From: Hydnum rufescens UP504
Taxonomy: Eukaryota; Basidiomycota; Agaricomycetes; Cantharellales; Hydnaceae
Direction: 5' to 3'
Assembly: GCA_014904985.1 (NCBI GenBank)
Contig: MU128953.1
Location: 170,869-234,868, forward strand
DNA length: 64,000 bases
Part shown: one piece after another, positions 1 to 64,000 of the stretch
How positions within the stretch are numbered: position 1 is the stretch's first letter
How the letters are laid out: each line of letters begins with the position of its first letter
Position numbers and translations under genes: made by a program
The notes under the pieces: model-generated
What the model saw: only the letters and a program-made list of their open reading frames with translations
Database searches by the model: none
Told to the model about the DNA's origin: nothing

Positions 1-1591
1 CTGTCACCGAATGGTGGGTTCCCCAATGTCGGCGCGACGACAGGAGCTGAGCCCTCAGCCACTCCAACTGCTCTGGCGCCTGTACCTACTCCGACCGTCA
101 GCGGTAGTACGTCCGCGTGCGGCAGGTGGTATCAAATAAAATCTGGAGACATCTGCCAGACTGTCGCACTTAGCAATAGTGTGGCTTTGACTGATTTCTT
201 GACGCTGAACCCAGGTGAGCATGCATATTTCATCGACGCAAGAACTCGTCGCTGAATCTGTGTCTTAGAGATTGATGCCAATTGCACGAATTTGTGGTTG
301 AATTACTACTATTGTGTGGCGCCCTTCCCGCCATTTGCGTCTGTCACTGCCTCTCCTGTTATCACTACCAATTACTCTAGCGCCAGCATAATGAGCTACA
401 GCATTCCAACGGCCAATTATACGCCTACGACCTATTTGGTTGCTCTCACAACGGCTGGCGTGACGGCGCCTACTAACGTTGCGGGTGGGACTCGCACAGT
501 AGCATGTGGCAACTATTACAACATACAAGTAGTTGACTATACCTCTTTCATCGACAAATGCAAACTTATCATTCACTTCCTATTACAGAATGGCGATACG
601 ATTGCCTCCGTCTCGGAGCTCGTGGGGGTGAATACCACCGACCTCGAAACCTGGAATCCTGAGTTGAGCAATGGCTCACTTCCTGGAACGGGTTCGGCCA
701 TCTGCGTCGTGTTTCCGATGGGAAATTATACACTCATCCCCGTTGCATCGCCCATCAATGCATACCCCAATGCCACCTCAGCATGTGCTCAGTATTACAC
801 CGTTCAATCCGGCGATGGCTGCTCCTCGATCGCGACTGCGTTCGGCTTGACCACCAACCAACTTTCGGGTCTAAATCCAGGTCTGAAGACTGACTGCAAG
901 AACTTGATCTTGGGCGAAGCTTATTGTGTGTTTCCCACGTATCCTGTCTCTAGCATTGACACTGGCACTGGGATACCGCCGAACGTTGCCACCGGAACAA
1001 TTACTGATGGCTGCTCGGAGTACTACACCGTCGTATCCGGCGATAGTTGTGGTTCCATCGAGACGACGTTCAACTTGACCAGCACGCAGCTCTTGACTTA
1101 CAATCCCGAGATTGCCACGGATTGCTCCAATCTTCGGCTTGGCCTTGCGTACTGCGTGAAGAGCAATGTGACTACCATGACAGGCGGTCCAACAAACCTT
1201 GCAAGTGGCTCACTCAGCAACTGCACCGAATATCACACCGTAGTTTCGGGGGATAACTGCCCATTGATCGAGGCTACGTATTCGATCGCTGCCGCAGACT
1301 TCTTTCGTTGGTGAGTATTTGCGAGATGCTCGTCTTCTGTCTCATCACCGCTGACGATGCTGCAGGAACCCGGAGGTATACACGAATTGCACGAACATTC
1401 TTGCTCAAGAAGCTTACTGCGTAGGTGGAGGCGGTAACCCTTGCGGTAAAACCTATAAGGTGCAAAGCGGTGATTCCTGTTTCGTAATCTCGCAGAGCCA
1501 AGGTATCACTCAGGCGCAGCTCAATGCGCTCAATCCTTTCATCGACGCAAACTGCGACTTGATACCTAGGGAGAATCTTTGCATGGGTTAA
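1..1591 (+). CDS. LysM-repeat protein, 5' end outside window
   Basis: Fungal LysM proteins bind chitin or related N-acetylglucosamine polymers, outside the cell or in the wall. Six LysM-like modules are visible, each starting with Cys and a YxVxSGD-type core: CGRWYQIKSGDIC, CGNYYNIQ..NGDTIAS, CAQYYTVQSGDGC, CSEYYTVVSGDSC, CTEYHTVVSGDNC and CGKTYKVQSGDSC. Ser/Thr/Pro-rich linkers and many N-x-S/T sites fit a secreted glycoprotein. Proposed exons are 1-214, 269-528, 589-1310 and 1366-1591, with a TAA stop at 1589-1591. The intron 529-588 is in frame and stop-free, but removing it restores the second LysM core. The start codon and signal peptide lie upstream of the window. The module order and the spacing of Cys pairs fit multi-LysM proteins of filamentous fungi; whether it is an effector or a wall protein cannot be told. 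Confidence 0.85.
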
Positions 1592-2626
1592 ACGGCATTT
1601 TGTCTGACACATGTCTCTGTATTATATTTAGATGTCTTTATTCGAAGTAAAATATATGACCGTTTTCGTAGGTTCTGGCAATTCAAGAATGGCATGCTGC
1701 GTGATAGCTAGCTCTTCGACCTTCGTGACTTCAAGACGAAGGGTCGTCTGCACGTACCCAAAAGGCACCGGCTCTCTGTGCTCCTCCACATCAGCAAACT
1801 CACCGGCTGGTCCCATTGGTGCGGACCTGACGCTTGGTTCCGTATGGTTATAATCGTCGTAACCGAGTTGACCTCAGAAAATGAATCTGCGAGTCACTTA
1901 GAGAGGCTTCACTGCTCATTTGGCTTGTTTTTCTTTATTTTGGTCCAACTTCAATAGAATAAATAAGACTATCGCAAACAATGATAATCGCTGTGACTCG
2001 CAAATGAGTTAATGTAGAAAGAATTAAATGTGGTGTAACATGTCTCTTTCGTAAGTCCGGCAGGACATGGTCCTGAAATGATGGGAGCAAGTGGGCAAGG
2101 CTGGGTGATTTGCTCCAGCAACACAATAACCCCGCCTCCCACCCTCTTTACTTCTCCGCTACCTCTTCACCCACTTTCTATTTATCGGCTATCCCTTGCA
2201 CTTGCACCTTTCACCGGATGCTGATCGCCCGCACCATTGACATAACACACCAACCATCCTGCCTTAGCCCATTCCCATTGAAACAAGACCCCGATCACAA
2301 CCACACCACTGTACAGCCTTAGTTAGTGCTCTCATGTGGACTGGTCTCGGCGATTCCTGCCTACCCGGTATATAAATCCAGATTTCTCTCTCCAGCAACA
2401 CAATTCCGGTCCGCTGTTCTCCTGATAGTGAGATGTCCTTTGCCACACAGTACAATTTGATGTCCTTTACTGGGGTTGGTGGGATCTTGGTGTACCAAAA
2501 TACGTAGGCATAAAGAGGTCGCTCTGCATGTGGATTATCCAGATCCTTTTGTGCTTGAAAAATGCGGCAGAGCTCGGCGACATGAAATCCTTCAAAATTA
2601 TTATATCAGACCATGAGGACTATATG
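1592..2626. other. Intergenic, no convincing gene
   Basis: This is the stretch between the LysM gene and the first transposase remnant. A 62-codon open frame on the minus strand (1816-1628) has protein-like composition and could be the 3' end of a convergent gene, but it has no recognisable domain. Nothing else is supported. Confidence 0.4.
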
Positions 2627-3657
2627 TCAAATAGATCTATATGCACTGTGTATGCCAACTGCCATAGGATGTACCAGGACAAGAACTGGATCAAATCGGG
2701 TGGCAGTTGTGCCATTGGGTTTACAGTGGACACTCCTGAATTCAGTGGGATAAAATTCATCAATAAATGGTAGGGTGATGCGAAAGGAAATCCAGATTTC
2801 AAGGATGTAGAACAATGAGGGCAATGAGCCAATGGTATAATCCCACCGCATGTGACCGGCAGTTATCCCATTGTCACCACATTCAGCAAAGTGACAAATT
2901 GCTGAGATGAGGTCAGGTGTATTGTATCCAATGATGATTGCTTCTATTGTGGCTCGGCACTCATGTCCTCGCTGGGCTATCTTGATATGACTGGCTTGTT
3001 GCATTGCCAGGCTCCCGACTGGAGTGGATGGTATGACAGTATCAATCCCCACATGAATGGCAATTCCACTGTGCCCATCCAGATGATCATGCCCAAGACT
3101 GACTGAACAATCGCTATTACAGTCTGAGCAATCCATATCTTCATGTTCATGATCTGAGATTTCTTGAACCCATGACAGGTATGTGCTCCAAAATTGGACC
3201 CATTCATGCATATTGAGAAGGTGGAGCATCTGGACCTCATACTGGCAACAGTTACTTGCGTTGTATAAATCCCTGCACATGGGGATGTGGAGTGATTCCA
3301 TGGTCTCAGTTGTAAAATTAAGCGATACACCATTATAGCATGTGTTGTCAATAGATTGTGGAAGGCTATAGAGCTTGGGGATGTTAAGGTGGTCCATGTC
3401 ACTGCAGGCACCCAGATCAATGAAAATACTGATATTATCATGGATGATATCGAGTTGAGTAGACATGTCACATAATGTATCTTCGGATTGCAGTGGATAT
3501 TGAGCCATGTAAATGAAATCAAGAAATGCCTGGATCGTCCAGATGACCCATGGATCAATGTCTTCAACACCCATGATAACTGCCAAGATGGATTTCTGGA
3601 AATTGTGGTGCTCTTGGCCAGAGACTTGGGACAACTTTGATATCCCATGACTGAAGT
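2627..3657 (-). pseudogene. Plavaka-type (CACTA-like) transposase, C-terminal fragment
   Basis: About 340 residues read without a stop on the minus strand. They carry the order I associate with Plavaka transposases of Agaricomycetes: a GQEHHNFQKSILAVIMG segment, then AIQAFLDFIYMAQYP, then NIPKLYSLPQSI followed by GVSLNFTTETMESLHIPM. The last part shows the tail motif FYPTEFRSVHCKPNGTTATRFDPVLV. These transposases move DNA elements by cut and paste. Here only the C-terminal third or so remains. The catalytic N-terminal part is absent, because an LTR-like sequence starting TGTCAGGG joins at 3658. The preserved frame suggests recent loss. Assignment is by remembered family pattern, not by search. 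Confidence 0.6.
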
Positions 3658-4207
3658 TGTCAGGGCCACGCTGCGACGAGAGCACCAAACAAATATAAAC
3701 ACAGATAATTCCGGCTAAGTCCGGTGTAAGTCCAGCTAAGTCTGAGAGAATCCGGGCAGGAATGAAATAACGAAGATAGGAGGGGATGGAGAGGCAATCC
3801 AGCAGCCCGGAAGGGACTAGGCGGAAACGAGCACAGCGGTCCTTAAGCTCGCGGAGTCAACTGGAAAATACTCAGACCTGTAGTCCGGAGTAACAGTGGA
3901 AATCCTGAGATTATGTAATACGAATACGGAATACATGAAGGCTGACCTGTAGTCCGGAGTAACAGCGGAAATCCTGAGAGACCAAAGCTGGGGTCTCTGG
4001 ACTTCGCTCTCGGACTACTTATACATGATGACTATACTACGGGGGAGTGATTGCTAAACTGGAGGTGGTTACAAGGGGGACAGGAACAGGAACAGGAACA
4101 GGAACTCGGCCAGGGGGTGAACCGGAAGCAATGGGAAATGAAAGGGAAATGAAAGGAAATGAAACCAAGATAGGGTTGGACTGGAGTCAAACCGGAATCA
4201 AGCTGGA
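3658..4207. mobile_element. LTR-like element, truncated copy
   Basis: Begins TGTCAGGGCCACGCTGCGAC and is the inverted, shortened equivalent of the complete copy at 55864-56547. Shared landmarks are the GTAGTCCGGAGTAACAG motif (twice), GACTATACTACGGGGGAGTG, an (ACAGGA)-type tandem and a final GACTGGAGTCAAACC stretch. Similarity stops near 4207, so the far end (with CCCTGACA on the opposite strand in the other copy) is missing. It abuts the transposase fragment and cuts it off. Confidence 0.65.
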
Positions 4208-5022
4208 GAGCTTATTATCTTTCCATGATTCATAATTCATACTCTGAAGGAGTATTTCTTGATTTTTGAAGCCAATTCTTATCGGATTCATTCGTGAGTA
4301 CCACTCCCTGAAAGCTGTTAAAAATGCCCATCGAACGGTACCAAGGGAAAAACGAATGGATGTGAACTCCATTTTTCACAAGACAACCCCTTCCTCATGA
4401 CTCCCCCTTGCTCCACCAACACAAATGACAAATTGGTTCCGGCCCTCTTAATTCAGATGCAAAGGACACTCAGGGTGACCTATTCCACCTTTCCTTAAGG
4501 GAATCTATCCAGTTTCAAGGGAGGAATGCCTTGTAAAGTGTTTTTTGTCTCTTTTTCACTTGATTCTTGAATATCTCCACCAGTTTTGAAGCTTTTGACT
4601 TCATTTCTTTTTCATTATGCTTCCCTTATCTCTGCTTTTCTTCTGGAATTTTGAATTGTGGTCTGGAATGTATATAAAGGGGAGGGGGCATGTAAATATT
4701 TGGTTTTTCCCCCTATCACAGTCTGAGGCACTGAAGTATTGCTGCTGTCAGGAGGAGATTTCCCACTTGTCAAGACTTTGTACAGCCGCATTAAGACTGA
4801 ATAGTCAAGAGGACGACTTCAGGGTGTGGCCTTGACATCTTTATTTTGTGACACTGATCTATTCCCTTGGGCAACCATTGTTCATTGGGATTTTCTATTA
4901 ACCAAAAAGACCTTCATTTCCCCAGACCTGAATATTTGAATTGTCCCTGTGGCTCCCTTCATTTGTCCTATCCTCAATGATGTGGACAGTAGTTGGATTG
5001 GTTTATAACCATCCTGCTTACA
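4208..5022. other. Unassigned, with one strong TATA-like motif
   Basis: No gene recognised. A textbook-looking TATA motif, TATATAAAGG, lies at 4671-4680 on the plus strand, but no coding sequence of note follows. It may be a relic promoter of a lost element. Confidence 0.35.
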
Positions 5023-5577
5023 CCACATGCGACCAGCAGTTATCCCATTGTCACCACATTTGGCAAAGTGACAAATTGCTGAGATGAGGTCAGGTGTATT
5101 GTATTCAATGATGATTGCTTCTATTGTGGCTCAGCGCTCATGTCCTTGCTGGGCTATCTTGATATGACTGGCTTGTTGCATTGCCAGGCTCCTGACTGGA
5201 GTGGATGGTATGACAGTATCAATCCCTGCATGAATGGCAGTTCCACTGTGCCCATCCAAATGATCATGCCCAAGACTGACTGAACAATCGGTATTACAGC
5301 CCAAGCAATCCATATCTTCATGTTCACGATCTGAGATTTCTTGAACCCATGACAGGTATGTGCTCTGAAATTGGACCTGTTCATGCATATTGAGAAGGCA
5401 GAGCATCTGGACCTCATACGGGCGATGGTTACTTGCATTGTATAAATCCTTGCACATGGGGATGTGGAGTGATTCTGCAGTCTCAGTTGTAAAATTAAGC
5501 AATACACCATTATAGCATGTGTTGTCAATAGATTGCGGAAGGCTATAGAGCTTGGGGATGTTAAGGTGGTCCATGTT
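5023..5577 (-). pseudogene. Second Plavaka-type transposase fragment
   Basis: Near-identical to 2846-3400 but covering only that internal part: NIPKLYSLPQSI, GVLLNFTTETAESLHIPM and the HEDMDCLGCNTDCS region. Both edges fall inside the longer copy, so this is a partial duplication, not an independent gene. It differs from the longer copy mostly by transitions, for example CRDLYNASNCC versus CKDLYNASNHR. Confidence 0.6.
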
Positions 5578-6340
5578 GCCGTGGTATAGAAGAAGGATTG
5601 GGAGCTCCGATAACTGTCAAATCAAACTCTGGTTCAGCCAGTGTGTAGATGGGAGACTGTATTTCTGTTTTTATTCAATGGGCTGGTTCGCTCTGATGGT
5701 TGATCACTCTCTAACAAGTTAGGTATGGTATTCAGTGGAGGATAAGATTGTGGTATGGACTAGCTGATTCTTGTGGTAGGAAGAATCAGGATAAATGAGG
5801 AAATACATGGCAATTTATACAAAATTGAATTACATAAGTTAGTATGGATGTGATCAAGTGGAATTGCTTTTGATCATGTGATCAAATGGAATTGGCTTTG
5901 ATCATGTGATCAAATGGAATTGCATTTGATAGATCTGACTCATTACATACTGCACCTCTCTACAGGTCTTCTGATGCCCACCAGAGTGTTTGATAGACAC
6001 TGGAGAGTTTTGATTGATTAGTTCTGAGTGCTGTTCTTTTTGAGGGACCACAATGAAATGAAAGCCTATGGAATGCTAAAAGGAATTAGATAAGTGAAAG
6101 AGAGTACCGTTTGAGTTATGTAAGCAGATTATGAGATGAATTAGATAAGCGAAAGAGAATTGGATCAGTGAAATAGAATTGTGTTTGACTTATGTAAGTT
6201 GATTACTGAATGAGGTAAAGGTGATTTATGTTTGTTGTTTGTTGTTATTGAATTGAATTTTGGGGAATAATGGATGAATGTATGGACTTGCTCCTTACCA
6301 CAACAGGCTTACAACAACATGCCTCTTACAACAACATGCT
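5578..6340. other. Unassigned AT-rich DNA with TGATCATGTGATCA repeats
   Basis: No gene recognised. At about 5849-5935 a 30-bp unit repeats three times; it contains the near-palindrome TTGATCATGTGATCAA followed by a TGGAATTG block. The same palindrome occurs in an OrsD-gene intron at 35472-35493. The rest is AT-rich with scattered GAATTAGATAAG repeats. Confidence 0.5.
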
Positions 6341-7330
6341 TCTTACCTCAACACCACAGAATAGTGAAAGATGTGCAAGTTAAGGGTGACTTCCAATGTG
6401 ATATTGTGATGATTTAAGATTGTCTGGAGTGAAAAATGAGTGATTAGCTGTGGCGACTGTGAGATGGTGTTGAGGACAAAAGTGCAGTATGGACATGAAG
6501 AGACTACTGAGGTTGCCATGATTGCACACTGGAGACATAATGAAGGGACATACAACAAGATGACATGGATGTGAATATGTAATGAAATGAGATGATGGAA
6601 GGGTAGAAATATGGTATGAGTGGAGTGATGAATGATGGAGTGGAATAGTGTAAATAGATGGAAGTGAAGTGAGAGTGACTGAATGGAGATAGTGTGGAAT
6701 GTGTGAAGTTTAGAATGGAATAAAGCTGAGGAGATGAAGATGGAGTGAGATGGGGGGGAACCCGGCAATGTGAAAAAGGGGAAGAATGGAATGAATGAAA
6801 GAGAATAAATGAGATTAAGGGGTACAACCTGGGAAGGTGAGAAAGAAAAAGAATAGAATGAGTGAGATAGGGGGTGGAACCCGGGAAGATGAGAAAGAAG
6901 AAGAGTGGAATAAAATGAAAGAGATGGGGGGTTCAACCTGGCAATGTGAGAAAGGGGAATAATAGAAAGAATTAAATAGAATAAATGAGATTAAGGGGTA
7001 CAATGTGGGAACATAAGAAAGGGGAAGAATGGAATGAATTAAAAGAGATGAAAATAGAATGAGTGAGATTAATGGGTACAACCCGGCGACTTGAGAAAGG
7101 GGAAAAATGGAATAAACTAAAAGGAAAGACAATGGAGTAAATGGAGGGGGTACAACCCAGCAACTGGGAAAAGTAAGAAAGAAGAAGAATAGAATAAAGT
7201 GAAAGAAATAAAACTGAAGTAGGAGTAACTGATTAGAGAATGGAAGGGATATAAATGAAGTTAAACTAAAAGGAATAAAAATGAAGCAGGAGTAACTGAA
7301 TAGAGAATAGAAGAGATATAAATGAAGCTA
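6341..7330. repeat. Purine-rich degenerate tandem repeat
   Basis: Plus strand poor in C (for example no C at 6566-6678), made of imperfect units like GAATGGAATAAAGTGAAAGA interrupted by GGGGTACAACCCGGCAA-type blocks about every 110 bp. The same family recurs at 52381-53345 in the same orientation. Open frames on the minus strand (Phe/Ser/His-rich) come from this composition bias. Confidence 0.6.
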
Positions 7331-7480
7331 AACAATCTCTTATGGGGCAAAGATAACACTGTTATCTTATGCGCCCTAGGGACTTTGACCTGTGTCTGGG
7401 TAGCCTACATCTGAGGCTTTCTAATGGTGGTACTCACTAAGCTCTAGCTGCCCTGGTTGAGGCCCTGCAGGGGTCACAAG
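7331..7480. repeat. Head segment of minisatellite with perfect palindrome
   Basis: Contains AAGATAACACTGTTATCTT, a 19-bp perfect palindrome centred near 7354, then CTTATGCGCCCTAGGG and CTTTCTAATGGTGGTACTCA. The same head precedes the related minisatellite at 31126-31240, and a diverged form lies at 51495-51600. It appears to be a fixed 5' module of a repeat family. Confidence 0.55.
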
Positions 7481-8870
7481 ACCCGCGCCCTGTTGCGCCC
7501 TAGGTCTTTAAGAGCCGCAAGAGGGACATAAATGGTACCAAATTGTAGGTATGATCTGTGTGGTGATTTTGAGCCCAAAATGAAGTGTGGGAGTAGCTTG
7601 GTTGAGGAGATATGGGTGGAAAGAGACCTGCGCCCTGTGGTTGTTATAGTGATGTGAGCTGGAATGAAGATGGGAGTGGAATTATATTGGAGAGGAGATC
7701 TGTAGGATAATTTTGATACCACTTGGATGTCTATGGGTGCCCTGGTTGGTAAGATATAGGACCTGCGCCCTAGTGAGAGACCTGCGCCCTAGAGTTATAT
7801 GACCTGCAATAAAGCTGGGAGTGGAATTCTATTGGAGAGGACATCTGTAGGATAATTTTGATACCACTTGCATGTCTATGGGTGCCCTGGTTGGTGAGAT
7901 ATAAGACCTGTGCCCTAGTGAGAGACCTGCACCCTAGGGTTATATGATCTGCAATAAAGCTGGGAGTGGAAATTATATTGGAGAGGACATCTGTAAGATA
8001 ATTTTGATACCACTTGGATGTCTATGGGTGCCCTAGTTGCTAAGATACAGGACCTGCGCCCTAGGCAGAGACCTGTGCCCTAGGGTTATATGACCTGCAA
8101 TGAAGCTGGGAGTGGAAATATATTGGAGAGGAGATCTGTAGGATAATTTTGATGCCACTCACATGTGCATGGGTGCACTGGTTGATGAGATATAGGACCT
8201 GTGCCCTAGTGAGAGACCTGCGCCCTAGGGTTATATGACCTGCAATAAAGCTGGGAGTGGAATTATATTGGAGAGGAGATCTGTAGGATAATTTTGATGC
8301 CACTGACATGTGCATGGGTGCCCTGGTTGATGAGATATAGGACCTGCGCCCTAGTGAGAGACCTGCGCCCTAGGGTTATATGATCTGCAATGAAGCTGGG
8401 AGTGGAAATATATTGGAGAGGACATCTGTAGGATGATTTTGATACCACTGACATGTGCATGGGTGCCCTGGTTGGTGAGATATAGGACCTGCACCCTAGG
8501 CAGAGACCTGCGCCCTAGGGTTATATGACCTGCAATGAAGCTGGGAGTGGAAATATATTGGAGAGGATATCTGTAGGATAATTGTGATACCACTGACATG
8601 TTCATGGGTGCCTGGTTGGTGAGATATAGGATGTGTGCCCTAGGCTATATGACCTGAAATAGATGTGGGAGTAAAATTATATTGGAGAGGACATCTGTAG
8701 AATGATTTGGTACCACTGACATGCCTGTGGGTGGGGTATAGGACCTATGCCCTGCTGGATGCTAGGGTTATGATGACTGTGTGAAGGTTGAGGGTGTGAG
8801 CTAGGAGACGACCTGAAAATGTATTATGGGGACCTAGTGAAGAGAATAAAGTGGTGAATGTGTCAAGTGC
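7481..8870 (+). repeat. Minisatellite, about 170-180 bp unit, GCGCCCTAG type
   Basis: Seven or so imperfect units. Each carries GACCTGCGCCCTAG twice, then TTATATGACCTGCAATGAAG, then ATTGGAGAGGACATCTGTAG and ATAATTTTGATACCACT. A homologous array lies at 32487-33440. A sister family with GCGCTCT in place of GCGCCCT lies at 31230-31970 and 63370-64000. No protein is supported; the open frames in it are repeat artefacts. Confidence 0.7.
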
Positions 8871-8899
8871 ACAACCTGGGACTACTGGAGAGTTGTGCT

Positions 8900-9240
8900 A
8901 AACCACTGACCAGCTATGAGGTCCGTGATACCTGTGATAGCAGAGAAGCAGTTGATGTTGAGCAGGTCTTCAAGTGGGGGTGATGGCTGAAAAGTGCCTC
9001 CTTATATAACCCTTGGGGCCCTCAGGAGATTAAATGCCATATGAATGGCACTGATCTGACACCATTTGACAGGTGGATACGCACATGAATCTCTTGGGAA
9101 CCAATACAAAGCAACCATGAATATTTTTGAGATGTGAGGAACTAATAGAATAGTGCTATTAATGGATGGACATGAGCTTGAGATTGATTCTTCAAGTGGA
9201 ATTTGGTTTGGCTTTGGATGGGATGTGAGACATTGGCCTA
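8900..9240 (-). promoter_or_regulatory. Promoter and 5' end of an OrsD-family gene copy
   Basis: On the minus strand, a TATA-like TTATATAAGG near 8999-9008 is preceded by a block that matches the region upstream of the OrsD-type gene at 33.6-33.83 kb (CAAATGGTGTCAGAT, TTTAATCTCCTGAGGGCCCC). It is followed by the CACTTGAAGACCTGCTC leader. No coding part of the gene follows; the sequence runs into the minisatellite. Confidence 0.45.
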
Positions 9241-9383
9241 CAGTTGGATACACACAGATTGAGGGTTGTGAATGAGGACTGGGAATGGGACAGCAAGTAC
9301 ACTGATTAGGATGTGAAAGCAATGAAGTTTGTTGTGATTGTTTTGAGGGTACTGTCTAGGGCTAATTGAGCGATGCATAACTA

Positions 9384-9408
9384 NNNNNNNNNNNNNNNNN
9401 NNNNNNNN
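9384..9408. other. Assembly gap (25 N)
   Basis: Twenty-five consecutive N. It interrupts the Copia gag reading frame, so the two sides may not be truly adjacent. Confidence 0.99.
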
Positions 9409-9894
9409 GGCAATGGCAAAGATATTGTCGGGAAGGCCGAATCCTAAATTCGCAAGCTTTAGGGCGTGAGCACGCAGTTCATTAATCTGCGTCTCCAGGT
9501 CCGATGTGTCATTGAATTGTTCGCGCCAAATTTTTCCCATCAAATACGAGATAGCTTGGACCCCAGAACCCTCATAGCGAGTACACAGTGCAGTCCAGAT
9601 AGCCCCTGCCTCTGTGAGGTGCATGACTCCCATAAGTGGATCATCTTCAAGGGTGAGTGTGATCTGCTGACGCGCTTCACGGTTCTTGGTTACCCAATCC
9701 GCACTGGTGCTGAGTTCCCTCTTTGAGCCTGTGACGTAGTCAAGGAGATTACGTGCTTCGAGAATCTCTCTCACACGGTATTTCCACAGCATGAAGTTCC
9801 CACCATTATTAGCAAGTTTTGGAATAGATGCAAATAAACGGCCAGTGGGATCTGCAGGAGGTGCAGTGCTGGTGGACGGAGCCAATGAGCCCAT
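9409..9894 (-). pseudogene. Ty1/Copia gag, N-terminal part
   Basis: About 160 residues from a Met at 9894: FASIPKLANNGGNFMLWKYRVREIL, then QITLTLEDDPLMGVMHLTEAGAIWTALCTRYEG, then an SYLMGKIWREQFND..DLETQINELRAHALKLANLGF segment. This is the gag/UBN2 capsid-like pattern of Copia retrotransposons (structural protein for the cytoplasmic particle). The frame runs into the scaffold gap at 9408, so the zinc knuckle and the rest of the polyprotein cannot be seen. The likely LTR of this copy is immediately upstream at about 9905-10150. Confidence 0.8.
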
Positions 9895-9904
9895 AACCTA
9901 TCAA

Positions 9905-10150
9905 AGGTACTGGAATAGACTCAGTCTCGTGTAAGAGCACTGATATTATAAGTATCTACCTGGAATAGACTATATACAGATAAGTAAGGGATATGGCCCG
10001 GAATGGCGTCTAAACACTAGGCTTACCTCAGTCTCGTGTAAGAGCACTGAGGGAAGCCATTCGGGAACGCCCGAGGATCTATACAGCAGGAGCGGTCTGT
10101 ACTAGAAAGGAAATACCATATATGGTAACCTCTATTCTTGATTACTAACA
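9905..10150 (-). mobile_element. Probable Copia 5' LTR
   Basis: Lies between the start of gag (9894) and a truncated RT fragment. Read on the minus strand it begins TGTTAGTAATCAAGAATAG and leads into gag. It contains the 23-bp sequence TCAGTCTCGTGTAAGAGCAC (plus TGA) twice, at 9921 and 10030 on the plus strand. The position implies an element inserted into the RT region of another Copia copy. Exact ends are not verified. Confidence 0.45.
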
Positions 10151-11050
10151 GACCAAGTGATCGGCATCACTCTGCTTGTAGTCAAGTTTCAAGAAGATCT
10201 TGAGAATGCACTCGTACCACTCGTGCGGTGCCTGTCAAAGACCGTAGATGGTTTTCTTTAGACGAAAAACCATTCCATCTGGGATTGAGAGGCCAGGTGG
10301 TGCCTCCATGTAAATTTCCTCTTTGAGGATCCCGTTTAGGAATGCTGACTTAACATCCATCTGATCCATTTCGAGGTCAAGGTGTGTGGCATATGCGAGC
10401 AACGCCAAGAGTGATGATTTCTTTAGGGCTGGTGCAAAGGTTTCATCAAAATCGACCCCAGGAACTTCCGAGTAGCCCTTTGCTACAAGCTGAGCTTTGT
10501 AGAGCACGATTTCGCCATCAGGACCGCACTTCAACTTGAAGGTCCACCGTGAACCAACAACCCGGCGATCTGCTGGCCTTGTGGCTATGTCGAACGTTCC
10601 GAGACCCTTTAGGGCAGAGATCTCTCTATCACAGGCTTGTTTCCACAGGTCCGCTTCTGGTCGCGACATTGCATCCTCGTAGGATGTCGGTTCATCTGGG
10701 TGAGTTACAATGTTGGCAGCATCACCCACTGAATCCAGGTGTCCGCCAGAACCAGATTTGGATTGCCTATTGTACAATGTGAGTTCAAACCGAGGATCCT
10801 TGTCTACATGAGTTGGTGCTCGAGTCTGGTGGCTGGAGTGATGTATGGGCATAGCATCTGAGGTGGCTTCTGTAGAGGCTTTGTCGCTGGGTAGAGCTGG
10901 AGTATTGGGTGAGGTGAGTGTTAGATTCGGATCGGAATTCTTCCTTGCATTCTCCCCCCCTGAATCTGCAGCTTCCTTGTCTTTGCTGAGACCATCTGGG
11001 ACCTCTATGGTCACATGGTCTCTCTCGCCCAGTTCCTCTTCGAGGTCCAC
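10151..11050 (-). pseudogene. Ty1/Copia reverse transcriptase fragment
   Basis: Minus-strand frame with the start of the RVT_2 domain: EADLWKQACDREISALKGLG, VVGSRWTFKLK, VAKGYSEVPGVDFDETFAP, then the first catalytic region LEMDQMDVKSAFLNG and EEIYMEAPPGL, ending KKTIYGL. A TGA at 10235-10237 replaces the Lys codon of the family motif IYGLKQAPHEW; after it the frame continues QAPHEWYECILKIFLKLDYKQSDADHLV up to the LTR at 10150. The YxDD catalytic box is therefore missing. On the other side the frame ends at 11050, about 10 bp before the left end of cassette 1. Confidence 0.85.
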
Positions 11051-11060
11051 ATCCTATCCT

Positions 11061-11155
11061 TATTTTGTAATTCAGGTGGGGGTAGGGTCTAGGTTGGAGT
11101 ACCTCCAAAACTAGCCAAAAAATGTTCTATCAGTTAAAAGGGTTGGGAACGTGGT
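11061..11155 (+). repeat. Cassette 1 left-end sequence
   Basis: Starts TATTTTGTAATTCAGGTGGG and runs through AGTTAAAAGGGTTGGGAACG. The first 28 bp closely match 36652-36679 at the left of cassette 2 (CATTTTGTAATTAAGGTGGG and onward). A diverged copy of the full 95 bp lies at 11844-11935, on the other side of the 44-bp array. It is a candidate terminal or subterminal sequence of a mobile element. Confidence 0.5.
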
Positions 11156-11167
11156 CATAGGAGAGAG

Positions 11168-11840
11168 AATTCCTGACGCTATCGCCTGCGAGACGATAGC
11201 CTCTAATATTAAATTCCTGACGCTATCACATCTGAGACGATAGAGTCTAATATTGAATCCCTGACGCTATCACATCCGAGACGATAGCCTCCGATATTGA
11301 CTTCCTGACGCTATCACATGTGAGACGATAGCCTCTAATATTGAATTCCTGAAGCTATCACATCTGAGATGATAGAGTCTAATATTGAATTCCTGACGCT
11401 ATCACATCTGAGACGATAGAGTCTAATATTCAATCCCTGATGCTATCACATCCGAGACGATAGCCTCTGATATTGACCTCCTGACGCTATCACATGTGAG
11501 ACGATAGCCTCTAATATTGAATTCCTGACGCTATCACATGTGAGACGATAGAGTCTAATGTTGAATTCCTGACGCTATCACATCTGAGACAATAGGGTCT
11601 AATATGGGATTCCTGACGCTATCACATCTGAGACGATAGAGTCTAATATGAGATTCCTGGCCCTATCACATCTGAGATGATAGAGTCTAATATGAGATTC
11701 CTGGCCCTATCACATCTGAGATGATAGAGTCTAATATGAGATTCCTGGCCCTATCACCTGTGAGACGATAGGGTCCAATATTGAATTCCTGACCCTATCG
11801 CCTCTGAGACGATAGCCTCTAATATTGAATTCCTGACTCT
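11168..11840 (+). repeat. 44-bp tandem array with CTATC..GATAG palindrome, left
   Basis: About 15 units of 44 bp. Each has TTCCTGACGCTATCACATCT followed by GAGACGATAGAGTCTAATAT, so each carries an imperfect palindrome CTATCxCxTxTGAGACGATAG. The same unit in the opposite orientation forms the array at 26985-27990 on the other side of the two cassette genes. Late units drift to CCTGGCCCTATC. Confidence 0.85.
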
Positions 11841-11935
11841 CTCCATATTTTGTACTTCGGGTGGCGCAAGGACCCAAGCTGCAACACTAGCAACAAAATG
11901 TTGTTTCAGTTAAAAGGGTTGGGAACATGGCCGGC

Positions 11936-12994
11936 CATAGAGAAATGTCAGTGATCATTAAGCGGACATGTGTATAATATCAGTACCGTCCATAATAGAG
12001 TATAAATGTATATAATTGTAATACAGCCTGTGAGAATAGGGTAGAAATGGTTATAATTGTGGTATCGTCTGGTGAACGATAGGGTAGAAATGGCTATAAT
12101 TGCAGTATCATATGTGAGACAATAGAGTAGAAATCGAGGCAACTTGGGTATCGTCTGTGAGACGATAAGGTAGAAATGGCTATAATTGCAGTATCGTCTG
12201 GGAGACGATGGGGGAGAAATTGATGCAACTGGGTAACATTTGTGAGAGAATAGAGTAGAAATAGACCAAACTCAGGTATCGTCTCTGAGATGATAAGGCA
12301 GAAATGGCTGGCATGGCAGTATCATCTGTGAAACGATAGAGGAGCAATTGATGCCACTGGGTATGATCTGGGAGATGGTAGTGTAGAAATTGACATGACT
12401 CAGGTATCGCGATATTGATGGAGTTAATTGTGGCATCATCCATGAGGCAATAGAGCAAGAATAGATGCAATTGAGCTCTTGGCCATGAGATGAGAGAGAA
12501 GAAATGGTCAGTACAGATGTTTGAAGAATGGAAGACCCAGCTCCAAGGGTGGTAGAGGTAGCTCGGCGCGGATGATGTATGTGGAAAGATGTGTGCACTG
12601 AGAGTGATATGGAGTCAACTCTGTTATTTATAGCTTAGGTAATCATAAGAACACAATGTATAAGAACTCGGTAAGAGGTTTACGCATGCCCTACTTGTAC
12701 ACACTTGCCTACCAGATTACTGTATCTTTGAGAAAATATGGGAAATGGTCAGAAGCTCCGATATCATCTGATATCATCTGCGGGATGATGGCATAAGTTT
12801 GAAGAAAGCAGGATATCGTTCATGAGATAGGTGATAGAGTCAGTCTGAAGGAACTTGGACATCGTCCATGAGATGATGAAGTGCAATGGAAGAAACTATA
12901 ATATCATCTCAAGCATAAGTCAATTGTACGGAAAATTGTGCGGAAAATACATATCGGTAATCTCCGGCAGACGGCTCGTAACTGTACTTGGATC
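11936..12994 (+). repeat. Palindrome-rich 5' flank of cassette 1 gene 1
   Basis: From about 11980 to 12450, units of roughly 60 bp contain TATCGTCTG..GAGACGATA variants next to GGTAGAAATGGCTATAATTG. Sparser ATATCATCTG..GGGATGAT and CATCGTCCATGAGATGATG copies occur at 12760-12910. No gene is seen. The start codon of gene 1 follows at 12995. A weak TATTTATAG lies near 12621. Confidence 0.6.
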
Positions 12995-15900
12995 ATGACT
13001 GCCCCGAAACGCCAGCAATCCTCAAAAGGGAAGGCCTCAGAAAGCAGCCAGAGAGATGTATGTGATGCAAGTTGAAGGAAGGCTTTCCTGACATATCTAT
13101 TCTAAGGTCACAGATCGGCCTGAGGACTCATTCTCGCTATCGATTGCACCAGTCAACAATAACCAGAACCTACTGAGTGAGTTTGGCATGAACAAAGCGA
13201 TTAAGGACATGATGATTGGGCACTGCTCGGTTGATTTGAGCAGGGTAAAAAAAGATGGATGGGTGTTCGGGAAATGGAATCAACGAGGGATTGACCGCTC
13301 GCATGTAACTCGTATGGTGGAACGCCTGAAGCAGAAACGGATTGTGGACGAAGACTCGGGGATTGCAATTGCGCTTCGTCGTTCCTGGTTTACGACAACG
13401 TTAGAACCAACTCTGAATGGGAAGCTGGTCCAGGATCTACCCCTCCTAGAATTAACCCCCGAGGGCAAACAGGCTCAAGGACACGGTGAATTCAAGCCAT
13501 TCGGGGGTAATCATCGACGTGCAGCAGTCGAGTTCATCGTTCAGGATGTGAAGAGGCGACTCGAGATGGCCATGGATCGCCTCGATCTGGGCATGGATGG
13601 ACCTGACACGAAGACAACGCGTACGAAGGAACAAGAAGCAGACTATACAGCATGGGTGGAAAAGGAAACTCAGCTAATTGGGTATCTGAAGGGCGAATCC
13701 AAGTGGAATATGCTGTGGCATCTCAATATCTGGGATTTAGGTAAGTACAGTTAAGACTGATAGAGGGTATAATTCATAGTGAGAATGGACATTGAATAGA
13801 TGCGCTGGAATCGGTACAAGGATATTCGCATGAAGACATTTCGATTCATCTATCACGAAATTCGAATAAGTACGTCTACTTGGAGACGGACTCGGAACGC
13901 GTGTTCCTGGATCTCCGGGGCGTGCGGGAGGCCCTGGCCTCGGACGACAAGGCATGGGTACAGATGACGCAGAAATTGGCCTCTGGGCGCGACCTGAAGA
14001 TCACACTGGCCCAGCCTCAAGAGAATTTCAAGCGCGCGCTTGAGAAGCATCTCGAGGGCACGATTGGGATGTACAACTCGACGCAGAACTCGATGCTGTC
14101 ATCACCCTATGCTGTACGGATGATGTCGCGATATGTAGCGTTTGGCGATCATTACTTCAATGGCCAGTATGCGACAATCCGGGGATTGCGTGGGTTGATA
14201 GACCAGCATATGTGTGGAGTGCGTGCCTTTATCAATTTGAGTGAGAAAGGAGGAGACTAATTGGATATACATAGATAATATCTACGATCTTTGAGGTCAA
14301 CTGCCGAATCATACAGTTGGCTGGATCGAAGGAGCCTGTGGGAACACAGGAGGAAATCGACGAACTCGCGGACGACCGACGATCAAAGGTGTGGGGGACC
14401 GACTCGAAAGGGTGGTGGAAAATGTACAAGTCCGCTGGACGCCATGCCGGAGACATGGGATGGGTGGCAGAGGTGATGCCAGTGTTCGAGAGTGCATTCG
14501 ATTCAGCATTCGTGGCTGATGGTGTCATCGTGCAAGAGTTCATGACATCGACGAGGCCGTACATGGATGCATTCAAGGGGTACATGTCAGAGGTGATGAC
14601 GAAGTTTAGGGAGAAGGCAGAAGAGGATGGCCCTGAATCGAGGTATCTGACGATTGGAGAACGGCTTGAGTGGCTATTAGGGAACTGGCCGTACAACAAG
14701 GGTGTCCCGATGCCAGTTATTACGAATCGGATGATGGGATGGATGGAACAAAGGTTGAAGCCAATACAAGGAGGGATTGAGGAGGTGAGTCTTCAGATGT
14801 ATCTGAAGGTTGTCTCATGGACGATGGGAGTAGTGTATCGAGAATCCAACTTATCGTCTCACGGACGATAGGGGGTGTGCTGAAAATGTACCTTATCGTC
14901 TTGCGAACGATAGGGTAATCTCTGTCGTACCGCGATAATCTGGGGATTCATTCCACTTATCTCCAACTGTTAACGTTTCTTTCCTTCAGCTGGGTACCTG
15001 GTTTGATCCACTCGCCATTCATATGATCAATTTCTCGCACTCGAAGTCCAAGGCTCGAGATCTTTCCGCTGCAATGTTTGATTGTATCGCTCGAGATAGC
15101 GCGCTTCACGATGTATCCGATGCCATTGAACAGGTATCTGATTCCATAGATACTACAATTGTATTCAGACTCACTCTTGTCGCAGGTAGCTTTCTTCGTA
15201 CTCATCAATGCCCACAAGGTCATGGTGGATTTTACATCGGCCCTTTTTGACCTCCAACAGGAGATTGGTGTTCGCCCTGCCGCTAATGTGATCAAGAAGA
15301 TACCGATCCCTATGAGTACTGGGCGAAAGGGAAAATCGAAAGACGAGAAGGCAGCGGAGTCATTCTTCTCCTTGCTCACTCCTCCTGTTGATGCGGCCAC
15401 GATTGATTCCTCCTGGACGAAAATGAAGCCCACGATTGGGACTTCGAAAGCCGTGCACCGAGTATCTCCAGACATTGAAAAACGAATGTACGCAGTCACC
15501 ACAGTGGGGATGACGAAGGACTACGAATATGCCTTAATGTCGTTACTCGTCGAGCGGTATTTCGTCGACTCATATAGGCCTCGCCTGCTGGGCACGGTGG
15601 GAGGGGCGCAGGTGAGACAGCAGGTGACTGACATCCTGAGCTCATATTGGGAGCCCGAGGAGGAGAGCTCGATCACGACATTCCTATTCTGGGATGGTTT
15701 AAAGGGTGATCCGAAGGCATCAAAGGAAGGTCCCTTAATGTCGATGGCTGAGCGGAACCGCGCGACTATTGTCAAGGCCCTTCAACAGGGGAATAAAGAC
15801 TTCAATCAACGTATCATAAATATGGTCGAGAAAGGTAAACAGGCTCATGAGAACTTTGATATGAAGAGCCCACTGGGCAGCGGGATTCGGCGGGCGATTG

Positions 15901-17026
15901 ATAAACTCATCTGGGTAGGTCCCTGTTCACAACCCCGTTGTCAGTGGATTTGATTTTGAGGGATTTCCCTCTCCAGGAGCTCGAAGTTCACCAGGAACGC
16001 CAAATACTGGCACTCCATCCTAAGGGAGGGCAAAGGAGGACACTGTTCGAGTCCGACATCCCAACGTGGACGTACAAGCATGTTCAGTCTGTTGGGAGAC
16101 ACTTGTCTCCGCCTCACAGGGTGACGCCCGCGCGCAGGTTCGGAAAGCGGTCGGAACGATCGCTTAGTCTAGAAAAGGGGAAGGGTCCAGGTACTCGTAC
16201 TCCGCAAGCGGGGAGGAAGCCTACCTCATCAGATGAGGAGGATACTGACAGCGAGGAAGATGATGGCGAGGAACCGGAATCTGAAGAGGGTTCAGACACG
16301 GACGAGACTACAGGTGTTCAGGGACAACGCAGCCGTGGACATGATGATGGAGAGCGCGGCAGGCCTAAGTCGACAAAGGCCACGAGCAAAGGATCGACCC
16401 CCCAAGGAGCCGAGCGAGTTGGAACTGGTTCAAAGGCGAAGATTCACGTTCCGGGCACTCAGTCTACCGCGGGGCCATCGAGTCCTCATGCGCCGGATGT
16501 CGAGTCCAGATCGAGTTCGTTGTCAGAAGATGGACGACCGTTGGCTTCAGTGATTCCGGAGACATCAGTTCCTAAGGTGGCTGCTGCAGCCCGGACGTCC
16601 ACCAGTCGTGAAGGGGCTCAGACAGCTGCGGGTGGATCTGGATCGGGAGGAACCACGACGAGAACTGGCCTACGCTCTGGAGGGCCACCGGGTAAGTGAA
16701 AGGGACGATCTGTTGACATTTCGCTGGACACTTATGTTATCTATCCGAAGCGTCCATGGCCAAGCAGACAAGCACCGGCAGTATGAAACGTGGTCGTTCG
16801 TCAACCGATGCAGGTACCTCAATATTCGAATGTGCAGCAGGTTGTATCGTTCTGACTTCTTGCTTGCTTCCACCTTCACACAGCATCGTCGAAAAGGACC
16901 AAAACCAATGATCACTCAGGTATGTGATGTTGGAGCTGCCACTGACTGCTTGACAATCTCATACCCTGTCTAGCTGCGTCTGCGGCCACTCCGAACTATC
17001 AACGATTGACTCGTCCTGGATTTTGA
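12995..17026 (+). CDS. Cassette 1 gene 1, ParB-like motif protein (1121 aa predicted)
   Basis: Ten exons by splice rules and comparison with the paralogue at 37041: 12995-13057, 13107-13740, 13800-14218, 14275-14784, 14990-15133, 15186-15914, 15977-16691, 16751-16813, 16884-16919, 16974-17026; all phases agree and the sum is 1122 codons. Residues about 60-165 resemble a ParB/sulfiredoxin-type N-terminal domain: HCSVDL, then FGKWNQRG, a helix-like VTRMVERLKQKR, then FGGNHRRAA at about 153-161. The middle (to residue 833) is conserved with the paralogue but of no known family; recognisable blocks are NKYVYLETDSERVFLDL, SPYAVRMMSRY and RLEWLLGNWPYNKG. The C-terminal tail is disordered with a strongly acidic run (about 914-943) and basic KRTK-type clusters that could be nuclear signals. 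Two acceptors are AAG (13106, 16750), less usual. Function is inferred only: DNA binding, possibly to the surrounding palindromes. Confidence 0.7.
14852..14912 (+). repeat. Two palindromes in intron 4 of cassette 1 gene 1
   Basis: TATCGTCTCACGGACGATA at 14852-14870 and TATCGTCTTGCGAACGATA at 14894-14912. Both lie inside the intron 14785-14989. The equivalent intron of the paralogue (from 38816) carries five palindromes of the other family. Confidence 0.85.
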
Positions 17027-17159
17027 GCTATAGCGATGAACGGTGCTTGAAGCTTTGTAGAGGTCTTTGTCATGAATTCACCCCCCCGAATTGGATGTGA
17101 ATAAATATCGCCTTGTGATGATTAAACACATGCTGGATCGTAAGAATAAAGATATGGAA

Positions 17160-18600
17160 TGATATCGTTTGACAGACCGCGAACGGAGATTGGACGCTAT
17201 CGTCTCGGAGACGATAGGGAAAGAAATCGCAAACTAGAGAGACAATGGGGGAATCGAGGCTCCAGTGAAGATATAGAGTCCTATCGTCTTTCAGACGATA
17301 CGGGGAAGGAAACAGATCTTCGTTGTATTGTTTGTGAGACGATAGGATAGGGGACCGGTGTTGGATAATGGATCGTATCGTCTGTGAGACGATAGGATCC
17401 GTTATTGAACACTTTGGCCCTATCGTCTCGCAGACGATACGACCCAGGGTGCGATTCCATCCCCTGTCGTCTGTGAGACGATACGATCCATTATCCGATA
17501 CCACCTCCCTATCATTACACATGAGACAACACAAGATCGGATGCCTTCCCCTATCGTCTCGCAGACGATACGACCCAGTATTTGAGTCCTTCCTCTATCG
17601 TCTCACAGGCGATATGGAGAAGAAATCAGATTCTGGGATATATCGTCTGTGAGACGATAGGGGGAGGGTAATGGATATTGGATCCTGTCGGCGGCTCATA
17701 GATGATGATAGTGGATAGGACTAATATGCTGGAACCCATCGTCTGTTCGACGATGGGGTAGAAGAGTATAAAGCAAAACATGGGACCCTATCGTCTCATG
17801 GACGATATTGCATATATGATGGCACAACGGGGATACTAGGCACCACTACTTCGCCGATGATAGGATGGAAATCACGGAAGGGAGATATTGGACTCCATCG
17901 TCACACAGAGGATAGATTACGAAGAGTTTCTTCGAAATAGCATGTATTTGTCTCACAAACGAAGGAATATAATATACATTGCGTGAAGCACGCAATACAG
18001 GGTATCATTCGAGAAACGATACAGAAATCCCTTCAACCAATCGGATATCGTCTCGCAAACAATACTGTGGGGCCTATATGGGATCGCCTTGGGCATGACA
18101 CTCGAAACCAGATGTACTGTATAGAGGGTACCTGAATTGTGAGAGGACCTTGACCCAGATTTCACAGCGCACTGATATGAATCTCGGACATCAAAGAGAT
18201 CCAGAAGCCACCTTATCAGCAAGACACGTTAGTCTTGTTGATATTGGTGGCAACATCACGTCAATACCGAGATTGACATTATGCGCGTGAAATGTGGATG
18301 AAAGGACGAAGAGGGGAATACAAAATGAGAAGGGGACATCTGGGCTTTATATGCTGAATGGAAATGTATGTGGCGCAGTTCCAGATGAAGGATCTCAGGG
18401 TGATCGCTCATTCTAGATCTGGGACATATCCGCTTCGGCAGAGCTTTCTTCGACCCAATAGTTTGGTCTCATCACTCCTGTTTATTCACACAACAGGGTC
18501 GTGCATGGGTCACGTCTGGGGCGTGTCTGGAATTTTCTACAGATGACTGAGTCGCAGCTCGAGCAGGTCCAATATCGGCGATTGCTTCCCGAAAGAGGGT
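17160..18600. repeat. Dispersed TATCGTC..GACGATA palindromes after gene 1
   Basis: Some twelve palindromes between 17195 and 17780, spaced 40-70 bp, such as CTATCGTCTCGGAGACGATA and TATCGTCTGTGAGACGATAG, with unrelated spacer sequence. Three weaker ones follow at 17880-18070. From 18071 to 18600 I see no gene and no repeat of note. The palindromes, not the spacers, are conserved, which argues for selection on the site or for gene conversion. Confidence 0.7.
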
Positions 18601-20965
18601 CACAGATCAAGATCAAGATGATCCAATATCGTGTCACGGGCGACAGGATTTCGGGATATTATCGGATATCGTTTGGCAAACGATAGGGTCGCAGATCAAA
18701 GTGATCGGATGTCATCTCACGGACGTCAAGACGTCCAGATATCACCGGGTATCGTTTTGCAAACGATCGGGTCCCAGATCAAGATGGTGCGATATTGTCT
18801 TGCGCATGACAGGATAGTTTGCGGATATTATAGGGTATCGTTTACCAAACGATAGGGTCGCAGATCAAGATGATCGGGTATCTTCTCACGGATGATAGCA
18901 TAGTTTTCGCATATTATTGGGTATCGTTTGGCAAACGATAGGGTCACAGATCAAAATGATCAGGTGTCATCTCACGGACGTCACAATTTCCAGTTATCAT
19001 CGGGTATCGTTCTGCAAACGATAGGGTCGCAGATTAAGATGATGCAATATCGTCTCACCCACGACAGGGGAGCTTCCAGATACTGTCGGGTATCGTTTTG
19101 CAAACGATAGGGTCACAGATCAAGATGATTCGATCATGTCTCACGGATGACTGAATAGTTTTCGGATATTATCGGGTATCGTTTGGCAAACGATAGGATC
19201 TGGCGACCCTATCGCTTTCCAAACGATCCCGATAATATCCGCAAACTACTCTGTCCTGCGTGAGAAGATATCCGATCATCTTGATCTGTGACCCTATCGC
19301 TGCAAACGATACCCGATAATATCCCGACATCCTGTCATCCGTGAGATGATATCCGATCATCTTGATCTGTGACCCTATCGTTTGAAAACGATACCCGATG
19401 ATCTCTGGAAATCCTGACGATATCCGATCATCTTAATCTGTACCCTATCGTTTGCCAAACGATACCCGATAATATCAAAAACTATTCAGTCATCGTGAGA
19501 CATGATCGAATCATCTTGATCTGTGACCCTATCGTTTGCAAAACGATACCCGACAGTATCTGGAAGTCGTGTGACGATAGATCTATCTGATACGATGATA
19601 TGTGAGTCGTGATGACTGTCATTTTATCTGTGACTATGTTTCAAAGATACCAATATATGAAACTTGTACACGTAGAGATCGATATCTTGATGGACTATCG
19701 ATCTTGATCGCATCGTCAACGAGATACTGATGGGACGTGTGCGTCGAGGTCGAGTCATCGATGTATTGCAAACGATGATATGTCGGATCTATTCGTCATT
19801 CTGCTCACGCGAGTCAGAATTTCAGATGAATCGATCGGGTATCGTTTGGCAAAGCGATAGTGGGTCAGCATCAAAATGATCAGAAGTCATCTCAGGGACG
19901 ACAGGATTTCCAGATATCATCGGGTATCGTTTGCAAACGATAGGGTCACAGATCAAGATGGTGCGATATGATCCGGTATCGTTTCACAAACGATAAGGTC
20001 ACAGATCAAGATGATCGGATATCATCTCGCCGATGACAGGATGTCGGGATATTATCGGGTATCGTTTTCAGACGATAGGTTCACAGATCAAGATGATCGG
20101 ATATCTTCTCACGCAGGACAGAATAGTTTGCGGATATTATCGGGTATCGTTTGGAAAGCGATAGAGTCGCAGATCAAAATGATCAGATGTCATCTTAGGG
20201 ACGACAGGATTTCCAGATATCATCGGGTAGGGTCACAGATCAAGATGAGGCGATATTGTCTTGCGCATGACAGGATAGTTTTCGGATATTATCGGATATC
20301 GTTTCACAAACGGTAGGGTCACAGATCAAAATAATCGGATATCATCTCACGGACGACAGGATGTCCAGATCTCATCGGGTATCGTTTTGCAAACGATAGG
20401 GTTGCGGATTACGATGATGGAATATCGTCTCACCCACGACAGGGGAGCATCCCCATATTGTCGGGTATCGTTTGGCAAACGATAGGGTCACATATCAAGA
20501 TGATTCGATCATGTTCCACGCATGACAGGATGGCTTCCGGATATTACCCGGTATCGTTTTGCAAACGATACGGTCACAGGTCCCAATGATTCGGATTGCA
20601 TCTCACGACGTCAGGATACCTCCCGGATATCATCCGGTATCGTTTCTCAAACGATACGGCCCCAGATCAAGACTATCTGGTATCGTCTGAGGATAATTGG
20701 ATAGCTATAGCAGATGAACCGGAATCATCTCCCAGACGACAGAATCGCGGCTCGAGATCCACTATTGTTGATGACTTTCGAATATCATCCGGCGTTGTTT
20801 TGCAAACGCCACGTCCCAGCTCGAGATCCACGACATGCCATAGGGGCACTCGATGATACTGCGGTATCGTCTCACTGACGATAGGGGCACTTTCTGGAAT
20901 CTCCCCACAGCCTCTCGCAGACGATATGCTCAATCTCTTGAATTATTTCTCATCCTCTCACAGAC
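18601..20965. repeat. Long palindrome array with TATCGTTT..AAACGATA variant and internal inversion
   Basis: Units of about 85-180 bp combine GGGTATCGTTTGGCAAACGA (plus TAGGGTC), CACAGATCAAGATGATCGGA and a second palindrome like ATCATCTCACGGATGA. The block 19205-19560 is in reverse orientation relative to 18600-19200 and 19835-20660, with a sharp switch at about 19200-19205. Near 20690-20965 the sites return to the TATCGTC..GACGATA form. No protein-coding signal is seen. Confidence 0.75.
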
Positions 20966-21533
20966 GATAGGGTCCAGAACCATACCCGTCTGTACATGAT
21001 ACACATTCTACATGTCAGCCTAACCCTCTTATATCAGAAATATCAGATTTCCACTTCCATTATTTAGCTCTGGAACCATGACTGTCTGTGTCTCCCACCA
21101 TTCTTGCTCCACACTTGTTGGGCCTTGGGACCTCGTCTCCCGAATCCTTCTTCTATTATCGCTTTCACCTTTCTCCCTCCCCTTTCTCTCCCTGTACTCA
21201 ATGATATCCACTTCTCTGATAAGATCATCCGACAATCCAATCAAAACTGAAATCACCTGCTTGTCGAGTCCATACTTTCACCCCTGTTTCCCTCCAATAA
21301 CCCTGGTCATTCAATTCCCAAGCCCATCACTGCTGGTCTACCGCATCTACAGACCTATGTTAGATCCCACAATGCTCCACGCCCTGGTATCATCTCCTCA
21401 ACCTCTCGCCATGGCTGGCACGTTTGCCCCTTCGGGCATTGCCCTCGGCTTTCTCCATTTCTCATTCATAGTCTGCCCCAAACCCCAATCTTTTCTCCCC
21501 ACTGCATTCTCAATCCACTCTTCACGACCCATC
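20966..21533 (+). other. Upstream region of cassette 1 gene 2
   Basis: Pyrimidine-rich leader without palindromes. An open frame is continuous with the chosen start at 21534, but its content (Ser/Leu/Pro-rich from C/T tracts) is not conserved in the paralogue, so I treat it as 5' UTR or promoter. CTTATATCAG near 21028 is only a weak TATA candidate. Confidence 0.45.
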
Positions 21534-24500
21534 ATGCCATCCGAAAATGACGACGCTGTCTCCAATGGCTCCATTGATGATGATCTAGATGATCTTGGGT
21601 AGGCTACTCTGTTATTGTCTTGTTCCCTCCTTCATCACCAGCTGTCTTTTAGGAATGATGATCCTCTGGATGCCTTTGAGGATAATAATGGTGATCCACC
21701 TGATCCACGAGCCACACGTCATCTTGAGATCGATGCCATCCACCCAGCACTCCATGCTGATGATTCTTGCCGTCAGACCGATATTGCAGCTGCTGTGACA
21801 TCCCCTTGGGTGCATCTTCCTTCAGAACGTGATGCCTATCTCTCCATGCCCACTGTCCCAATCCCTCTCTCTCGTCTTGAAGACTACTATATAAACCGGC
21901 GGTCCCACTCTGCAGCCGATCTTCTCCGTTCACGCATCAAGATTATCGTTGATGCAAAATACTCGCTTGATCCTAGGTCTGACCATGTCCAAGTCACCAC
22001 TCCCACTCACCGCCTCGATTATCGCCTCACTGTGTCTGACAGGCTGGGGCTGTCTGCCATCATTCCCAATCAGCCTGGGGACCATAATTTTTCATTTCGG
22101 CTCGACTTGCGCAAACCATACCGTCATTTCAACGATAATTCAGGCCTCCTTGGCTTTGATCCCGCTGGCTCGATGCTTTTCATAGGCTACCGTGGTCAGG
22201 ATGAAGCATGGCTTGCCATGGCCCCGCATACGATTGATGACCCCACTGAACTTCCGGACCCAGGGTTCAAGTCTGGTCCCACCCTACTGTCTCGTGCTCA
22301 TTATCGCATGATTATATCATTCCTTGCCTTCGTTCTTGCCAAGAACACCGACCTATCATTCATTTGTTATGATACATATGGAATTGACCTGACTGCGAAG
22401 GCACCTGCATTCCAGGATTATTTTAGCATCCTGTTTGTGGTCTATTCCCACTTCAGTGTGATCCCTGCTGACGACGTCTCCACCCTCCCTAGGGACCCTG
22501 AGTATCCCACTATCGAGATGAGGCTCGAGGACCTCACTCTGATGGACGTGCATATGTCAACCGACTGGGATGAATGGGTTGCTCGTGCTCCTGATGCCTG
22601 GCGAGAAGACGGTTGGCTTGAATCCCACATCCCGATCACGCTCACCTGCAAGTTTGGTCAGGACCAACCTATCGGGAATCCGAATCAAGCTGATATCTGG
22701 GAACACGAGAGAGACTACTCAAAAATCCGATTCCTCTCTTTCGCTCTTGCAAGTGACCTCCGGTCTGTTTTGTCCATTCATGCTGGATGTATTGCCATCT
22801 CAATCCATTTTGTAGTGCACAAATTGCTGAACGGTTTGACAACATCCCCACGGAGCAAATTATTGCAGAGAATCAGGATCTGTTGTACGATTCTTGGGAT
22901 CCTGACCTTCGTAACCGCATCCGCGACCTTGATGCTCTGCCACTTGTAGATGAAGATGGGAATGAGGTCCGGATCTACGATGAGGAAGGTTGCCGTGTCC
23001 TCCGCCGATTTGCTGTGGTAGATGTCAATCAACCCGCATGTGGAGTGTTGCTCAACCTCTCCACATGTGAAGCGCTCTTCAATCTCGACCCGTCCCAGCT
23101 AGATGATGGCGAGTGCCCCATCCACCTCTCGCTATATCCGCAGGCATATCTCCGCTCTGTTGGTCATGCCCAGGCCAACGGGATTCTTCCGGACTTCCAA
23201 GTGATTGTCAATCGATTGAACGACGAGATCACACGTCCAGACCGTGCAGATGATCAGAGCGATGATGATGATGAGGAATGGGATGAACATCGTCGTCCAC
23301 CTGCCCTCCGAGGTGTAAAGTTTCAGGCCTATAACGAGATGGTCCACCGCTTCACTGATCGACATGGTGGAATGAGGGTCCAAAGAGGCGCTGTCACCGC
23401 GGCTGCTGCTGGTCGATATGCCCGGGATGCAAAGGACTGTCAGTCCGCGACGAAGACCTGGGATGCTGTCAAAACACTCCTTCCTCACGAGCACATGTCA
23501 GAGCAACTCTCTCCTGCGAATTGCCCACGAGATCTTCGCCTCGAGCAGGTATACAACCTGGATCTCCATCGATTGCCAGAGGAGCGCCGGAATGGCAGGT
23601 ATGGATGCAGAGTATTAATGTATCCATCTACTGACTCATCTATGGCATCTAGATACATCTATACGAACATTATTGTCCCTCTCACAAAGGGCTGGGAAGT
23701 ACCCGCTATCGCATCCCAGCTCAAGCAGCATCTCTCAATCTACACCTCAGATGTATGTGCTTCTGCCAGTGATTTCCAATATTAAGAATCCCACTGACGT
23801 CAACTGACAGGCTTACCCTGCGTTGTTCGACTGGGTCACTTACCCAGTCCAGGCGATGCTTGAATCTGCCTGGCAGACTGTCCAACTGTCCCAGGCTCCA
23901 TCGTTTCCCTCGCCATATATGATTGAGGTCATTGCGGTCTTGGAGCGTGCTCTTGCATACGCCTATACCGGAAGTGCAAAGCTTCTGAGCAGATCGTTGA
24001 TGCAGCCGTTGTTCACATCTCGCGCTCTTGTGGATCATGGGTTTCCAATGCTAAGCCAATCCATTGTGACCATGAAGAAGGATAGGAGCACGAACAAGTC
24101 ATTCGTCTCGGTCTCATCATCTGCCTGGCCATGGAATCAAGAAAGAAAGGCACCTGCGACATGTTCTGATGGTGCCCAGAGTGTCTACTACTCGAAGAGG
24201 TTATACAATGTGAGTACTGCCTTTCTTATCTCTTTCTGGGTTTCTGGCTCTTCGGGGAGCATCATAGTGTTGCTCTGCTATCGTTTTGGAGACGATAGCC
24301 TCTATTATTTTGCTTTTCATGTTTACTCTGTTATCGTCTTCGAGACGATGGCCTGTGTTTTCTCAGTTTTTCCCTCTACCCTGCTATCGTCTTTGAGACG
24401 ATAGTCTACATTCTCTCAGTTTTGGCTTTTACTCTGCTATCGTCTTCAAGACGATAGCCTGCGTTATCTCAGTTTTGGTTTTTACTCTGCTATCGTCTTT

Positions 24501-26351
24501 GAGACGATGGCCTGCGTTATCTTGGTTTTGGCTTTTACTCTGCTATCGTCTTTGAGACGATAGCCTGCGCCATCTCGGTTTTGGCTTTTACTCTGCTATC
24601 GTCTTTGAGACGATAGCCTGCATTCTCTCAGTTTTGGCTTTTACTCTGCTATCGTCTGGAAGACGATACTATCACTTCATCTATTATTGGTCCTCTATCT
24701 CATGCTTAACCACCCATAGATGTACATTGCCATTTTCTCGATGATTCATGCTACAGGTGCTGCTGGTGATGAGACCTTCAAAGACATTCTATCGCCTATT
24801 GATCGGAAGGGCACCATTATTTGCAAAATCGCCTTAAATGCCTTCATCAATGATGTTGTCAACCTCGTCAGAGTCGGCATTGCAGAGGACTCCAAGTCTC
24901 GACTTGCTGATGACCCTGAGAATCAGGCTCTCATCCACAAACTTGCTGTCCGGGATAAGGATCTTGGTGCTTGGGCCTCCCAACCTTCCCCTCTTGACTT
25001 TGGTGTCAGTACTCATGCCGCTCTCATCCGTCTCCTCAATTTCGATCGCACTTCCTCGCTCCTCTCCCTCCCTGGTCCCAAGGGCAAAGATATGACTGCG
25101 ACTGAATTGGCCACTCAACTTTATAATCTTGCCGGTCCTGGTCATGAGCGCAGACGGATCATTGCACCCTTTGATCCAAAGGGTACTGCCCATCCTGTCT
25201 TTGTGATTGCCTTCGAGCGCCTGGCCCTTCTCTCCCCAAGCTCACCCAAGGACTATACCATCCGTATCCTTGGAAAGGCTATTCCCAAGTTCTGTATTCG
25301 CCATATTCCAACGACTCCTATCCCAGCTGGGCGTGGTGCTCCCATTAGGCGGCCTGTCTGGGATTCCTGGATTTCCCTTGGAAGGGCCTCTGATCCGAAA
25401 CGTGTGGTTCCTTCCCACACACTCACGTTAGATGAGCGCTTCATCATTGCCTCCCAGCGTGGACAGGATGCAGCTGAACGCAATCATGTTGATGCTCCTT
25501 GGGATGCAAAAGATACTGTGCTTCAGGATCTCCCCCTCCTCCTCACTCGCTCAACTCTTCCTAAGGAATGGCATATCCCTTCGCGCTCCTCTGGGTATGT
25601 CTTAGAGACATATGAATGGGTCAACTCTCATTTCGACTTAAACAACAATGTCCATCGCTTTGCACTCATCATTGGCTTCATTCTATCGAAATGCGCACCC
25701 CGCCATACGATTCCTCCAGACCTGCCTGCATCATTGTTTGACCCATTGTGTAGGCGGATCCGCCCAGGTTCCAAGGATATTGCCTTCATCCAAAAGGCAA
25801 ATTCTAAAGGCCATCACGAACAAGGCATCCTCCTCGTCATGTGGACCGTCCTCATCGTCGCACTCTCAGAGAAGGACAGCCCTATCTGTGCCCGCTTTGC
25901 CAAGAATCAAGGTCTTGGGCCTGAGTGGACAAAGAAGCATGGTTCAAAAGGAGTGGTCCCTGGTATGCTCGTCTTTGTGGGATTGGCATGGGGAACTGGG
26001 CTTCAATCGCTGTCGGGAGGACTACCAGGTACTCATTGGGGAATGAGGTCACGGAAAGACGCTCTCGCCTTGTACAGTGCCTTTTCTTCCATGCTTACTG
26101 CAGATGCGCGCTACGGCCCCTATGATGCTGTGGCACTGCTCCTTGGACATGGTAATGCACTCATGTTGGCTACATCGCAAGGTCTTAACGTCCGAAACAT
26201 TGCGTTCTCATCTGCTCCGTCTTCCTCAACGACCAAGATCCCTAAAAATAACCGACATTCCAAGGCCCGTGCTGCCCTACCTGTAGACGATGATGACGAT
26301 GATGACGATGCTGATGAGTCCCTTCATTCTTCCAAACGGATTCGCCTTTAA
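21534..26351 (+). CDS. Cassette 1 gene 2, large protein of unknown family (1342 aa predicted)
   Basis: Seven exons: 21534-21598, 21653-22432, 22493-22762, 22816-23598, 23653-23752, 23811-24209, 24720-26351. Phases agree and give 1343 codons. The first exon is 65 bp in both paralogues, supporting the ATG in MPSENDD. Intron 22433-22492 is open in frame but removing it restores alignment (DPEYPTIEMRLEDL against DAQYAFIVMRIQDL). I recognise no family. Best-conserved blocks are HRLDYRLTVSDRLGLSAIIPN, DEAWLAMAPH, RDLRLEQVYNLDL, ERALAYAYTGSAKLLSRSL, SLLSLPGPKGKD, and the C-terminal NSKGHHEQG, GPEWTKKHGSKG, THWGMRSRK and GPYDAVALLLGH. The end has an acidic Asp run then SSKRIRL, conserved as SSHKRIHL in the paralogue. 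No signal peptide or clear membrane span. It is on the same strand as gene 1, 4.5 kb downstream, so the two may act together. Confidence 0.7.
24277..24670 (+). repeat. 53-bp tandem palindrome repeat inside intron 6 of gene 2
   Basis: Eight units at a regular 53-bp step (24277, 24331, 24384, 24437, 24490, 24543, 24596, 24649), each with CTATCGTCTTTGAGACGATA or a close variant followed by an AGTTTTGGCTTTTACTCTG spacer. They fill most of the 510-bp intron 24210-24719. The equivalent intron of the paralogue holds four palindromes of the other family at 46003-46222. Confidence 0.9.
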
Positions 26352-26384
26352 AGCCAGTTTTCCGGCTCACGGATTCCATAGCCT

Positions 26385-26610
26385 TCTACGTTGTCCATAT
26401 CCTTCGACCGTGTCCATATCCTCCCACCTTGTCCATATCCTTATCCCTTGTCCATATCCTTCTACGTTGTCCATATCCTTATACCTTGTCCATATCCGTC
26501 TACCTTGTCCATATCCGTCTACCTTGTCCATATCCTCATACCTTGTCCATATCTTCATACCTTGTTCATACATTATCCCCCTTGTCCATATCCGTTTCCT
26601 TCATACCCAC
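26385..26610 (+). repeat. 18-bp TTGTCCATATCC minisatellite in 3' flank of gene 2
   Basis: About a dozen units of 18 bp, TTGTCCATATCCTTCTAC and variants, starting 35 bp after the stop codon at 26351. It is probably in the 3' UTR. The open frames across it are repeat artefacts. Confidence 0.8.
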
Positions 26611-26729
26611 TGTATCCATACCAGCTTTATTCCCCATCTGTATATACTGACTCTATAATGTTTCTTGTCAATACAAGTCTCCTTTAATTTATCAGCATCC
26701 ATTTCCATAGCCCACTGTGGGGTCAAGTG

Positions 26730-28030
26730 TGTTCTATCATCTGTGGGATGATTGATAGTGTCCAGTTTCCCTGGGGTTTGTTCACCTATCGTCTGCAAGA
26801 CGATAGGTCCAATATATGATGATCCCTGCCCTATTGTGTATATATGAGATTATACTGTGGTCACTTTCTATCGTCTGTGGGCTGATAGGGTCTGCTACAT
26901 GGTTCCGTCTGTGAGACTATAAGGCTCAATATCTGATCTATGGCCCTCTGTGAGATGATAGGGGATTCCTGATACTATCACCTGTGAGACGATAGAGTCT
27001 AATATCAGTTTTCTGACCCTATCACCTCTGAAACAATAGCCTCTAATATCGAATTCTTTCCCCTATCGCCTCCGAGACGATAGCCTCTAATAACTGATTT
27101 CTGGTCCTATCACCTCTGAGACGACAGATGGTATTGGGCAGGAATCTAATGTTGGAGCCTATCGGCTCAGAGGGGATAGAGTCAAGAATCTGATATTAGA
27201 CTGTATCGTCTCGGGAGCGATAGGGTTAGGACTCCGATATTAGACTCTATATTAGAGACTATAGTCTCGGAGGTGATAGGGTCAGGAATCCGACATTAGA
27301 AGCGATCGTCTCAGAAGTGATAGCGCCAGATATCCGATATTAGATACTATCGTCTCAGAAGTGATAGCGCCAGATATCCGATATTAGAAGCTATCGTCTC
27401 AGAAGTGATAGCGCCAGATATCTGATATTAGAGGCTATCGTCTCAGAAGTGATAGCGCCAGATATCTGATATTAGAGGCTATCGTCTCAGAAGTGATAGC
27501 GCCAGATATCCGATATTAGAGACTATTGTCTCAGAAGTGATAGCGCCAGATATCTGATATTAGAGGCTATCGTCTCAGAAGTGATAGCGCCAGATATCCG
27601 ATATTTAGAGGCTATCGTCTCAGAAGTGATAGCGCCAGATATCCGATATTAGAGGCTATCGTCTCACAGCTGATAGGGCCAACAATCCGATATTAGAGGC
27701 TATCGTCTCAAAAGTGATAGCGCCAGAAATGCGATATTACCGGCTATCGTCTCACAGGTGATAGTGTCAGAAATCCGATATCAGAGGCTATCACCTCACA
27801 GGTGATAGGGCCAGAAATCCAATATTACCGGCTATCGTCTCACAGGTGATAGCGTCAGAAATCTGATATCAGAGGCTATCGCCTCACAGGTGATAGCGCC
27901 AGAAATCCAATATTAGAGGCTATCGTCTCAGAGGTGATAGCGTCAGAAATCCGATATCAGAGGCTATTGCCTCTGAAACGATACAGTCCAATATCGGATT
28001 ATCATCTGCACTCTATCATGTATGGGACGA
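26730..28030 (-). repeat. 44-bp palindrome array, right side, inverted relative to left array
   Basis: After scattered copies at 26730-26985, about 23 units of 44 bp run to 28030: GGCTATCGTCTCAGAAGTGA, then TAGCGCCAGATATCCGATAT, TAGA. The reverse complement matches the 11168-11840 units (TCTAATATTGAATTCCTGAC, GCTATCACATCTGAGACGAT). The two arrays therefore bracket the cassette genes as a long inverted repeat about 15 kb apart. Middle units (27350-27660) are almost identical, a sign of recent homogenisation. Confidence 0.85.
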
Positions 28031-28599
28031 TAAGGTTTACTATCTCCCTCCTTGTGATCAATCGCCTGCCGTTTCACACTGCTCTCCTCACTAAACTCCA
28101 CACAACCTGCAGAGCCTACCTTACGTAATCATTTGAATGCCAATCCCCTATGACATGGATAGCAGCCTATAATAAATGCTGAAAATGGACATGGACATGA
28201 AGGATGAGTAACACATACCCTGCAGTTACCCATGTGACCCTGTGCCATTTTCCATGAGTTCTGAACCTGTGGGCCTGGAGGGACAGTGGGGGGCAATACC
28301 ATTTAGGCCCCATGGGGTCCCCTATGGAAAATTCTAATACTTGTAGATATTTGGAAATGATTATCTAAGTGTGGTTGGCAGCAGTTCTTCCAGTAGGATG
28401 GTTTTTGCCTCAGAGGCCAAAAACATAGGTTTTGCTGAACACACCTGAGCCAAAGGGTCAACTGGTAGCTCTCAAAAACAGTGTTGGCACATGTTATGGA
28501 CTGATTTTTCTCACTGGGAAAGACCCTGTAGTAATTAGCCACCATAGAGTGTACCCAGATCAACTTTAAGACATTCTCACCTCACAAAATCAAAAAAGT
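28031..28599. other. Unassigned DNA right of cassette 1
   Basis: No gene, no palindromes of the cassette families. The sequence near 28110-28135 has a CCTACCTTACGTAATCATTT stretch that could be the right edge of the cassette, but it is not a clear inverted match to the left end. No Copia sequence reappears here. Confidence 0.4.
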
Positions 28600-29563
28600 T
28601 ACAAGCATTGCTGACACAGCCATGACATGACATGATGATCAAGGCCTGCTCCTTGCTGTAGGTGCTTAGCTCTCAGATGCAGAATCTCACAAGAGCCATC
28701 AGGGTTGAGGTTACAAGAGTTCAAGAATTTCAAGCTTGCCTGGTGAAGTACAAATCTCTCTGTGAAATCCTGAATGATGGTGGTAACCATGCAAGCCTTT
28801 GGGACTTTGATAGGTGTGAAAATGTGATGTGAAATGGCAACCTAACAGGGGTGGTTTGGTTCATGGGCCAGGGTGTAGTGTGGATGGATGAATACTTACC
28901 AGGCTTTAGGCATCTCATCAATCTTGGCTCCCAGGTCCTGGCCCTTGTGTTCACTCTTTCTTTGGAACTGAGAAGCAAGATCCTACCAACACATAGCATA
29001 CCCATTGCCTCCACAGATCATCAGGTCATCCACAGGGTCAATCCCAAGTTGGAGAGCAATTAGCACAAGTGGCTCAATCAGAGCACATCAGACAAGGAGC
29101 CCTGCCTCTGAAGCCATCAGCTCTAGCACATACTCTCACTCTTCATTACACACCACCTCTGGCCCATCAGGAATCCTTCTCTCTGTCTCAACAATCATCA
29201 CCTCCCTCTGAGGAGAATCAAGTCCTTGCTCAGTCATTGGAGGGGTGGGTAGATCAGATCACTTGCATCAAGTAGAGTCACAGGAGACTGGAGCAGGAGG
29301 CTTGGGTCAACAGTGGATGGCAATAAGTTCTCCACATTTGTGTGAATATAAGAACACTCTGGGGAGTGCAAACCATCTAGCTGCCTAGGAATGACTCCAA
29401 GGGTCACAATATCTATGCACTCTTCATGCAGGGCCCTGAGATGATGTTTGTATTCAATGTTGTTGGTCAACTCCATGTCACAGCAATCACATGTGAGAGT
29501 TGTATTTCCCAGGAGACACCACATTAGTTTTGAAAATAGGAGTGGAAACAATGGTCTACACAC
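28600..29563 (-). pseudogene. OrsD/DUF3505-type gene, degenerate copy
   Basis: Minus strand. The best preserved part (29500-29330) reads LMWCLLGNTTLTCDCCDMELTNNIEYKHHLRALHEE, then PRQLDGLHSPECSYIHTNVENL, matching KYKHHLKAIHQE and DGFHCPECSYIHTNVENF of the copy at 34245. A second block (29014-28870) matches the region around the GGHGYAVPWKDLASHF segment in a shifted frame. Stops and shifts separate the two, and the linker between them is lost. No intact product is expected. Confidence 0.55.
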
Positions 29564-30850
29564 TTGGAGATGATGTTGTTCTTTAGGATTGGATAGGGAT
29601 GAATTTCATGGTCATGGCTGAAAAAGAACAGTAACAGCACTCAGAGCTAATGAATCACAACTGTCCAGAGTCTATTCAACAGTCCAGATACCATGGAATT
29701 ACTCTCAGAATCTTGCTAGATAGCCAACCACCATCCAACCACCATCTATCAAAACACTTGGAAAAAAATCCTCATGGCTTGCAGACAGATGCCCTGGAGT
29801 GGATGCAACATACTCACCAGGTGTCAAGTTCCTAACATTGGGTTGTAGAGGTGTACTTAGTTGCAGGAGCAGGTCTGAAATGTGGGGGTCATAGCTGAGC
29901 TGAACAGTGCCTCCTTATATATGTTTTGGGCCTTGAGGACATTAAATTCCGTTTGAATGGCACCATATGACACCATCTGACAGGTGGATACCCATGATCA
30001 ATCTGTTGGCAACTGATACAAAGCCACCATGAATGTTTTTGAGAGCTCAGCAACTAATCCAATAGTCCTATTCATCTATCAACAGAGCCTCCACATTGAT
30101 TGTTCAAGTGGAATTGCATTTGAACCCATGCCAGAAGTTGGTGCCACTATATCATGCACAGGGAATCTACTATCTGATACCATTGATACACTCCTGCATG
30201 TATCATCAACATTATCTAAGCAACAGGGTTCAGTAAAGAGTGTTTATCAACATCTGCCTACAGGTGACCTCCAATATAATGTGACTCCCATGTGCATCTG
30301 AGATGATAGTGATAGGGGGCCAGAACATAACAGAGTGCCAATCTACTGACATGTGAATGGTGCTAAAATGTTCCTACAAATGATGCCTCCAATATGGTGA
30401 CACTGCATGTCCATCCCTGACTAGAGTGCAGGTTCTGCAACTCAACAACAACTGGACTGACAGGGACCTGAGTGGGATGCTACAGATGACCTCCCCAGTA
30501 TGGTGTTACTCCCATGTCCATTTCAGGTGATATGGGCATAGAGCAGCAGAGGTCTGTTTCCACCCATATCTAACCAACCAAGCGACTGACAGACATGAGA
30601 GTGGGCTTAAAATAACCCCAGAGATGACAGCTACAATTTGATACCATGCTGATTGGCTGGTGTGGCCCTTAAAGACATAGAGCACAAGAGAGCATGGGTG
30701 TTGCAAGGCCTGCAGGGCCTCAAGGAGTGCAGTTAGAGGTTAGCAAGTATGAGGATTTGAAAGGTTCAGATATAGACTAGCCAGACATGATTGACAATCT
30801 GTATAGGACATAAGATAACAGTGTTATCTTGGCCCTGGAGGGCTTGCAAG
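29041..30850 (+). repeat. Segmental duplication, copy A (with 61568-63390)
   Basis: Nearly base-identical to 61870-63390 over about 1.5 kb, for example AATGAATCACAACTGTCCAG at 29649 and 62172. The outer 29041-29340 part also matches 61568-61860 but with many one-base gains in the second copy. It contains an OrsD-type 5' end and flanking DNA; no intact gene. Confidence 0.85.
29830..30000 (-). promoter_or_regulatory. 5' end and TATA motif of the degenerate OrsD-type copy
   Basis: Minus strand. ATATATAAGGAGGCAC (on the plus strand, GTGCCTCCTTATATAT at 29908-29923) matches the TATA context at 33830 and is preceded by the same CAGATGGTGTCATATG..TTTAATGTCCTC upstream block. It sits in front of the degenerate gene copy at 28600-29563, in the correct orientation. 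Confidence 0.5.
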
Positions 30851-31158
30851 TATGGTTGCCATGGTCAGGTTTTGGTCAGGTTTTGCCCAATTTGGGCAAA
30901 ACCTAAACCTGACCAGGTTCCAAAATCACCCATGAGGGCAAAACCTGAACCTGACCTGAGGTTTGGTCTCATTCAGGTCAGGTTCAGGTTTAAACCTGGT
31001 TTCAGACTGGTTTTTGGATTCAGGGCAAGGGCAAAACCTGAACCTGACCTGAAGAAAATGAAATGAAACCTGACCCCAATGGAACCTGACCTGGGTCAGG
31101 TTCAGGTTTAAACTCAGGTTCCAATCTCTTATGGGGCAAAGATAACACTGTTATCTTA
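30811..31158. repeat. Foldback element with CAGGTT/AACCTG inverted repeats
   Basis: Bounded by the palindromes AAGATAACAGTGTTATCTT (30811-30829) and AAGATAACACTGTTATCTT (31139-31157). Inside are repeated GGTCAGGTTTTGCCC and GGGCAAAACCTGAACCTGACC units in both orientations, able to form a long hairpin. The related copy at 63346-63390 lacks the interior, so the 0.3-kb block is an insertion in copy A or a deletion in copy B. Confidence 0.65.
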
Positions 31159-31229
31159 TGCGCTCTAGGGTTTTTCAATCGTGTCTGGGTAGCCTACATC
31201 TGACCCTTTCTAATGGTGGTACTCACTAA

Positions 31230-31970
31230 GCTCTAGGTGTCTTGGTTGAGGCCCTGGAGGGCTTGCAAGACCTGCGCTCTGTTGTGCTCTAGGTCATTAA
31301 GAGCCGCGTCAGGGATGGAATGGTATGAAATTGTAGCTGTGATCTGTGGGGTGATTTTAAGCCCGCTATGATGTCTGTGAGTGGCTTGGTTGATGAGATA
31401 TGGCTGGAGAGAGACCTGCGCTCTATTGCGCTGTATGCTTATATGACCTGCAATAAACATGGGAGTGGTACCATACTGGAGGGGTGATCTGTAGGAAGAT
31501 TTTGATACCACTGATGTGGCTGGGGGTGGACTGGTTGTTGATATACAGGACCTGTGCTCTCCTGAGGGACCTGTGCTCTGTTGCGCTCTATGGTTATATG
31601 ACCTGCAATAGACATGGGAGTGTGACCATATTGGAGGGTGATCTGTAGGAACATTTTGATACCACTGATGTGGCTGGGGGTGGACTGGTTGTTGATATAC
31701 AGGACCTGCGCTCTCCTGAGGGACCTGCGCTCTGTTGTGCTCTATGGTTATATGACCTGCAATAGACATGGGAGTGTGACCATATTAGAGGGGTGATCTG
31801 TAGGAACATTTTGATACCACTCATGTGGCTGGGGGTGGACTGGTTGTTGATATACAAGACCTGTGCTCTGTTGTGCTCTATGGTTATATGACCTGCAATA
31901 GACATAGGAGTGGACCATATTGAAGAGGTTATCTGTAGGACATTTTAGTACCATTCACACAGCAGCCTTG
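31230..31970 (+). repeat. Minisatellite, about 170 bp unit, GCGCTCT type
   Basis: Four to five units with GACCTGCGCTCTGTTG, TATGACCTGCAATAGACATG, GATCTGTAGGAACATTTTGA and CACTGATGTGGCTGGGGGTG. It is the sister family of the GCGCCCTAG array at 7481. A shorter copy lies at 63370-63790. Units 31580-31860 are almost identical, indicating recent amplification. Confidence 0.75.
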
Positions 31971-32486
31971 TGAGTGGATTGGTTGTTGAGTTACAGGTCA
32001 TACACTCTGTTGTTCTCTGGCACTATATCATTATGATCTGGGATGGACATGGGAGTGAGATTATATTGGAGGTCATCAGTAGGCAGATTTGATAAAGGCT
32101 CTTTGCTGAGATCAGCCTTGTTGCCTAGATAATGTTGATGATAGAGGCAGGAGTGTATGAATGGTATGAGATAGTACATTGCCTGTCAATGATATAGTAA
32201 GACCAAGTTCTGAGATGGGATGCAAAGGGAATTGGACTTGAAGAATGAATGTGGAGGCCTGCTGATTGATTAATCAGACTACTGTATTGGTTGCTGAGCT
32301 GTCAAAAAGATTGGTGGTGGGTTTGTATTAGTTGCCAAGAGATTGATGATGGGTATCCACCTGTGAGATGGTGTATATGGTGGGATTGAAATGGAATTTA
32401 ATGTGCTGAAGGCCAATCTCTATGGGCATCTTTTCAGGTCAGCTTGACCCCCCAACTTTGAAGACCTGCTCCCCAATCTGAAGGCT
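31971..32486. other. Unassigned, with a decayed OrsD-type 5' end
   Basis: No gene. At 32340-32480 the blocks GTATCCACCTGTGAGATGGT and TTTAATGTGCTGAAGG are recognisable relics of the OrsD-family upstream region; the TATA motif is lost. The first part is shared with 63800-64000. Confidence 0.45.
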
Positions 32487-33440
32487 TTCTAATGGTGGGT
32501 ACTCCACTAAAGCCCTCTAGCTGCCCTGGTTGAGGCCCTGCAGGGGTCACAAGACCTGCGCCCTGTTGCGCCCTAGGTCTTTAAGAGCTGCAACAGGGAC
32601 ATAAATGGTACCAAATTGTAGGTATGATCTGGGTGGTGATTTTGAGCCCAAAATGAAGTCTGGGAGTAGCTTGGTTGAGGAGATATGGGTGGAAAGAGAC
32701 CTGCGCCCTGTGGTTGTTATAGTGATGTGGGCTGGAATGAAGATAGGAGTGGAATGACATTAGAGAGGAGATCTGTGGGAAGATTTTGATAGCACTCACA
32801 TGTCCATGGGTGCCCTGGTTGATGAGATATAAGACCTGCGCCCTAGTCAGAGACCTGCGCCCTAGGGTTATAGGATCTGCAATGAAGCTGGGAGTGGAAT
32901 ATATTGGAGAGGACATCTGTAGATAATTTTGATGCCACTCACATTGTCCATGGGTGCCCTGGTTGGTGAGATATAGGACCTGCGCCCTAGTCAGAGACCT
33001 GCGCCTAGGGTTATATGACCTGCAATGAAGCTGGGAGTGGATATATTGGAGATGAGAGCTCTGGGGGGGGGGGGGGGGGGCTGGCAGGATGACTGGGAGG
33101 GGTGGATATATTGGAGAGGACATCAGGATAATTTTAATGCCACTCACATGTCCATGGGTGCCCTGGTTGGTGAGATATAGGACCTGTGCCCTAGGCTATA
33201 TGACCTGCAATAGATGTGGGAGTACAATTATATTGGAGAGGACATCTGTAGAATCATTTGGTACCACTCACATGCCTGTGGGTGGGTATAGGACCTGTGC
33301 CCTGCTGGATGCTAGGCTTATGATGACTGTGTGAAGGTTGAGGGTGTGAGCTAGGAGACCACCTGAGAACCCAGGAAAATGTATTATGGGGACCTAGTGA
33401 AGAGAATAAAGTGGTGAATGTGTCAAGTCCACAACCTGGG
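32487..33440 (+). repeat. Minisatellite, GCGCCCTAG type, second copy
   Basis: Same unit as 7481-8870, including the head (CTTTCTAATGGTGGGTACTC) and the tail block GAAGAGAATAAAGTGGTGAA that also ends the first copy. Many single-base gains and losses inside 32890-33120. A run of 18 G at 33063-33080 interrupts it and may mark a low-quality or misjoined point. Confidence 0.7.
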
Positions 33441-33569
33441 ACCATATCTGATATGGTTTGAACATAATCCTGTTATTTCCTGCACTCTCAGGAGTTTCAA
33501 TCATGGTGAGATAGCCTACACCTGACCCTCTCTAATGAGGGTACTTGCTGTGGCATGGGAGTGCTGGTT

Positions 33570-33960
33570 CAGGCCCTGAATTGTGTGTGTATGGAACTGT
33601 AGGGCCAATGTGTGAGATGAAATGGAAAGGCAAAGGGAATTCCACTTGAAGAATGAATGTGGAGGTGATGTGGATCCATTAATAGCACTATTGTATTAGT
33701 TCCTGAGATGTCAAAAATATTGATGTTGGCTTTGTATTGGTTGCCAAGAGATTGATGTGGGTATCCACCTGTCAAATGGTGTCAGATGGTGCCATTCACA
33801 TGGAATTTAATCTCCTGGGGGCCCCAAACATATATAAGGAGGCACTTTTCAGCCATGATCCCCCACTTGAAGACCTGCTCTTCAACCTCAACTGCTCTGC
33901 TACCACAGGTCTCAGGAACTTGATAGCTGGTGAGTGCCTGGGGACCACTCTGGAGTAGGT
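33570..33960 (+). promoter_or_regulatory. Promoter and first leader exon of OrsD-type gene
   Basis: TATATAAGG at 33831-33839 is preceded by a 200-bp upstream block shared with the copies at 9.0, 29.9 and 62.4 kb, and followed by CCCCACTTGAAGACCTGCTC. The leader ends at CTACCACAGGTCTCAGG, where either a splice acceptor (ACAG) or GTGAGTGCC at 33929 may be used. The coding region follows at about 34.19 kb. Confidence 0.55.
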
Positions 33961-34192
33961 TCTCAAAGCAATCAAGTTTGTTCTGGTTCTTTTGAAGCTA
34001 CTGTCTAGCAATCATCTAGAGACTACTACAAAGTATGTGAACAATTGAATGGACTCTGCATAGTCCTGATTCATTAAAGAATACACATCTGACTGTTATG
34101 TTGTAGTCAATCAATTCCAATCCAGTACTAAAGAATCCTATCATGTCCATGTTCAAGTGTGTAGAATATGTTTGACTATTCCATTGTCAGGA

Positions 34193-36403
34193 CTAATGTG
34201 GTGTTTCCTGGAGAAATACAACTGTCAGATGTGATCTCTGTGCCATGGAGTTCAGCACTGTCAAATATAAGCACCATCTCAAGGCCATCCATCAAGAGTC
34301 TACAGAGGTCCCCACTATTGGAGTGATTGATAGGCAGCCAGATGGTTTCCACTGCCCAGAGTGTTCTTATATTCACACCAATGTGGAAAACTTTCGTCGC
34401 CATGTCCACATCAGTGCTCTCATCAAGGGTGCCAGAGGTCCACCCAAGGCTCCTGCTCCAGTCTCCCATCACTCTAATTCACTGAAACGTCCTCATTCAC
34501 CCTCCCCTCCAATGCAACAGCCCTCTAAGCAACGACTTCATTCTCCTGAGAGGGAGGCCATCATTGTTGACACAGCAATCATTCCTGATGTGCCAGAGGT
34601 GGTGTCTAATCAAGAGTCAGAGTATGTACCAGAGGTGATGGCTTCAGAGCCAGCCCTCCATCTTTCACATGCTCTGATTCACCCACCTGCCCTGGTTGCT
34701 CTCCAACTTGGGATTGATCCTGTGCACCACCTGATCATCTGTGGAGGCCATGGGTATGCTGTGCCTTGGAAGGATCTTGCCTCTCACTTCCAAAGAAACA
34801 CTGAACACAAAGGCCAGCACCTGCCAGCCAACATTGATGAGATCCTTGAAGCCCATCATGCAGCCAAAGAAATCTTCCACCCCACTGGACTTGTGGCTCC
34901 TATCCAATCCATTCCCTGTCACCCTGGTTTCCACTGTCTCAAATGCAACCATGCCAATATCCAGCACAGCTCCATGCTAAAGCATCTCTCCCTGGAGCAC
35001 CCTGGCAATGTAGCCAAAGACTGTATCAAAGCCTGTACAGTGCAGATTGTCTTTGGGAGGAAGAGGGTGGGACAGGTGTGGGCAGTGGAGCCCAATTACT
35101 CCACATTTCCTGCACACAACCATCAATCAGTCCAGTTTCTGGAGCATCTCAAGGCCAAGGAGCTGGAGCTGGAGGTGCTTGATGTCATTCAAGCCCCTGA
35201 AGATCCTCGCCAAACCTCAATATTCCTAAGGCGTTTCCAATGGTTGACTGCAACTGATGGAAAGCCCTTTAACAAACTTCATGGACTCACTGCTAAGCCA
35301 GTGAAAAAGGAGAAGGAATTCTTGGACCTGGAGGAAAGAGTGGAGGGCTATTTCACTAGGCTGAGACCTCTGGTGATGGAGATGCAGCCTTTAGTTCTGA
35401 AATGGATTAATACCCCAGATGAGTGAGTCCATTTTATCCTGTGATTTGATTATTTAATCCAAATGGAATACCACTTGATCATGTGATCAAGTGGAATTCC
35501 CTTTGGATTATGTCATGACTCTTATACTTATAAGTAATGTCTATTTTTATAGGAAAGGAGGGATCAACCACAGACCCTTTGCCTATCCCCAGAATGACTC
35601 CAGCAGTGAAAAATACCAGGCCTGGGGGCTGAGGCTGATCTGCCATGTCCTCAGATGTGTGCAGACCTCTGCAGCACCTGTGCTCCCAGTACTTCTGACT
35701 GATGCCCAAATCAAACATGCCAAGGCTATCCTCACTACCCTCTCTATCACTCCCTCACCCCCTTCCACAGTCTTTGATCCCTTGATTCACTCTCTCCTGG
35801 ATTCCTTGTTCTTCTCTCAACACAAGGGGGTCTCTAGGCATCCCAACCAGTGCCCTGTGCAATCTTTCATCATGTGCTCTGCCATTGATGCCAGGAGTGG
35901 GAACTTTGAGAAGTGTGGGACCATTGTGGGGAGACTCTGCCCTGCTGCATATGTTGAGACTTGTTGCAGTCAAATCTATTGCCAACAAGGCTGATCTACT
36001 GGATGATAGTGTGGAAAACCCAGAGTTTGAGTAAGAGACTTATATTTCATGATCATACAGTTCATCTAATGCCTTTTTCAGGGTTTGTCAACCCTTCTGC
36101 ACCAGATGGCTGAGGCAGTCACAACCCAGCCCCTTTGAGTCCATCCAATCCTTGGACCAGTACTCCACCACTGTGGCATACAGTGAGAAGCACCTACCAG
36201 TCTTCCAGTGGGATGCCAAGCACCAGTCTTTCTCCATCAAGGGCCACACAGTCTCACTGTCCAAGATTGGGGATATGTACACCACTCTGCTGGGAAGAAT
36301 GGAAATGCTTCTGAATGAACTCACAGAGGGCATTCAAACGAATGTGCCAGCCCACAAGGACATTGTGGATGATATGACAGAGGACACTCCTGGCTACTGC
36401 TGA
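34193..36403 (+). pseudogene. OrsD/DUF3505-type C2H2 protein gene, truncated and frameshifted
   Basis: OrsD-domain (Pfam DUF3505) proteins are fungal proteins with scattered C2H2-like motifs and unknown biochemical role, often repeated in basidiomycete genomes. Exons: about 34193-35422 and 35553-about 36000, then about 36080-36403. Motifs: HLKAIHQE, CPECSYIHTNVENFRRHVH, HHLIICGGHGYAVPWKDLASHFQ and FHCLKCNHANIQHSSMLKHLSLEH. Defects: one base missing near 34219 (before LCAMEF), a frame change near 35948 (restored downstream as LVAVKSIANKADLLDDS), and the third exon (QPFCTRWLRQSQPSPFESIQSLDQYS) ends at 36403 in DDMTEDTPGYC, short of the usual continuation. The right edge is close to the repeats that lead into cassette 2, so the gene was cut by that DNA. 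Conserved codon use suggests recent loss. Confidence 0.6.
35458..35512. repeat. Long palindrome in the OrsD-gene intron
   Basis: Arms ATCCAAATGGAATACCACTT and AAGTGGAATTCCCTTTGGAT around GATCATGTGATC, about 54 bp, inside the predicted intron 35423-35552. The core is shared with the three repeats at 5849-5935. Confidence 0.7.
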
Positions 36404-36650
36404 ATAGTGAATGGAAGAGGTATACATGTGTCAAGGCTGATGACATAATATGCTGACATAACATGATGACCTAATGGCTGACATAATGGCTGACATAATA
36501 TGATGACATAATATGATGACCTAATGGCTGACCTAATATGATGACCTAATATGCTGACCTAATGGCTGACCTAATATGTGCTTATGTCAACAACCTGGGC
36601 CGGAAATAGCCAACCGGGCCGAGATAGCCGACCGGGCTGAGATCCGAACC
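36404..36650 (+). repeat. GCTGACATAATAT tandem plus GGGCCG leader, left of cassette 2
   Basis: Imperfect 13-14 bp repeats (ATGCTGACATAAT, ATGATGACCTAAT), then GTGCTTATGTCAACAACC and GGGCCGGAAATAGCC with GACCGGGCCGAGATAGCCG. The same order and orientation occurs at 53368-53462, left of the third palindrome family. It may be a preferred target or a shared outer end. Confidence 0.65.
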
Positions 36651-36651
36651 T

Positions 36652-36679
36652 CATTTTGTAATTAAGGTGGGGGTGGGGT
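36652..36679 (+). repeat. Cassette 2 left-end motif
   Basis: CATTTTGTAATTAAGGTGGG followed by GGTGGGGT; 25 of 28 bases match 11061-11088 at the left of cassette 1. It lies just before the first palindromes and about 360 bp before the gene 1 start. Confidence 0.55.
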
Positions 36680-36712
36680 TGGGGTTAGGCAGGGGTCAAG
36701 AATGAAGAGATA

Positions 36713-36842
36713 CCTGGGTCGTCCCACGAGACGACCTAGGAATGTACGACATATGGTGATATTCCCGGGTCGTCTCGCGAGACGACCCAGGAATGTACGA
36801 CATATGGAGGTATTCCCAGGTCGTCTCGCGAGACGACCCAGT
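36713..36842 (+). repeat. Three GGGTCGTC palindromes upstream of cassette 2 gene 1
   Basis: At 36713-36740, 36764-36791 and 36815-36842, exactly 51 bp apart. The best is CCGGGTCGTCTCGCGAGACG (continuing ACCC). They are located between the left-end motif and the TATA box. Confidence 0.9.
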
Positions 36843-36935
36843 AAAACCAAATGTCTGGATGGGTGAACTCACAGACAAATAAAGATGGGGATATGAAAGC
36901 ACGTGATGAACACGAGGCTACCATGAGGCATATAG

Positions 36936-36942
36936 TATATAA
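36936..36942 (+). promoter_or_regulatory. TATA box of cassette 2 gene 1
   Basis: TATATAA in the context AGTATATAAGAGAG, 99 bp before the ATG at 37041 and 94 bp after the last palindrome. Spacing fits a fungal TATA promoter; palindromes directly upstream could be operator-like sites. Confidence 0.6.
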
Positions 36943-38850
36943 GAGAGAAAAACGCGGAAATTCCCCCATTTGAACCTCCATCATCTGAAGGGAATAAAGA
37001 CACCACTACATCCACAACGACTTATCAGAACATATCGAACATGTCATCGACACGCCGCACAGGAGGATCGAAGGCGTCGAAAGCGAAGGAAAGGGAAGGA
37101 ACACCAAAGATAGTAAGCGGACTGGGACGGATGGTCAATGTATATCTGACGAGTTTGTAGTTTGAAGGTGTTGAGAAATACACGTTCTCAGCGTCGATCG
37201 CCGCGATTGATCGGGAGGACCGTGATCAAATCCAGGACTTCGCGCTGAACCGTGCGATGAAAGGGATGATGGTAGGTCACTGCTCCGTTGATCTGACGAA
37301 GGTAGTTTCGGAAGGGTGGAAGTTCGGGATGTGGAACCAGCGCGGGGTGGAGACGACACACGCGACGAACCTTGCTGAGCGAGTGCGACTTCAGCGCGTG
37401 GTTGACCGTGACACGGGAATCCAAATAGGGCTTCGTCGTGAATGGTTCGAAAACACGTTGGAGACGAACGCTCGAAGGAAAACGAATCCAAGACATACCA
37501 GTCCTGGAGCTGACCTCGGAGGGGAAGAAGGCTCTGGCTCGGGGAGAATTCCGCCCGTTTGGAGGGAACCACCGACGATCCGCTATCGAAATACTAGTGA
37601 AGACGGCGAAGGCAGAGCTGGACCGAGCAATGGACGCTGCACAGCGAGTGCACGACGACCTTGAAGAGATGACGACGGAGGGCAGAGAAATCTGAGGGTA
37701 AGGCGCAACTTGAGGAGCTAACGAAGACGATCGGGTGGTTAAAGGGAGAAATGAAATGGAACCATCTGTGGCACCTGAACGTGTGGGATCTAGGTGAGTG
37801 TCCACTGTATAATGGGAGGGGAAGCTGACATATTTGACAGATCAACTTCGATCGACGAGCTACCCGGAGGACATAATCTTTGCTCACCTGTCTCGAAATA
37901 CGAACAAATACGTGTACCTGGAGACTGAATCGGAGCGAGTGCTGCTTGACATCCAAGAGGTACGGAGTGCGTTGAAACGGGACGATGACATCTGGGCGTC
38001 ACAGATAGCGAGCACTGGGGACATCAAGGACCTGGAGCTGTCTATGCATCAAACGAACTTCGTGCGGGAACTGAAGGTGTACGGGAAGCGCCAAACTCAA
38101 GTGAAGGGGCGACAAAACTCGACGACGAACTCGTTTATCTATTCACGGTATGCGGTACGGATGATGTGTCGGTATGCGCACTGCGGGAGCCACTACTTCA
38201 ACGGTCACTACCGGTCGCTGAAGGGAATGCGAGTGCTTCTTGAAGGGCATCTGAGCGGAGTAAGTGTATATTGTACGAGCCCCGAGGATGCTAATGTGTA
38301 TATGACAGATATTCTCGACGCTCTTTGATATCAACCATCGCATTCTGATGGTTGCAGGCTCACCTCATCCGTTTGGGACGGCCGCCGACAAGAAGGAGGT
38401 GAGCACTCCGAGTGAGCACAAGCGTGGACACCACAGCCCTGCGTGGAAGCGGACGTATGTGTCGATGTGCCAGAACATGGGTGACCCGTCGTGGCTTGGC
38501 CAGATGATGGGTATGTTCGATGTTGCGTTCAAGAATGCGTTCTGTGGGGACCAAGGTGTGATGAAGGACTTCCTGACGAAGTCGAAGCAGTACCTTGAGG
38601 CGTTCCGCGAGTACATGTCGGAGGTGCAAGAGATTATACGGCGTCAGATTACGGCGCAAGGTCTTGGGGTGGAGTATCAGAATGCGTGTGTTCGTCTTGA
38701 ATGGTTGCTACGCCACTGGCCATACGGGGATGAGATCCCTGTGCCGCTTCTGTCGAACACGATGCTCGAGTGGATGGAGGAACGGATGAAGCCTGTGTCT
38801 GATGGGATTGTCGAGGTGAGCACCGCCGAGTGTCCCTATCTTCCCTATTT

Positions 38851-39088
38851 CCCGGGTCGTCTCTTGGGACGACCTGGGAAACATGTTGAATCTTCGTGTA
38901 TTCCCGGGTCATCTCCCGGGACGACCCGGGAAACATGGTGAATCTTCGTGTATTCCCGGGTCGTCTCCCGGGACGACCCGGGGAAACGTGTCGAATCCTC
39001 TTGTTTTCCCGGGTCATCTCCCGGGACGACCCGGGAATACACGTCAAATCCTCTTGTTTTCCTGGGTCGTCTCTTGGGACGACCCGGG
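38851..39088 (+). repeat. Five GGGTCGTC palindromes in intron 4 of cassette 2 gene 1
   Basis: At 38851, 38903, 38955, 39008 and 39061 (step 52-53 bp), for example CCCGGGTCGTCTCCCGGGAC (continuing GACCCGGG), with spacers like AACATGTTGAATCTTCGTGT. They fill the intron 38816-39136, the same intron that holds two TATCGTC palindromes in cassette 1. Confidence 0.9.
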
Positions 39089-40994
39089 AATTTAGGCACC
39101 TCGGTTGGAACAATACTGATACCTGTGAATGAATAGATAGGGGCGTGGTTCGACCCTCTTGCTTGGTACAACAGCGAACACTCCCACGCAAAGACCAAGG
39201 TCAGGGATATGTCATCTGCCCTCTTCGACGCGATCCTCCAAGATCCTCTCATCACCAAACGCATCCACGATGCTACCGAGGCCGTGAGTCCACTCCTTCC
39301 CTTCCTTCCTGCATCTCACTTACCTCCCGCAGGTCGCCGCCTATCTCCTCTTCAACTCCTTCGGCGCCCTCGTCGACCTCACCCGTTCCGTCCGCTCCCT
39401 CCATGAACGCTCCGGAGCACGGCCCCCCGCTTCCATCATCAAATCTATCCCTACCCCTGGTCTCCGCTCCCGAGGAAAGGCAAAGGCAAAGGCTGTCGAT
39501 GCCGAAGAATCCTATCCCTTCTTCGGCTCTCTCGATCCTCCCGTCCACGAAGAGGTCATCGACCGCGCTTGGTCATCCCTCAAGGCTGCTTGGGACGACT
39601 CAAAGACCGCTCTCCGCTCCTCCGACGACACCGAGAAGCGCATGATCGCCGTCACCGCCATTCCCGACACCAAGGACAGGTCCTTCCCCCAGATGGCTCT
39701 CCTCGTCGAAAGACACTTCGTCGACCATTATCGCCCCGCCCTCCTCAAAACTATCGGGGGCGCTAACCATTCGACACGAGCTCCAGCTCCTCGTCGCTCT
39801 CTATACTGATCAGAGGACCTTCCCCTTCTGGGATCTCCTCGATCCCTCCCCTCCTGACTCTTCCTCTCTCCTCTCCCCCGCTGAGATCGACCGCCTCAGC
39901 GCCCTCGAGTCCGACCTCTCCGAAGGTCGCAAATTCAATCAGAAAATCCTCTCCCTCGTCGAACGCTCCAAGTTCACTCATCTCAACTTCGACCCAAAGA
40001 CTAATCTCTCCGGCGGTATCAAAAACGCACTCGATTCTCTCCTTTGGGTATGCCCTCTCCTTCGCACTCTCCCCCATACTAATCTTCCTTATCAGGAACT
40101 CGAATTGCACCAAGAACGTCAGCGCCGCGCCCTCTATCCCGCCCTCGCGTCAGAAAAGCTCCCAACGCCCCATCCTCCACAAACAGGATGTATCCAGAGC
40201 TTCCTACTCTCGCTTCTCCGCCGTCTCCGCCCCTCTCCCACCCCCTCCCACCCGCCCCACTTCTTCCCCCCCGCCTCAATCTCGTCCCGCTCCTTCCTCC
40301 TCTCGCCCTCGTCGCCCAAGCGTCCGCATTCAAAGCAAACCATTCATCAATCAAGATGATGACTCTGACAACGACGACCAATCTGACGATGACGATAAGG
40401 GCGCAACCACCACCGACGCCCCAAGCGAGGGCTTCGATCTCGAGCATCCCGAGGGAGACAACGACGATGACGCCACCGATGAGGACGTTCCTCATCCCCC
40501 ACTCCTGCCTCCCCAATCCCAGTCCGACCAGGACGATGACGAAGATGACCCCAATCTCCGCACCCCCATCCCCCTCCAACGCTCCTCCCAACCTCGCTCC
40601 GCCCGTCGCATCGATTCCCCACGCCCTTCCCCTTCTCCCGTTCCCTCCCGCAATTCCCCACACATCCTCGTCCCCGATTCACAACCTCCTCGCCTCTCCC
40701 TGGGCCCACGTGACCCTGCCCTCCCCCCTTCATCACTCTCCCTCCCATTCCACCCGCACATCCCCCTTCCCCCTCGATGTCCCCATCAACATCCGCTCCT
40801 CCTCCCCCCTCCCATCCCTCTGTCTCCGACTCTCGTCGCAGTGCCGTCCTTCCGCCGCTCCTTCTCATGTCACTCGTTCCTCGGCAAGGGAGACTGCCTC
40901 CTCCTCCTCTCTCACCCCAGGTAGGTACCATTGTCTATCTTGTTTCTCTCTCTCCCTCTCCTCTCAAGGACTCTTGAGAAATATCGTCTCGTTT

Positions 40995-41022
40995 CCCGGG
41001 TCGTCTCGCGAGACGACCCGGG
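40995..41022 (+). repeat. Single perfect GGGTCGTC palindrome in a 3' intron of gene 1
   Basis: Perfect inverted repeat CCCGGGTCGTCTCG / CGAGACGACCCGGG, extended on each side by TTT and AAA. It lies in an intron that begins at about 40921 (GTAGGT). Confidence 0.9.
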
Positions 41023-41577
41023 AAACAGACACACTCATTATACGACTTCATCCATAGTGTTCATCCTGTATACATCCCCTGGCTCTCCTCCCCTCCTCTC
41101 GTTCTCTTTTTATCGCTTATTCACTCTCCTTTCTCTCTCTTCCAGATACCCACCGTACGCCCGCCTCTCTCCCTCTCTCCTTACTCTCCTCTAGGAACCC
41201 TCTCAAACACTCCTCCTCCCCTTTCTCACTCTCACTCACTCCTCCTCTCAGCTTCTTCAAAGAAGTTCAAGTCCGCTAAACAATCCGGTCCATCTAATCC
41301 TTCCTTCTCTTCTCCTTCTCACCTCCCCACTCTCCCTCAGGTCGGACCTTCACAAATCACCTCACCCTGGCCTTTAGTCCCTTTCTCTCCCTCTTTGTAC
41401 TCCTTCCTCTCTCAATATATCTTCCCTCTCCCTCTTTCCTTCAGACCCTCTTTCCCCCTTCTCCCTGATTACGTAACTTCCTCCTTTCTTTTTCACTCTT
41501 ATCTTCCCATAAATCTCATGTATATAAATATCCCTTACCAATTCATCTCTCTTCTTTCTCTCACCCCTTTTCCCTAG

Positions 41578-43200
41578 TCTCTCTTCTACATAAATATCCC
41601 TTCCCAATTCCATATCCCTTCTTCAACTTCCTCCCTTTTCCCTAACTTCAACTATCCTCTCTCTTACACATCTTCCCATCCTCCTAACTTTCTCTTCCTC
41701 ACTATCTTAATTCTATTTCTTCTCTCCCCATCTACTCTTCTCATCCCTACAATCTCATACATCCCTACTAAATACTACCCTACATATACTCCCTCCCAAA
41801 CACACTCTCTCCATCACTCAATTCTCCTACAATACATACCCCACAATCTCTTAAACACAACAATCAATCAATTCAATTATATCCCAAATTATATCCCCAT
41901 CATCCTACACACATTCATATCAATATCCAATCTTCAAATCAAATCAATCCCCACATTCCCTCACACTATTTTCTCTACTCCAACTCCACACATACCATCC
42001 CACTATAATTCCCACTAAACTATTCAATCTCCACATCTCAATTATCAATTCTCTTTCCTCAATCAACTACTCCCTCAGTCCCCACACACCACTCAATATA
42101 GTCTATCCCAACTCACTCTACCCACCTCATACTCCACTCCACCCCCCTACCCCACATACATTTACATTCAACACTGTATCCACCTCAACTCCTCTACATC
42201 TACTCCACATCCTCATATACACACTCAACCAACTCCATCACAATTCAACTTCCCCTCTACCAATCATACTCCTACTCCTTCTCTCCTCAAACACATCCCT
42301 CCAACCCTCACATCAACTCCCATATCACATACACTAACTCTCAATCAATTACTTTACTCAACTCTCAACCTCCTCTTCTTCTCCTTCTCCAATTTACCCT
42401 CACTCTCATACCCACACATCCCACTCTTCAATTCTAAATCATCCTCTCAAACATAGTCTTCTCATCAAATCATTTCCCCCCTTCTATTCTCCATCCATAT
42501 CATTCATCCCTTTCTCCCACTCACTCATACACAAATTCAAAACACACTCCTTCACACTCCTCCACACTCCACAGTCAATCCATTCAATCTCTCCTTCCCA
42601 ACCTCTCCCACCCACCATCTCATACCTGGCAATCATCCCCTCCCACTACCTTCCCAACTCAATCTCATAACAACTCACCCCAACAATTCCTTCTTTCATC
42701 ACTCAACAGAGCCCCCTTAGCCCTATCTCTCAACAAACTCCTCTCCCATCCATCCAATCCCCACTCCCAACCCCCATTACATAATCAATCATCATCTATC
42801 TCCCTTAACCCCAACCACAACACACTATCACACCAGCTCCAACAGCAGTCCCTACACCCATCACCCCTAAACCTCCCCACAATCCCCACATCCCTCTTCA
42901 AGTCCAGTATATCCAGCAGTCAATACCCAAACTCCAGCCAGAGAATCACTCCCAATCCCTCATCAAGCCAACCCATCAAAATCACCACATCCAGTCAACA
43001 GGAGCATTCCAAGATCTTCCAGGAGGTAGTTCCCATCACCAGCACAATCAATGATGTAGTAGCCATCAACCCAGCCATCCATCCCACCCCACCTGTCCCC
43101 ACCATGTACCCCTCAAGATATCTCCCAACCCATGTCTCCACTAGTCCCCAACTTACCACTCAAGAATATTCAGATAATATCCGGAATCGTCCGGTCTCAA
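41578..43200 (+). other. G-depleted tract between cassette 2 genes
   Basis: No G occurs on the plus strand from 41578 to 42077 (500 bp), and G stays rare to about 43000. Composition is A, C and T in no obvious tandem order. No gene is seen. It lies 3' of gene 1 on the sense strand, so a transcript through it would have almost no G. Confidence 0.9.
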
Positions 43201-43270
43201 CTATACATTTTCTCATCCGGCTTTTTCTCATCCGGCTGTGTTTTTCGTTCTACTCTGTTCCCCATCTCCA

Positions 43271-46200
43271 ATGACTGACCTTGAAGAGAATAACCAACCC
43301 ACAGGTCTCCACCAAGACAACCCTGAACCACCCAGGTAAGCATCTCACCCAACAGAGAACAGATATCACCCTCTCAACTCTCAACCAAGTAGCCATGACA
43401 ATGATGAGAATAGTGGAGAACCCCGCCACGATGTCAACTATGTCCACCCGTCCCTTGTGAGTGAAGATGGGCTCCGGCAATCCGACATAGCAGCAGCGGC
43501 CATAGCCCCTGGCATTCATCCAGCGTATAAACGCGACCAGTACTCGTCCATCCCACTCAATCCCATCCCACTCTCGCGCTTGCGCGACTATTTCCTCAAT
43601 AAAAGCTCCCACTCAGCTGCCAATCTCCTCCACAAGCGCACAGTCGTGCACATAGATGATAAATACCGGTGTGACCCGCACTCTGATGAAGTCCATCTCA
43701 CGAACCCTATCCATCGCCTTGATTATCGACTCACAGTTGCAAACTCGATTGGACTTGGAGCGATCATACCGAATGCGCGAGCCAACCATAACTTTTCCAT
43801 GAATCTTGATTTCCGCAAGCCCTACTCGGGACTTCAAAGACAAAGCGGGACGACTAGGATTCTCTCCAGCGGGACAGCATGCTGTTCATTGGGTACTACC
43901 TTCAGGATGAGGCGTGGCTAGCGATGGCCCCGCACAGCTACCTTGAGGGTGAAGAGGAGGGAGCGTGCGAGCCGGGGAGTGTGAAAGGGGGCACGACGCG
44001 CCTCTTGCGCGCGCAGTATCGCATGGTCATCTCCTTCTTTGCCTTTCTTCTTTCGAAGAATCGGGACAAGTCGTTTATCTGCACGCAACCGTATGGGGTC
44101 TCCCTCACCGATGCCGAGCCTAACTTCCACAACCACTTTTCGCTTCTGTGAGTCCGAGGGGAGAGACTGAAGAGCAGCTGAGAGATACTGACGAGAGGTG
44201 AATCCCAGAGATGCACAATATGCGTTCATAGTCATGCGCATCCAAGATCTGAAGCTGCTTGACCAGCACATGGTCAGGCACTGGCATGAGTGGGTAGCGC
44301 CGCGCCAGCGGCGTGGCGAGCCGATGAGTGGCTCAGCACGCATGCGCCCATCACAGTGACGTGCAAGTACGGCCAAGACCAACAGATTGGAGTTGAAGAC
44401 GAGGCGGACACCTGGCAGCAAGAGCGAGACTATGGGCGCATCCGGCACATGTCCTTTGCGCTTGCGAGTGACATAAGGTATGAGTGCACGAGTGTGTAAT
44501 GAGAGGAAGCCGAGCACTGATGTGGAACACAGTGCGCAGATAGCACAAGGCTTTGAAGACATCCCTGCAGCGACGATCCGAGGACAGCATGACGTGCTGT
44601 ACGATTCGTGGGACGCTGACCTTCGAGTTGAGATAGAGGACCTTGAGGGGCTTCCGCTGCTCGACGACAGTGAGAAGGAGATCCGCATCTACAACCAGGA
44701 GGGGAACCGAGTGCCGCGGCGGGAGCCGCTCTTCTATGGCGACGAAGCACCGTGTGGAGTGCTGCTGAACCTGGCGACGTGTGAGGCACTGTTCGTTCTT
44801 GAGCCCTCTATGATTGATGAGGGAGAGGAGCATGTCTATGTCTCAGTGTATCCACAGGCGTATCTGCGGCACATTGGGCACATGCGCGCGAACTGTGTCA
44901 TGCGCGACTTCCGTGCAGTCATCAAGCGCATCAACAACACCATCACGCACCCTGAGGGGGAGTCGGATGACAGTGATGATGAGATAGAGGCCGAGTATCT
45001 GTCTGCGCGGCCTGCTGCGCTGTGGGGGACGTCCTTCCAAGCGTACAACGAGATGGTGCACCGATTTACGGACCGCACGGAGGCATGGACATCCAGCAAG
45101 GCTCGCTGACTGCCGCCGCGTCTGGACGATATGCGCGCGATGCGCGAGATGTGCGCACCGCCAAGGGGCGATCTGCACATTGTCGACGAGCTTCTTCCGC
45201 ACGAGCGCATGACTGAGAAGATGGAGCTAGAGAACAGTCCACGCGACCTTCGACTTGAGCAGGTGTACACGCTCGACCTTCATTGTATGCCTGAGGAGCA
45301 CCGCAATGGCCGGTCAGTCATTCTGTGTCTTTGAATCATCTCTTCATCCATTACTGAGTCATCCTCCCTTCTGTGCCAGGTACATCTACCGCAACATCAT
45401 CCTCCCGCTCACCGAGGCATGGCGATCCCCGAAGCCTTGCCACCCAGCTCAAGGACCACCTTGTTGTTCTTACACCTGAGGTGAGACCCCCTCTCCCTGG
45501 CCCTCTATGTGTGATGCTGACCCGCTGACCTGTGACCTTGTGCTGCTCCCCCAGTGCTACCCACACATCTACGACTGGGTCAGCTACCCAGTCCAGGCCA
45601 TGCTCAGCATGGCCTGGCGCCAGGTCTCACTCCAACCGGAGCATGATCCCAAGGACCCGAAGACCCTCCCCTCCCCTGTATCTTGTCGAGGTCATCGCTC
45701 TTCTTGAGCGCTCCCTTGCCTATGCATATACGGGCAGTGCCAAGGTCATCAGCCGCTCCCTCATGGAGCCCATGTTCACCTCCCGTGCCATCATTGACCA
45801 AGGCTACCCGATGGTCAACCAGTCCATTGCCACTGTCAAGATGAACCAGGAGACCCGACGCCCCGTACATAGCCATCTCTGCGCTCAACTGGCCCTGGAG
45901 CTCCGACAAGCGAGCCCCGGCCACATGTTCCGACTCTGCACAGAAGATGTACTACAACGAGGAACTGCTACAATGTACGTGTACATGTCATGTTTTGCTC
46001 GTTTTCCCGGGTCGTCCCGCGGGACGACCCGGGAAATGGGCGGATATTGACGTGATTTCCCGGGTCGTCTCTAGGAGACGACCCGGGAAAACAACCAACA
46101 CTGGTGTCCAACATCGATGCACGAATGCGTTGTTTTCCCGGGTCGTCCCGAGAGACGACCGGGAAACCACGTCAATATCCGCCCATTTCCCGGATCGTCT

Positions 46201-47900
46201 CTCAGGGACGACCCGGGAAAACAGTAGAAAGGAAGACATCATCGATCAGACACTGACATGCCCCTCATAGATGTACATCGCCATGTTCTCAATGATGCAC
46301 TCCACCAGCGCCGCAGGTGACTCCGCCTTCACCGACATCACTCTCCCCACTGACAGAAAGGCTACCATCATCGCTAAAGATCGCCATCAACGCACTCGTC
46401 AGAGACACTGTCACACTCGTCAGGGAGGGTGTCAGGGAAGACTCCGCCTCTCGCCGCGCACTCCGCCCCCTGGACCACGACCTCGACACCGCTCTCGCTC
46501 ACCGCGACGACGATCTCATCGCTTGGGCTAATGACCCTAGACCTCTCGACTTCGGAAACAACACCCACGCCACCCTCCTCCGCATCCTCAACGTGGGCAC
46601 TTCCGCCTCCGTTCTCTCTCTACCTGGCCCAAAGGGAAAGGACCTCACTCCCGCCGAATTCGCTGCCTCCCTCTATCATCTCGCGGGACCAGACTCTCAC
46701 AACAGGCGCATCACCGACCCCTTCCTCCCAAAGGGCTCCGCCCATCCCGTCTTCGTCATCGCTTTCGAGCACCTCCACGCCCTCCTCGGATCATCAAAGA
46801 ACGACACTCGCGACTTCGCCATCCGCATCTTCGCAAAGGCCCTCCCCCGCTTCGGCATTCGCCACGTCCCCACCGCCCCCGTCCCAACTGGCTCTGGCGC
46901 TCCTGTAAAGAGACCCGTATGGAACTCCTGGATCTCCCTTGGAAGACCACACCCCGTAGACGTCCAGGTACATGGGCCCTCCCTCTCAAAACACTCCCGC
47001 TTCGTTCTCTGCCTCTCAGCGCGGCCAGGCTTCCGCTCAGAAGTCCCACGCCGACGCCCCTTGGGCTTCAACAGACTTCACCCTCAATGACCTCCCCTCC
47101 TCCTCACCAGAGACTCCCTCCCCATCGACTGGTCCCTCCCTCCCGACTCCGCAGACTCCATCGCCGCCGTCTACAAATGGGTCCATGCTAACTTCGCCTT
47201 CGCCAATCCCCTCCATCGGTTCGCCCTCATTCTTGCCATTGTCCTCGCAAAGTGCGCACCTTCCCACTCCTTCCCGAAGATCCTCCACCCCTCCCTCTTC
47301 GATCCTGCCGCCCGCGCTTTCACCCCAGATGGAAAGAACATCAGATTCGTCACCAAATTGAACAGCAAGGGCCACCACAACCAGGCCATCCTCTTCAACA
47401 TGTGGGCCGTCTACATCATCGCCCTTGTCGACTCTGACAGCCCCATGGGCTCCCTCTCCGCAGACAAAAAGGGTATGGGCCCCGCTTGGACTAAGAAACA
47501 TGGCTCAAAGGGCATCTCTTCCGCAATGCTCATCTTTCTCGGCATCGCTTGGGGGTCTAGTATCACCAAACTCGTTGGTGGATACACTGGCATCCATTGG
47601 GGCATCAGGTCAAAACGCGAAATCATCACCCTCTTCAACTCCTTCTCTGCCTCCCTCAACGCTGATCCCACCTTTGGCCCTTATGATGCTGTCGCTTCCC
47701 TCATCGGCCACCCTAATGCTTCCGCTCTCGCCACTTCCCAGGGCCTCAACATCAGAGCCTCTCCCTTGCCTTCTCTCCCTTCCTCCTCTTCTGCTCCCCC
47801 TGGAAAACGCCCCCTCCCTCTCAATCTCTCTCCTTCCTCCCCTCCCTTTGACAATGACTTCCTGGATGGCCCCTCCTCTCACAAACGCATCCATCTCTAA
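43271..47900 (+). pseudogene. Cassette 2 gene 2, paralogue of the 1342-aa protein, with frameshifts
   Basis: Start MTDLEENNQPTG; first exon 43271-43335 is 65 bp like its paralogue. Conserved blocks in order: HRLDYRLTVANSIGLGAIIPN, DEAWLAMAPH, TVTCKYGQDQQIG, ACGVLLNLATCEALF, RDLRLEQVYTLDL, YDWVSYPVQAML, ERSLAYAYTGSAKVISRSL, SVLSLPGPKGKD, NSKGHHNQA, GPAWTKKHGSKG, THWGIRSKR-like IHWGIRSKRE, GPYDAVASLIGH and the C-terminus SSHKRIHL. At least eight one-base shifts are visible, near 43840-43880, 44310, 45085, 45430, 45670, 46385, 46960 and 47095, several in runs of one base. The last exon uses C-ending codons heavily, unlike cassette 1. Long conserved stretches between shifts show the protein was under selection until recently, or that the consensus has errors. 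Confidence 0.6.
46003..46222 (+). repeat. Four GGGTCGTC palindromes in intron 6 of cassette 2 gene 2
   Basis: At about 46003-46036, 46055-46091, 46132-46166 and 46184-46222, such as TTTCCCGGGTCGTCTC with matching GAGACGACCCGGGAAA. Outer spacers also pair (GGGCGGATATTGACGTG with CACGTCAATATCCGCCC), giving a nested inverted repeat. The intron is 45975-46269. Confidence 0.9.
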
Positions 47901-50560
47901 CTCCTCTCTTCTCCTCTCTTCCTTCTCTATACTCCTTATTCTGGTTTATACTCCTTTGCTTTCCTCTCCTTATTCTTGTTTATATACCCTCTGAGATATT
48001 CTCCTTTCTCTCTTTTCCTCTACTCTCTCTCCTGTAATATATCTCTACTCTTACTTACTGCCCCCTAATATATTCTCTACTCCTTCCTGCCCCCCTAATA
48101 TATTCTCTACTCCTTCCTCTCCCCCCTCCTCCTTCCTTCTCCCTTCTGCACAGCCACCCCTTCTTATTCTTACCTTTTCCACTCACTCCACACTACTCAT
48201 CTTATCTCCTCTCAACTTCTCATTCTCTCTTCCTCATCTCTTCTCTCTCCTACTCCAATTATCCCCTACTACTTACTCACTTCCCACATCATCTCCCAAC
48301 TACCTCAATCAATTCCATCAATTATACTCTATTCTACTCCTCAAATTCCTCCCTTTCCTTTCATTATCATATTCCATCATCAATATCCCTTCTCCAACTC
48401 CTTCCTTTCCCCTCATTTTCTATTTTCCTTAGCCCCCCCCCCCCCAATTCCCACTTCAACTTCCCAATTTCATTTCATACTCAATCCATTCCACTCTCTC
48501 TATTCCACACTCTCACATTCCCTTAACCCACACTTACTCACTTAAACATCCACACCCCTCCCACCCCCTAATCCCCAAATATCTCCCTCACTTTCACTCA
48601 AATCTATTCCAATTTCTTTATCTCTCCCAATCTCCACTACACAACTCAATTTCACTCTCTCTCCCAATCCACTCCCAAAATCCTCTCAAATTTCCACATC
48701 AATCTCTACCACATCCACATCAATCACATTAATCCTTCCCCTTCTACAATCATTCTCTCTTATCTTCAATTCCATCATTTCTCCTCTTTTTCCATTATTA
48801 ATCTCAATTATTCTCCTCCCCCTTTATCTCTCTCACTACCCATACAATCTACTCCAACCAACCACTTCCCATTCTCTTCACAACTCAATTTCCTTCCACA
48901 ACCCATATACCATATTTCTTTATTTTCATATCTCCTTCACTTTTAATCCTTTTCACTTCATTCCTTTTTCATCATTTCAACCCTAATCCCCCTTTCTCCC
49001 ACTTACCATTCCTTTTTTCTCCCACATATATCAACCCCACCACATCCAAATCTCCATCATTTCCCCCCAACCCTCACCTCTTACACCTCCTCATCTTACC
49101 CTCACTCCAATATACCTCTAGTACTCATCACATTTTCAATACACTCTCAACACCTCCATCATCACTCTCAAATCACATCTAAACTACACATCTCCTCACT
49201 CAAACACCAACCCCACCTTAGCAACTCAATTTCTTCATCTCTCCACACACCCTTTCATTCTCAATTCAATAATCTAATCATCCCCTCTAGCACACTCAAC
49301 TAGCACAATTCCTCCTTACACCCCCCACATCACTTACCATTATCCATCCCCTCTTCATCCCTTAACCATTCAGCCTCCTTAATAATCCCACTCCCAAATA
49401 CTCCTACCTCTAGTATATAACTACCTACTCCTCTATTCTCCAATCCCTTACAACATTCACAATATATCTCAATCATTCCCTTCTCTTCATTCCCTTTATT
49501 AACTCATCAACAACAATCACTCCTTCCTCCACTTCTCTCACAGCCTCATCCTCATCCTCTCCCCTCTCTCATCAATCATCTTAGGCAATACTCCTCATAC
49601 ATCACCATTCATTTACATCATCACAACCAACCCTTTCCCCTTAGTCCTTCTTCCTCCATCCCTCTCTCCTCTCTCCACCTCCTTTATCTTTCCTCCACTT
49701 ACTCACCCTTACTTCCCCTTATCTCTCTTTACAGTACACAATCAAACAGAACTAGCTCACAAACTAGTTCACTTCTCTTCTCTTGCCACAATAAAACCCT
49801 ACTACATACAACACCCATCCAAACCACCCAACTACCTCCTCAAAACCACCCAACTGCCCAACTACCTCCTCAAACCCCCCAACTACCTCCTCAAATCAAT
49901 CCAATATCCAATCCACTTCTCTTCTCTTCATACCTCTTCATTTCAACTCCTCCTTTCATTATTAAATCCCACCTATTCCATCTCTCCACAATCATCACAA
50001 TTCATTCTTCCTCCACTTCAATTTCTATTTACCTCACATCCACCCAACCATCCCCACTCCCATTCAATTTTCCTCCTTTTCTCTAATACCCAATCCCTTA
50101 AGCCCAATATACAACTCTCCATTATCTAACCAACATCACTCAACCACTTCACATCCAACCTCTCCACCAGTCATATTCATAAATACACACTCACCCACCA
50201 CTCGCAATCTCTAAATCCTCAATTCCTCATCAACTTTTCATCACATTCACTTCCTAACATATCACCCACAAACCTACCACCCATACCTACCACATCATAC
50301 CACACATCACTTCCATCCATTAAAACACCCACTATCCACCTCATTTTCTCTCTCTTTCCATCCTCTTAAACTCTATTTTTCTATTTTCTTCCTCACTTTT
50401 CATCCAATTCTTTTCTTTCAATAACCTCCCCCAGATATACAATCAAGCATACACTCACCCCAACCAGTTCCACCATGTCCAAACTCAATCTCCTCACTTG
50501 CAATAGCACACCTCTCAACTCTCAGTACCTCCAGTATTCATCATCATTACACAACCCAGA
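47901..50560 (+). other. Extended G-depleted tract after cassette 2 gene 2
   Basis: No G at all from 48433 to 49120 (688 bp) on the plus strand, with G rare elsewhere in the block. No gene, palindrome or short-period tandem explains it. CTCC, TCCA and CACT words are common. It begins right after the gene 2 stop. Confidence 0.9.
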
Positions 50561-52380
50561 TCTCACACATCTGTAAACACAACAGAAAGCATCATCCAAC
50601 CATTCTAACCACTGGCTTTGAACAACAGCACCACAAATGAAGCTAAGCACTCACTTTCCTTCAGCCATCAGAGAAACAAGAGTGAGGAGGGGATTAGCCA
50701 AGGAAAAGTGCTAGTCACTGGCCAAGGGGCTCAGTGACTATCTAAGCCTCAAGTGGTGTGTCAGTTAGCACCCTGCAAGTGGCCACTTACTCAGTAGAGT
50801 CACACTCATACATCACTCTCCCATATCCATCTCTGCCCCATGCTCTATGCTCACAGATTGTGTGTCTAGGTTATTGGTCTCAACAAGGGAATCTATATTA
50901 AGCACTGGAAGTGCAAAGTTTGATTGTCTTTCCCCTCATTGCCACTTTGCAAAGTGCTGTTCAACTGCTCCTGGTGTCAGGGGAAATTGTACAAGACAAT
51001 GTAAAGTAACCAGATGCTTGATAGGCTCTGAACACGAGAATGTTGACTGTGATTGCACCTAAGTAAATGAGATGGTGATTCATTGTTAGAATGGAATGTA
51101 TGCATAGAGTAGAATTTCTCTATCTGAAGACTGTTCTTTGCTGAGACCTGAAGATAGAGACAGAGAAGCTAACAAGGGCACAGCACACAAGTGGAGATGC
51201 AGAGAAGTACAGAAATAGAGAAATGGAGAAGTAAACAGGCACACAAGGAGTGATAACAGGAGGAGAAATGAATGGATGGAGAAGAAATGAGGGTGTCTGA
51301 GGGAGTGGAGTAATCTTAATTAAGTGGTATCTCTATCTGAATTAGGGTAGGAACTGTTGGAGGGATAAAGTGTGTATGGTGATAAGCAGAAAGCAAGAAG
51401 CATTAGTGATAGAACTGTGCAGTGTGCAGTGTGTAGTGGATAATGAGTCTGTGAGAGAGAGAGAGATGTTGGTGATATAAAACAAGTATTTGGAATCTCT
51501 TATGGGTGTTTCTAGTTGTTAATAGCAGTGGACTGCCTGTTTGAGATGGTGGTACTTGCTAAGCTCTAGGTTGAGTGGTTGATGAGGTATGGGGGATTAC
51601 AAGACTTGGACTAGGCTAGACTAGGTGCACTAGTGTTGGAAAGAGGGTGTTACAGGGGTGTGAGGGGCATGGGAGTAGGAGAGAATTGTAGCTACTCTCT
51701 GTGGGGTGAGGAGCTGAAGATAATGTGGATAGGTGGGCCTAGTTGAGGAGTTATGGTGATTGGAAGATGTGTATAGAGTTGGAGTAGAGTTTGCACTATA
51801 TGGATTAGGGAGACATTGTAATTTGATGTTGATGACATGGGATGGAATATATAATGAAGGGACACATGAGTGCCTCCCAGATTCAAGAGGGCACTCAGTG
51901 TCATACTTGGACAAAGTGGAGTCGACAGATTGGGAGCAGGAATGAGGGGAAGGTGAGAAGAGGTAATGACACTGCACTCAGCACTAGCTTTGGGCAGAGG
52001 AGCTGGACACAGAGCTAAGGACTGGCTTTGCTCTGAGTCCAGGGGGAAAGAGTGTGAGGGAGTGGGGATCATGGTGAAAGACATAAAGTAGTGACTGGCC
52101 AAGTGGGACAGTGACTATCTAAGGAGAGGATGGGGGATGAGAGGAAGGGAGTGTGCTACTCACTGCTTTCCTGCTAGGGTGGAGAGGTGTTACTTGCAGA
52201 CTAGGAAAGGGCTTGTTATTAGTGGCGACTAGACAGGAGAACCAGATGACTAGATAGAAGGAGAGTAGAGACAGAGGTTGATGGTTTCTGACTAGGTGAT
52301 GAAGATCTGGGGAAAGGTTAACTATAGATTGTGTGGAATGTGGGATATATAGATGAGTTTTGAGTGGTAACTTAATTAGA
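50561..52380. other. Unassigned DNA, base composition shifts from G-poor to C-poor
   Basis: From about 51060 the plus strand becomes purine-rich. A diverged minisatellite head (AATCTCTTATGGG, GGTGGTACTTGCTAAGCTCTAG) lies at 51495-51600. Short open frames exist but show no domain. GACTGGCCAAG..GTGACTATCTAAG occurs twice (50730, 52090). Confidence 0.45.
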
Positions 52381-53345
52381 TAATACACTATATTACAGAT
52401 AATGAGGTGAGATGATGGAAGGGTATTAATATGGAGATATTGAAGAGGAGTTGATTATTTGTTCCTATTGAGAAGAATGTGTTAAGGTGGAGTGGTAAAG
52501 AGAGATAAAAATGGAGTGTGAGATTAAGTGAGATAGTGGCACAAGGCTGGGAAGGGAAGAATGGAATAAAGTAAATAAAATAAAATAACAATAGAGTGAG
52601 AATGAGATAGGTGGGACAAGGCAGGAAGATGAGAATGGAAAAGAATGGAATAAGGTGAAGTAGATGAAAATGGACTAGGAGGTGAATAGAGAATAGGGGG
52701 GGATGTAAATGAGTAAAATGAAGATTGTAGAAGAGATTTGGTGGAATGTGGGAAGATGAGAAAGGAGAGGAATGGAATAAAGTAGGGGAGATGGGGGTGA
52801 AATGCGGGAATGTAAAAAGGGGAAGAATGGAATGAATTAAATAGAATAAATGAGATAGGTGGTGGAACCTGGGAATGTAAAAAGGGGAAGGAGGGAACAA
52901 ACTAAAAGAGAAGAAAATGAGAGTAAATGAGAGGGGTACAACCTGGCAACCCAGCAAGGTGAGAAAGAAGAAGAATGGAATAAAATGAAAGAGATAGGGG
53001 GTAAACCTAGGCAATGGGAAGAATGGAATGAATTAAATAGAATAAATGAGATAGGGGATACAACCTGGCAACATAAGAAAGGGAAGAATGGAATAAACTA
53101 AAGGAAAGAAAATGGAGTAAATGGGAAGGGTACAACCTGGCAAGGTGGGAAAGAAGAAGGATGGAATAAAGTGAAAGGAATAAAGATGAAGTAGGAGCAA
53201 CTGAATAGAGAATGGAGGGTATATAAATGAAGTTAAACTGACAGAAATAAAAATGGAGCAGGAGTAACTGAATAGAGAATGGAAGGGATATAAATGAAGT
53301 TAAAAACTAAAACAAATAAAAATGAAGTAGGAGTAACTGAATGGA
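52381..53345. repeat. Purine-rich degenerate tandem repeat, second copy
   Basis: Same family and orientation as 6341-7330: GAATGGAATAAAGT, AAAATGGAGTAAATG, GGTACAACCTGGCAA, and a closing ATATAAATGAAGTTAAACT block that is repeated twice. The minus-strand open frame (Phe/Ser/His-rich) is a composition artefact. Confidence 0.6.
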
Positions 53346-53359
53346 GAATAAAAGAGATG

Positions 53360-53462
53360 TGATTGGGTTAAATATGCTGACATAATATGCTGACATAATA
53401 TGCTGACATAATATGTGCTTGTGTAAACAACCCGGGCCGGAAATAGCCGACCGGGCCGAGAT
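53360..53462 (+). repeat. GCTGACATAATAT plus GGGCCG leader, second copy
   Basis: Three ATGCTGACATAAT units, then GTGCTTGTGTAAACAACC, CGGGCCGGAAATAGCCGACC and GGGCCGAGATAGCCG. It matches 36480-36632 and ends where the next repeat family starts. Confidence 0.75.
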
Positions 53463-54212
53463 AGCCGGTTGGGTTGGGTTATATAGGACTGTATCAGATG
53501 GGTAAAGTGGAGAGGGAAAATCTCCTGGGGTGTGGGGGTGGGGCCCATGCCACAGTGGACAGAGAGGGTGGGGGGTGGAGGACTGCCCCCATGTGCCCTG
53601 TGTGTGTGCACTGGCTCACTGTGCAGTGGGCAGTGGGGCAGCAAGTGGTATTGGCCTACAATAGTCTTGGTAGTGGTATTGGCTACCTGGGATATGACTG
53701 GGTTGACTGAGTGGTTGTATGTTCAGTGCAAGGTGTATGCTCAGCTCAGCCACATTGCATAGGACCAAGATGTATGGTTGGCAGTATGCCACCATCTGTG
53801 TATAGGAGCCCCTGGCATCCCGCATACGACCGAGTCGTATGCTCAGTGACAGCCCTCTGTTCAACATGGGCAGCCTGGCGCATAGCATACAACTGAGCTG
53901 TATGCTCAGGAGTACACCCACCTTCTATGTGCAGTACCCTCAGCTTCCCAGCATACGACTGAGTCGTATGTTCAGTGACAGCCCTTTGTTCCAAATGGGG
54001 GCACTCAGCCACATGGCATACAACTGAGGTGTATTCCTGGCAATACCCCCATCTTCTATGTGGAGTACCCTCAGCTTCCCGGCATACGACTCGGTCGTAT
54101 GTTCAGTGGCAGCCCGCTGTTCAACCTGGGCAGCTCGGCCACATGGCATACAACCGAGGTGTATGGTCGGAAGTGCCTCATCTTCTATGTGCAGTACCCT
54201 CGGCTTCTGAGC
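53463..54212 (+). repeat. Third palindrome family, left block (duplicate of 57938-58680)
   Basis: Starts GGTTATATAGGACTGTATCA and leads into three to four units with CATACGACCGAGTCGTATG and CATACAACTGAGGTGTAT. It is nearly identical to 57938-58680, apart from a few one-base losses. It stops inside a palindrome (GAGCATACGA) where LINE sequence begins. Confidence 0.85.
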
Positions 54213-55863
54213 ATACGAGTCTTGAATCGTAGGGAATCGTTATTCGGATGACTTTTTCTCGTACGCTCCACTGAGGTCAATGAACTTAGAAGTGCGCTCA
54301 GATCCCGCGTCGGTTCCGAAGAGATCAGTGATGTTAATTACGCCTTCTGAGTCCAGGAGTAGGGGTCTCCAGTCGTCGTACAGGGGGCAGTCTAGGAGGA
54401 TGTGGGTTCGTGTTTCAAGGCGTTCCCCGCAGCAGCATGTCTCGTTTTCGTCCGGTACAAAACATTTATAGTATTGGCCTATGAAGGCGTGTCCCGTACG
54501 GCATTGGACTAGTCGGCTGAATGATTTTCGCGAGAGTGATTTGAATGGTTTGTTAAGACGCAGAAGTGGGGGGTTGACGTTGCACATAGAATACTCTGTG
54601 GGCCGGTTTTGTGAGGGATCGTTCGCCCATCGTAGTTGCCAGTCTTTGAGCAGGCGTTGGTTGTTCAAGTTGCCGACATATGCGTTAGATGCTGAGTATG
54701 GGTATATGGAGGGGAGGAGTGATCCGCTTTTCGCTAGGGTGTGGGCTTTCTTGTTGCCCCTGATCTTGTGGTGACCCGGGACCCATTTCAACTTGATTTT
54801 GCATGCTGGGCGTTCGTCGAGGAGCTTAAGGATGCACCCTCTGAAATGGGATGATTGATTTTGGGCGATGCCTGGGGTGGTGGTGAATATGCGTTGGAGG
54901 GCTGAGGTGTTATCTGAGTAGAAGATAATGTGCAGGGGGAGCGTTGTTGGACGGTGTGTGTCTAGCCAAGATGTGAGGTGTTCGGCTACTTGGGCGAGGC
55001 CTTCCATCTCGGCATCATATACTTCCACATGAGGTCCGGTGCCACCTTTGTCTTGGAGCAAAACATTGCCACGACGAAAGGCTGCATATCCGAATCCAGT
55101 TTTACAAGAGCCACGGTCAAACGAAAGTGATCCATCAGTGTACATTAAGAAACAAGACTCATCGTTGGAAAGTTTCTTAGCCTCTTTCTTGTGCTCCAGC
55201 GCCCACTCCTTCTTTCGTGATTTACCAGCTTCGTTTGTTGGGATAGTGAGTCTTAGGCGGTTGTCAAGATCATCAAAGGTTCATGCCCAGGGTGGCTCGC
55301 TCCAGAGTAGTGTAATTTCCGCATTGCGGTTGAACATACGGGCATTTTCCATATCCTTGTACACTCCTTGTCCTTTTCAGTCATTTTTCGGATACAGATG
55401 TTGGTTGATTTGAAGCGACGGTGGGCTGGATGCAGGATAGGGAAAGGGGGGGTGTTGGAATCTGTGGGGATGAGGTGGGATCAGTTGCAGGGAAGGCAGC
55501 TAATTACAGGGTTGTCAGCATCTAGTTTGGCAAAGTGATTAGCTGCACATCGGATAATGAACTCTATTCTAAGGTCAACTGGGGGGATTGAGCATTCAAT
55601 CTTGAGAGCATAAATTGGGGTCATTCTGAATGCTCCCGATCATGGTGTGGAGGGCACGATTCTGAATGCTAGAGAGTAGTTTCGTATGCGTGGATCGGTA
55701 GTTCCACCATGTCAGTACACCGTAGGTCATCATTGGAACAATTCCCCCAAGGTATATTAGGTGGTGTTGGGTGTGGTGCATTCCACCAGTAGAGTTGCCA
55801 AGGATAGACATGGCGTTGACGGCTCTCAGTTCCTTGTCTGTGACCTTGCAGACATGGGGAGTT
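54213..55863 (-). pseudogene. Non-LTR retrotransposon (LINE), 3' part with RNase H
   Basis: Minus strand. Upstream part (55863-55600) is the end of the RT domain: ELRAVNAMSILGNSTGG and GGIVPMMTYGVLTWWN. Then, after a shift near 55605, ALKIECSIPPVDLRIEF. The RNase H domain follows from about 55180: MYTDGSLSFDRGSCKTGFGYA, HVEVYDAEMEGL, IIFYSDNTSALQ, LKWVPGHHKIRGNKKAHTLAK. The last catalytic Asp of the GNExAD motif is His here. A C-terminal CCCGERLETRTHILLDCPLYDDWR zinc-like motif ends the protein near 54240. A TGA at 55281-55283 replaces a Trp in the usual WAWTFDD-like linker. Such proteins copy their own RNA at the target site. This copy is dead. Confidence 0.85.
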
Positions 55864-56547
55864 GTCAGGGTTCGCCCCCAACTCCGGTCAACTCCGGTCA
55901 ACTCCGGTCAACTCCGGTCAACTCCGGTCAACTCCGGTCCTCGTCCGCCCACCTCCAGTCCGGTTCTCCACTTATTTCCCTCGCCCAAGTCCACTTTGCT
56001 TCCGGCTTGATTCTGGTTTGACTCCAGTCCAACCTATCTTGGTTTCATTTCCTTTTCATTTCCCTTTCATTTCCCATTGCTTCCAGTTCACCCCCTGGCC
56101 GAGTTCCTGTTCCTGTTCCTGTTCCTGTCCCCTTTAACCACCTCCAGTTTAGCGATCACTCCCCCGTAGTATAGTCATCATGTATATAGTTGTTGAGACG
56201 AAGTCCAGAGACCCCAGCTTTGGTCTCTTCAGGATTTCCGCTGTTACTCTGGACTACAGGTCAGCCTTCATGTATTCCGTATTCGTATTACATAATCTCA
56301 GGATTCCGCTGTTACTCTGGACTACAGGTCTGAGTATTTTCCAGTTGACTCCACGAGCTTAAGGACCGCTGTCTCGTTTCCGCCTAGTCCCTTCCGGGCT
56401 GCTGGATTGCCTCTCCGTCCTCTCCTATCTCATTATCTCATTCCTGCCCGGATTCTCTCGGACTTAGCCGGACTATACACTGGACTTAGCCGGAATTATC
56501 TGTGTTGTATATTTGTTTGGTGCTCTCGTCGCAGCGTGGCCCTGACA
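55864..56547. mobile_element. Complete LTR-like element (solo LTR) inside the LINE
   Basis: Ends TGTCAGGG and CCCTGACA, 684 bp, with GGAGT on the left and GGAGG on the right as a likely 5-bp target duplication with one change. It splits the LINE RT between WLGIHLGF and TPHVCKV. The copy at 3658-4207 is the inverted, truncated relative. No coding sequence. Confidence 0.8.
55879..55938 (+). repeat. ACTCCGGTCA tandem repeat (six units)
   Basis: Six uninterrupted 10-bp units at the left end of the LTR-like element, followed by a CTCGTCCGCCCACC stretch. The corresponding end of the other copy is missing. Confidence 0.95.
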
Positions 56548-56720
56548 GGAGGTGAACATTAGTTTTGAATCCCAGATGAATTCCCAGCCATTTGGTCCTT
56601 TGGAGTGGCTTGATCACTCTTTGGGGGTCTATCTTTGAGGCTGGGATGATGAGGTCACAGGGTTCTTGACGTATGTGCCATGAAGTGGGTAACACAAGTT
56701 TTGACGAACAGTCTTAACAG
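56548..56720 (-). pseudogene. LINE reverse transcriptase fragment upstream of the LTR insertion
   Basis: Minus strand: LPTSWHIRQEPCDLIIPASKI, then VIKPLQRTKWLGIHLGF, the part of a LINE RT just after the catalytic region (KxLGIxLD-like). It is continuous with the 55863-54213 segment once the LTR is ignored. Nothing of the catalytic YxDD box remains. Confidence 0.7.
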
Positions 56721-57937
56721 GAGGCCGCGTATCGTGCTAGCCAGCAGTCTGCTGCTAGTTAAGTTGAGTTGGCAGATAATGATTATCTATTTTAACAAGT
56801 TTTGGAGGAAGGCTGAGGAAGTTTCTGGTGTCAACATAGGAGTACAGTCGATGGCTTTTCGGGGGGCTCAGACAGGGATCCATACATCATAAGACGTTGG
56901 GAAAACTTTTCCTCTGAGGTAGACCTGCATTGAGTAGAATCGACCAAGGGCGTGGAGAAGAATGCAGCTAGAAATGGGCAAGACCAGCCTGCCCCTGTGG
57001 GATCCTGTTTTTAGTTGCTGCATTCGTTCAAGTGGCCATCCAGGCAGCAGGAGATGTGTGTCTGTTGGTCAAGAATGAAGGAGATCACCTTGACAAGGGG
57101 GGGAGGGGAGATGCCCTTTGTCCACGAGAGGAGTGGCCAAGGAGATGGGGGGTAGTGAGATAGGGGTGCTGTTAAAAGGTTCCAGCCAGTTTTAGGGCTG
57201 CCAAAAGTCCATGTTTAAACACCCCCTGTTCTAAGAACTATGTTTAACACCACTGGATTATAAACTGATGGCCGTTCACTAGAATATATATATCTTCCAA
57301 GACCTTGGGGCCCACACTTGGTGACCTTGTTTATACTCCTACTGCCCATGATGCCCCTGAAGTCCTTCTCGCCCCCTTAGAACCGGGCCGCACTGCTGGA
57401 GTAAATCTCACAATAGAGGTGTGTGTATATCAACCCCAGTCATATCCACTATTCAAACTCCATACATCTTCACCTATCATGTACTTCGTTGCAGATCAAA
57501 GTATGTCTGGGGGCCTTGCTACACTGCCCCAAATTTCATTACTCAGCCGTAACATGCAGAAGGTTTATTAGGATGCCAAAAAAGTCTGACCTCAGGTTTT
57601 AGGCACTGTTTTATAAACCAGTCAAAAAGGGGTTGGTTTAAACATAGTTTAAAACCAACCAAGTATTAGACAGCCACCCTTATGTGGAGACAAAATCAAA
57701 GAAACCAGTGATATCAAAGGTGCGAGAGAGAGGTGGCAACTAGTTTATGTTGGAGGCTGCTTTGATGTCAATAGCATTGTTGCAGTGATGATGTCATTCT
57801 TGCCACAACCTCCCTTTCAGAATCCTGCCGTAGACATAAGGTCTTTTGTTAAAGTCCCCCTTTGCAATGGGTTGGTTGTGCTTTTGCCATGACCAACACA
57901 TTAACGCAATCACCCAATGAAACTCCCAATCTTCTTA
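56721..57937. other. Unassigned; possible small DNA-transposon relic
   Basis: No gene is supported. At 57190-57680 the ends AGGGCTGCCAAAAGTCCATG..TTTAAAC and GTTTAAAACCAACCAAG..AGACAGCCACCCT are loosely inverted and might be a non-autonomous hAT-like element. An 88-codon open frame at 57305-57571 shows no domain. Confidence 0.35.
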
Positions 57938-58270
57938 TGGGTTGGGTTATATAGGACTGTATCAGTTGGGTAAGTGGAGAGGGAAAATCTCCTGGGGTGT
58001 GGGGGTGGGGCCCATGCCACAGTGGACAGAGAGGGTGGGGGGTGGAGGACTGCCCCCATGTGCCCTGTGTGTGTGCACTGGCTCACTGTGCAGTGGGCAG
58101 TGGGGCAGCAAGTGGTATGCCTACAATAGTCTTGGTAGTGGTATTGGCTACCTGGGATATGACTGGGTTGACTGAGTGGTTGTATGTTCAGTGGCAAGGT
58201 GTATGCTCAGCTCAGCCACATTGCATAGGACCAAGATGTATGGTTGGCAGTATGCCCACCATCTGTGTAT
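57938..58270 (+). repeat. Third palindrome family, duplicated leader
   Basis: Repeat of 53463-53800, starting GGGTTATATAGGACTGTATC, including the CCTGGGGTGTGGGGGTGGGG and CTGTGTGTGTGCACTGGCTC landmarks. It leads into the tandem array. Confidence 0.85.
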
Positions 58271-60720
58271 AGGAGCCCCTGGCATCCCGGCATACGACCG
58301 AGTCGTATGCTCAGTGACAGCCCTCTGTTCAACATGGGCAGCCTGGGCGCATAGCATACAACTGAGCTGTATGCTCAGGAGTACACCCACCTTCTATGTG
58401 CAGTACCCTCAGCTTCCCAGCATACGACTGAGTCGTATGTTCAGTGACAGCCCTTTGTTCCAAATGGGGCACTCAGCCACATGGCATACAACTGAGGTGT
58501 ATTCCTGGCAATACCCCCATCTTCTATGTGGAGTACCCTCAGCTTCCCGGCATACGACTCGGTCGTATGTTCAGTGGCAGCCCGCTGTTCAACCTGGGCA
58601 GCTCGGCCACATGGCATACAACCGAGGTGTATGGTCGGAAGTGCCTCATCTTCTATGTGCAGTACCCTCGGCTTCTGAGCATACGACTTGGTCGTATGCG
58701 CGGTGGCCCTCTGTTCAACCTGGCCAGCTCGGCCACATGGCATACAACCGAGGCGTATGCTCGGTGGTATCCCCATCTTCTATGGGCAATACCCTCGGCC
58801 TCCCAGCGTACGACCAAGTCGTACACTCAGTGACAGCCCTCTGTTTAACCTGGGCCGCTCGGCCACATGGCATACAACCGAGGTGTATGGTCGGAAGTGC
58901 CTCGTCCTCTATGCAGTACCCTCGGCTTCAGAGCATACGACTTGGTCGTATGCACGGTGGCCCTCTGTTCAACCTGGCCAGCTCGGCCACATGGCATACA
59001 ACTGAGGCATATGCTCGGTGGTATCCCCATCTTCTATGGGCAATACCCTCGGCTTCCCAGCGTACGACCAAGTCGTACACTCAGTGACAGCCCTCTGTTT
59101 AACCTGGGAAGCTCGGCCACATGGCATACAACCAAGGTGTATGGTCGGAAGTGCCCTGTCTTCTATGTGCAGTACCCTCGGCTTCTGAGCATACGACTTG
59201 GTTGTATGCGCGGTGGCCCTCTGTTCAACCTGGCCAGCTCGGCCACATGGCATACAACCGAGGCATATGCTCGGTGGTATCCCCATCTTCTATGGGAAAT
59301 ACCCTCGGCTTCCCAGCGTACGACCAAGTCGTACACTCAGTGACAGCCCTCTGTTTAACCTGGGCAGCTCGGCCACATGGCATACAACCGAGGTGTATGG
59401 TCGGAAGTGCCCTGTCTTCTATGTGCAGTACCCTCGGCTTCTGAGCATACGACTTGGTCGTATGCGCGGTGTCCCTCTATTCAACCTGGCCAGCTCAGCC
59501 ACATGGCATACAACCAAGGTGTATGCTTGGTGGTATCCCCATCTTCTATGGGCAGTACCCTCGGCTTCCCAGCGTACGACCAAGTCGTACACTCAGCAAC
59601 AGCCCTCTGTTCAACCTGGCCAGCTCGGCCACATGGCATACAACCGAGGCGTATTCTCGGTGGTATCCCCATCTTCTATGGCAGTACCCTCGGCTTCCCA
59701 GCATACGACCGAGTCGTACACTCAGTGGCAGCCCTCTGTTCAACCTGGCCATCTCGGCCACATGGCATACAACTGAGGCATATACTCGGTGGTATCCCCA
59801 TCTTCTATGGGCAGTACCCTCGGCTTCCCAGCATACGACCGAGTCGTACACTCAGTGACAGCCCTCTCTGTTCAACATGGGCAGCTCGGCCACATGGCAT
59901 ACAACTGAGGTGTATGCTCGGCAGTACCCTCATCTTCTATGCGCAGTACCCTCGGCTTCCCAGCATACGACTCGGTTGTATGCTCAGCAGCAGCCCTCTG
60001 TTCAACATGGGCAGCTCGGCCACATAGCATACAACCGAGGGGTATGCTCAGAAGTGCCCCATCTTCTATGTGCAGTACCCTCAGCTTCTGAGCATACGAC
60101 TTGGTCGTATGCTCAGTGGCAGCCCTCCATTCAACTTGGGCAGCTCGGCCACATGGCATACAACCAAGGTGTATGCTCGGCAGTATCCCCATCTTCTATT
60201 TGCTGCACCCTAGGCTTCCCAGCATACGACCAAGTCGTATGCTCAGCAACAGCCCTCTGTTCAACATGGACAGCTCGGCCACATGGCATACAACCGAGGC
60301 GTATCCTCGGCAGTATCCTCATCTTCTATGGGCAGTACACTTGGTGACAGCCTTCTGCTCAACATGAGCAGCTCGGCCACATGGCATACAGCCGAGGTGT
60401 ATGCTCGGCAGTCTCCCCATCTTCTATTTGCCATGCCCTCGGCTTCCCAGCATACGACCGAGTCGTATGCTCAGTGACAGCCCTCTGTTCAACATGGGTA
60501 GCTCAGCCACCATAGCATACAGCTGAGGTGTATCCTCATCCATACCCCCATCTTCTATGTATAGTCAGTCACCTTGGCTGCCCAGTGTCCAGCCACCATA
60601 GCATATCACTGAGGTGTATGCTCAGCGGCATCCCCATCTTCTATGTGCAGTGCCCTTGGCTGCCCGGCATATGACCAGGTCATATTCTCAGTGACACCCT
60701 GTCTTCTAATGCTCACTTTC
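58271..60720 (+). repeat. 127-130 bp tandem array with CATACGAC..GTCGTATG palindromes
   Basis: About nineteen units. Each has a palindrome CATACGACTTGGTCGTATG (or GTACGACCAAGTCGTAC), then CCCTCTGTTCAACCTGGCCA, GCTCGGCCACATGGCATACA, ACCGAGGTGTATG and CATCTTCTATGTGCAGTACC. Two unit types alternate between 58680 and 59580 (gaps 127, 127, 127, 129, 127, 129), making a dimer of about 256 bp. Units decay after 60330. Long open frames across it come from the repeat being stop-free, not from a gene. Confidence 0.9.
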
Positions 60721-61517
60721 CAGCTCTTCTGTGCATCACTCACTCATACCCCTGGGAATGGCCCCAGCCACCACAGCCACTGTGGCACATGACTCAGCCG
60801 TATGTCTGGTGGTGCTGCAGCTGTCTGTCCTTGTGCACAGTCTCTGTACTTGACTATGCCATGGAATGGGCTCCCTAGCATATGATCAAGTCATATGCTG
60901 GGTAACCAGTGTAAGCAGGAATCTACAGAATGATTCTGCCACAGTCCACAATATGTAGTTGTAAATGCATCACAGTCCAGCACAGTCAGCCACAAATGTA
61001 GGTCTAGTTAGATATTATGAGCCTTGCATTTATATAGTCTCACTAGAGGTTTTGATGCTGGGGCCCCTGGGGCCGGCAAAGGTGATTTCTGTGATTCAGG
61101 CAGGGGCCCCCAGGGGCCCTGTGTGGGACTTAGACTGGCCACAGAACTTCAATATATTTGGTTTGTCAGTCCCCTAATCTCAGACTTGCACAGTGGGAAA
61201 TACTGGCTTATCAGGGATAATATGTTCCATTTATAATTATTTATTTATTTATTATCACTGCTACCAGAGGTTTCATTCAGCAGTTCCATGTTTCATTCTT
61301 ACTGAGTTTATTTTTTATTTATTTATTTATTTAAAAATTCATGACACCCACTGGGGTGTGGTGCCATCTGTAGAAATCCAAGAAAAAAAAACTACTTACT
61401 TTGCAGCATTTTACAAGTCATCAAATTAGAAAAAACTGGATTTGTACTTGATTTGCTTGATTTTGGCTTAGAGTTGTAGACTAACTTTTGATCTACCTCC
61501 AAAACTAGGCTCCAATA
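60721..61517. other. Unassigned, decayed array then AT-rich DNA
   Basis: Relics of the palindrome array to about 60900 (TATGATCAAGTCATATG). An inverted pair GGGGCCCCTGGGGCC / GGGGCCCCCAGGGGCCC lies at 61059-61120. TTTA runs occur at 61235-61255 and 61308-61333. No gene is seen. Confidence 0.5.
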
Positions 61518-61540
61518 AAAAAAAAAAAAAAAAAAGAGAG
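61518..61540 (+). other. Poly-A run and GAGAGAGA junction
   Basis: About 19 A followed by GAGAGAGAATGTCAATCC. It sits directly before the second copy of the 29-32 kb segment. It could be a retroposon tail or an assembly join. Confidence 0.7.
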
Positions 61541-61797
61541 AGAATGTCAATCCAAGGGTCTCCATTGGAGAGCAATTAAGCCAAGTGGGCTCAAATAGGC
61601 CATCAGACAAGGAGCCCTGCCTCTGAAGCCAATCAGGCTCTAGGCACATACTCTCCACTCTTCATTACACACACCTCTGGCCCATCAGGGAATCCTTTCT
61701 CTGGTTAAACAATATCACCTCCTCTGGAGGGGGAATTCAAGTCTTCGCTCAGTCATTGGAGTGGTGGGTAGATCAGTCAACTTGCATCCAAGTAGAG

Positions 61798-62065
61798 TCA
61801 CATGAGACTGGAGCAGGAGGCTTGGGTCCAACAGTGGAGTGCAATAAGTTTCCCCACATTTGTGTGAATATAAGAACACTCTGGGGAGTGCAAACCATCT
61901 AGCTGCCTAGGAATGACTCCAAGGGTCACAATATCTATGCACTCTTCATGCAGGGCCCTGAGATGATGTTTGTATTCAATGTTGTTGGTCAACTCCATGT
62001 CACAGCAATCACATGTGAGAGTTGTATTTCCCCAGGAGACACCACATTAGTTTTGAAAATAGGAG
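61798..62065 (-). pseudogene. OrsD-type degenerate copy, duplicate
   Basis: Minus strand: MELTNNIEYKHHLRALHEE and PRQLDGLHSPECSYIHTNV, identical to the 29.5 kb copy. It then breaks into a frameshift (GKLIALHCWTQ) because of an added base near 61850. No intact gene. Confidence 0.6.
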
Positions 62066-62349
62066 TGGAAACAATGGTCTACACACTTGGAGATGATGTT
62101 GTTCTTTAGGATTGGATAGGGATGAATTTCATGGTCATGGCTGAAAAAGAACAGTAACAGCACTCAGAGCTAATGAATCACAACTGTCCAGAGTCTATTC
62201 AACAGTCCAGATACCATGGAATTACTCTCAGAATCTTGCTAGATAGCCAACCACCATCCAACCACCATCTATCAAAACACTTGGAAAAAAATCCTCATGG
62301 CTTGCAGACAGATGCCCTGGAGTGGATGCAACATACTCACCAGGTGTCA

Positions 62350-62520
62350 AGTTCCTAACATTGGGTTGTAGAGGTGTACTTAGTTGCAGGAGCAGGTCTG
62401 AAATGTGGGGGGTCATAGCTGAGCTGAACAGTGCCTCCTTATATATGTTTTGGGCCTTGAGGACATTAAATTCCGTTTGAATGGCACCATATGACACCAT
62501 CTGACAGGTGGATACCCATG
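62350..62520 (-). promoter_or_regulatory. OrsD-type 5' end, duplicate
   Basis: Minus-strand ATATATAAGG (plus-strand CCTTATATAT at 62437-62446) in the same context as 29912 and 33831. It belongs to copy B of the segmental duplication. Confidence 0.5.
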
Positions 62521-63369
62521 ATCAATCTGTTGGCAACTGATACAAAGCCACCATGAATGTTTTTGAGAGCTCAGCAACTAATCCAATAGTCCTATTCATC
62601 TATCAACAGAGCCTCCACATTGATTGTTCAAGTGGAATTGCATTTGGAACCCATGCCAGAAGTTGGTGCCACTATATCATGCACAGGGAATCTACTATCT
62701 GATACCATTGATACACTCCTGCATGTATCATCAACATTATCTAAGCAACAGGGTTCAGTAAAGAGTGTTTATCAACATCTGCCTACAGGTGACCTCCAAT
62801 ATAATGTGACTCCCATGTGCATCTGAGATGATAGTGATAGGGGGCCAGAACATAACAGAGTGCCAATCTACTGACATGTGAATGGTGCTAAAATGTTCCT
62901 ACAAATGATGCCTCCAATATGGTGACACTGCCATGTCCATCCCTGACTAGAGTGCAGGTTCTGCAACTCAACAACAACTGGACTGACAGGGACCTGAGTG
63001 GGATGCTACAGATGACCTCCCCAGTATGGTGTTACTCCCATGTCCATTTCAGGTGATATGGGCATAGAGCACAATAGGGCAGAGGTCTGTTTCCACCCAT
63101 ATCTAACCAACCAAGCGACTGACAGACATGATGGTGGGCTTAAAATAACCCCAGAGATGACAGCTACAATTTGATACCATGCTGATTGGCTGGTGTGGCC
63201 CTTAAAGACATAGAGCACAAGAGAGCATGGGTGTTGCAAGGCCTGCAGGGCCTCAAGGAGTGCAGTTAGAGGTTAGCAAGTATGAGGATTTGAAAGGTTC
63301 AGATATAGACTAGCCAGACATGATTGACAATGTGTATAGGACATATGATAACAGTGTTATCTTGGCCCT

Positions 63370-63790
63370 GGAGGGCTTGCAACACCTGTGCTCTGTTGTG
63401 CTCTAGGTCTTTAAGAGCCGCATCAGGGATGTGAATGGTATGAAATTGTAGCTGTGATCTGTGGGGTGATTTTAAGCCCACTATGATGTCTGTGAGTGGC
63501 TTGGTTGATGAGATATGGCTGGAGAGAGACCTGCGCTCTATTGTGCTCTATGGTTATATGACCTGCAATAAACATGGGAGTGGTACGATACTGGAGGGGT
63601 GATCTGTAGGAACATTTTGATACCACTGATGTGGCTGGGGGTGGACTGGTTGTTGATATACAAGACCTGTGCTCTGTTGTGCTCTATGCTTATATGACCT
63701 GCAATAGACATAGGAGTGGGACCATATTGAAGAGGTTATCTGTAGGGACATTTTAGTACCATTCACACAGCAGCCTTGTGAGTGGATTGG
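63370..63790 (+). repeat. GCGCTCT-type minisatellite, short copy
   Basis: Two to three units with GACCTGCGCTCTATTG, CAATAAACATGGGAGTG and TTTTGATACCACTGATGTGG. It corresponds to 31270-31970 with fewer units. Confidence 0.75.
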
Positions 63791-64000
63791 TTGTTGAGTT
63801 ACAGGTCATACACTCTGTTGTTCTCTGGCACTATATCATTATGATCTGGGATGGACATGGGAGTGAGATTATATTGGAGGTCATCAGTAGGCAGATTTTG
63901 ATAAAGGCTCTTTGCTGAGATCAGCCTTGTTGCCTAGATAATGTTGATGATAGAGGCAGGAGTGTATGAATGGTATGAGATAGTACATTGCCTGTCAATG

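What the first reader, a model, noticed from the sequence alone, without database searches (positions are those of the whole stretch)
11061..50560. Two paralogous two-gene cassettes, each with its own palindrome family
Cassette 1 (genes at 12995 and 21534) and cassette 2 (37041 and 43271) have the same two genes, order, strand and matching introns. Cassette 1 DNA is full of TATCGTC..GACGATA palindromes and cassette 2 of CCCGGGTCGTC..GACGACCCGGG. The cores agree (CGTCTC..GAGACG) and only the outer bases differ. I see no site of one type in the other cassette. That pattern fits a recognition protein and its site diverging together, as in selfish elements that avoid cross-talk. I know of no described fungal element with this make-up.
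Basis: partly seen in the sequence, partly recalled or inferred. Interest (0 to 1): 0.93.

Follow-up and report, generated by a model that had tools for sequence, protein, structure and literature searches.

The report
Fungal transposons with matched palindrome sites
Two related, apparently undescribed mobile elements in a mushroom genome each carry their own kind of mirror-symmetric DNA site in their non-coding parts, and the kind of site appears to follow one of the element's two genes, as if each element marks its own DNA with a private code.

Summary
The window (Hydnum rufescens or a very close relative) has two large elements, 44-49% alike in protein, with the same two orphan genes, order and shared introns. 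The palindromes are real and private: all 65 exact type-1 sites in the 63.2 Mb assembly lie in two type-1 elements, and all 39 exact type-2 sites in eight type-2 copies. No mixed element was seen among the loci read, even allowing CpG decay. The 29 type-1 sites avoid exons, their centre varies, and no arm change is compensated (0, against 43 one-sided), so they look like protein-binding dyads, not hairpins. Homologous introns hold each element's own type.

Site type there follows gene 2.

Site-bearing copies have lost 19-26% of CpGs at 3.4-4.9% transversion divergence; relics with decayed sites 95-100% at 4.4-5.3%. Best reading: a sequence-specific anti-silencing system that works like plant VANDAL/VANC, with unrelated proteins. 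Binding and demethylation are inferred. A role in transposition is the main rival.

The parts
11051..28143 (+). element 1 (type 1); left end fixed, right end approximate (28.1-28.24 kb)
   Evidence: left terminus shared by 17 places; right limit from comparison with C240 and from CpG o/e falling to 0.08 in the 28-29 kb bin
11051..11083 (+). left terminal sequence ATCC..TTTTGTAATTCAGGTGGGGG
11167..11850 (+). 44-bp tandem array with type-1-like palindromes (left subterminal)
12995..17033 (+). gene 1 of element 1, 10 exons; orphan protein
   Evidence: gene model is mine
14785..14989 (+). gene 1 intron 4 with an imperfect type-1 palindrome (14852-14870)
17198..20883 (.). intergenic array; 21 of the 29 exact type-1 sites lie between the genes
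21534..26351 (+). gene 2 of element 1, 6 exons; DUF8190 in the database entry
24279..24668 (.). last intron of gene 2: six exact type-1 sites
26900..28000 (-). 44-bp array, inverted relative to the left one (right subterminal)
36642..53460 (+). element 2 (type 2); left end fixed, right end uncertain (at least 50560)
36717..36838 (.). three exact type-2 sites upstream of gene 1
37041..41300 (+). gene 1 of element 2, approximate end; frame changes
38855..39085 (.). gene 1 intron 4: five type-2 palindromes (three exact)
40991..41026 (.). 36-bp perfect type-2 palindrome in a late intron of gene 1
43271..47900 (+). gene 2 of element 2; frame changes
   Evidence: P0004
46003..46225 (.). last intron of gene 2: four type-2 palindromes (three exact)

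Best explanation
The cassettes belong to one orphan family of large two-gene mobile elements that has split into types with 44-49% alike proteins. Each type's non-coding DNA (upstream region, gene-1 intron 4, intergenic or late-intron stretches, last intron of gene 2) carries many copies of one dyad-symmetric site (half-sites TATCGTYT for type 1, CCCGGGTCGTCYC for type 2, variable 2-3 nt centre). SHOWN: exact sites are private to the type, are absent from exons in element 1, sit in homologous introns with the type proper to each element, and lack hairpin-type compensation. SHOWN IN ONE RELIC: site type follows gene 2, not gene 1. INFERRED: a dimer of the gene 2 product binds the sites of its own family. 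INFERRED: binding keeps the element unmethylated and expressed, i.e. sequence-specific anti-silencing, as VANC does for VANDAL transposons. Change of the protein together with concerted conversion of the site arrays would separate sister families. Gene 1 would then be the transposition protein, by elimination only.
For: Private sites 65 of 65 and 39 of 39. CpG-decay-tolerant scan of the window and 24 loci: type 1 only in c1, C240, C71b, C94b; type 2 only in c2, C294, C161, C13, C58, C94a, C152; none in seven 10-kb control loci. 0 of 29 exact type-1 sites in exons, which are 43.7% of the element. Two central positions 0.22 and 0.42 bits against 1.27-2.00 in the arms, 39 of 40 anchored units. 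43 one-sided arm changes, 0 compensated, 3 two-sided uncompensated. C94b: gene 1 36.1% to c1 and 39.7% to c2, gene 2 75.0% and 39.7%; four type-1-like sites in its gene-1 intron 4, three in its gene-2 intron, one between the genes. CpG o/e 0.88 and 0.82 in the elements, 0.06 between them. CpG loss 26%/19% (c2-C294) and 21%/26% (C294-C13) at 3.39% and 4.85% transversions, against 95-100% for C161, C71a, C94b and C71b at 4.37-5.32%. Contigs C13, C58 and C294 show no gene 2 in three searches, yet these copies keep most CpGs, which fits protection in trans. Precedent: VANC21 binds in introns, intergenic and terminal non-coding regions; targets form tandem repeats that differ between related families (PMC5735166, parts read).
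Against: No DNA-binding domain was recognised in gene 2; both AlphaFold models are useless (mean pLDDT 36 and 33). The gene-2 link rests on one degenerate chimeric relic. CpG retention may only mean recent activity or recent death; the sites themselves contain CpG, so site loss and CpG loss are not independent. No methylation data. The copies fall into two or three lineages, so the type-by-element association is not phylogenetically independent. The type-2 pattern has a control count of 5. Palindrome arrays are common in this genome (another family has 2250 sites; the stretch between the elements also exceeds its Markov control). Ordinary TE lineages that are still active also keep CpGs.
Confidence: 0.45

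Rival explanations
1. The palindromes are binding sites of the transposition machinery (subterminal sites, as TnpA sites in CACTA elements), needed in cis for mobility; specificity differs so that families do not mobilise each other.
For: Inverted subterminal 44-bp arrays in element 1; a 1.7 kb derivative on C227 that keeps the left end and the array but no genes; C294 keeps the left end, gene 1 and its sites after an internal deletion.
Against: 21 of 29 exact type-1 sites lie between the genes and 6 in an intron, only 2 outside the genes; in type 2 most lie in introns or just upstream of gene 1. Subterminal sites would be expected near the ends.
Confidence: 0.27
2. One reading: the gene 1 product recognises the palindromes and co-diverged with them.
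For: Gene 1 is as diverged between the cassettes as gene 2; gene-1 copies on C13, C58, C82, C165, C294 and C312 all have type-2 sites and no gene 2 found on those contigs.
Against: C94b: third-lineage gene 1 with type-1 sites in its own intron.
Confidence: 0.12
3. Neutral palindromic satellites that spread within each element by tandem duplication and conversion; privacy is simple descent.
For: Arrays are tandem; site positions are conserved between type-2 copies by descent; several unrelated palindrome families exist in the genome.
Against: Variable centre with kept arms, no site in exons, the same introns occupied in both types with different sequence, C94b's left part carrying the type of its gene 2.
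Confidence: 0.11
4. The palindromes act as RNA or DNA hairpins (for example intronic RNA signals or cruciforms).
For: Arms of 8-18 bases with short loops; intronic places.
Against: 0 compensated against 43 one-sided arm changes; dispersed sites between the genes and upstream.
Confidence: 0.05

Closest known systems
VANDAL transposons with VANC anti-silencing proteins (Arabidopsis; PMC5735166)
   Same: Family-private short motifs accumulate in introns, intergenic and terminal non-coding DNA, often as tandem repeats; related families have different motifs.
   Different: That VANDALs are MULEs with a MuDR-type transposase is partly recalled; VANC proteins carry DUF1985 (figure legend read). No such domain was found here. 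VANC21's motif is the 9-base YAGTATTAY; here sites are dyads of 18 bp or more. No methylation or binding data here.
CACTA/EnSpm elements with TnpA subterminal repeats (recalled)
   Same: Two genes; subterminal repeats in inverted orientation.
   Different: No transposase hit; no clear terminal inverted repeat; sites mostly internal.
Fungal DNA transposons carrying TET/JBP dioxygenases (PMC12730594; start of abstract and two passages seen)
   Same: Fungal transposons thought to counter DNA methylation.
   Different: No TET/JBP or known transposase domain found here; its text has 0 occurrences of Hydnum and of Cantharellales.
Bacterial ParB-parS partition (recalled)
   Same: Palindromic sites read by a partner protein; a loose motif likeness in gene 1 seen by eye.
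   Different: No hit by HMM or tblastn.

Membership tests
VANDAL/VANC (MULE superfamily) | MULE transposase and DUF1985 VANC protein | tested here: not met
   8 cassette-1 exon pieces and 3 annotated proteins against Pfam: only sub-threshold hits to unrelated families
VANDAL/VANC (MULE superfamily) | family-private motifs in non-coding parts, often in tandem repeats | tested here: met
VANDAL/VANC (MULE superfamily) | element protein binds the motif and removes DNA methylation | not testable with these tools
   only the indirect CpG-loss contrast
CACTA/EnSpm | CACTA-type terminal inverted repeats and target-site duplication | tested here: inconclusive
   left end begins ATCC; right end and target duplication not resolved
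CACTA/EnSpm | known transposase domain | tested here: not met
ParB/Srx proteins | detectable ParB-type domain in gene 1 | tested here: not met
   structure model uninformative; no profile-profile comparison made
DUF8190 (PF26608) | precomputed PF26608 match of gene 2 | tested here: met
   listed for P0003 and P0005, not for P0004; the model is not in the local Pfam copy; function unknown
mobile DNA element in general | dispersed copies with a shared precise end in different flanks, and internally deleted derivatives | tested here: met
   17 left ends, control 0; flanks of those read; C294 and C227. Target-site duplication not shown.

The most novel reading that the evidence does not exclude
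A fungal transposon superfamily with no recognisable transposase carries a private address system: its DUF8190-class gene 2 product is a dyad-binding anti-silencer whose specificity has switched between sister families, with all sites in introns, spacers and ends rewritten in concert at homologous positions, even next to a gene 1 of another lineage. To my knowledge this would be the first VANC-like sequence-specific anti-silencing code outside plants, arisen independently.
Probability: 0.33. Interest if true: 0.92.

Novelty: new variant of a known kind. Interest (0 to 1): 0.78.

Why it matters
If true, it is a second, apparently independent case, in a fungus, of transposons that mark their own DNA with private binding sites, with two diverged site codes and a natural chimera in one genome. 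That makes a hard question testable with two proteins and two oligonucleotides: how do a DNA-binding protein and dozens of its sites change specificity together? If gene 2 protects or demethylates DNA at its sites, it is a lead to a sequence-specific epigenome tool. The proteins are orphans in the searches made, so the transposition chemistry may be new as well.

Tried and rejected
Family assignment by Pfam, NCBIfam, PHROGs and PDB sequence search gave nothing usable. Protein search of 5.8 billion sequences with gene 1, gene 2 and a 3-row gene-2 alignment found five proteins, P0001-P0005, all Hydnum rufescens UP504; only about 8000 candidates sharing most words were scored each time, so distant fungal relatives may be missed. 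Viral contigs: none. Fold prediction with 4 and 3 rows gave mean pLDDT 36 and 33, so no fold search was made. ParB idea: no support; the planned profile comparison was dropped after one search gave no diverse set. Terminal inverted repeats and target duplications: not resolved; a first guess of the right end at GAATG was withdrawn because C240 stays similar for about another 80 bp. GC-skew stretches: not pursued. Hairpin reading rejected.

Misses. Of the 12 gene-1 copies, C82, C165, C312 and C38 were not fetched and C71's was fetched only in part (no site seen in that part, L019). C82, C165 and C312 are type 2 by sequence (89-96% to cassette 2 in one exon). C38 is 42% to cassette 2 and 32-45% to cassette 1, neither type; it has no exact site of either type, and decayed sites could not be looked for. 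Of the 17 left ends, 9 were read (C13, C45 twice, C46, C58, C94, C161 at 99772, C227, C294) and 8 were not.
Full report
WHAT IS THERE. The window is G000:C45:170869-234868 of a 63.2 Mb, 539-contig assembly. Its gene 1 of cassette 1 is 97% identical over the query to a Hydnum rufescens UP504 hypothetical protein, and gene 2 98% over 61% of the query to another, so the genome is that fungus or a very close relative. Cassette 1 starts at 11051 and ends about 28.1-28.24 kb. Cassette 2 starts at 36642; its right end is unresolved, since a copy on contig C152 stays about 97% alike to 53430. The starts rest on a terminal sequence (ATCC...CCTYATTTTGTAATTMAGGTGGGG) whose inner part occurs 17 times in the genome (control 0), in flanks that mostly differ just outside it among those read. 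Gene models for cassette 1 have 10 and 6 exons. Between the cassettes the proteins are 44.3% (gene 1, 804 residues) and 48.6% (gene 2, 1301 residues) identical. Cassette 2 has frame changes, so I do not call it intact. dN/dS is 0.45 for gene 2 between cassette 1 and C240 and 0.25 for gene 1 between cassette 2 and C294, but 0.54-0.87 in several comparisons with relics.

THE PALINDROMES ARE REAL AND PRIVATE. Order-3 Markov controls give means of 3.2 and 0.9 palindromes with arms of at least 8, against 36 and 10 in the two elements; the stretch between them also exceeds its control (6 against 2.0). Exact genome-wide scans: type 1 (TATCGTYTN2-4ARACGATA) 65 sites, control 0; the list was cut, but 29 in the window and 36 in the fetched C240 loci make 65. 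Type 2 (GGTCGTCN4-8GACGACC) 39 sites, control 5, all on eight contigs. On C13, C58, C82, C165, C294, C312 and in cassette 2 the sites sit between -465 and +3838 of the gene-1 exon or, in cassette 2, also at +8828 to +8959, in the last intron of gene 2. These copies are type 2 by sequence: C312 96%, C294 94%, C82 91% and C165 89% in one exon, C13, C58, C294 and C152 by DNA. Because methylated CpGs decay, I rescanned the window and 24 loci allowing C->T and G->A at the CpGs: type 1 also in the relics C71b (2 sites) and C94b (8), type 2 also in C94a (3) and C161 (3). No element had both, and the seven 10-kb control loci L032-L038 had none. By elements that is 4 type 1 (by gene 2) and 10 type 2 without a mixed one, but these are only two or three independent lineages.

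THEY LOOK LIKE PROTEIN-BINDING DYADS. None of the 29 exact type-1 sites of the window lies in an exon, though exons are 43.7% of the element (P about 6e-8 if placed at random; array units are not independent). In 39 of 40 array units anchored on a downstream word the two central positions carry 0.22 and 0.42 bits and arm positions 1.27-2.00; flanking positions are also fairly conserved (0.62-1.66), as in any homogenised array, so the variable centre is the telling part. Among 21 distinct units there were 43 one-sided arm changes, 3 two-sided non-complementary and 0 compensated, against a hairpin. Type-2 sites, by eye on the list, form a longer dyad, TTTCCCGGGTCGTCYC-NN-GRGACGACCCGGGAAA. Type 1 has two subtypes: in the window 13 TATCGTCT, 14 TATCGTTT, 2 mixed. 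Gene 1 intron 4 and the last intron of gene 2 carry palindromes in both cassettes, each of its own type; in cassette 1 the intron-4 one is imperfect.

WHICH GENE DO THE SITES FOLLOW? The key object is the relic C94b: one left end at C94:141.7 kb, then gene 1, then gene 2. On residues common to all three its gene 1 is 36.1% identical to cassette 1 and 39.7% to cassette 2 (c1-c2 45.1%; 690 residues), a third lineage; its gene 2 is 75.0% identical to cassette 1 and 39.7% to cassette 2 (1166 residues). The pattern is even along most of gene 2, weaker at residues 1051-1200, and gene 1 has no cassette-1-like block except a slight lead in its first 32 aligned residues (59% against 56%). Its left end resembles type 2. 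Yet its sites, including four inside its own gene-1 intron 4, are decayed type 1. So here site type follows gene 2. This is one relic, and a nested insertion is not wholly excluded, although only one left end was found on C94. A second diverged gene 1, on C38, could not be read.

CpG EVIDENCE. Observed/expected CpG is 0.88 and 0.82 in the elements and 0.06 between them. In pairwise alignments site-bearing copies that differ by 3.39% (c2-C294) and 4.85% (C294-C13) transversions have lost 19-26% of CpGs; closer pairs (c1-C240 2.05%, c2-C13 1.91%, c2-C58 0.63%, c2-C152 0.51%) 3-13%. Relics with decayed sites that differ from an intact copy by 4.37-5.32% (C161, C71a, C94b, C71b) have lost 95-100%, C94a at 9.48% all. 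Transversions do not depend on CpG deamination, so the lineages that kept sites escaped it for a comparable time. Contigs C13, C58 and C294 gave no gene-2 match in three searches and these copies still keep most CpGs, which fits protection in trans. It also fits recent loss of gene 2 or recent activity, so this is support, not proof.

HOW IT MAY WORK. I think the gene 2 product, as a dimer, binds the dyads of its own family throughout the element's non-coding DNA and keeps the element unmethylated and expressed; tandem duplication and conversion supply many sites; protein and sites drift together so that sister families stop recognising each other. The parallel is close: VANC21 of Arabidopsis VANDAL21 binds YAGTATTAY in introns, intergenic and terminal non-coding regions, VANC6 acts on a different set, and the motifs form fast-changing tandem repeats in introns and upstream regions (PMC5735166: outline, first part of the Results and section 9 read). 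It works like that system but is not a member: no MULE or DUF1985 domain was found. The main rival is that the sites serve transposition: the gene-less derivative on C227 fits it; the mostly internal places of the sites do not.

NOVELTY. Protein searches found only Hydnum rufescens proteins, within word-limited searches. DUF8190 gave no paper, 'Hydnum rufescens' with 'palindrom' none, and 'Hydnum rufescens' with 'transposable elements' one genome survey, seen as a listing only; the other searches listed no such fungal element among the titles and abstract starts shown. Most subscription papers are not in that library.

CHANGES AFTER CHECKING.

Noticed in passing
window 41300-43000 and 47900-50600 (C-rich), 51000-53400 and 5000-9000 (G-rich): Kilobase stretches with almost no G (GC skew to -0.97) in element 2, followed by G-rich DNA; the 46.1-53.4 kb part is kept at about 97% in C152. 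Related G-rich repeats occur at other loci. Cause unknown.
   Followed up: partly
window 53822-54101 and 58290-60900; L027, L028, L039: Third palindrome family CATACGACN3GTCGTATG in a ~130-bp satellite: 35 sites genome-wide, only on C45, C152, C211, C294; on three of these four contigs it lies next to a type-2 element and may be its right part.
   Followed up: partly
genome-wide; e.g. L022, L032, L034: Very abundant palindrome CAAAAAGAGCAGCN2-6GCTGCTCTTTTTG (2250 sites, control 0), clustered, with an ACCACACACCC..GGGTGTGTGGT palindrome beside it; L034 has no open frame of 150 aa or more.
   Followed up: partly
L042 291-800 (C58): Six copies of a perfect palindrome CATGGGCGTCACTGACGCCCATG just upstream of a type-2 gene-1 copy.
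   Followed up: no
L048 211-1917 (C227), L047 from 228 (C46): Type-1-like left ends followed by 44-bp palindrome units without genes in the 2 kb read; C227 CpG o/e 0.21, C46 0.73.
   Followed up: partly
window 53467-54218 and 57940-58690: Near-identical ~750 bp stretches flank a 3.7 kb stretch with a reverse-strand open frame (54240-55145), not identified.
   Followed up: no
window 14785-14989 and P0001: The database protein for gene 1 reads part of intron 4, palindromes included, as coding sequence; probably an annotation error.
   Followed up: no
window ~13230-13560 (gene 1 N-terminal part): By eye, motifs NQRG..., GGNHRRAA resemble ParB boxes; no search supported it.
   Followed up: partly
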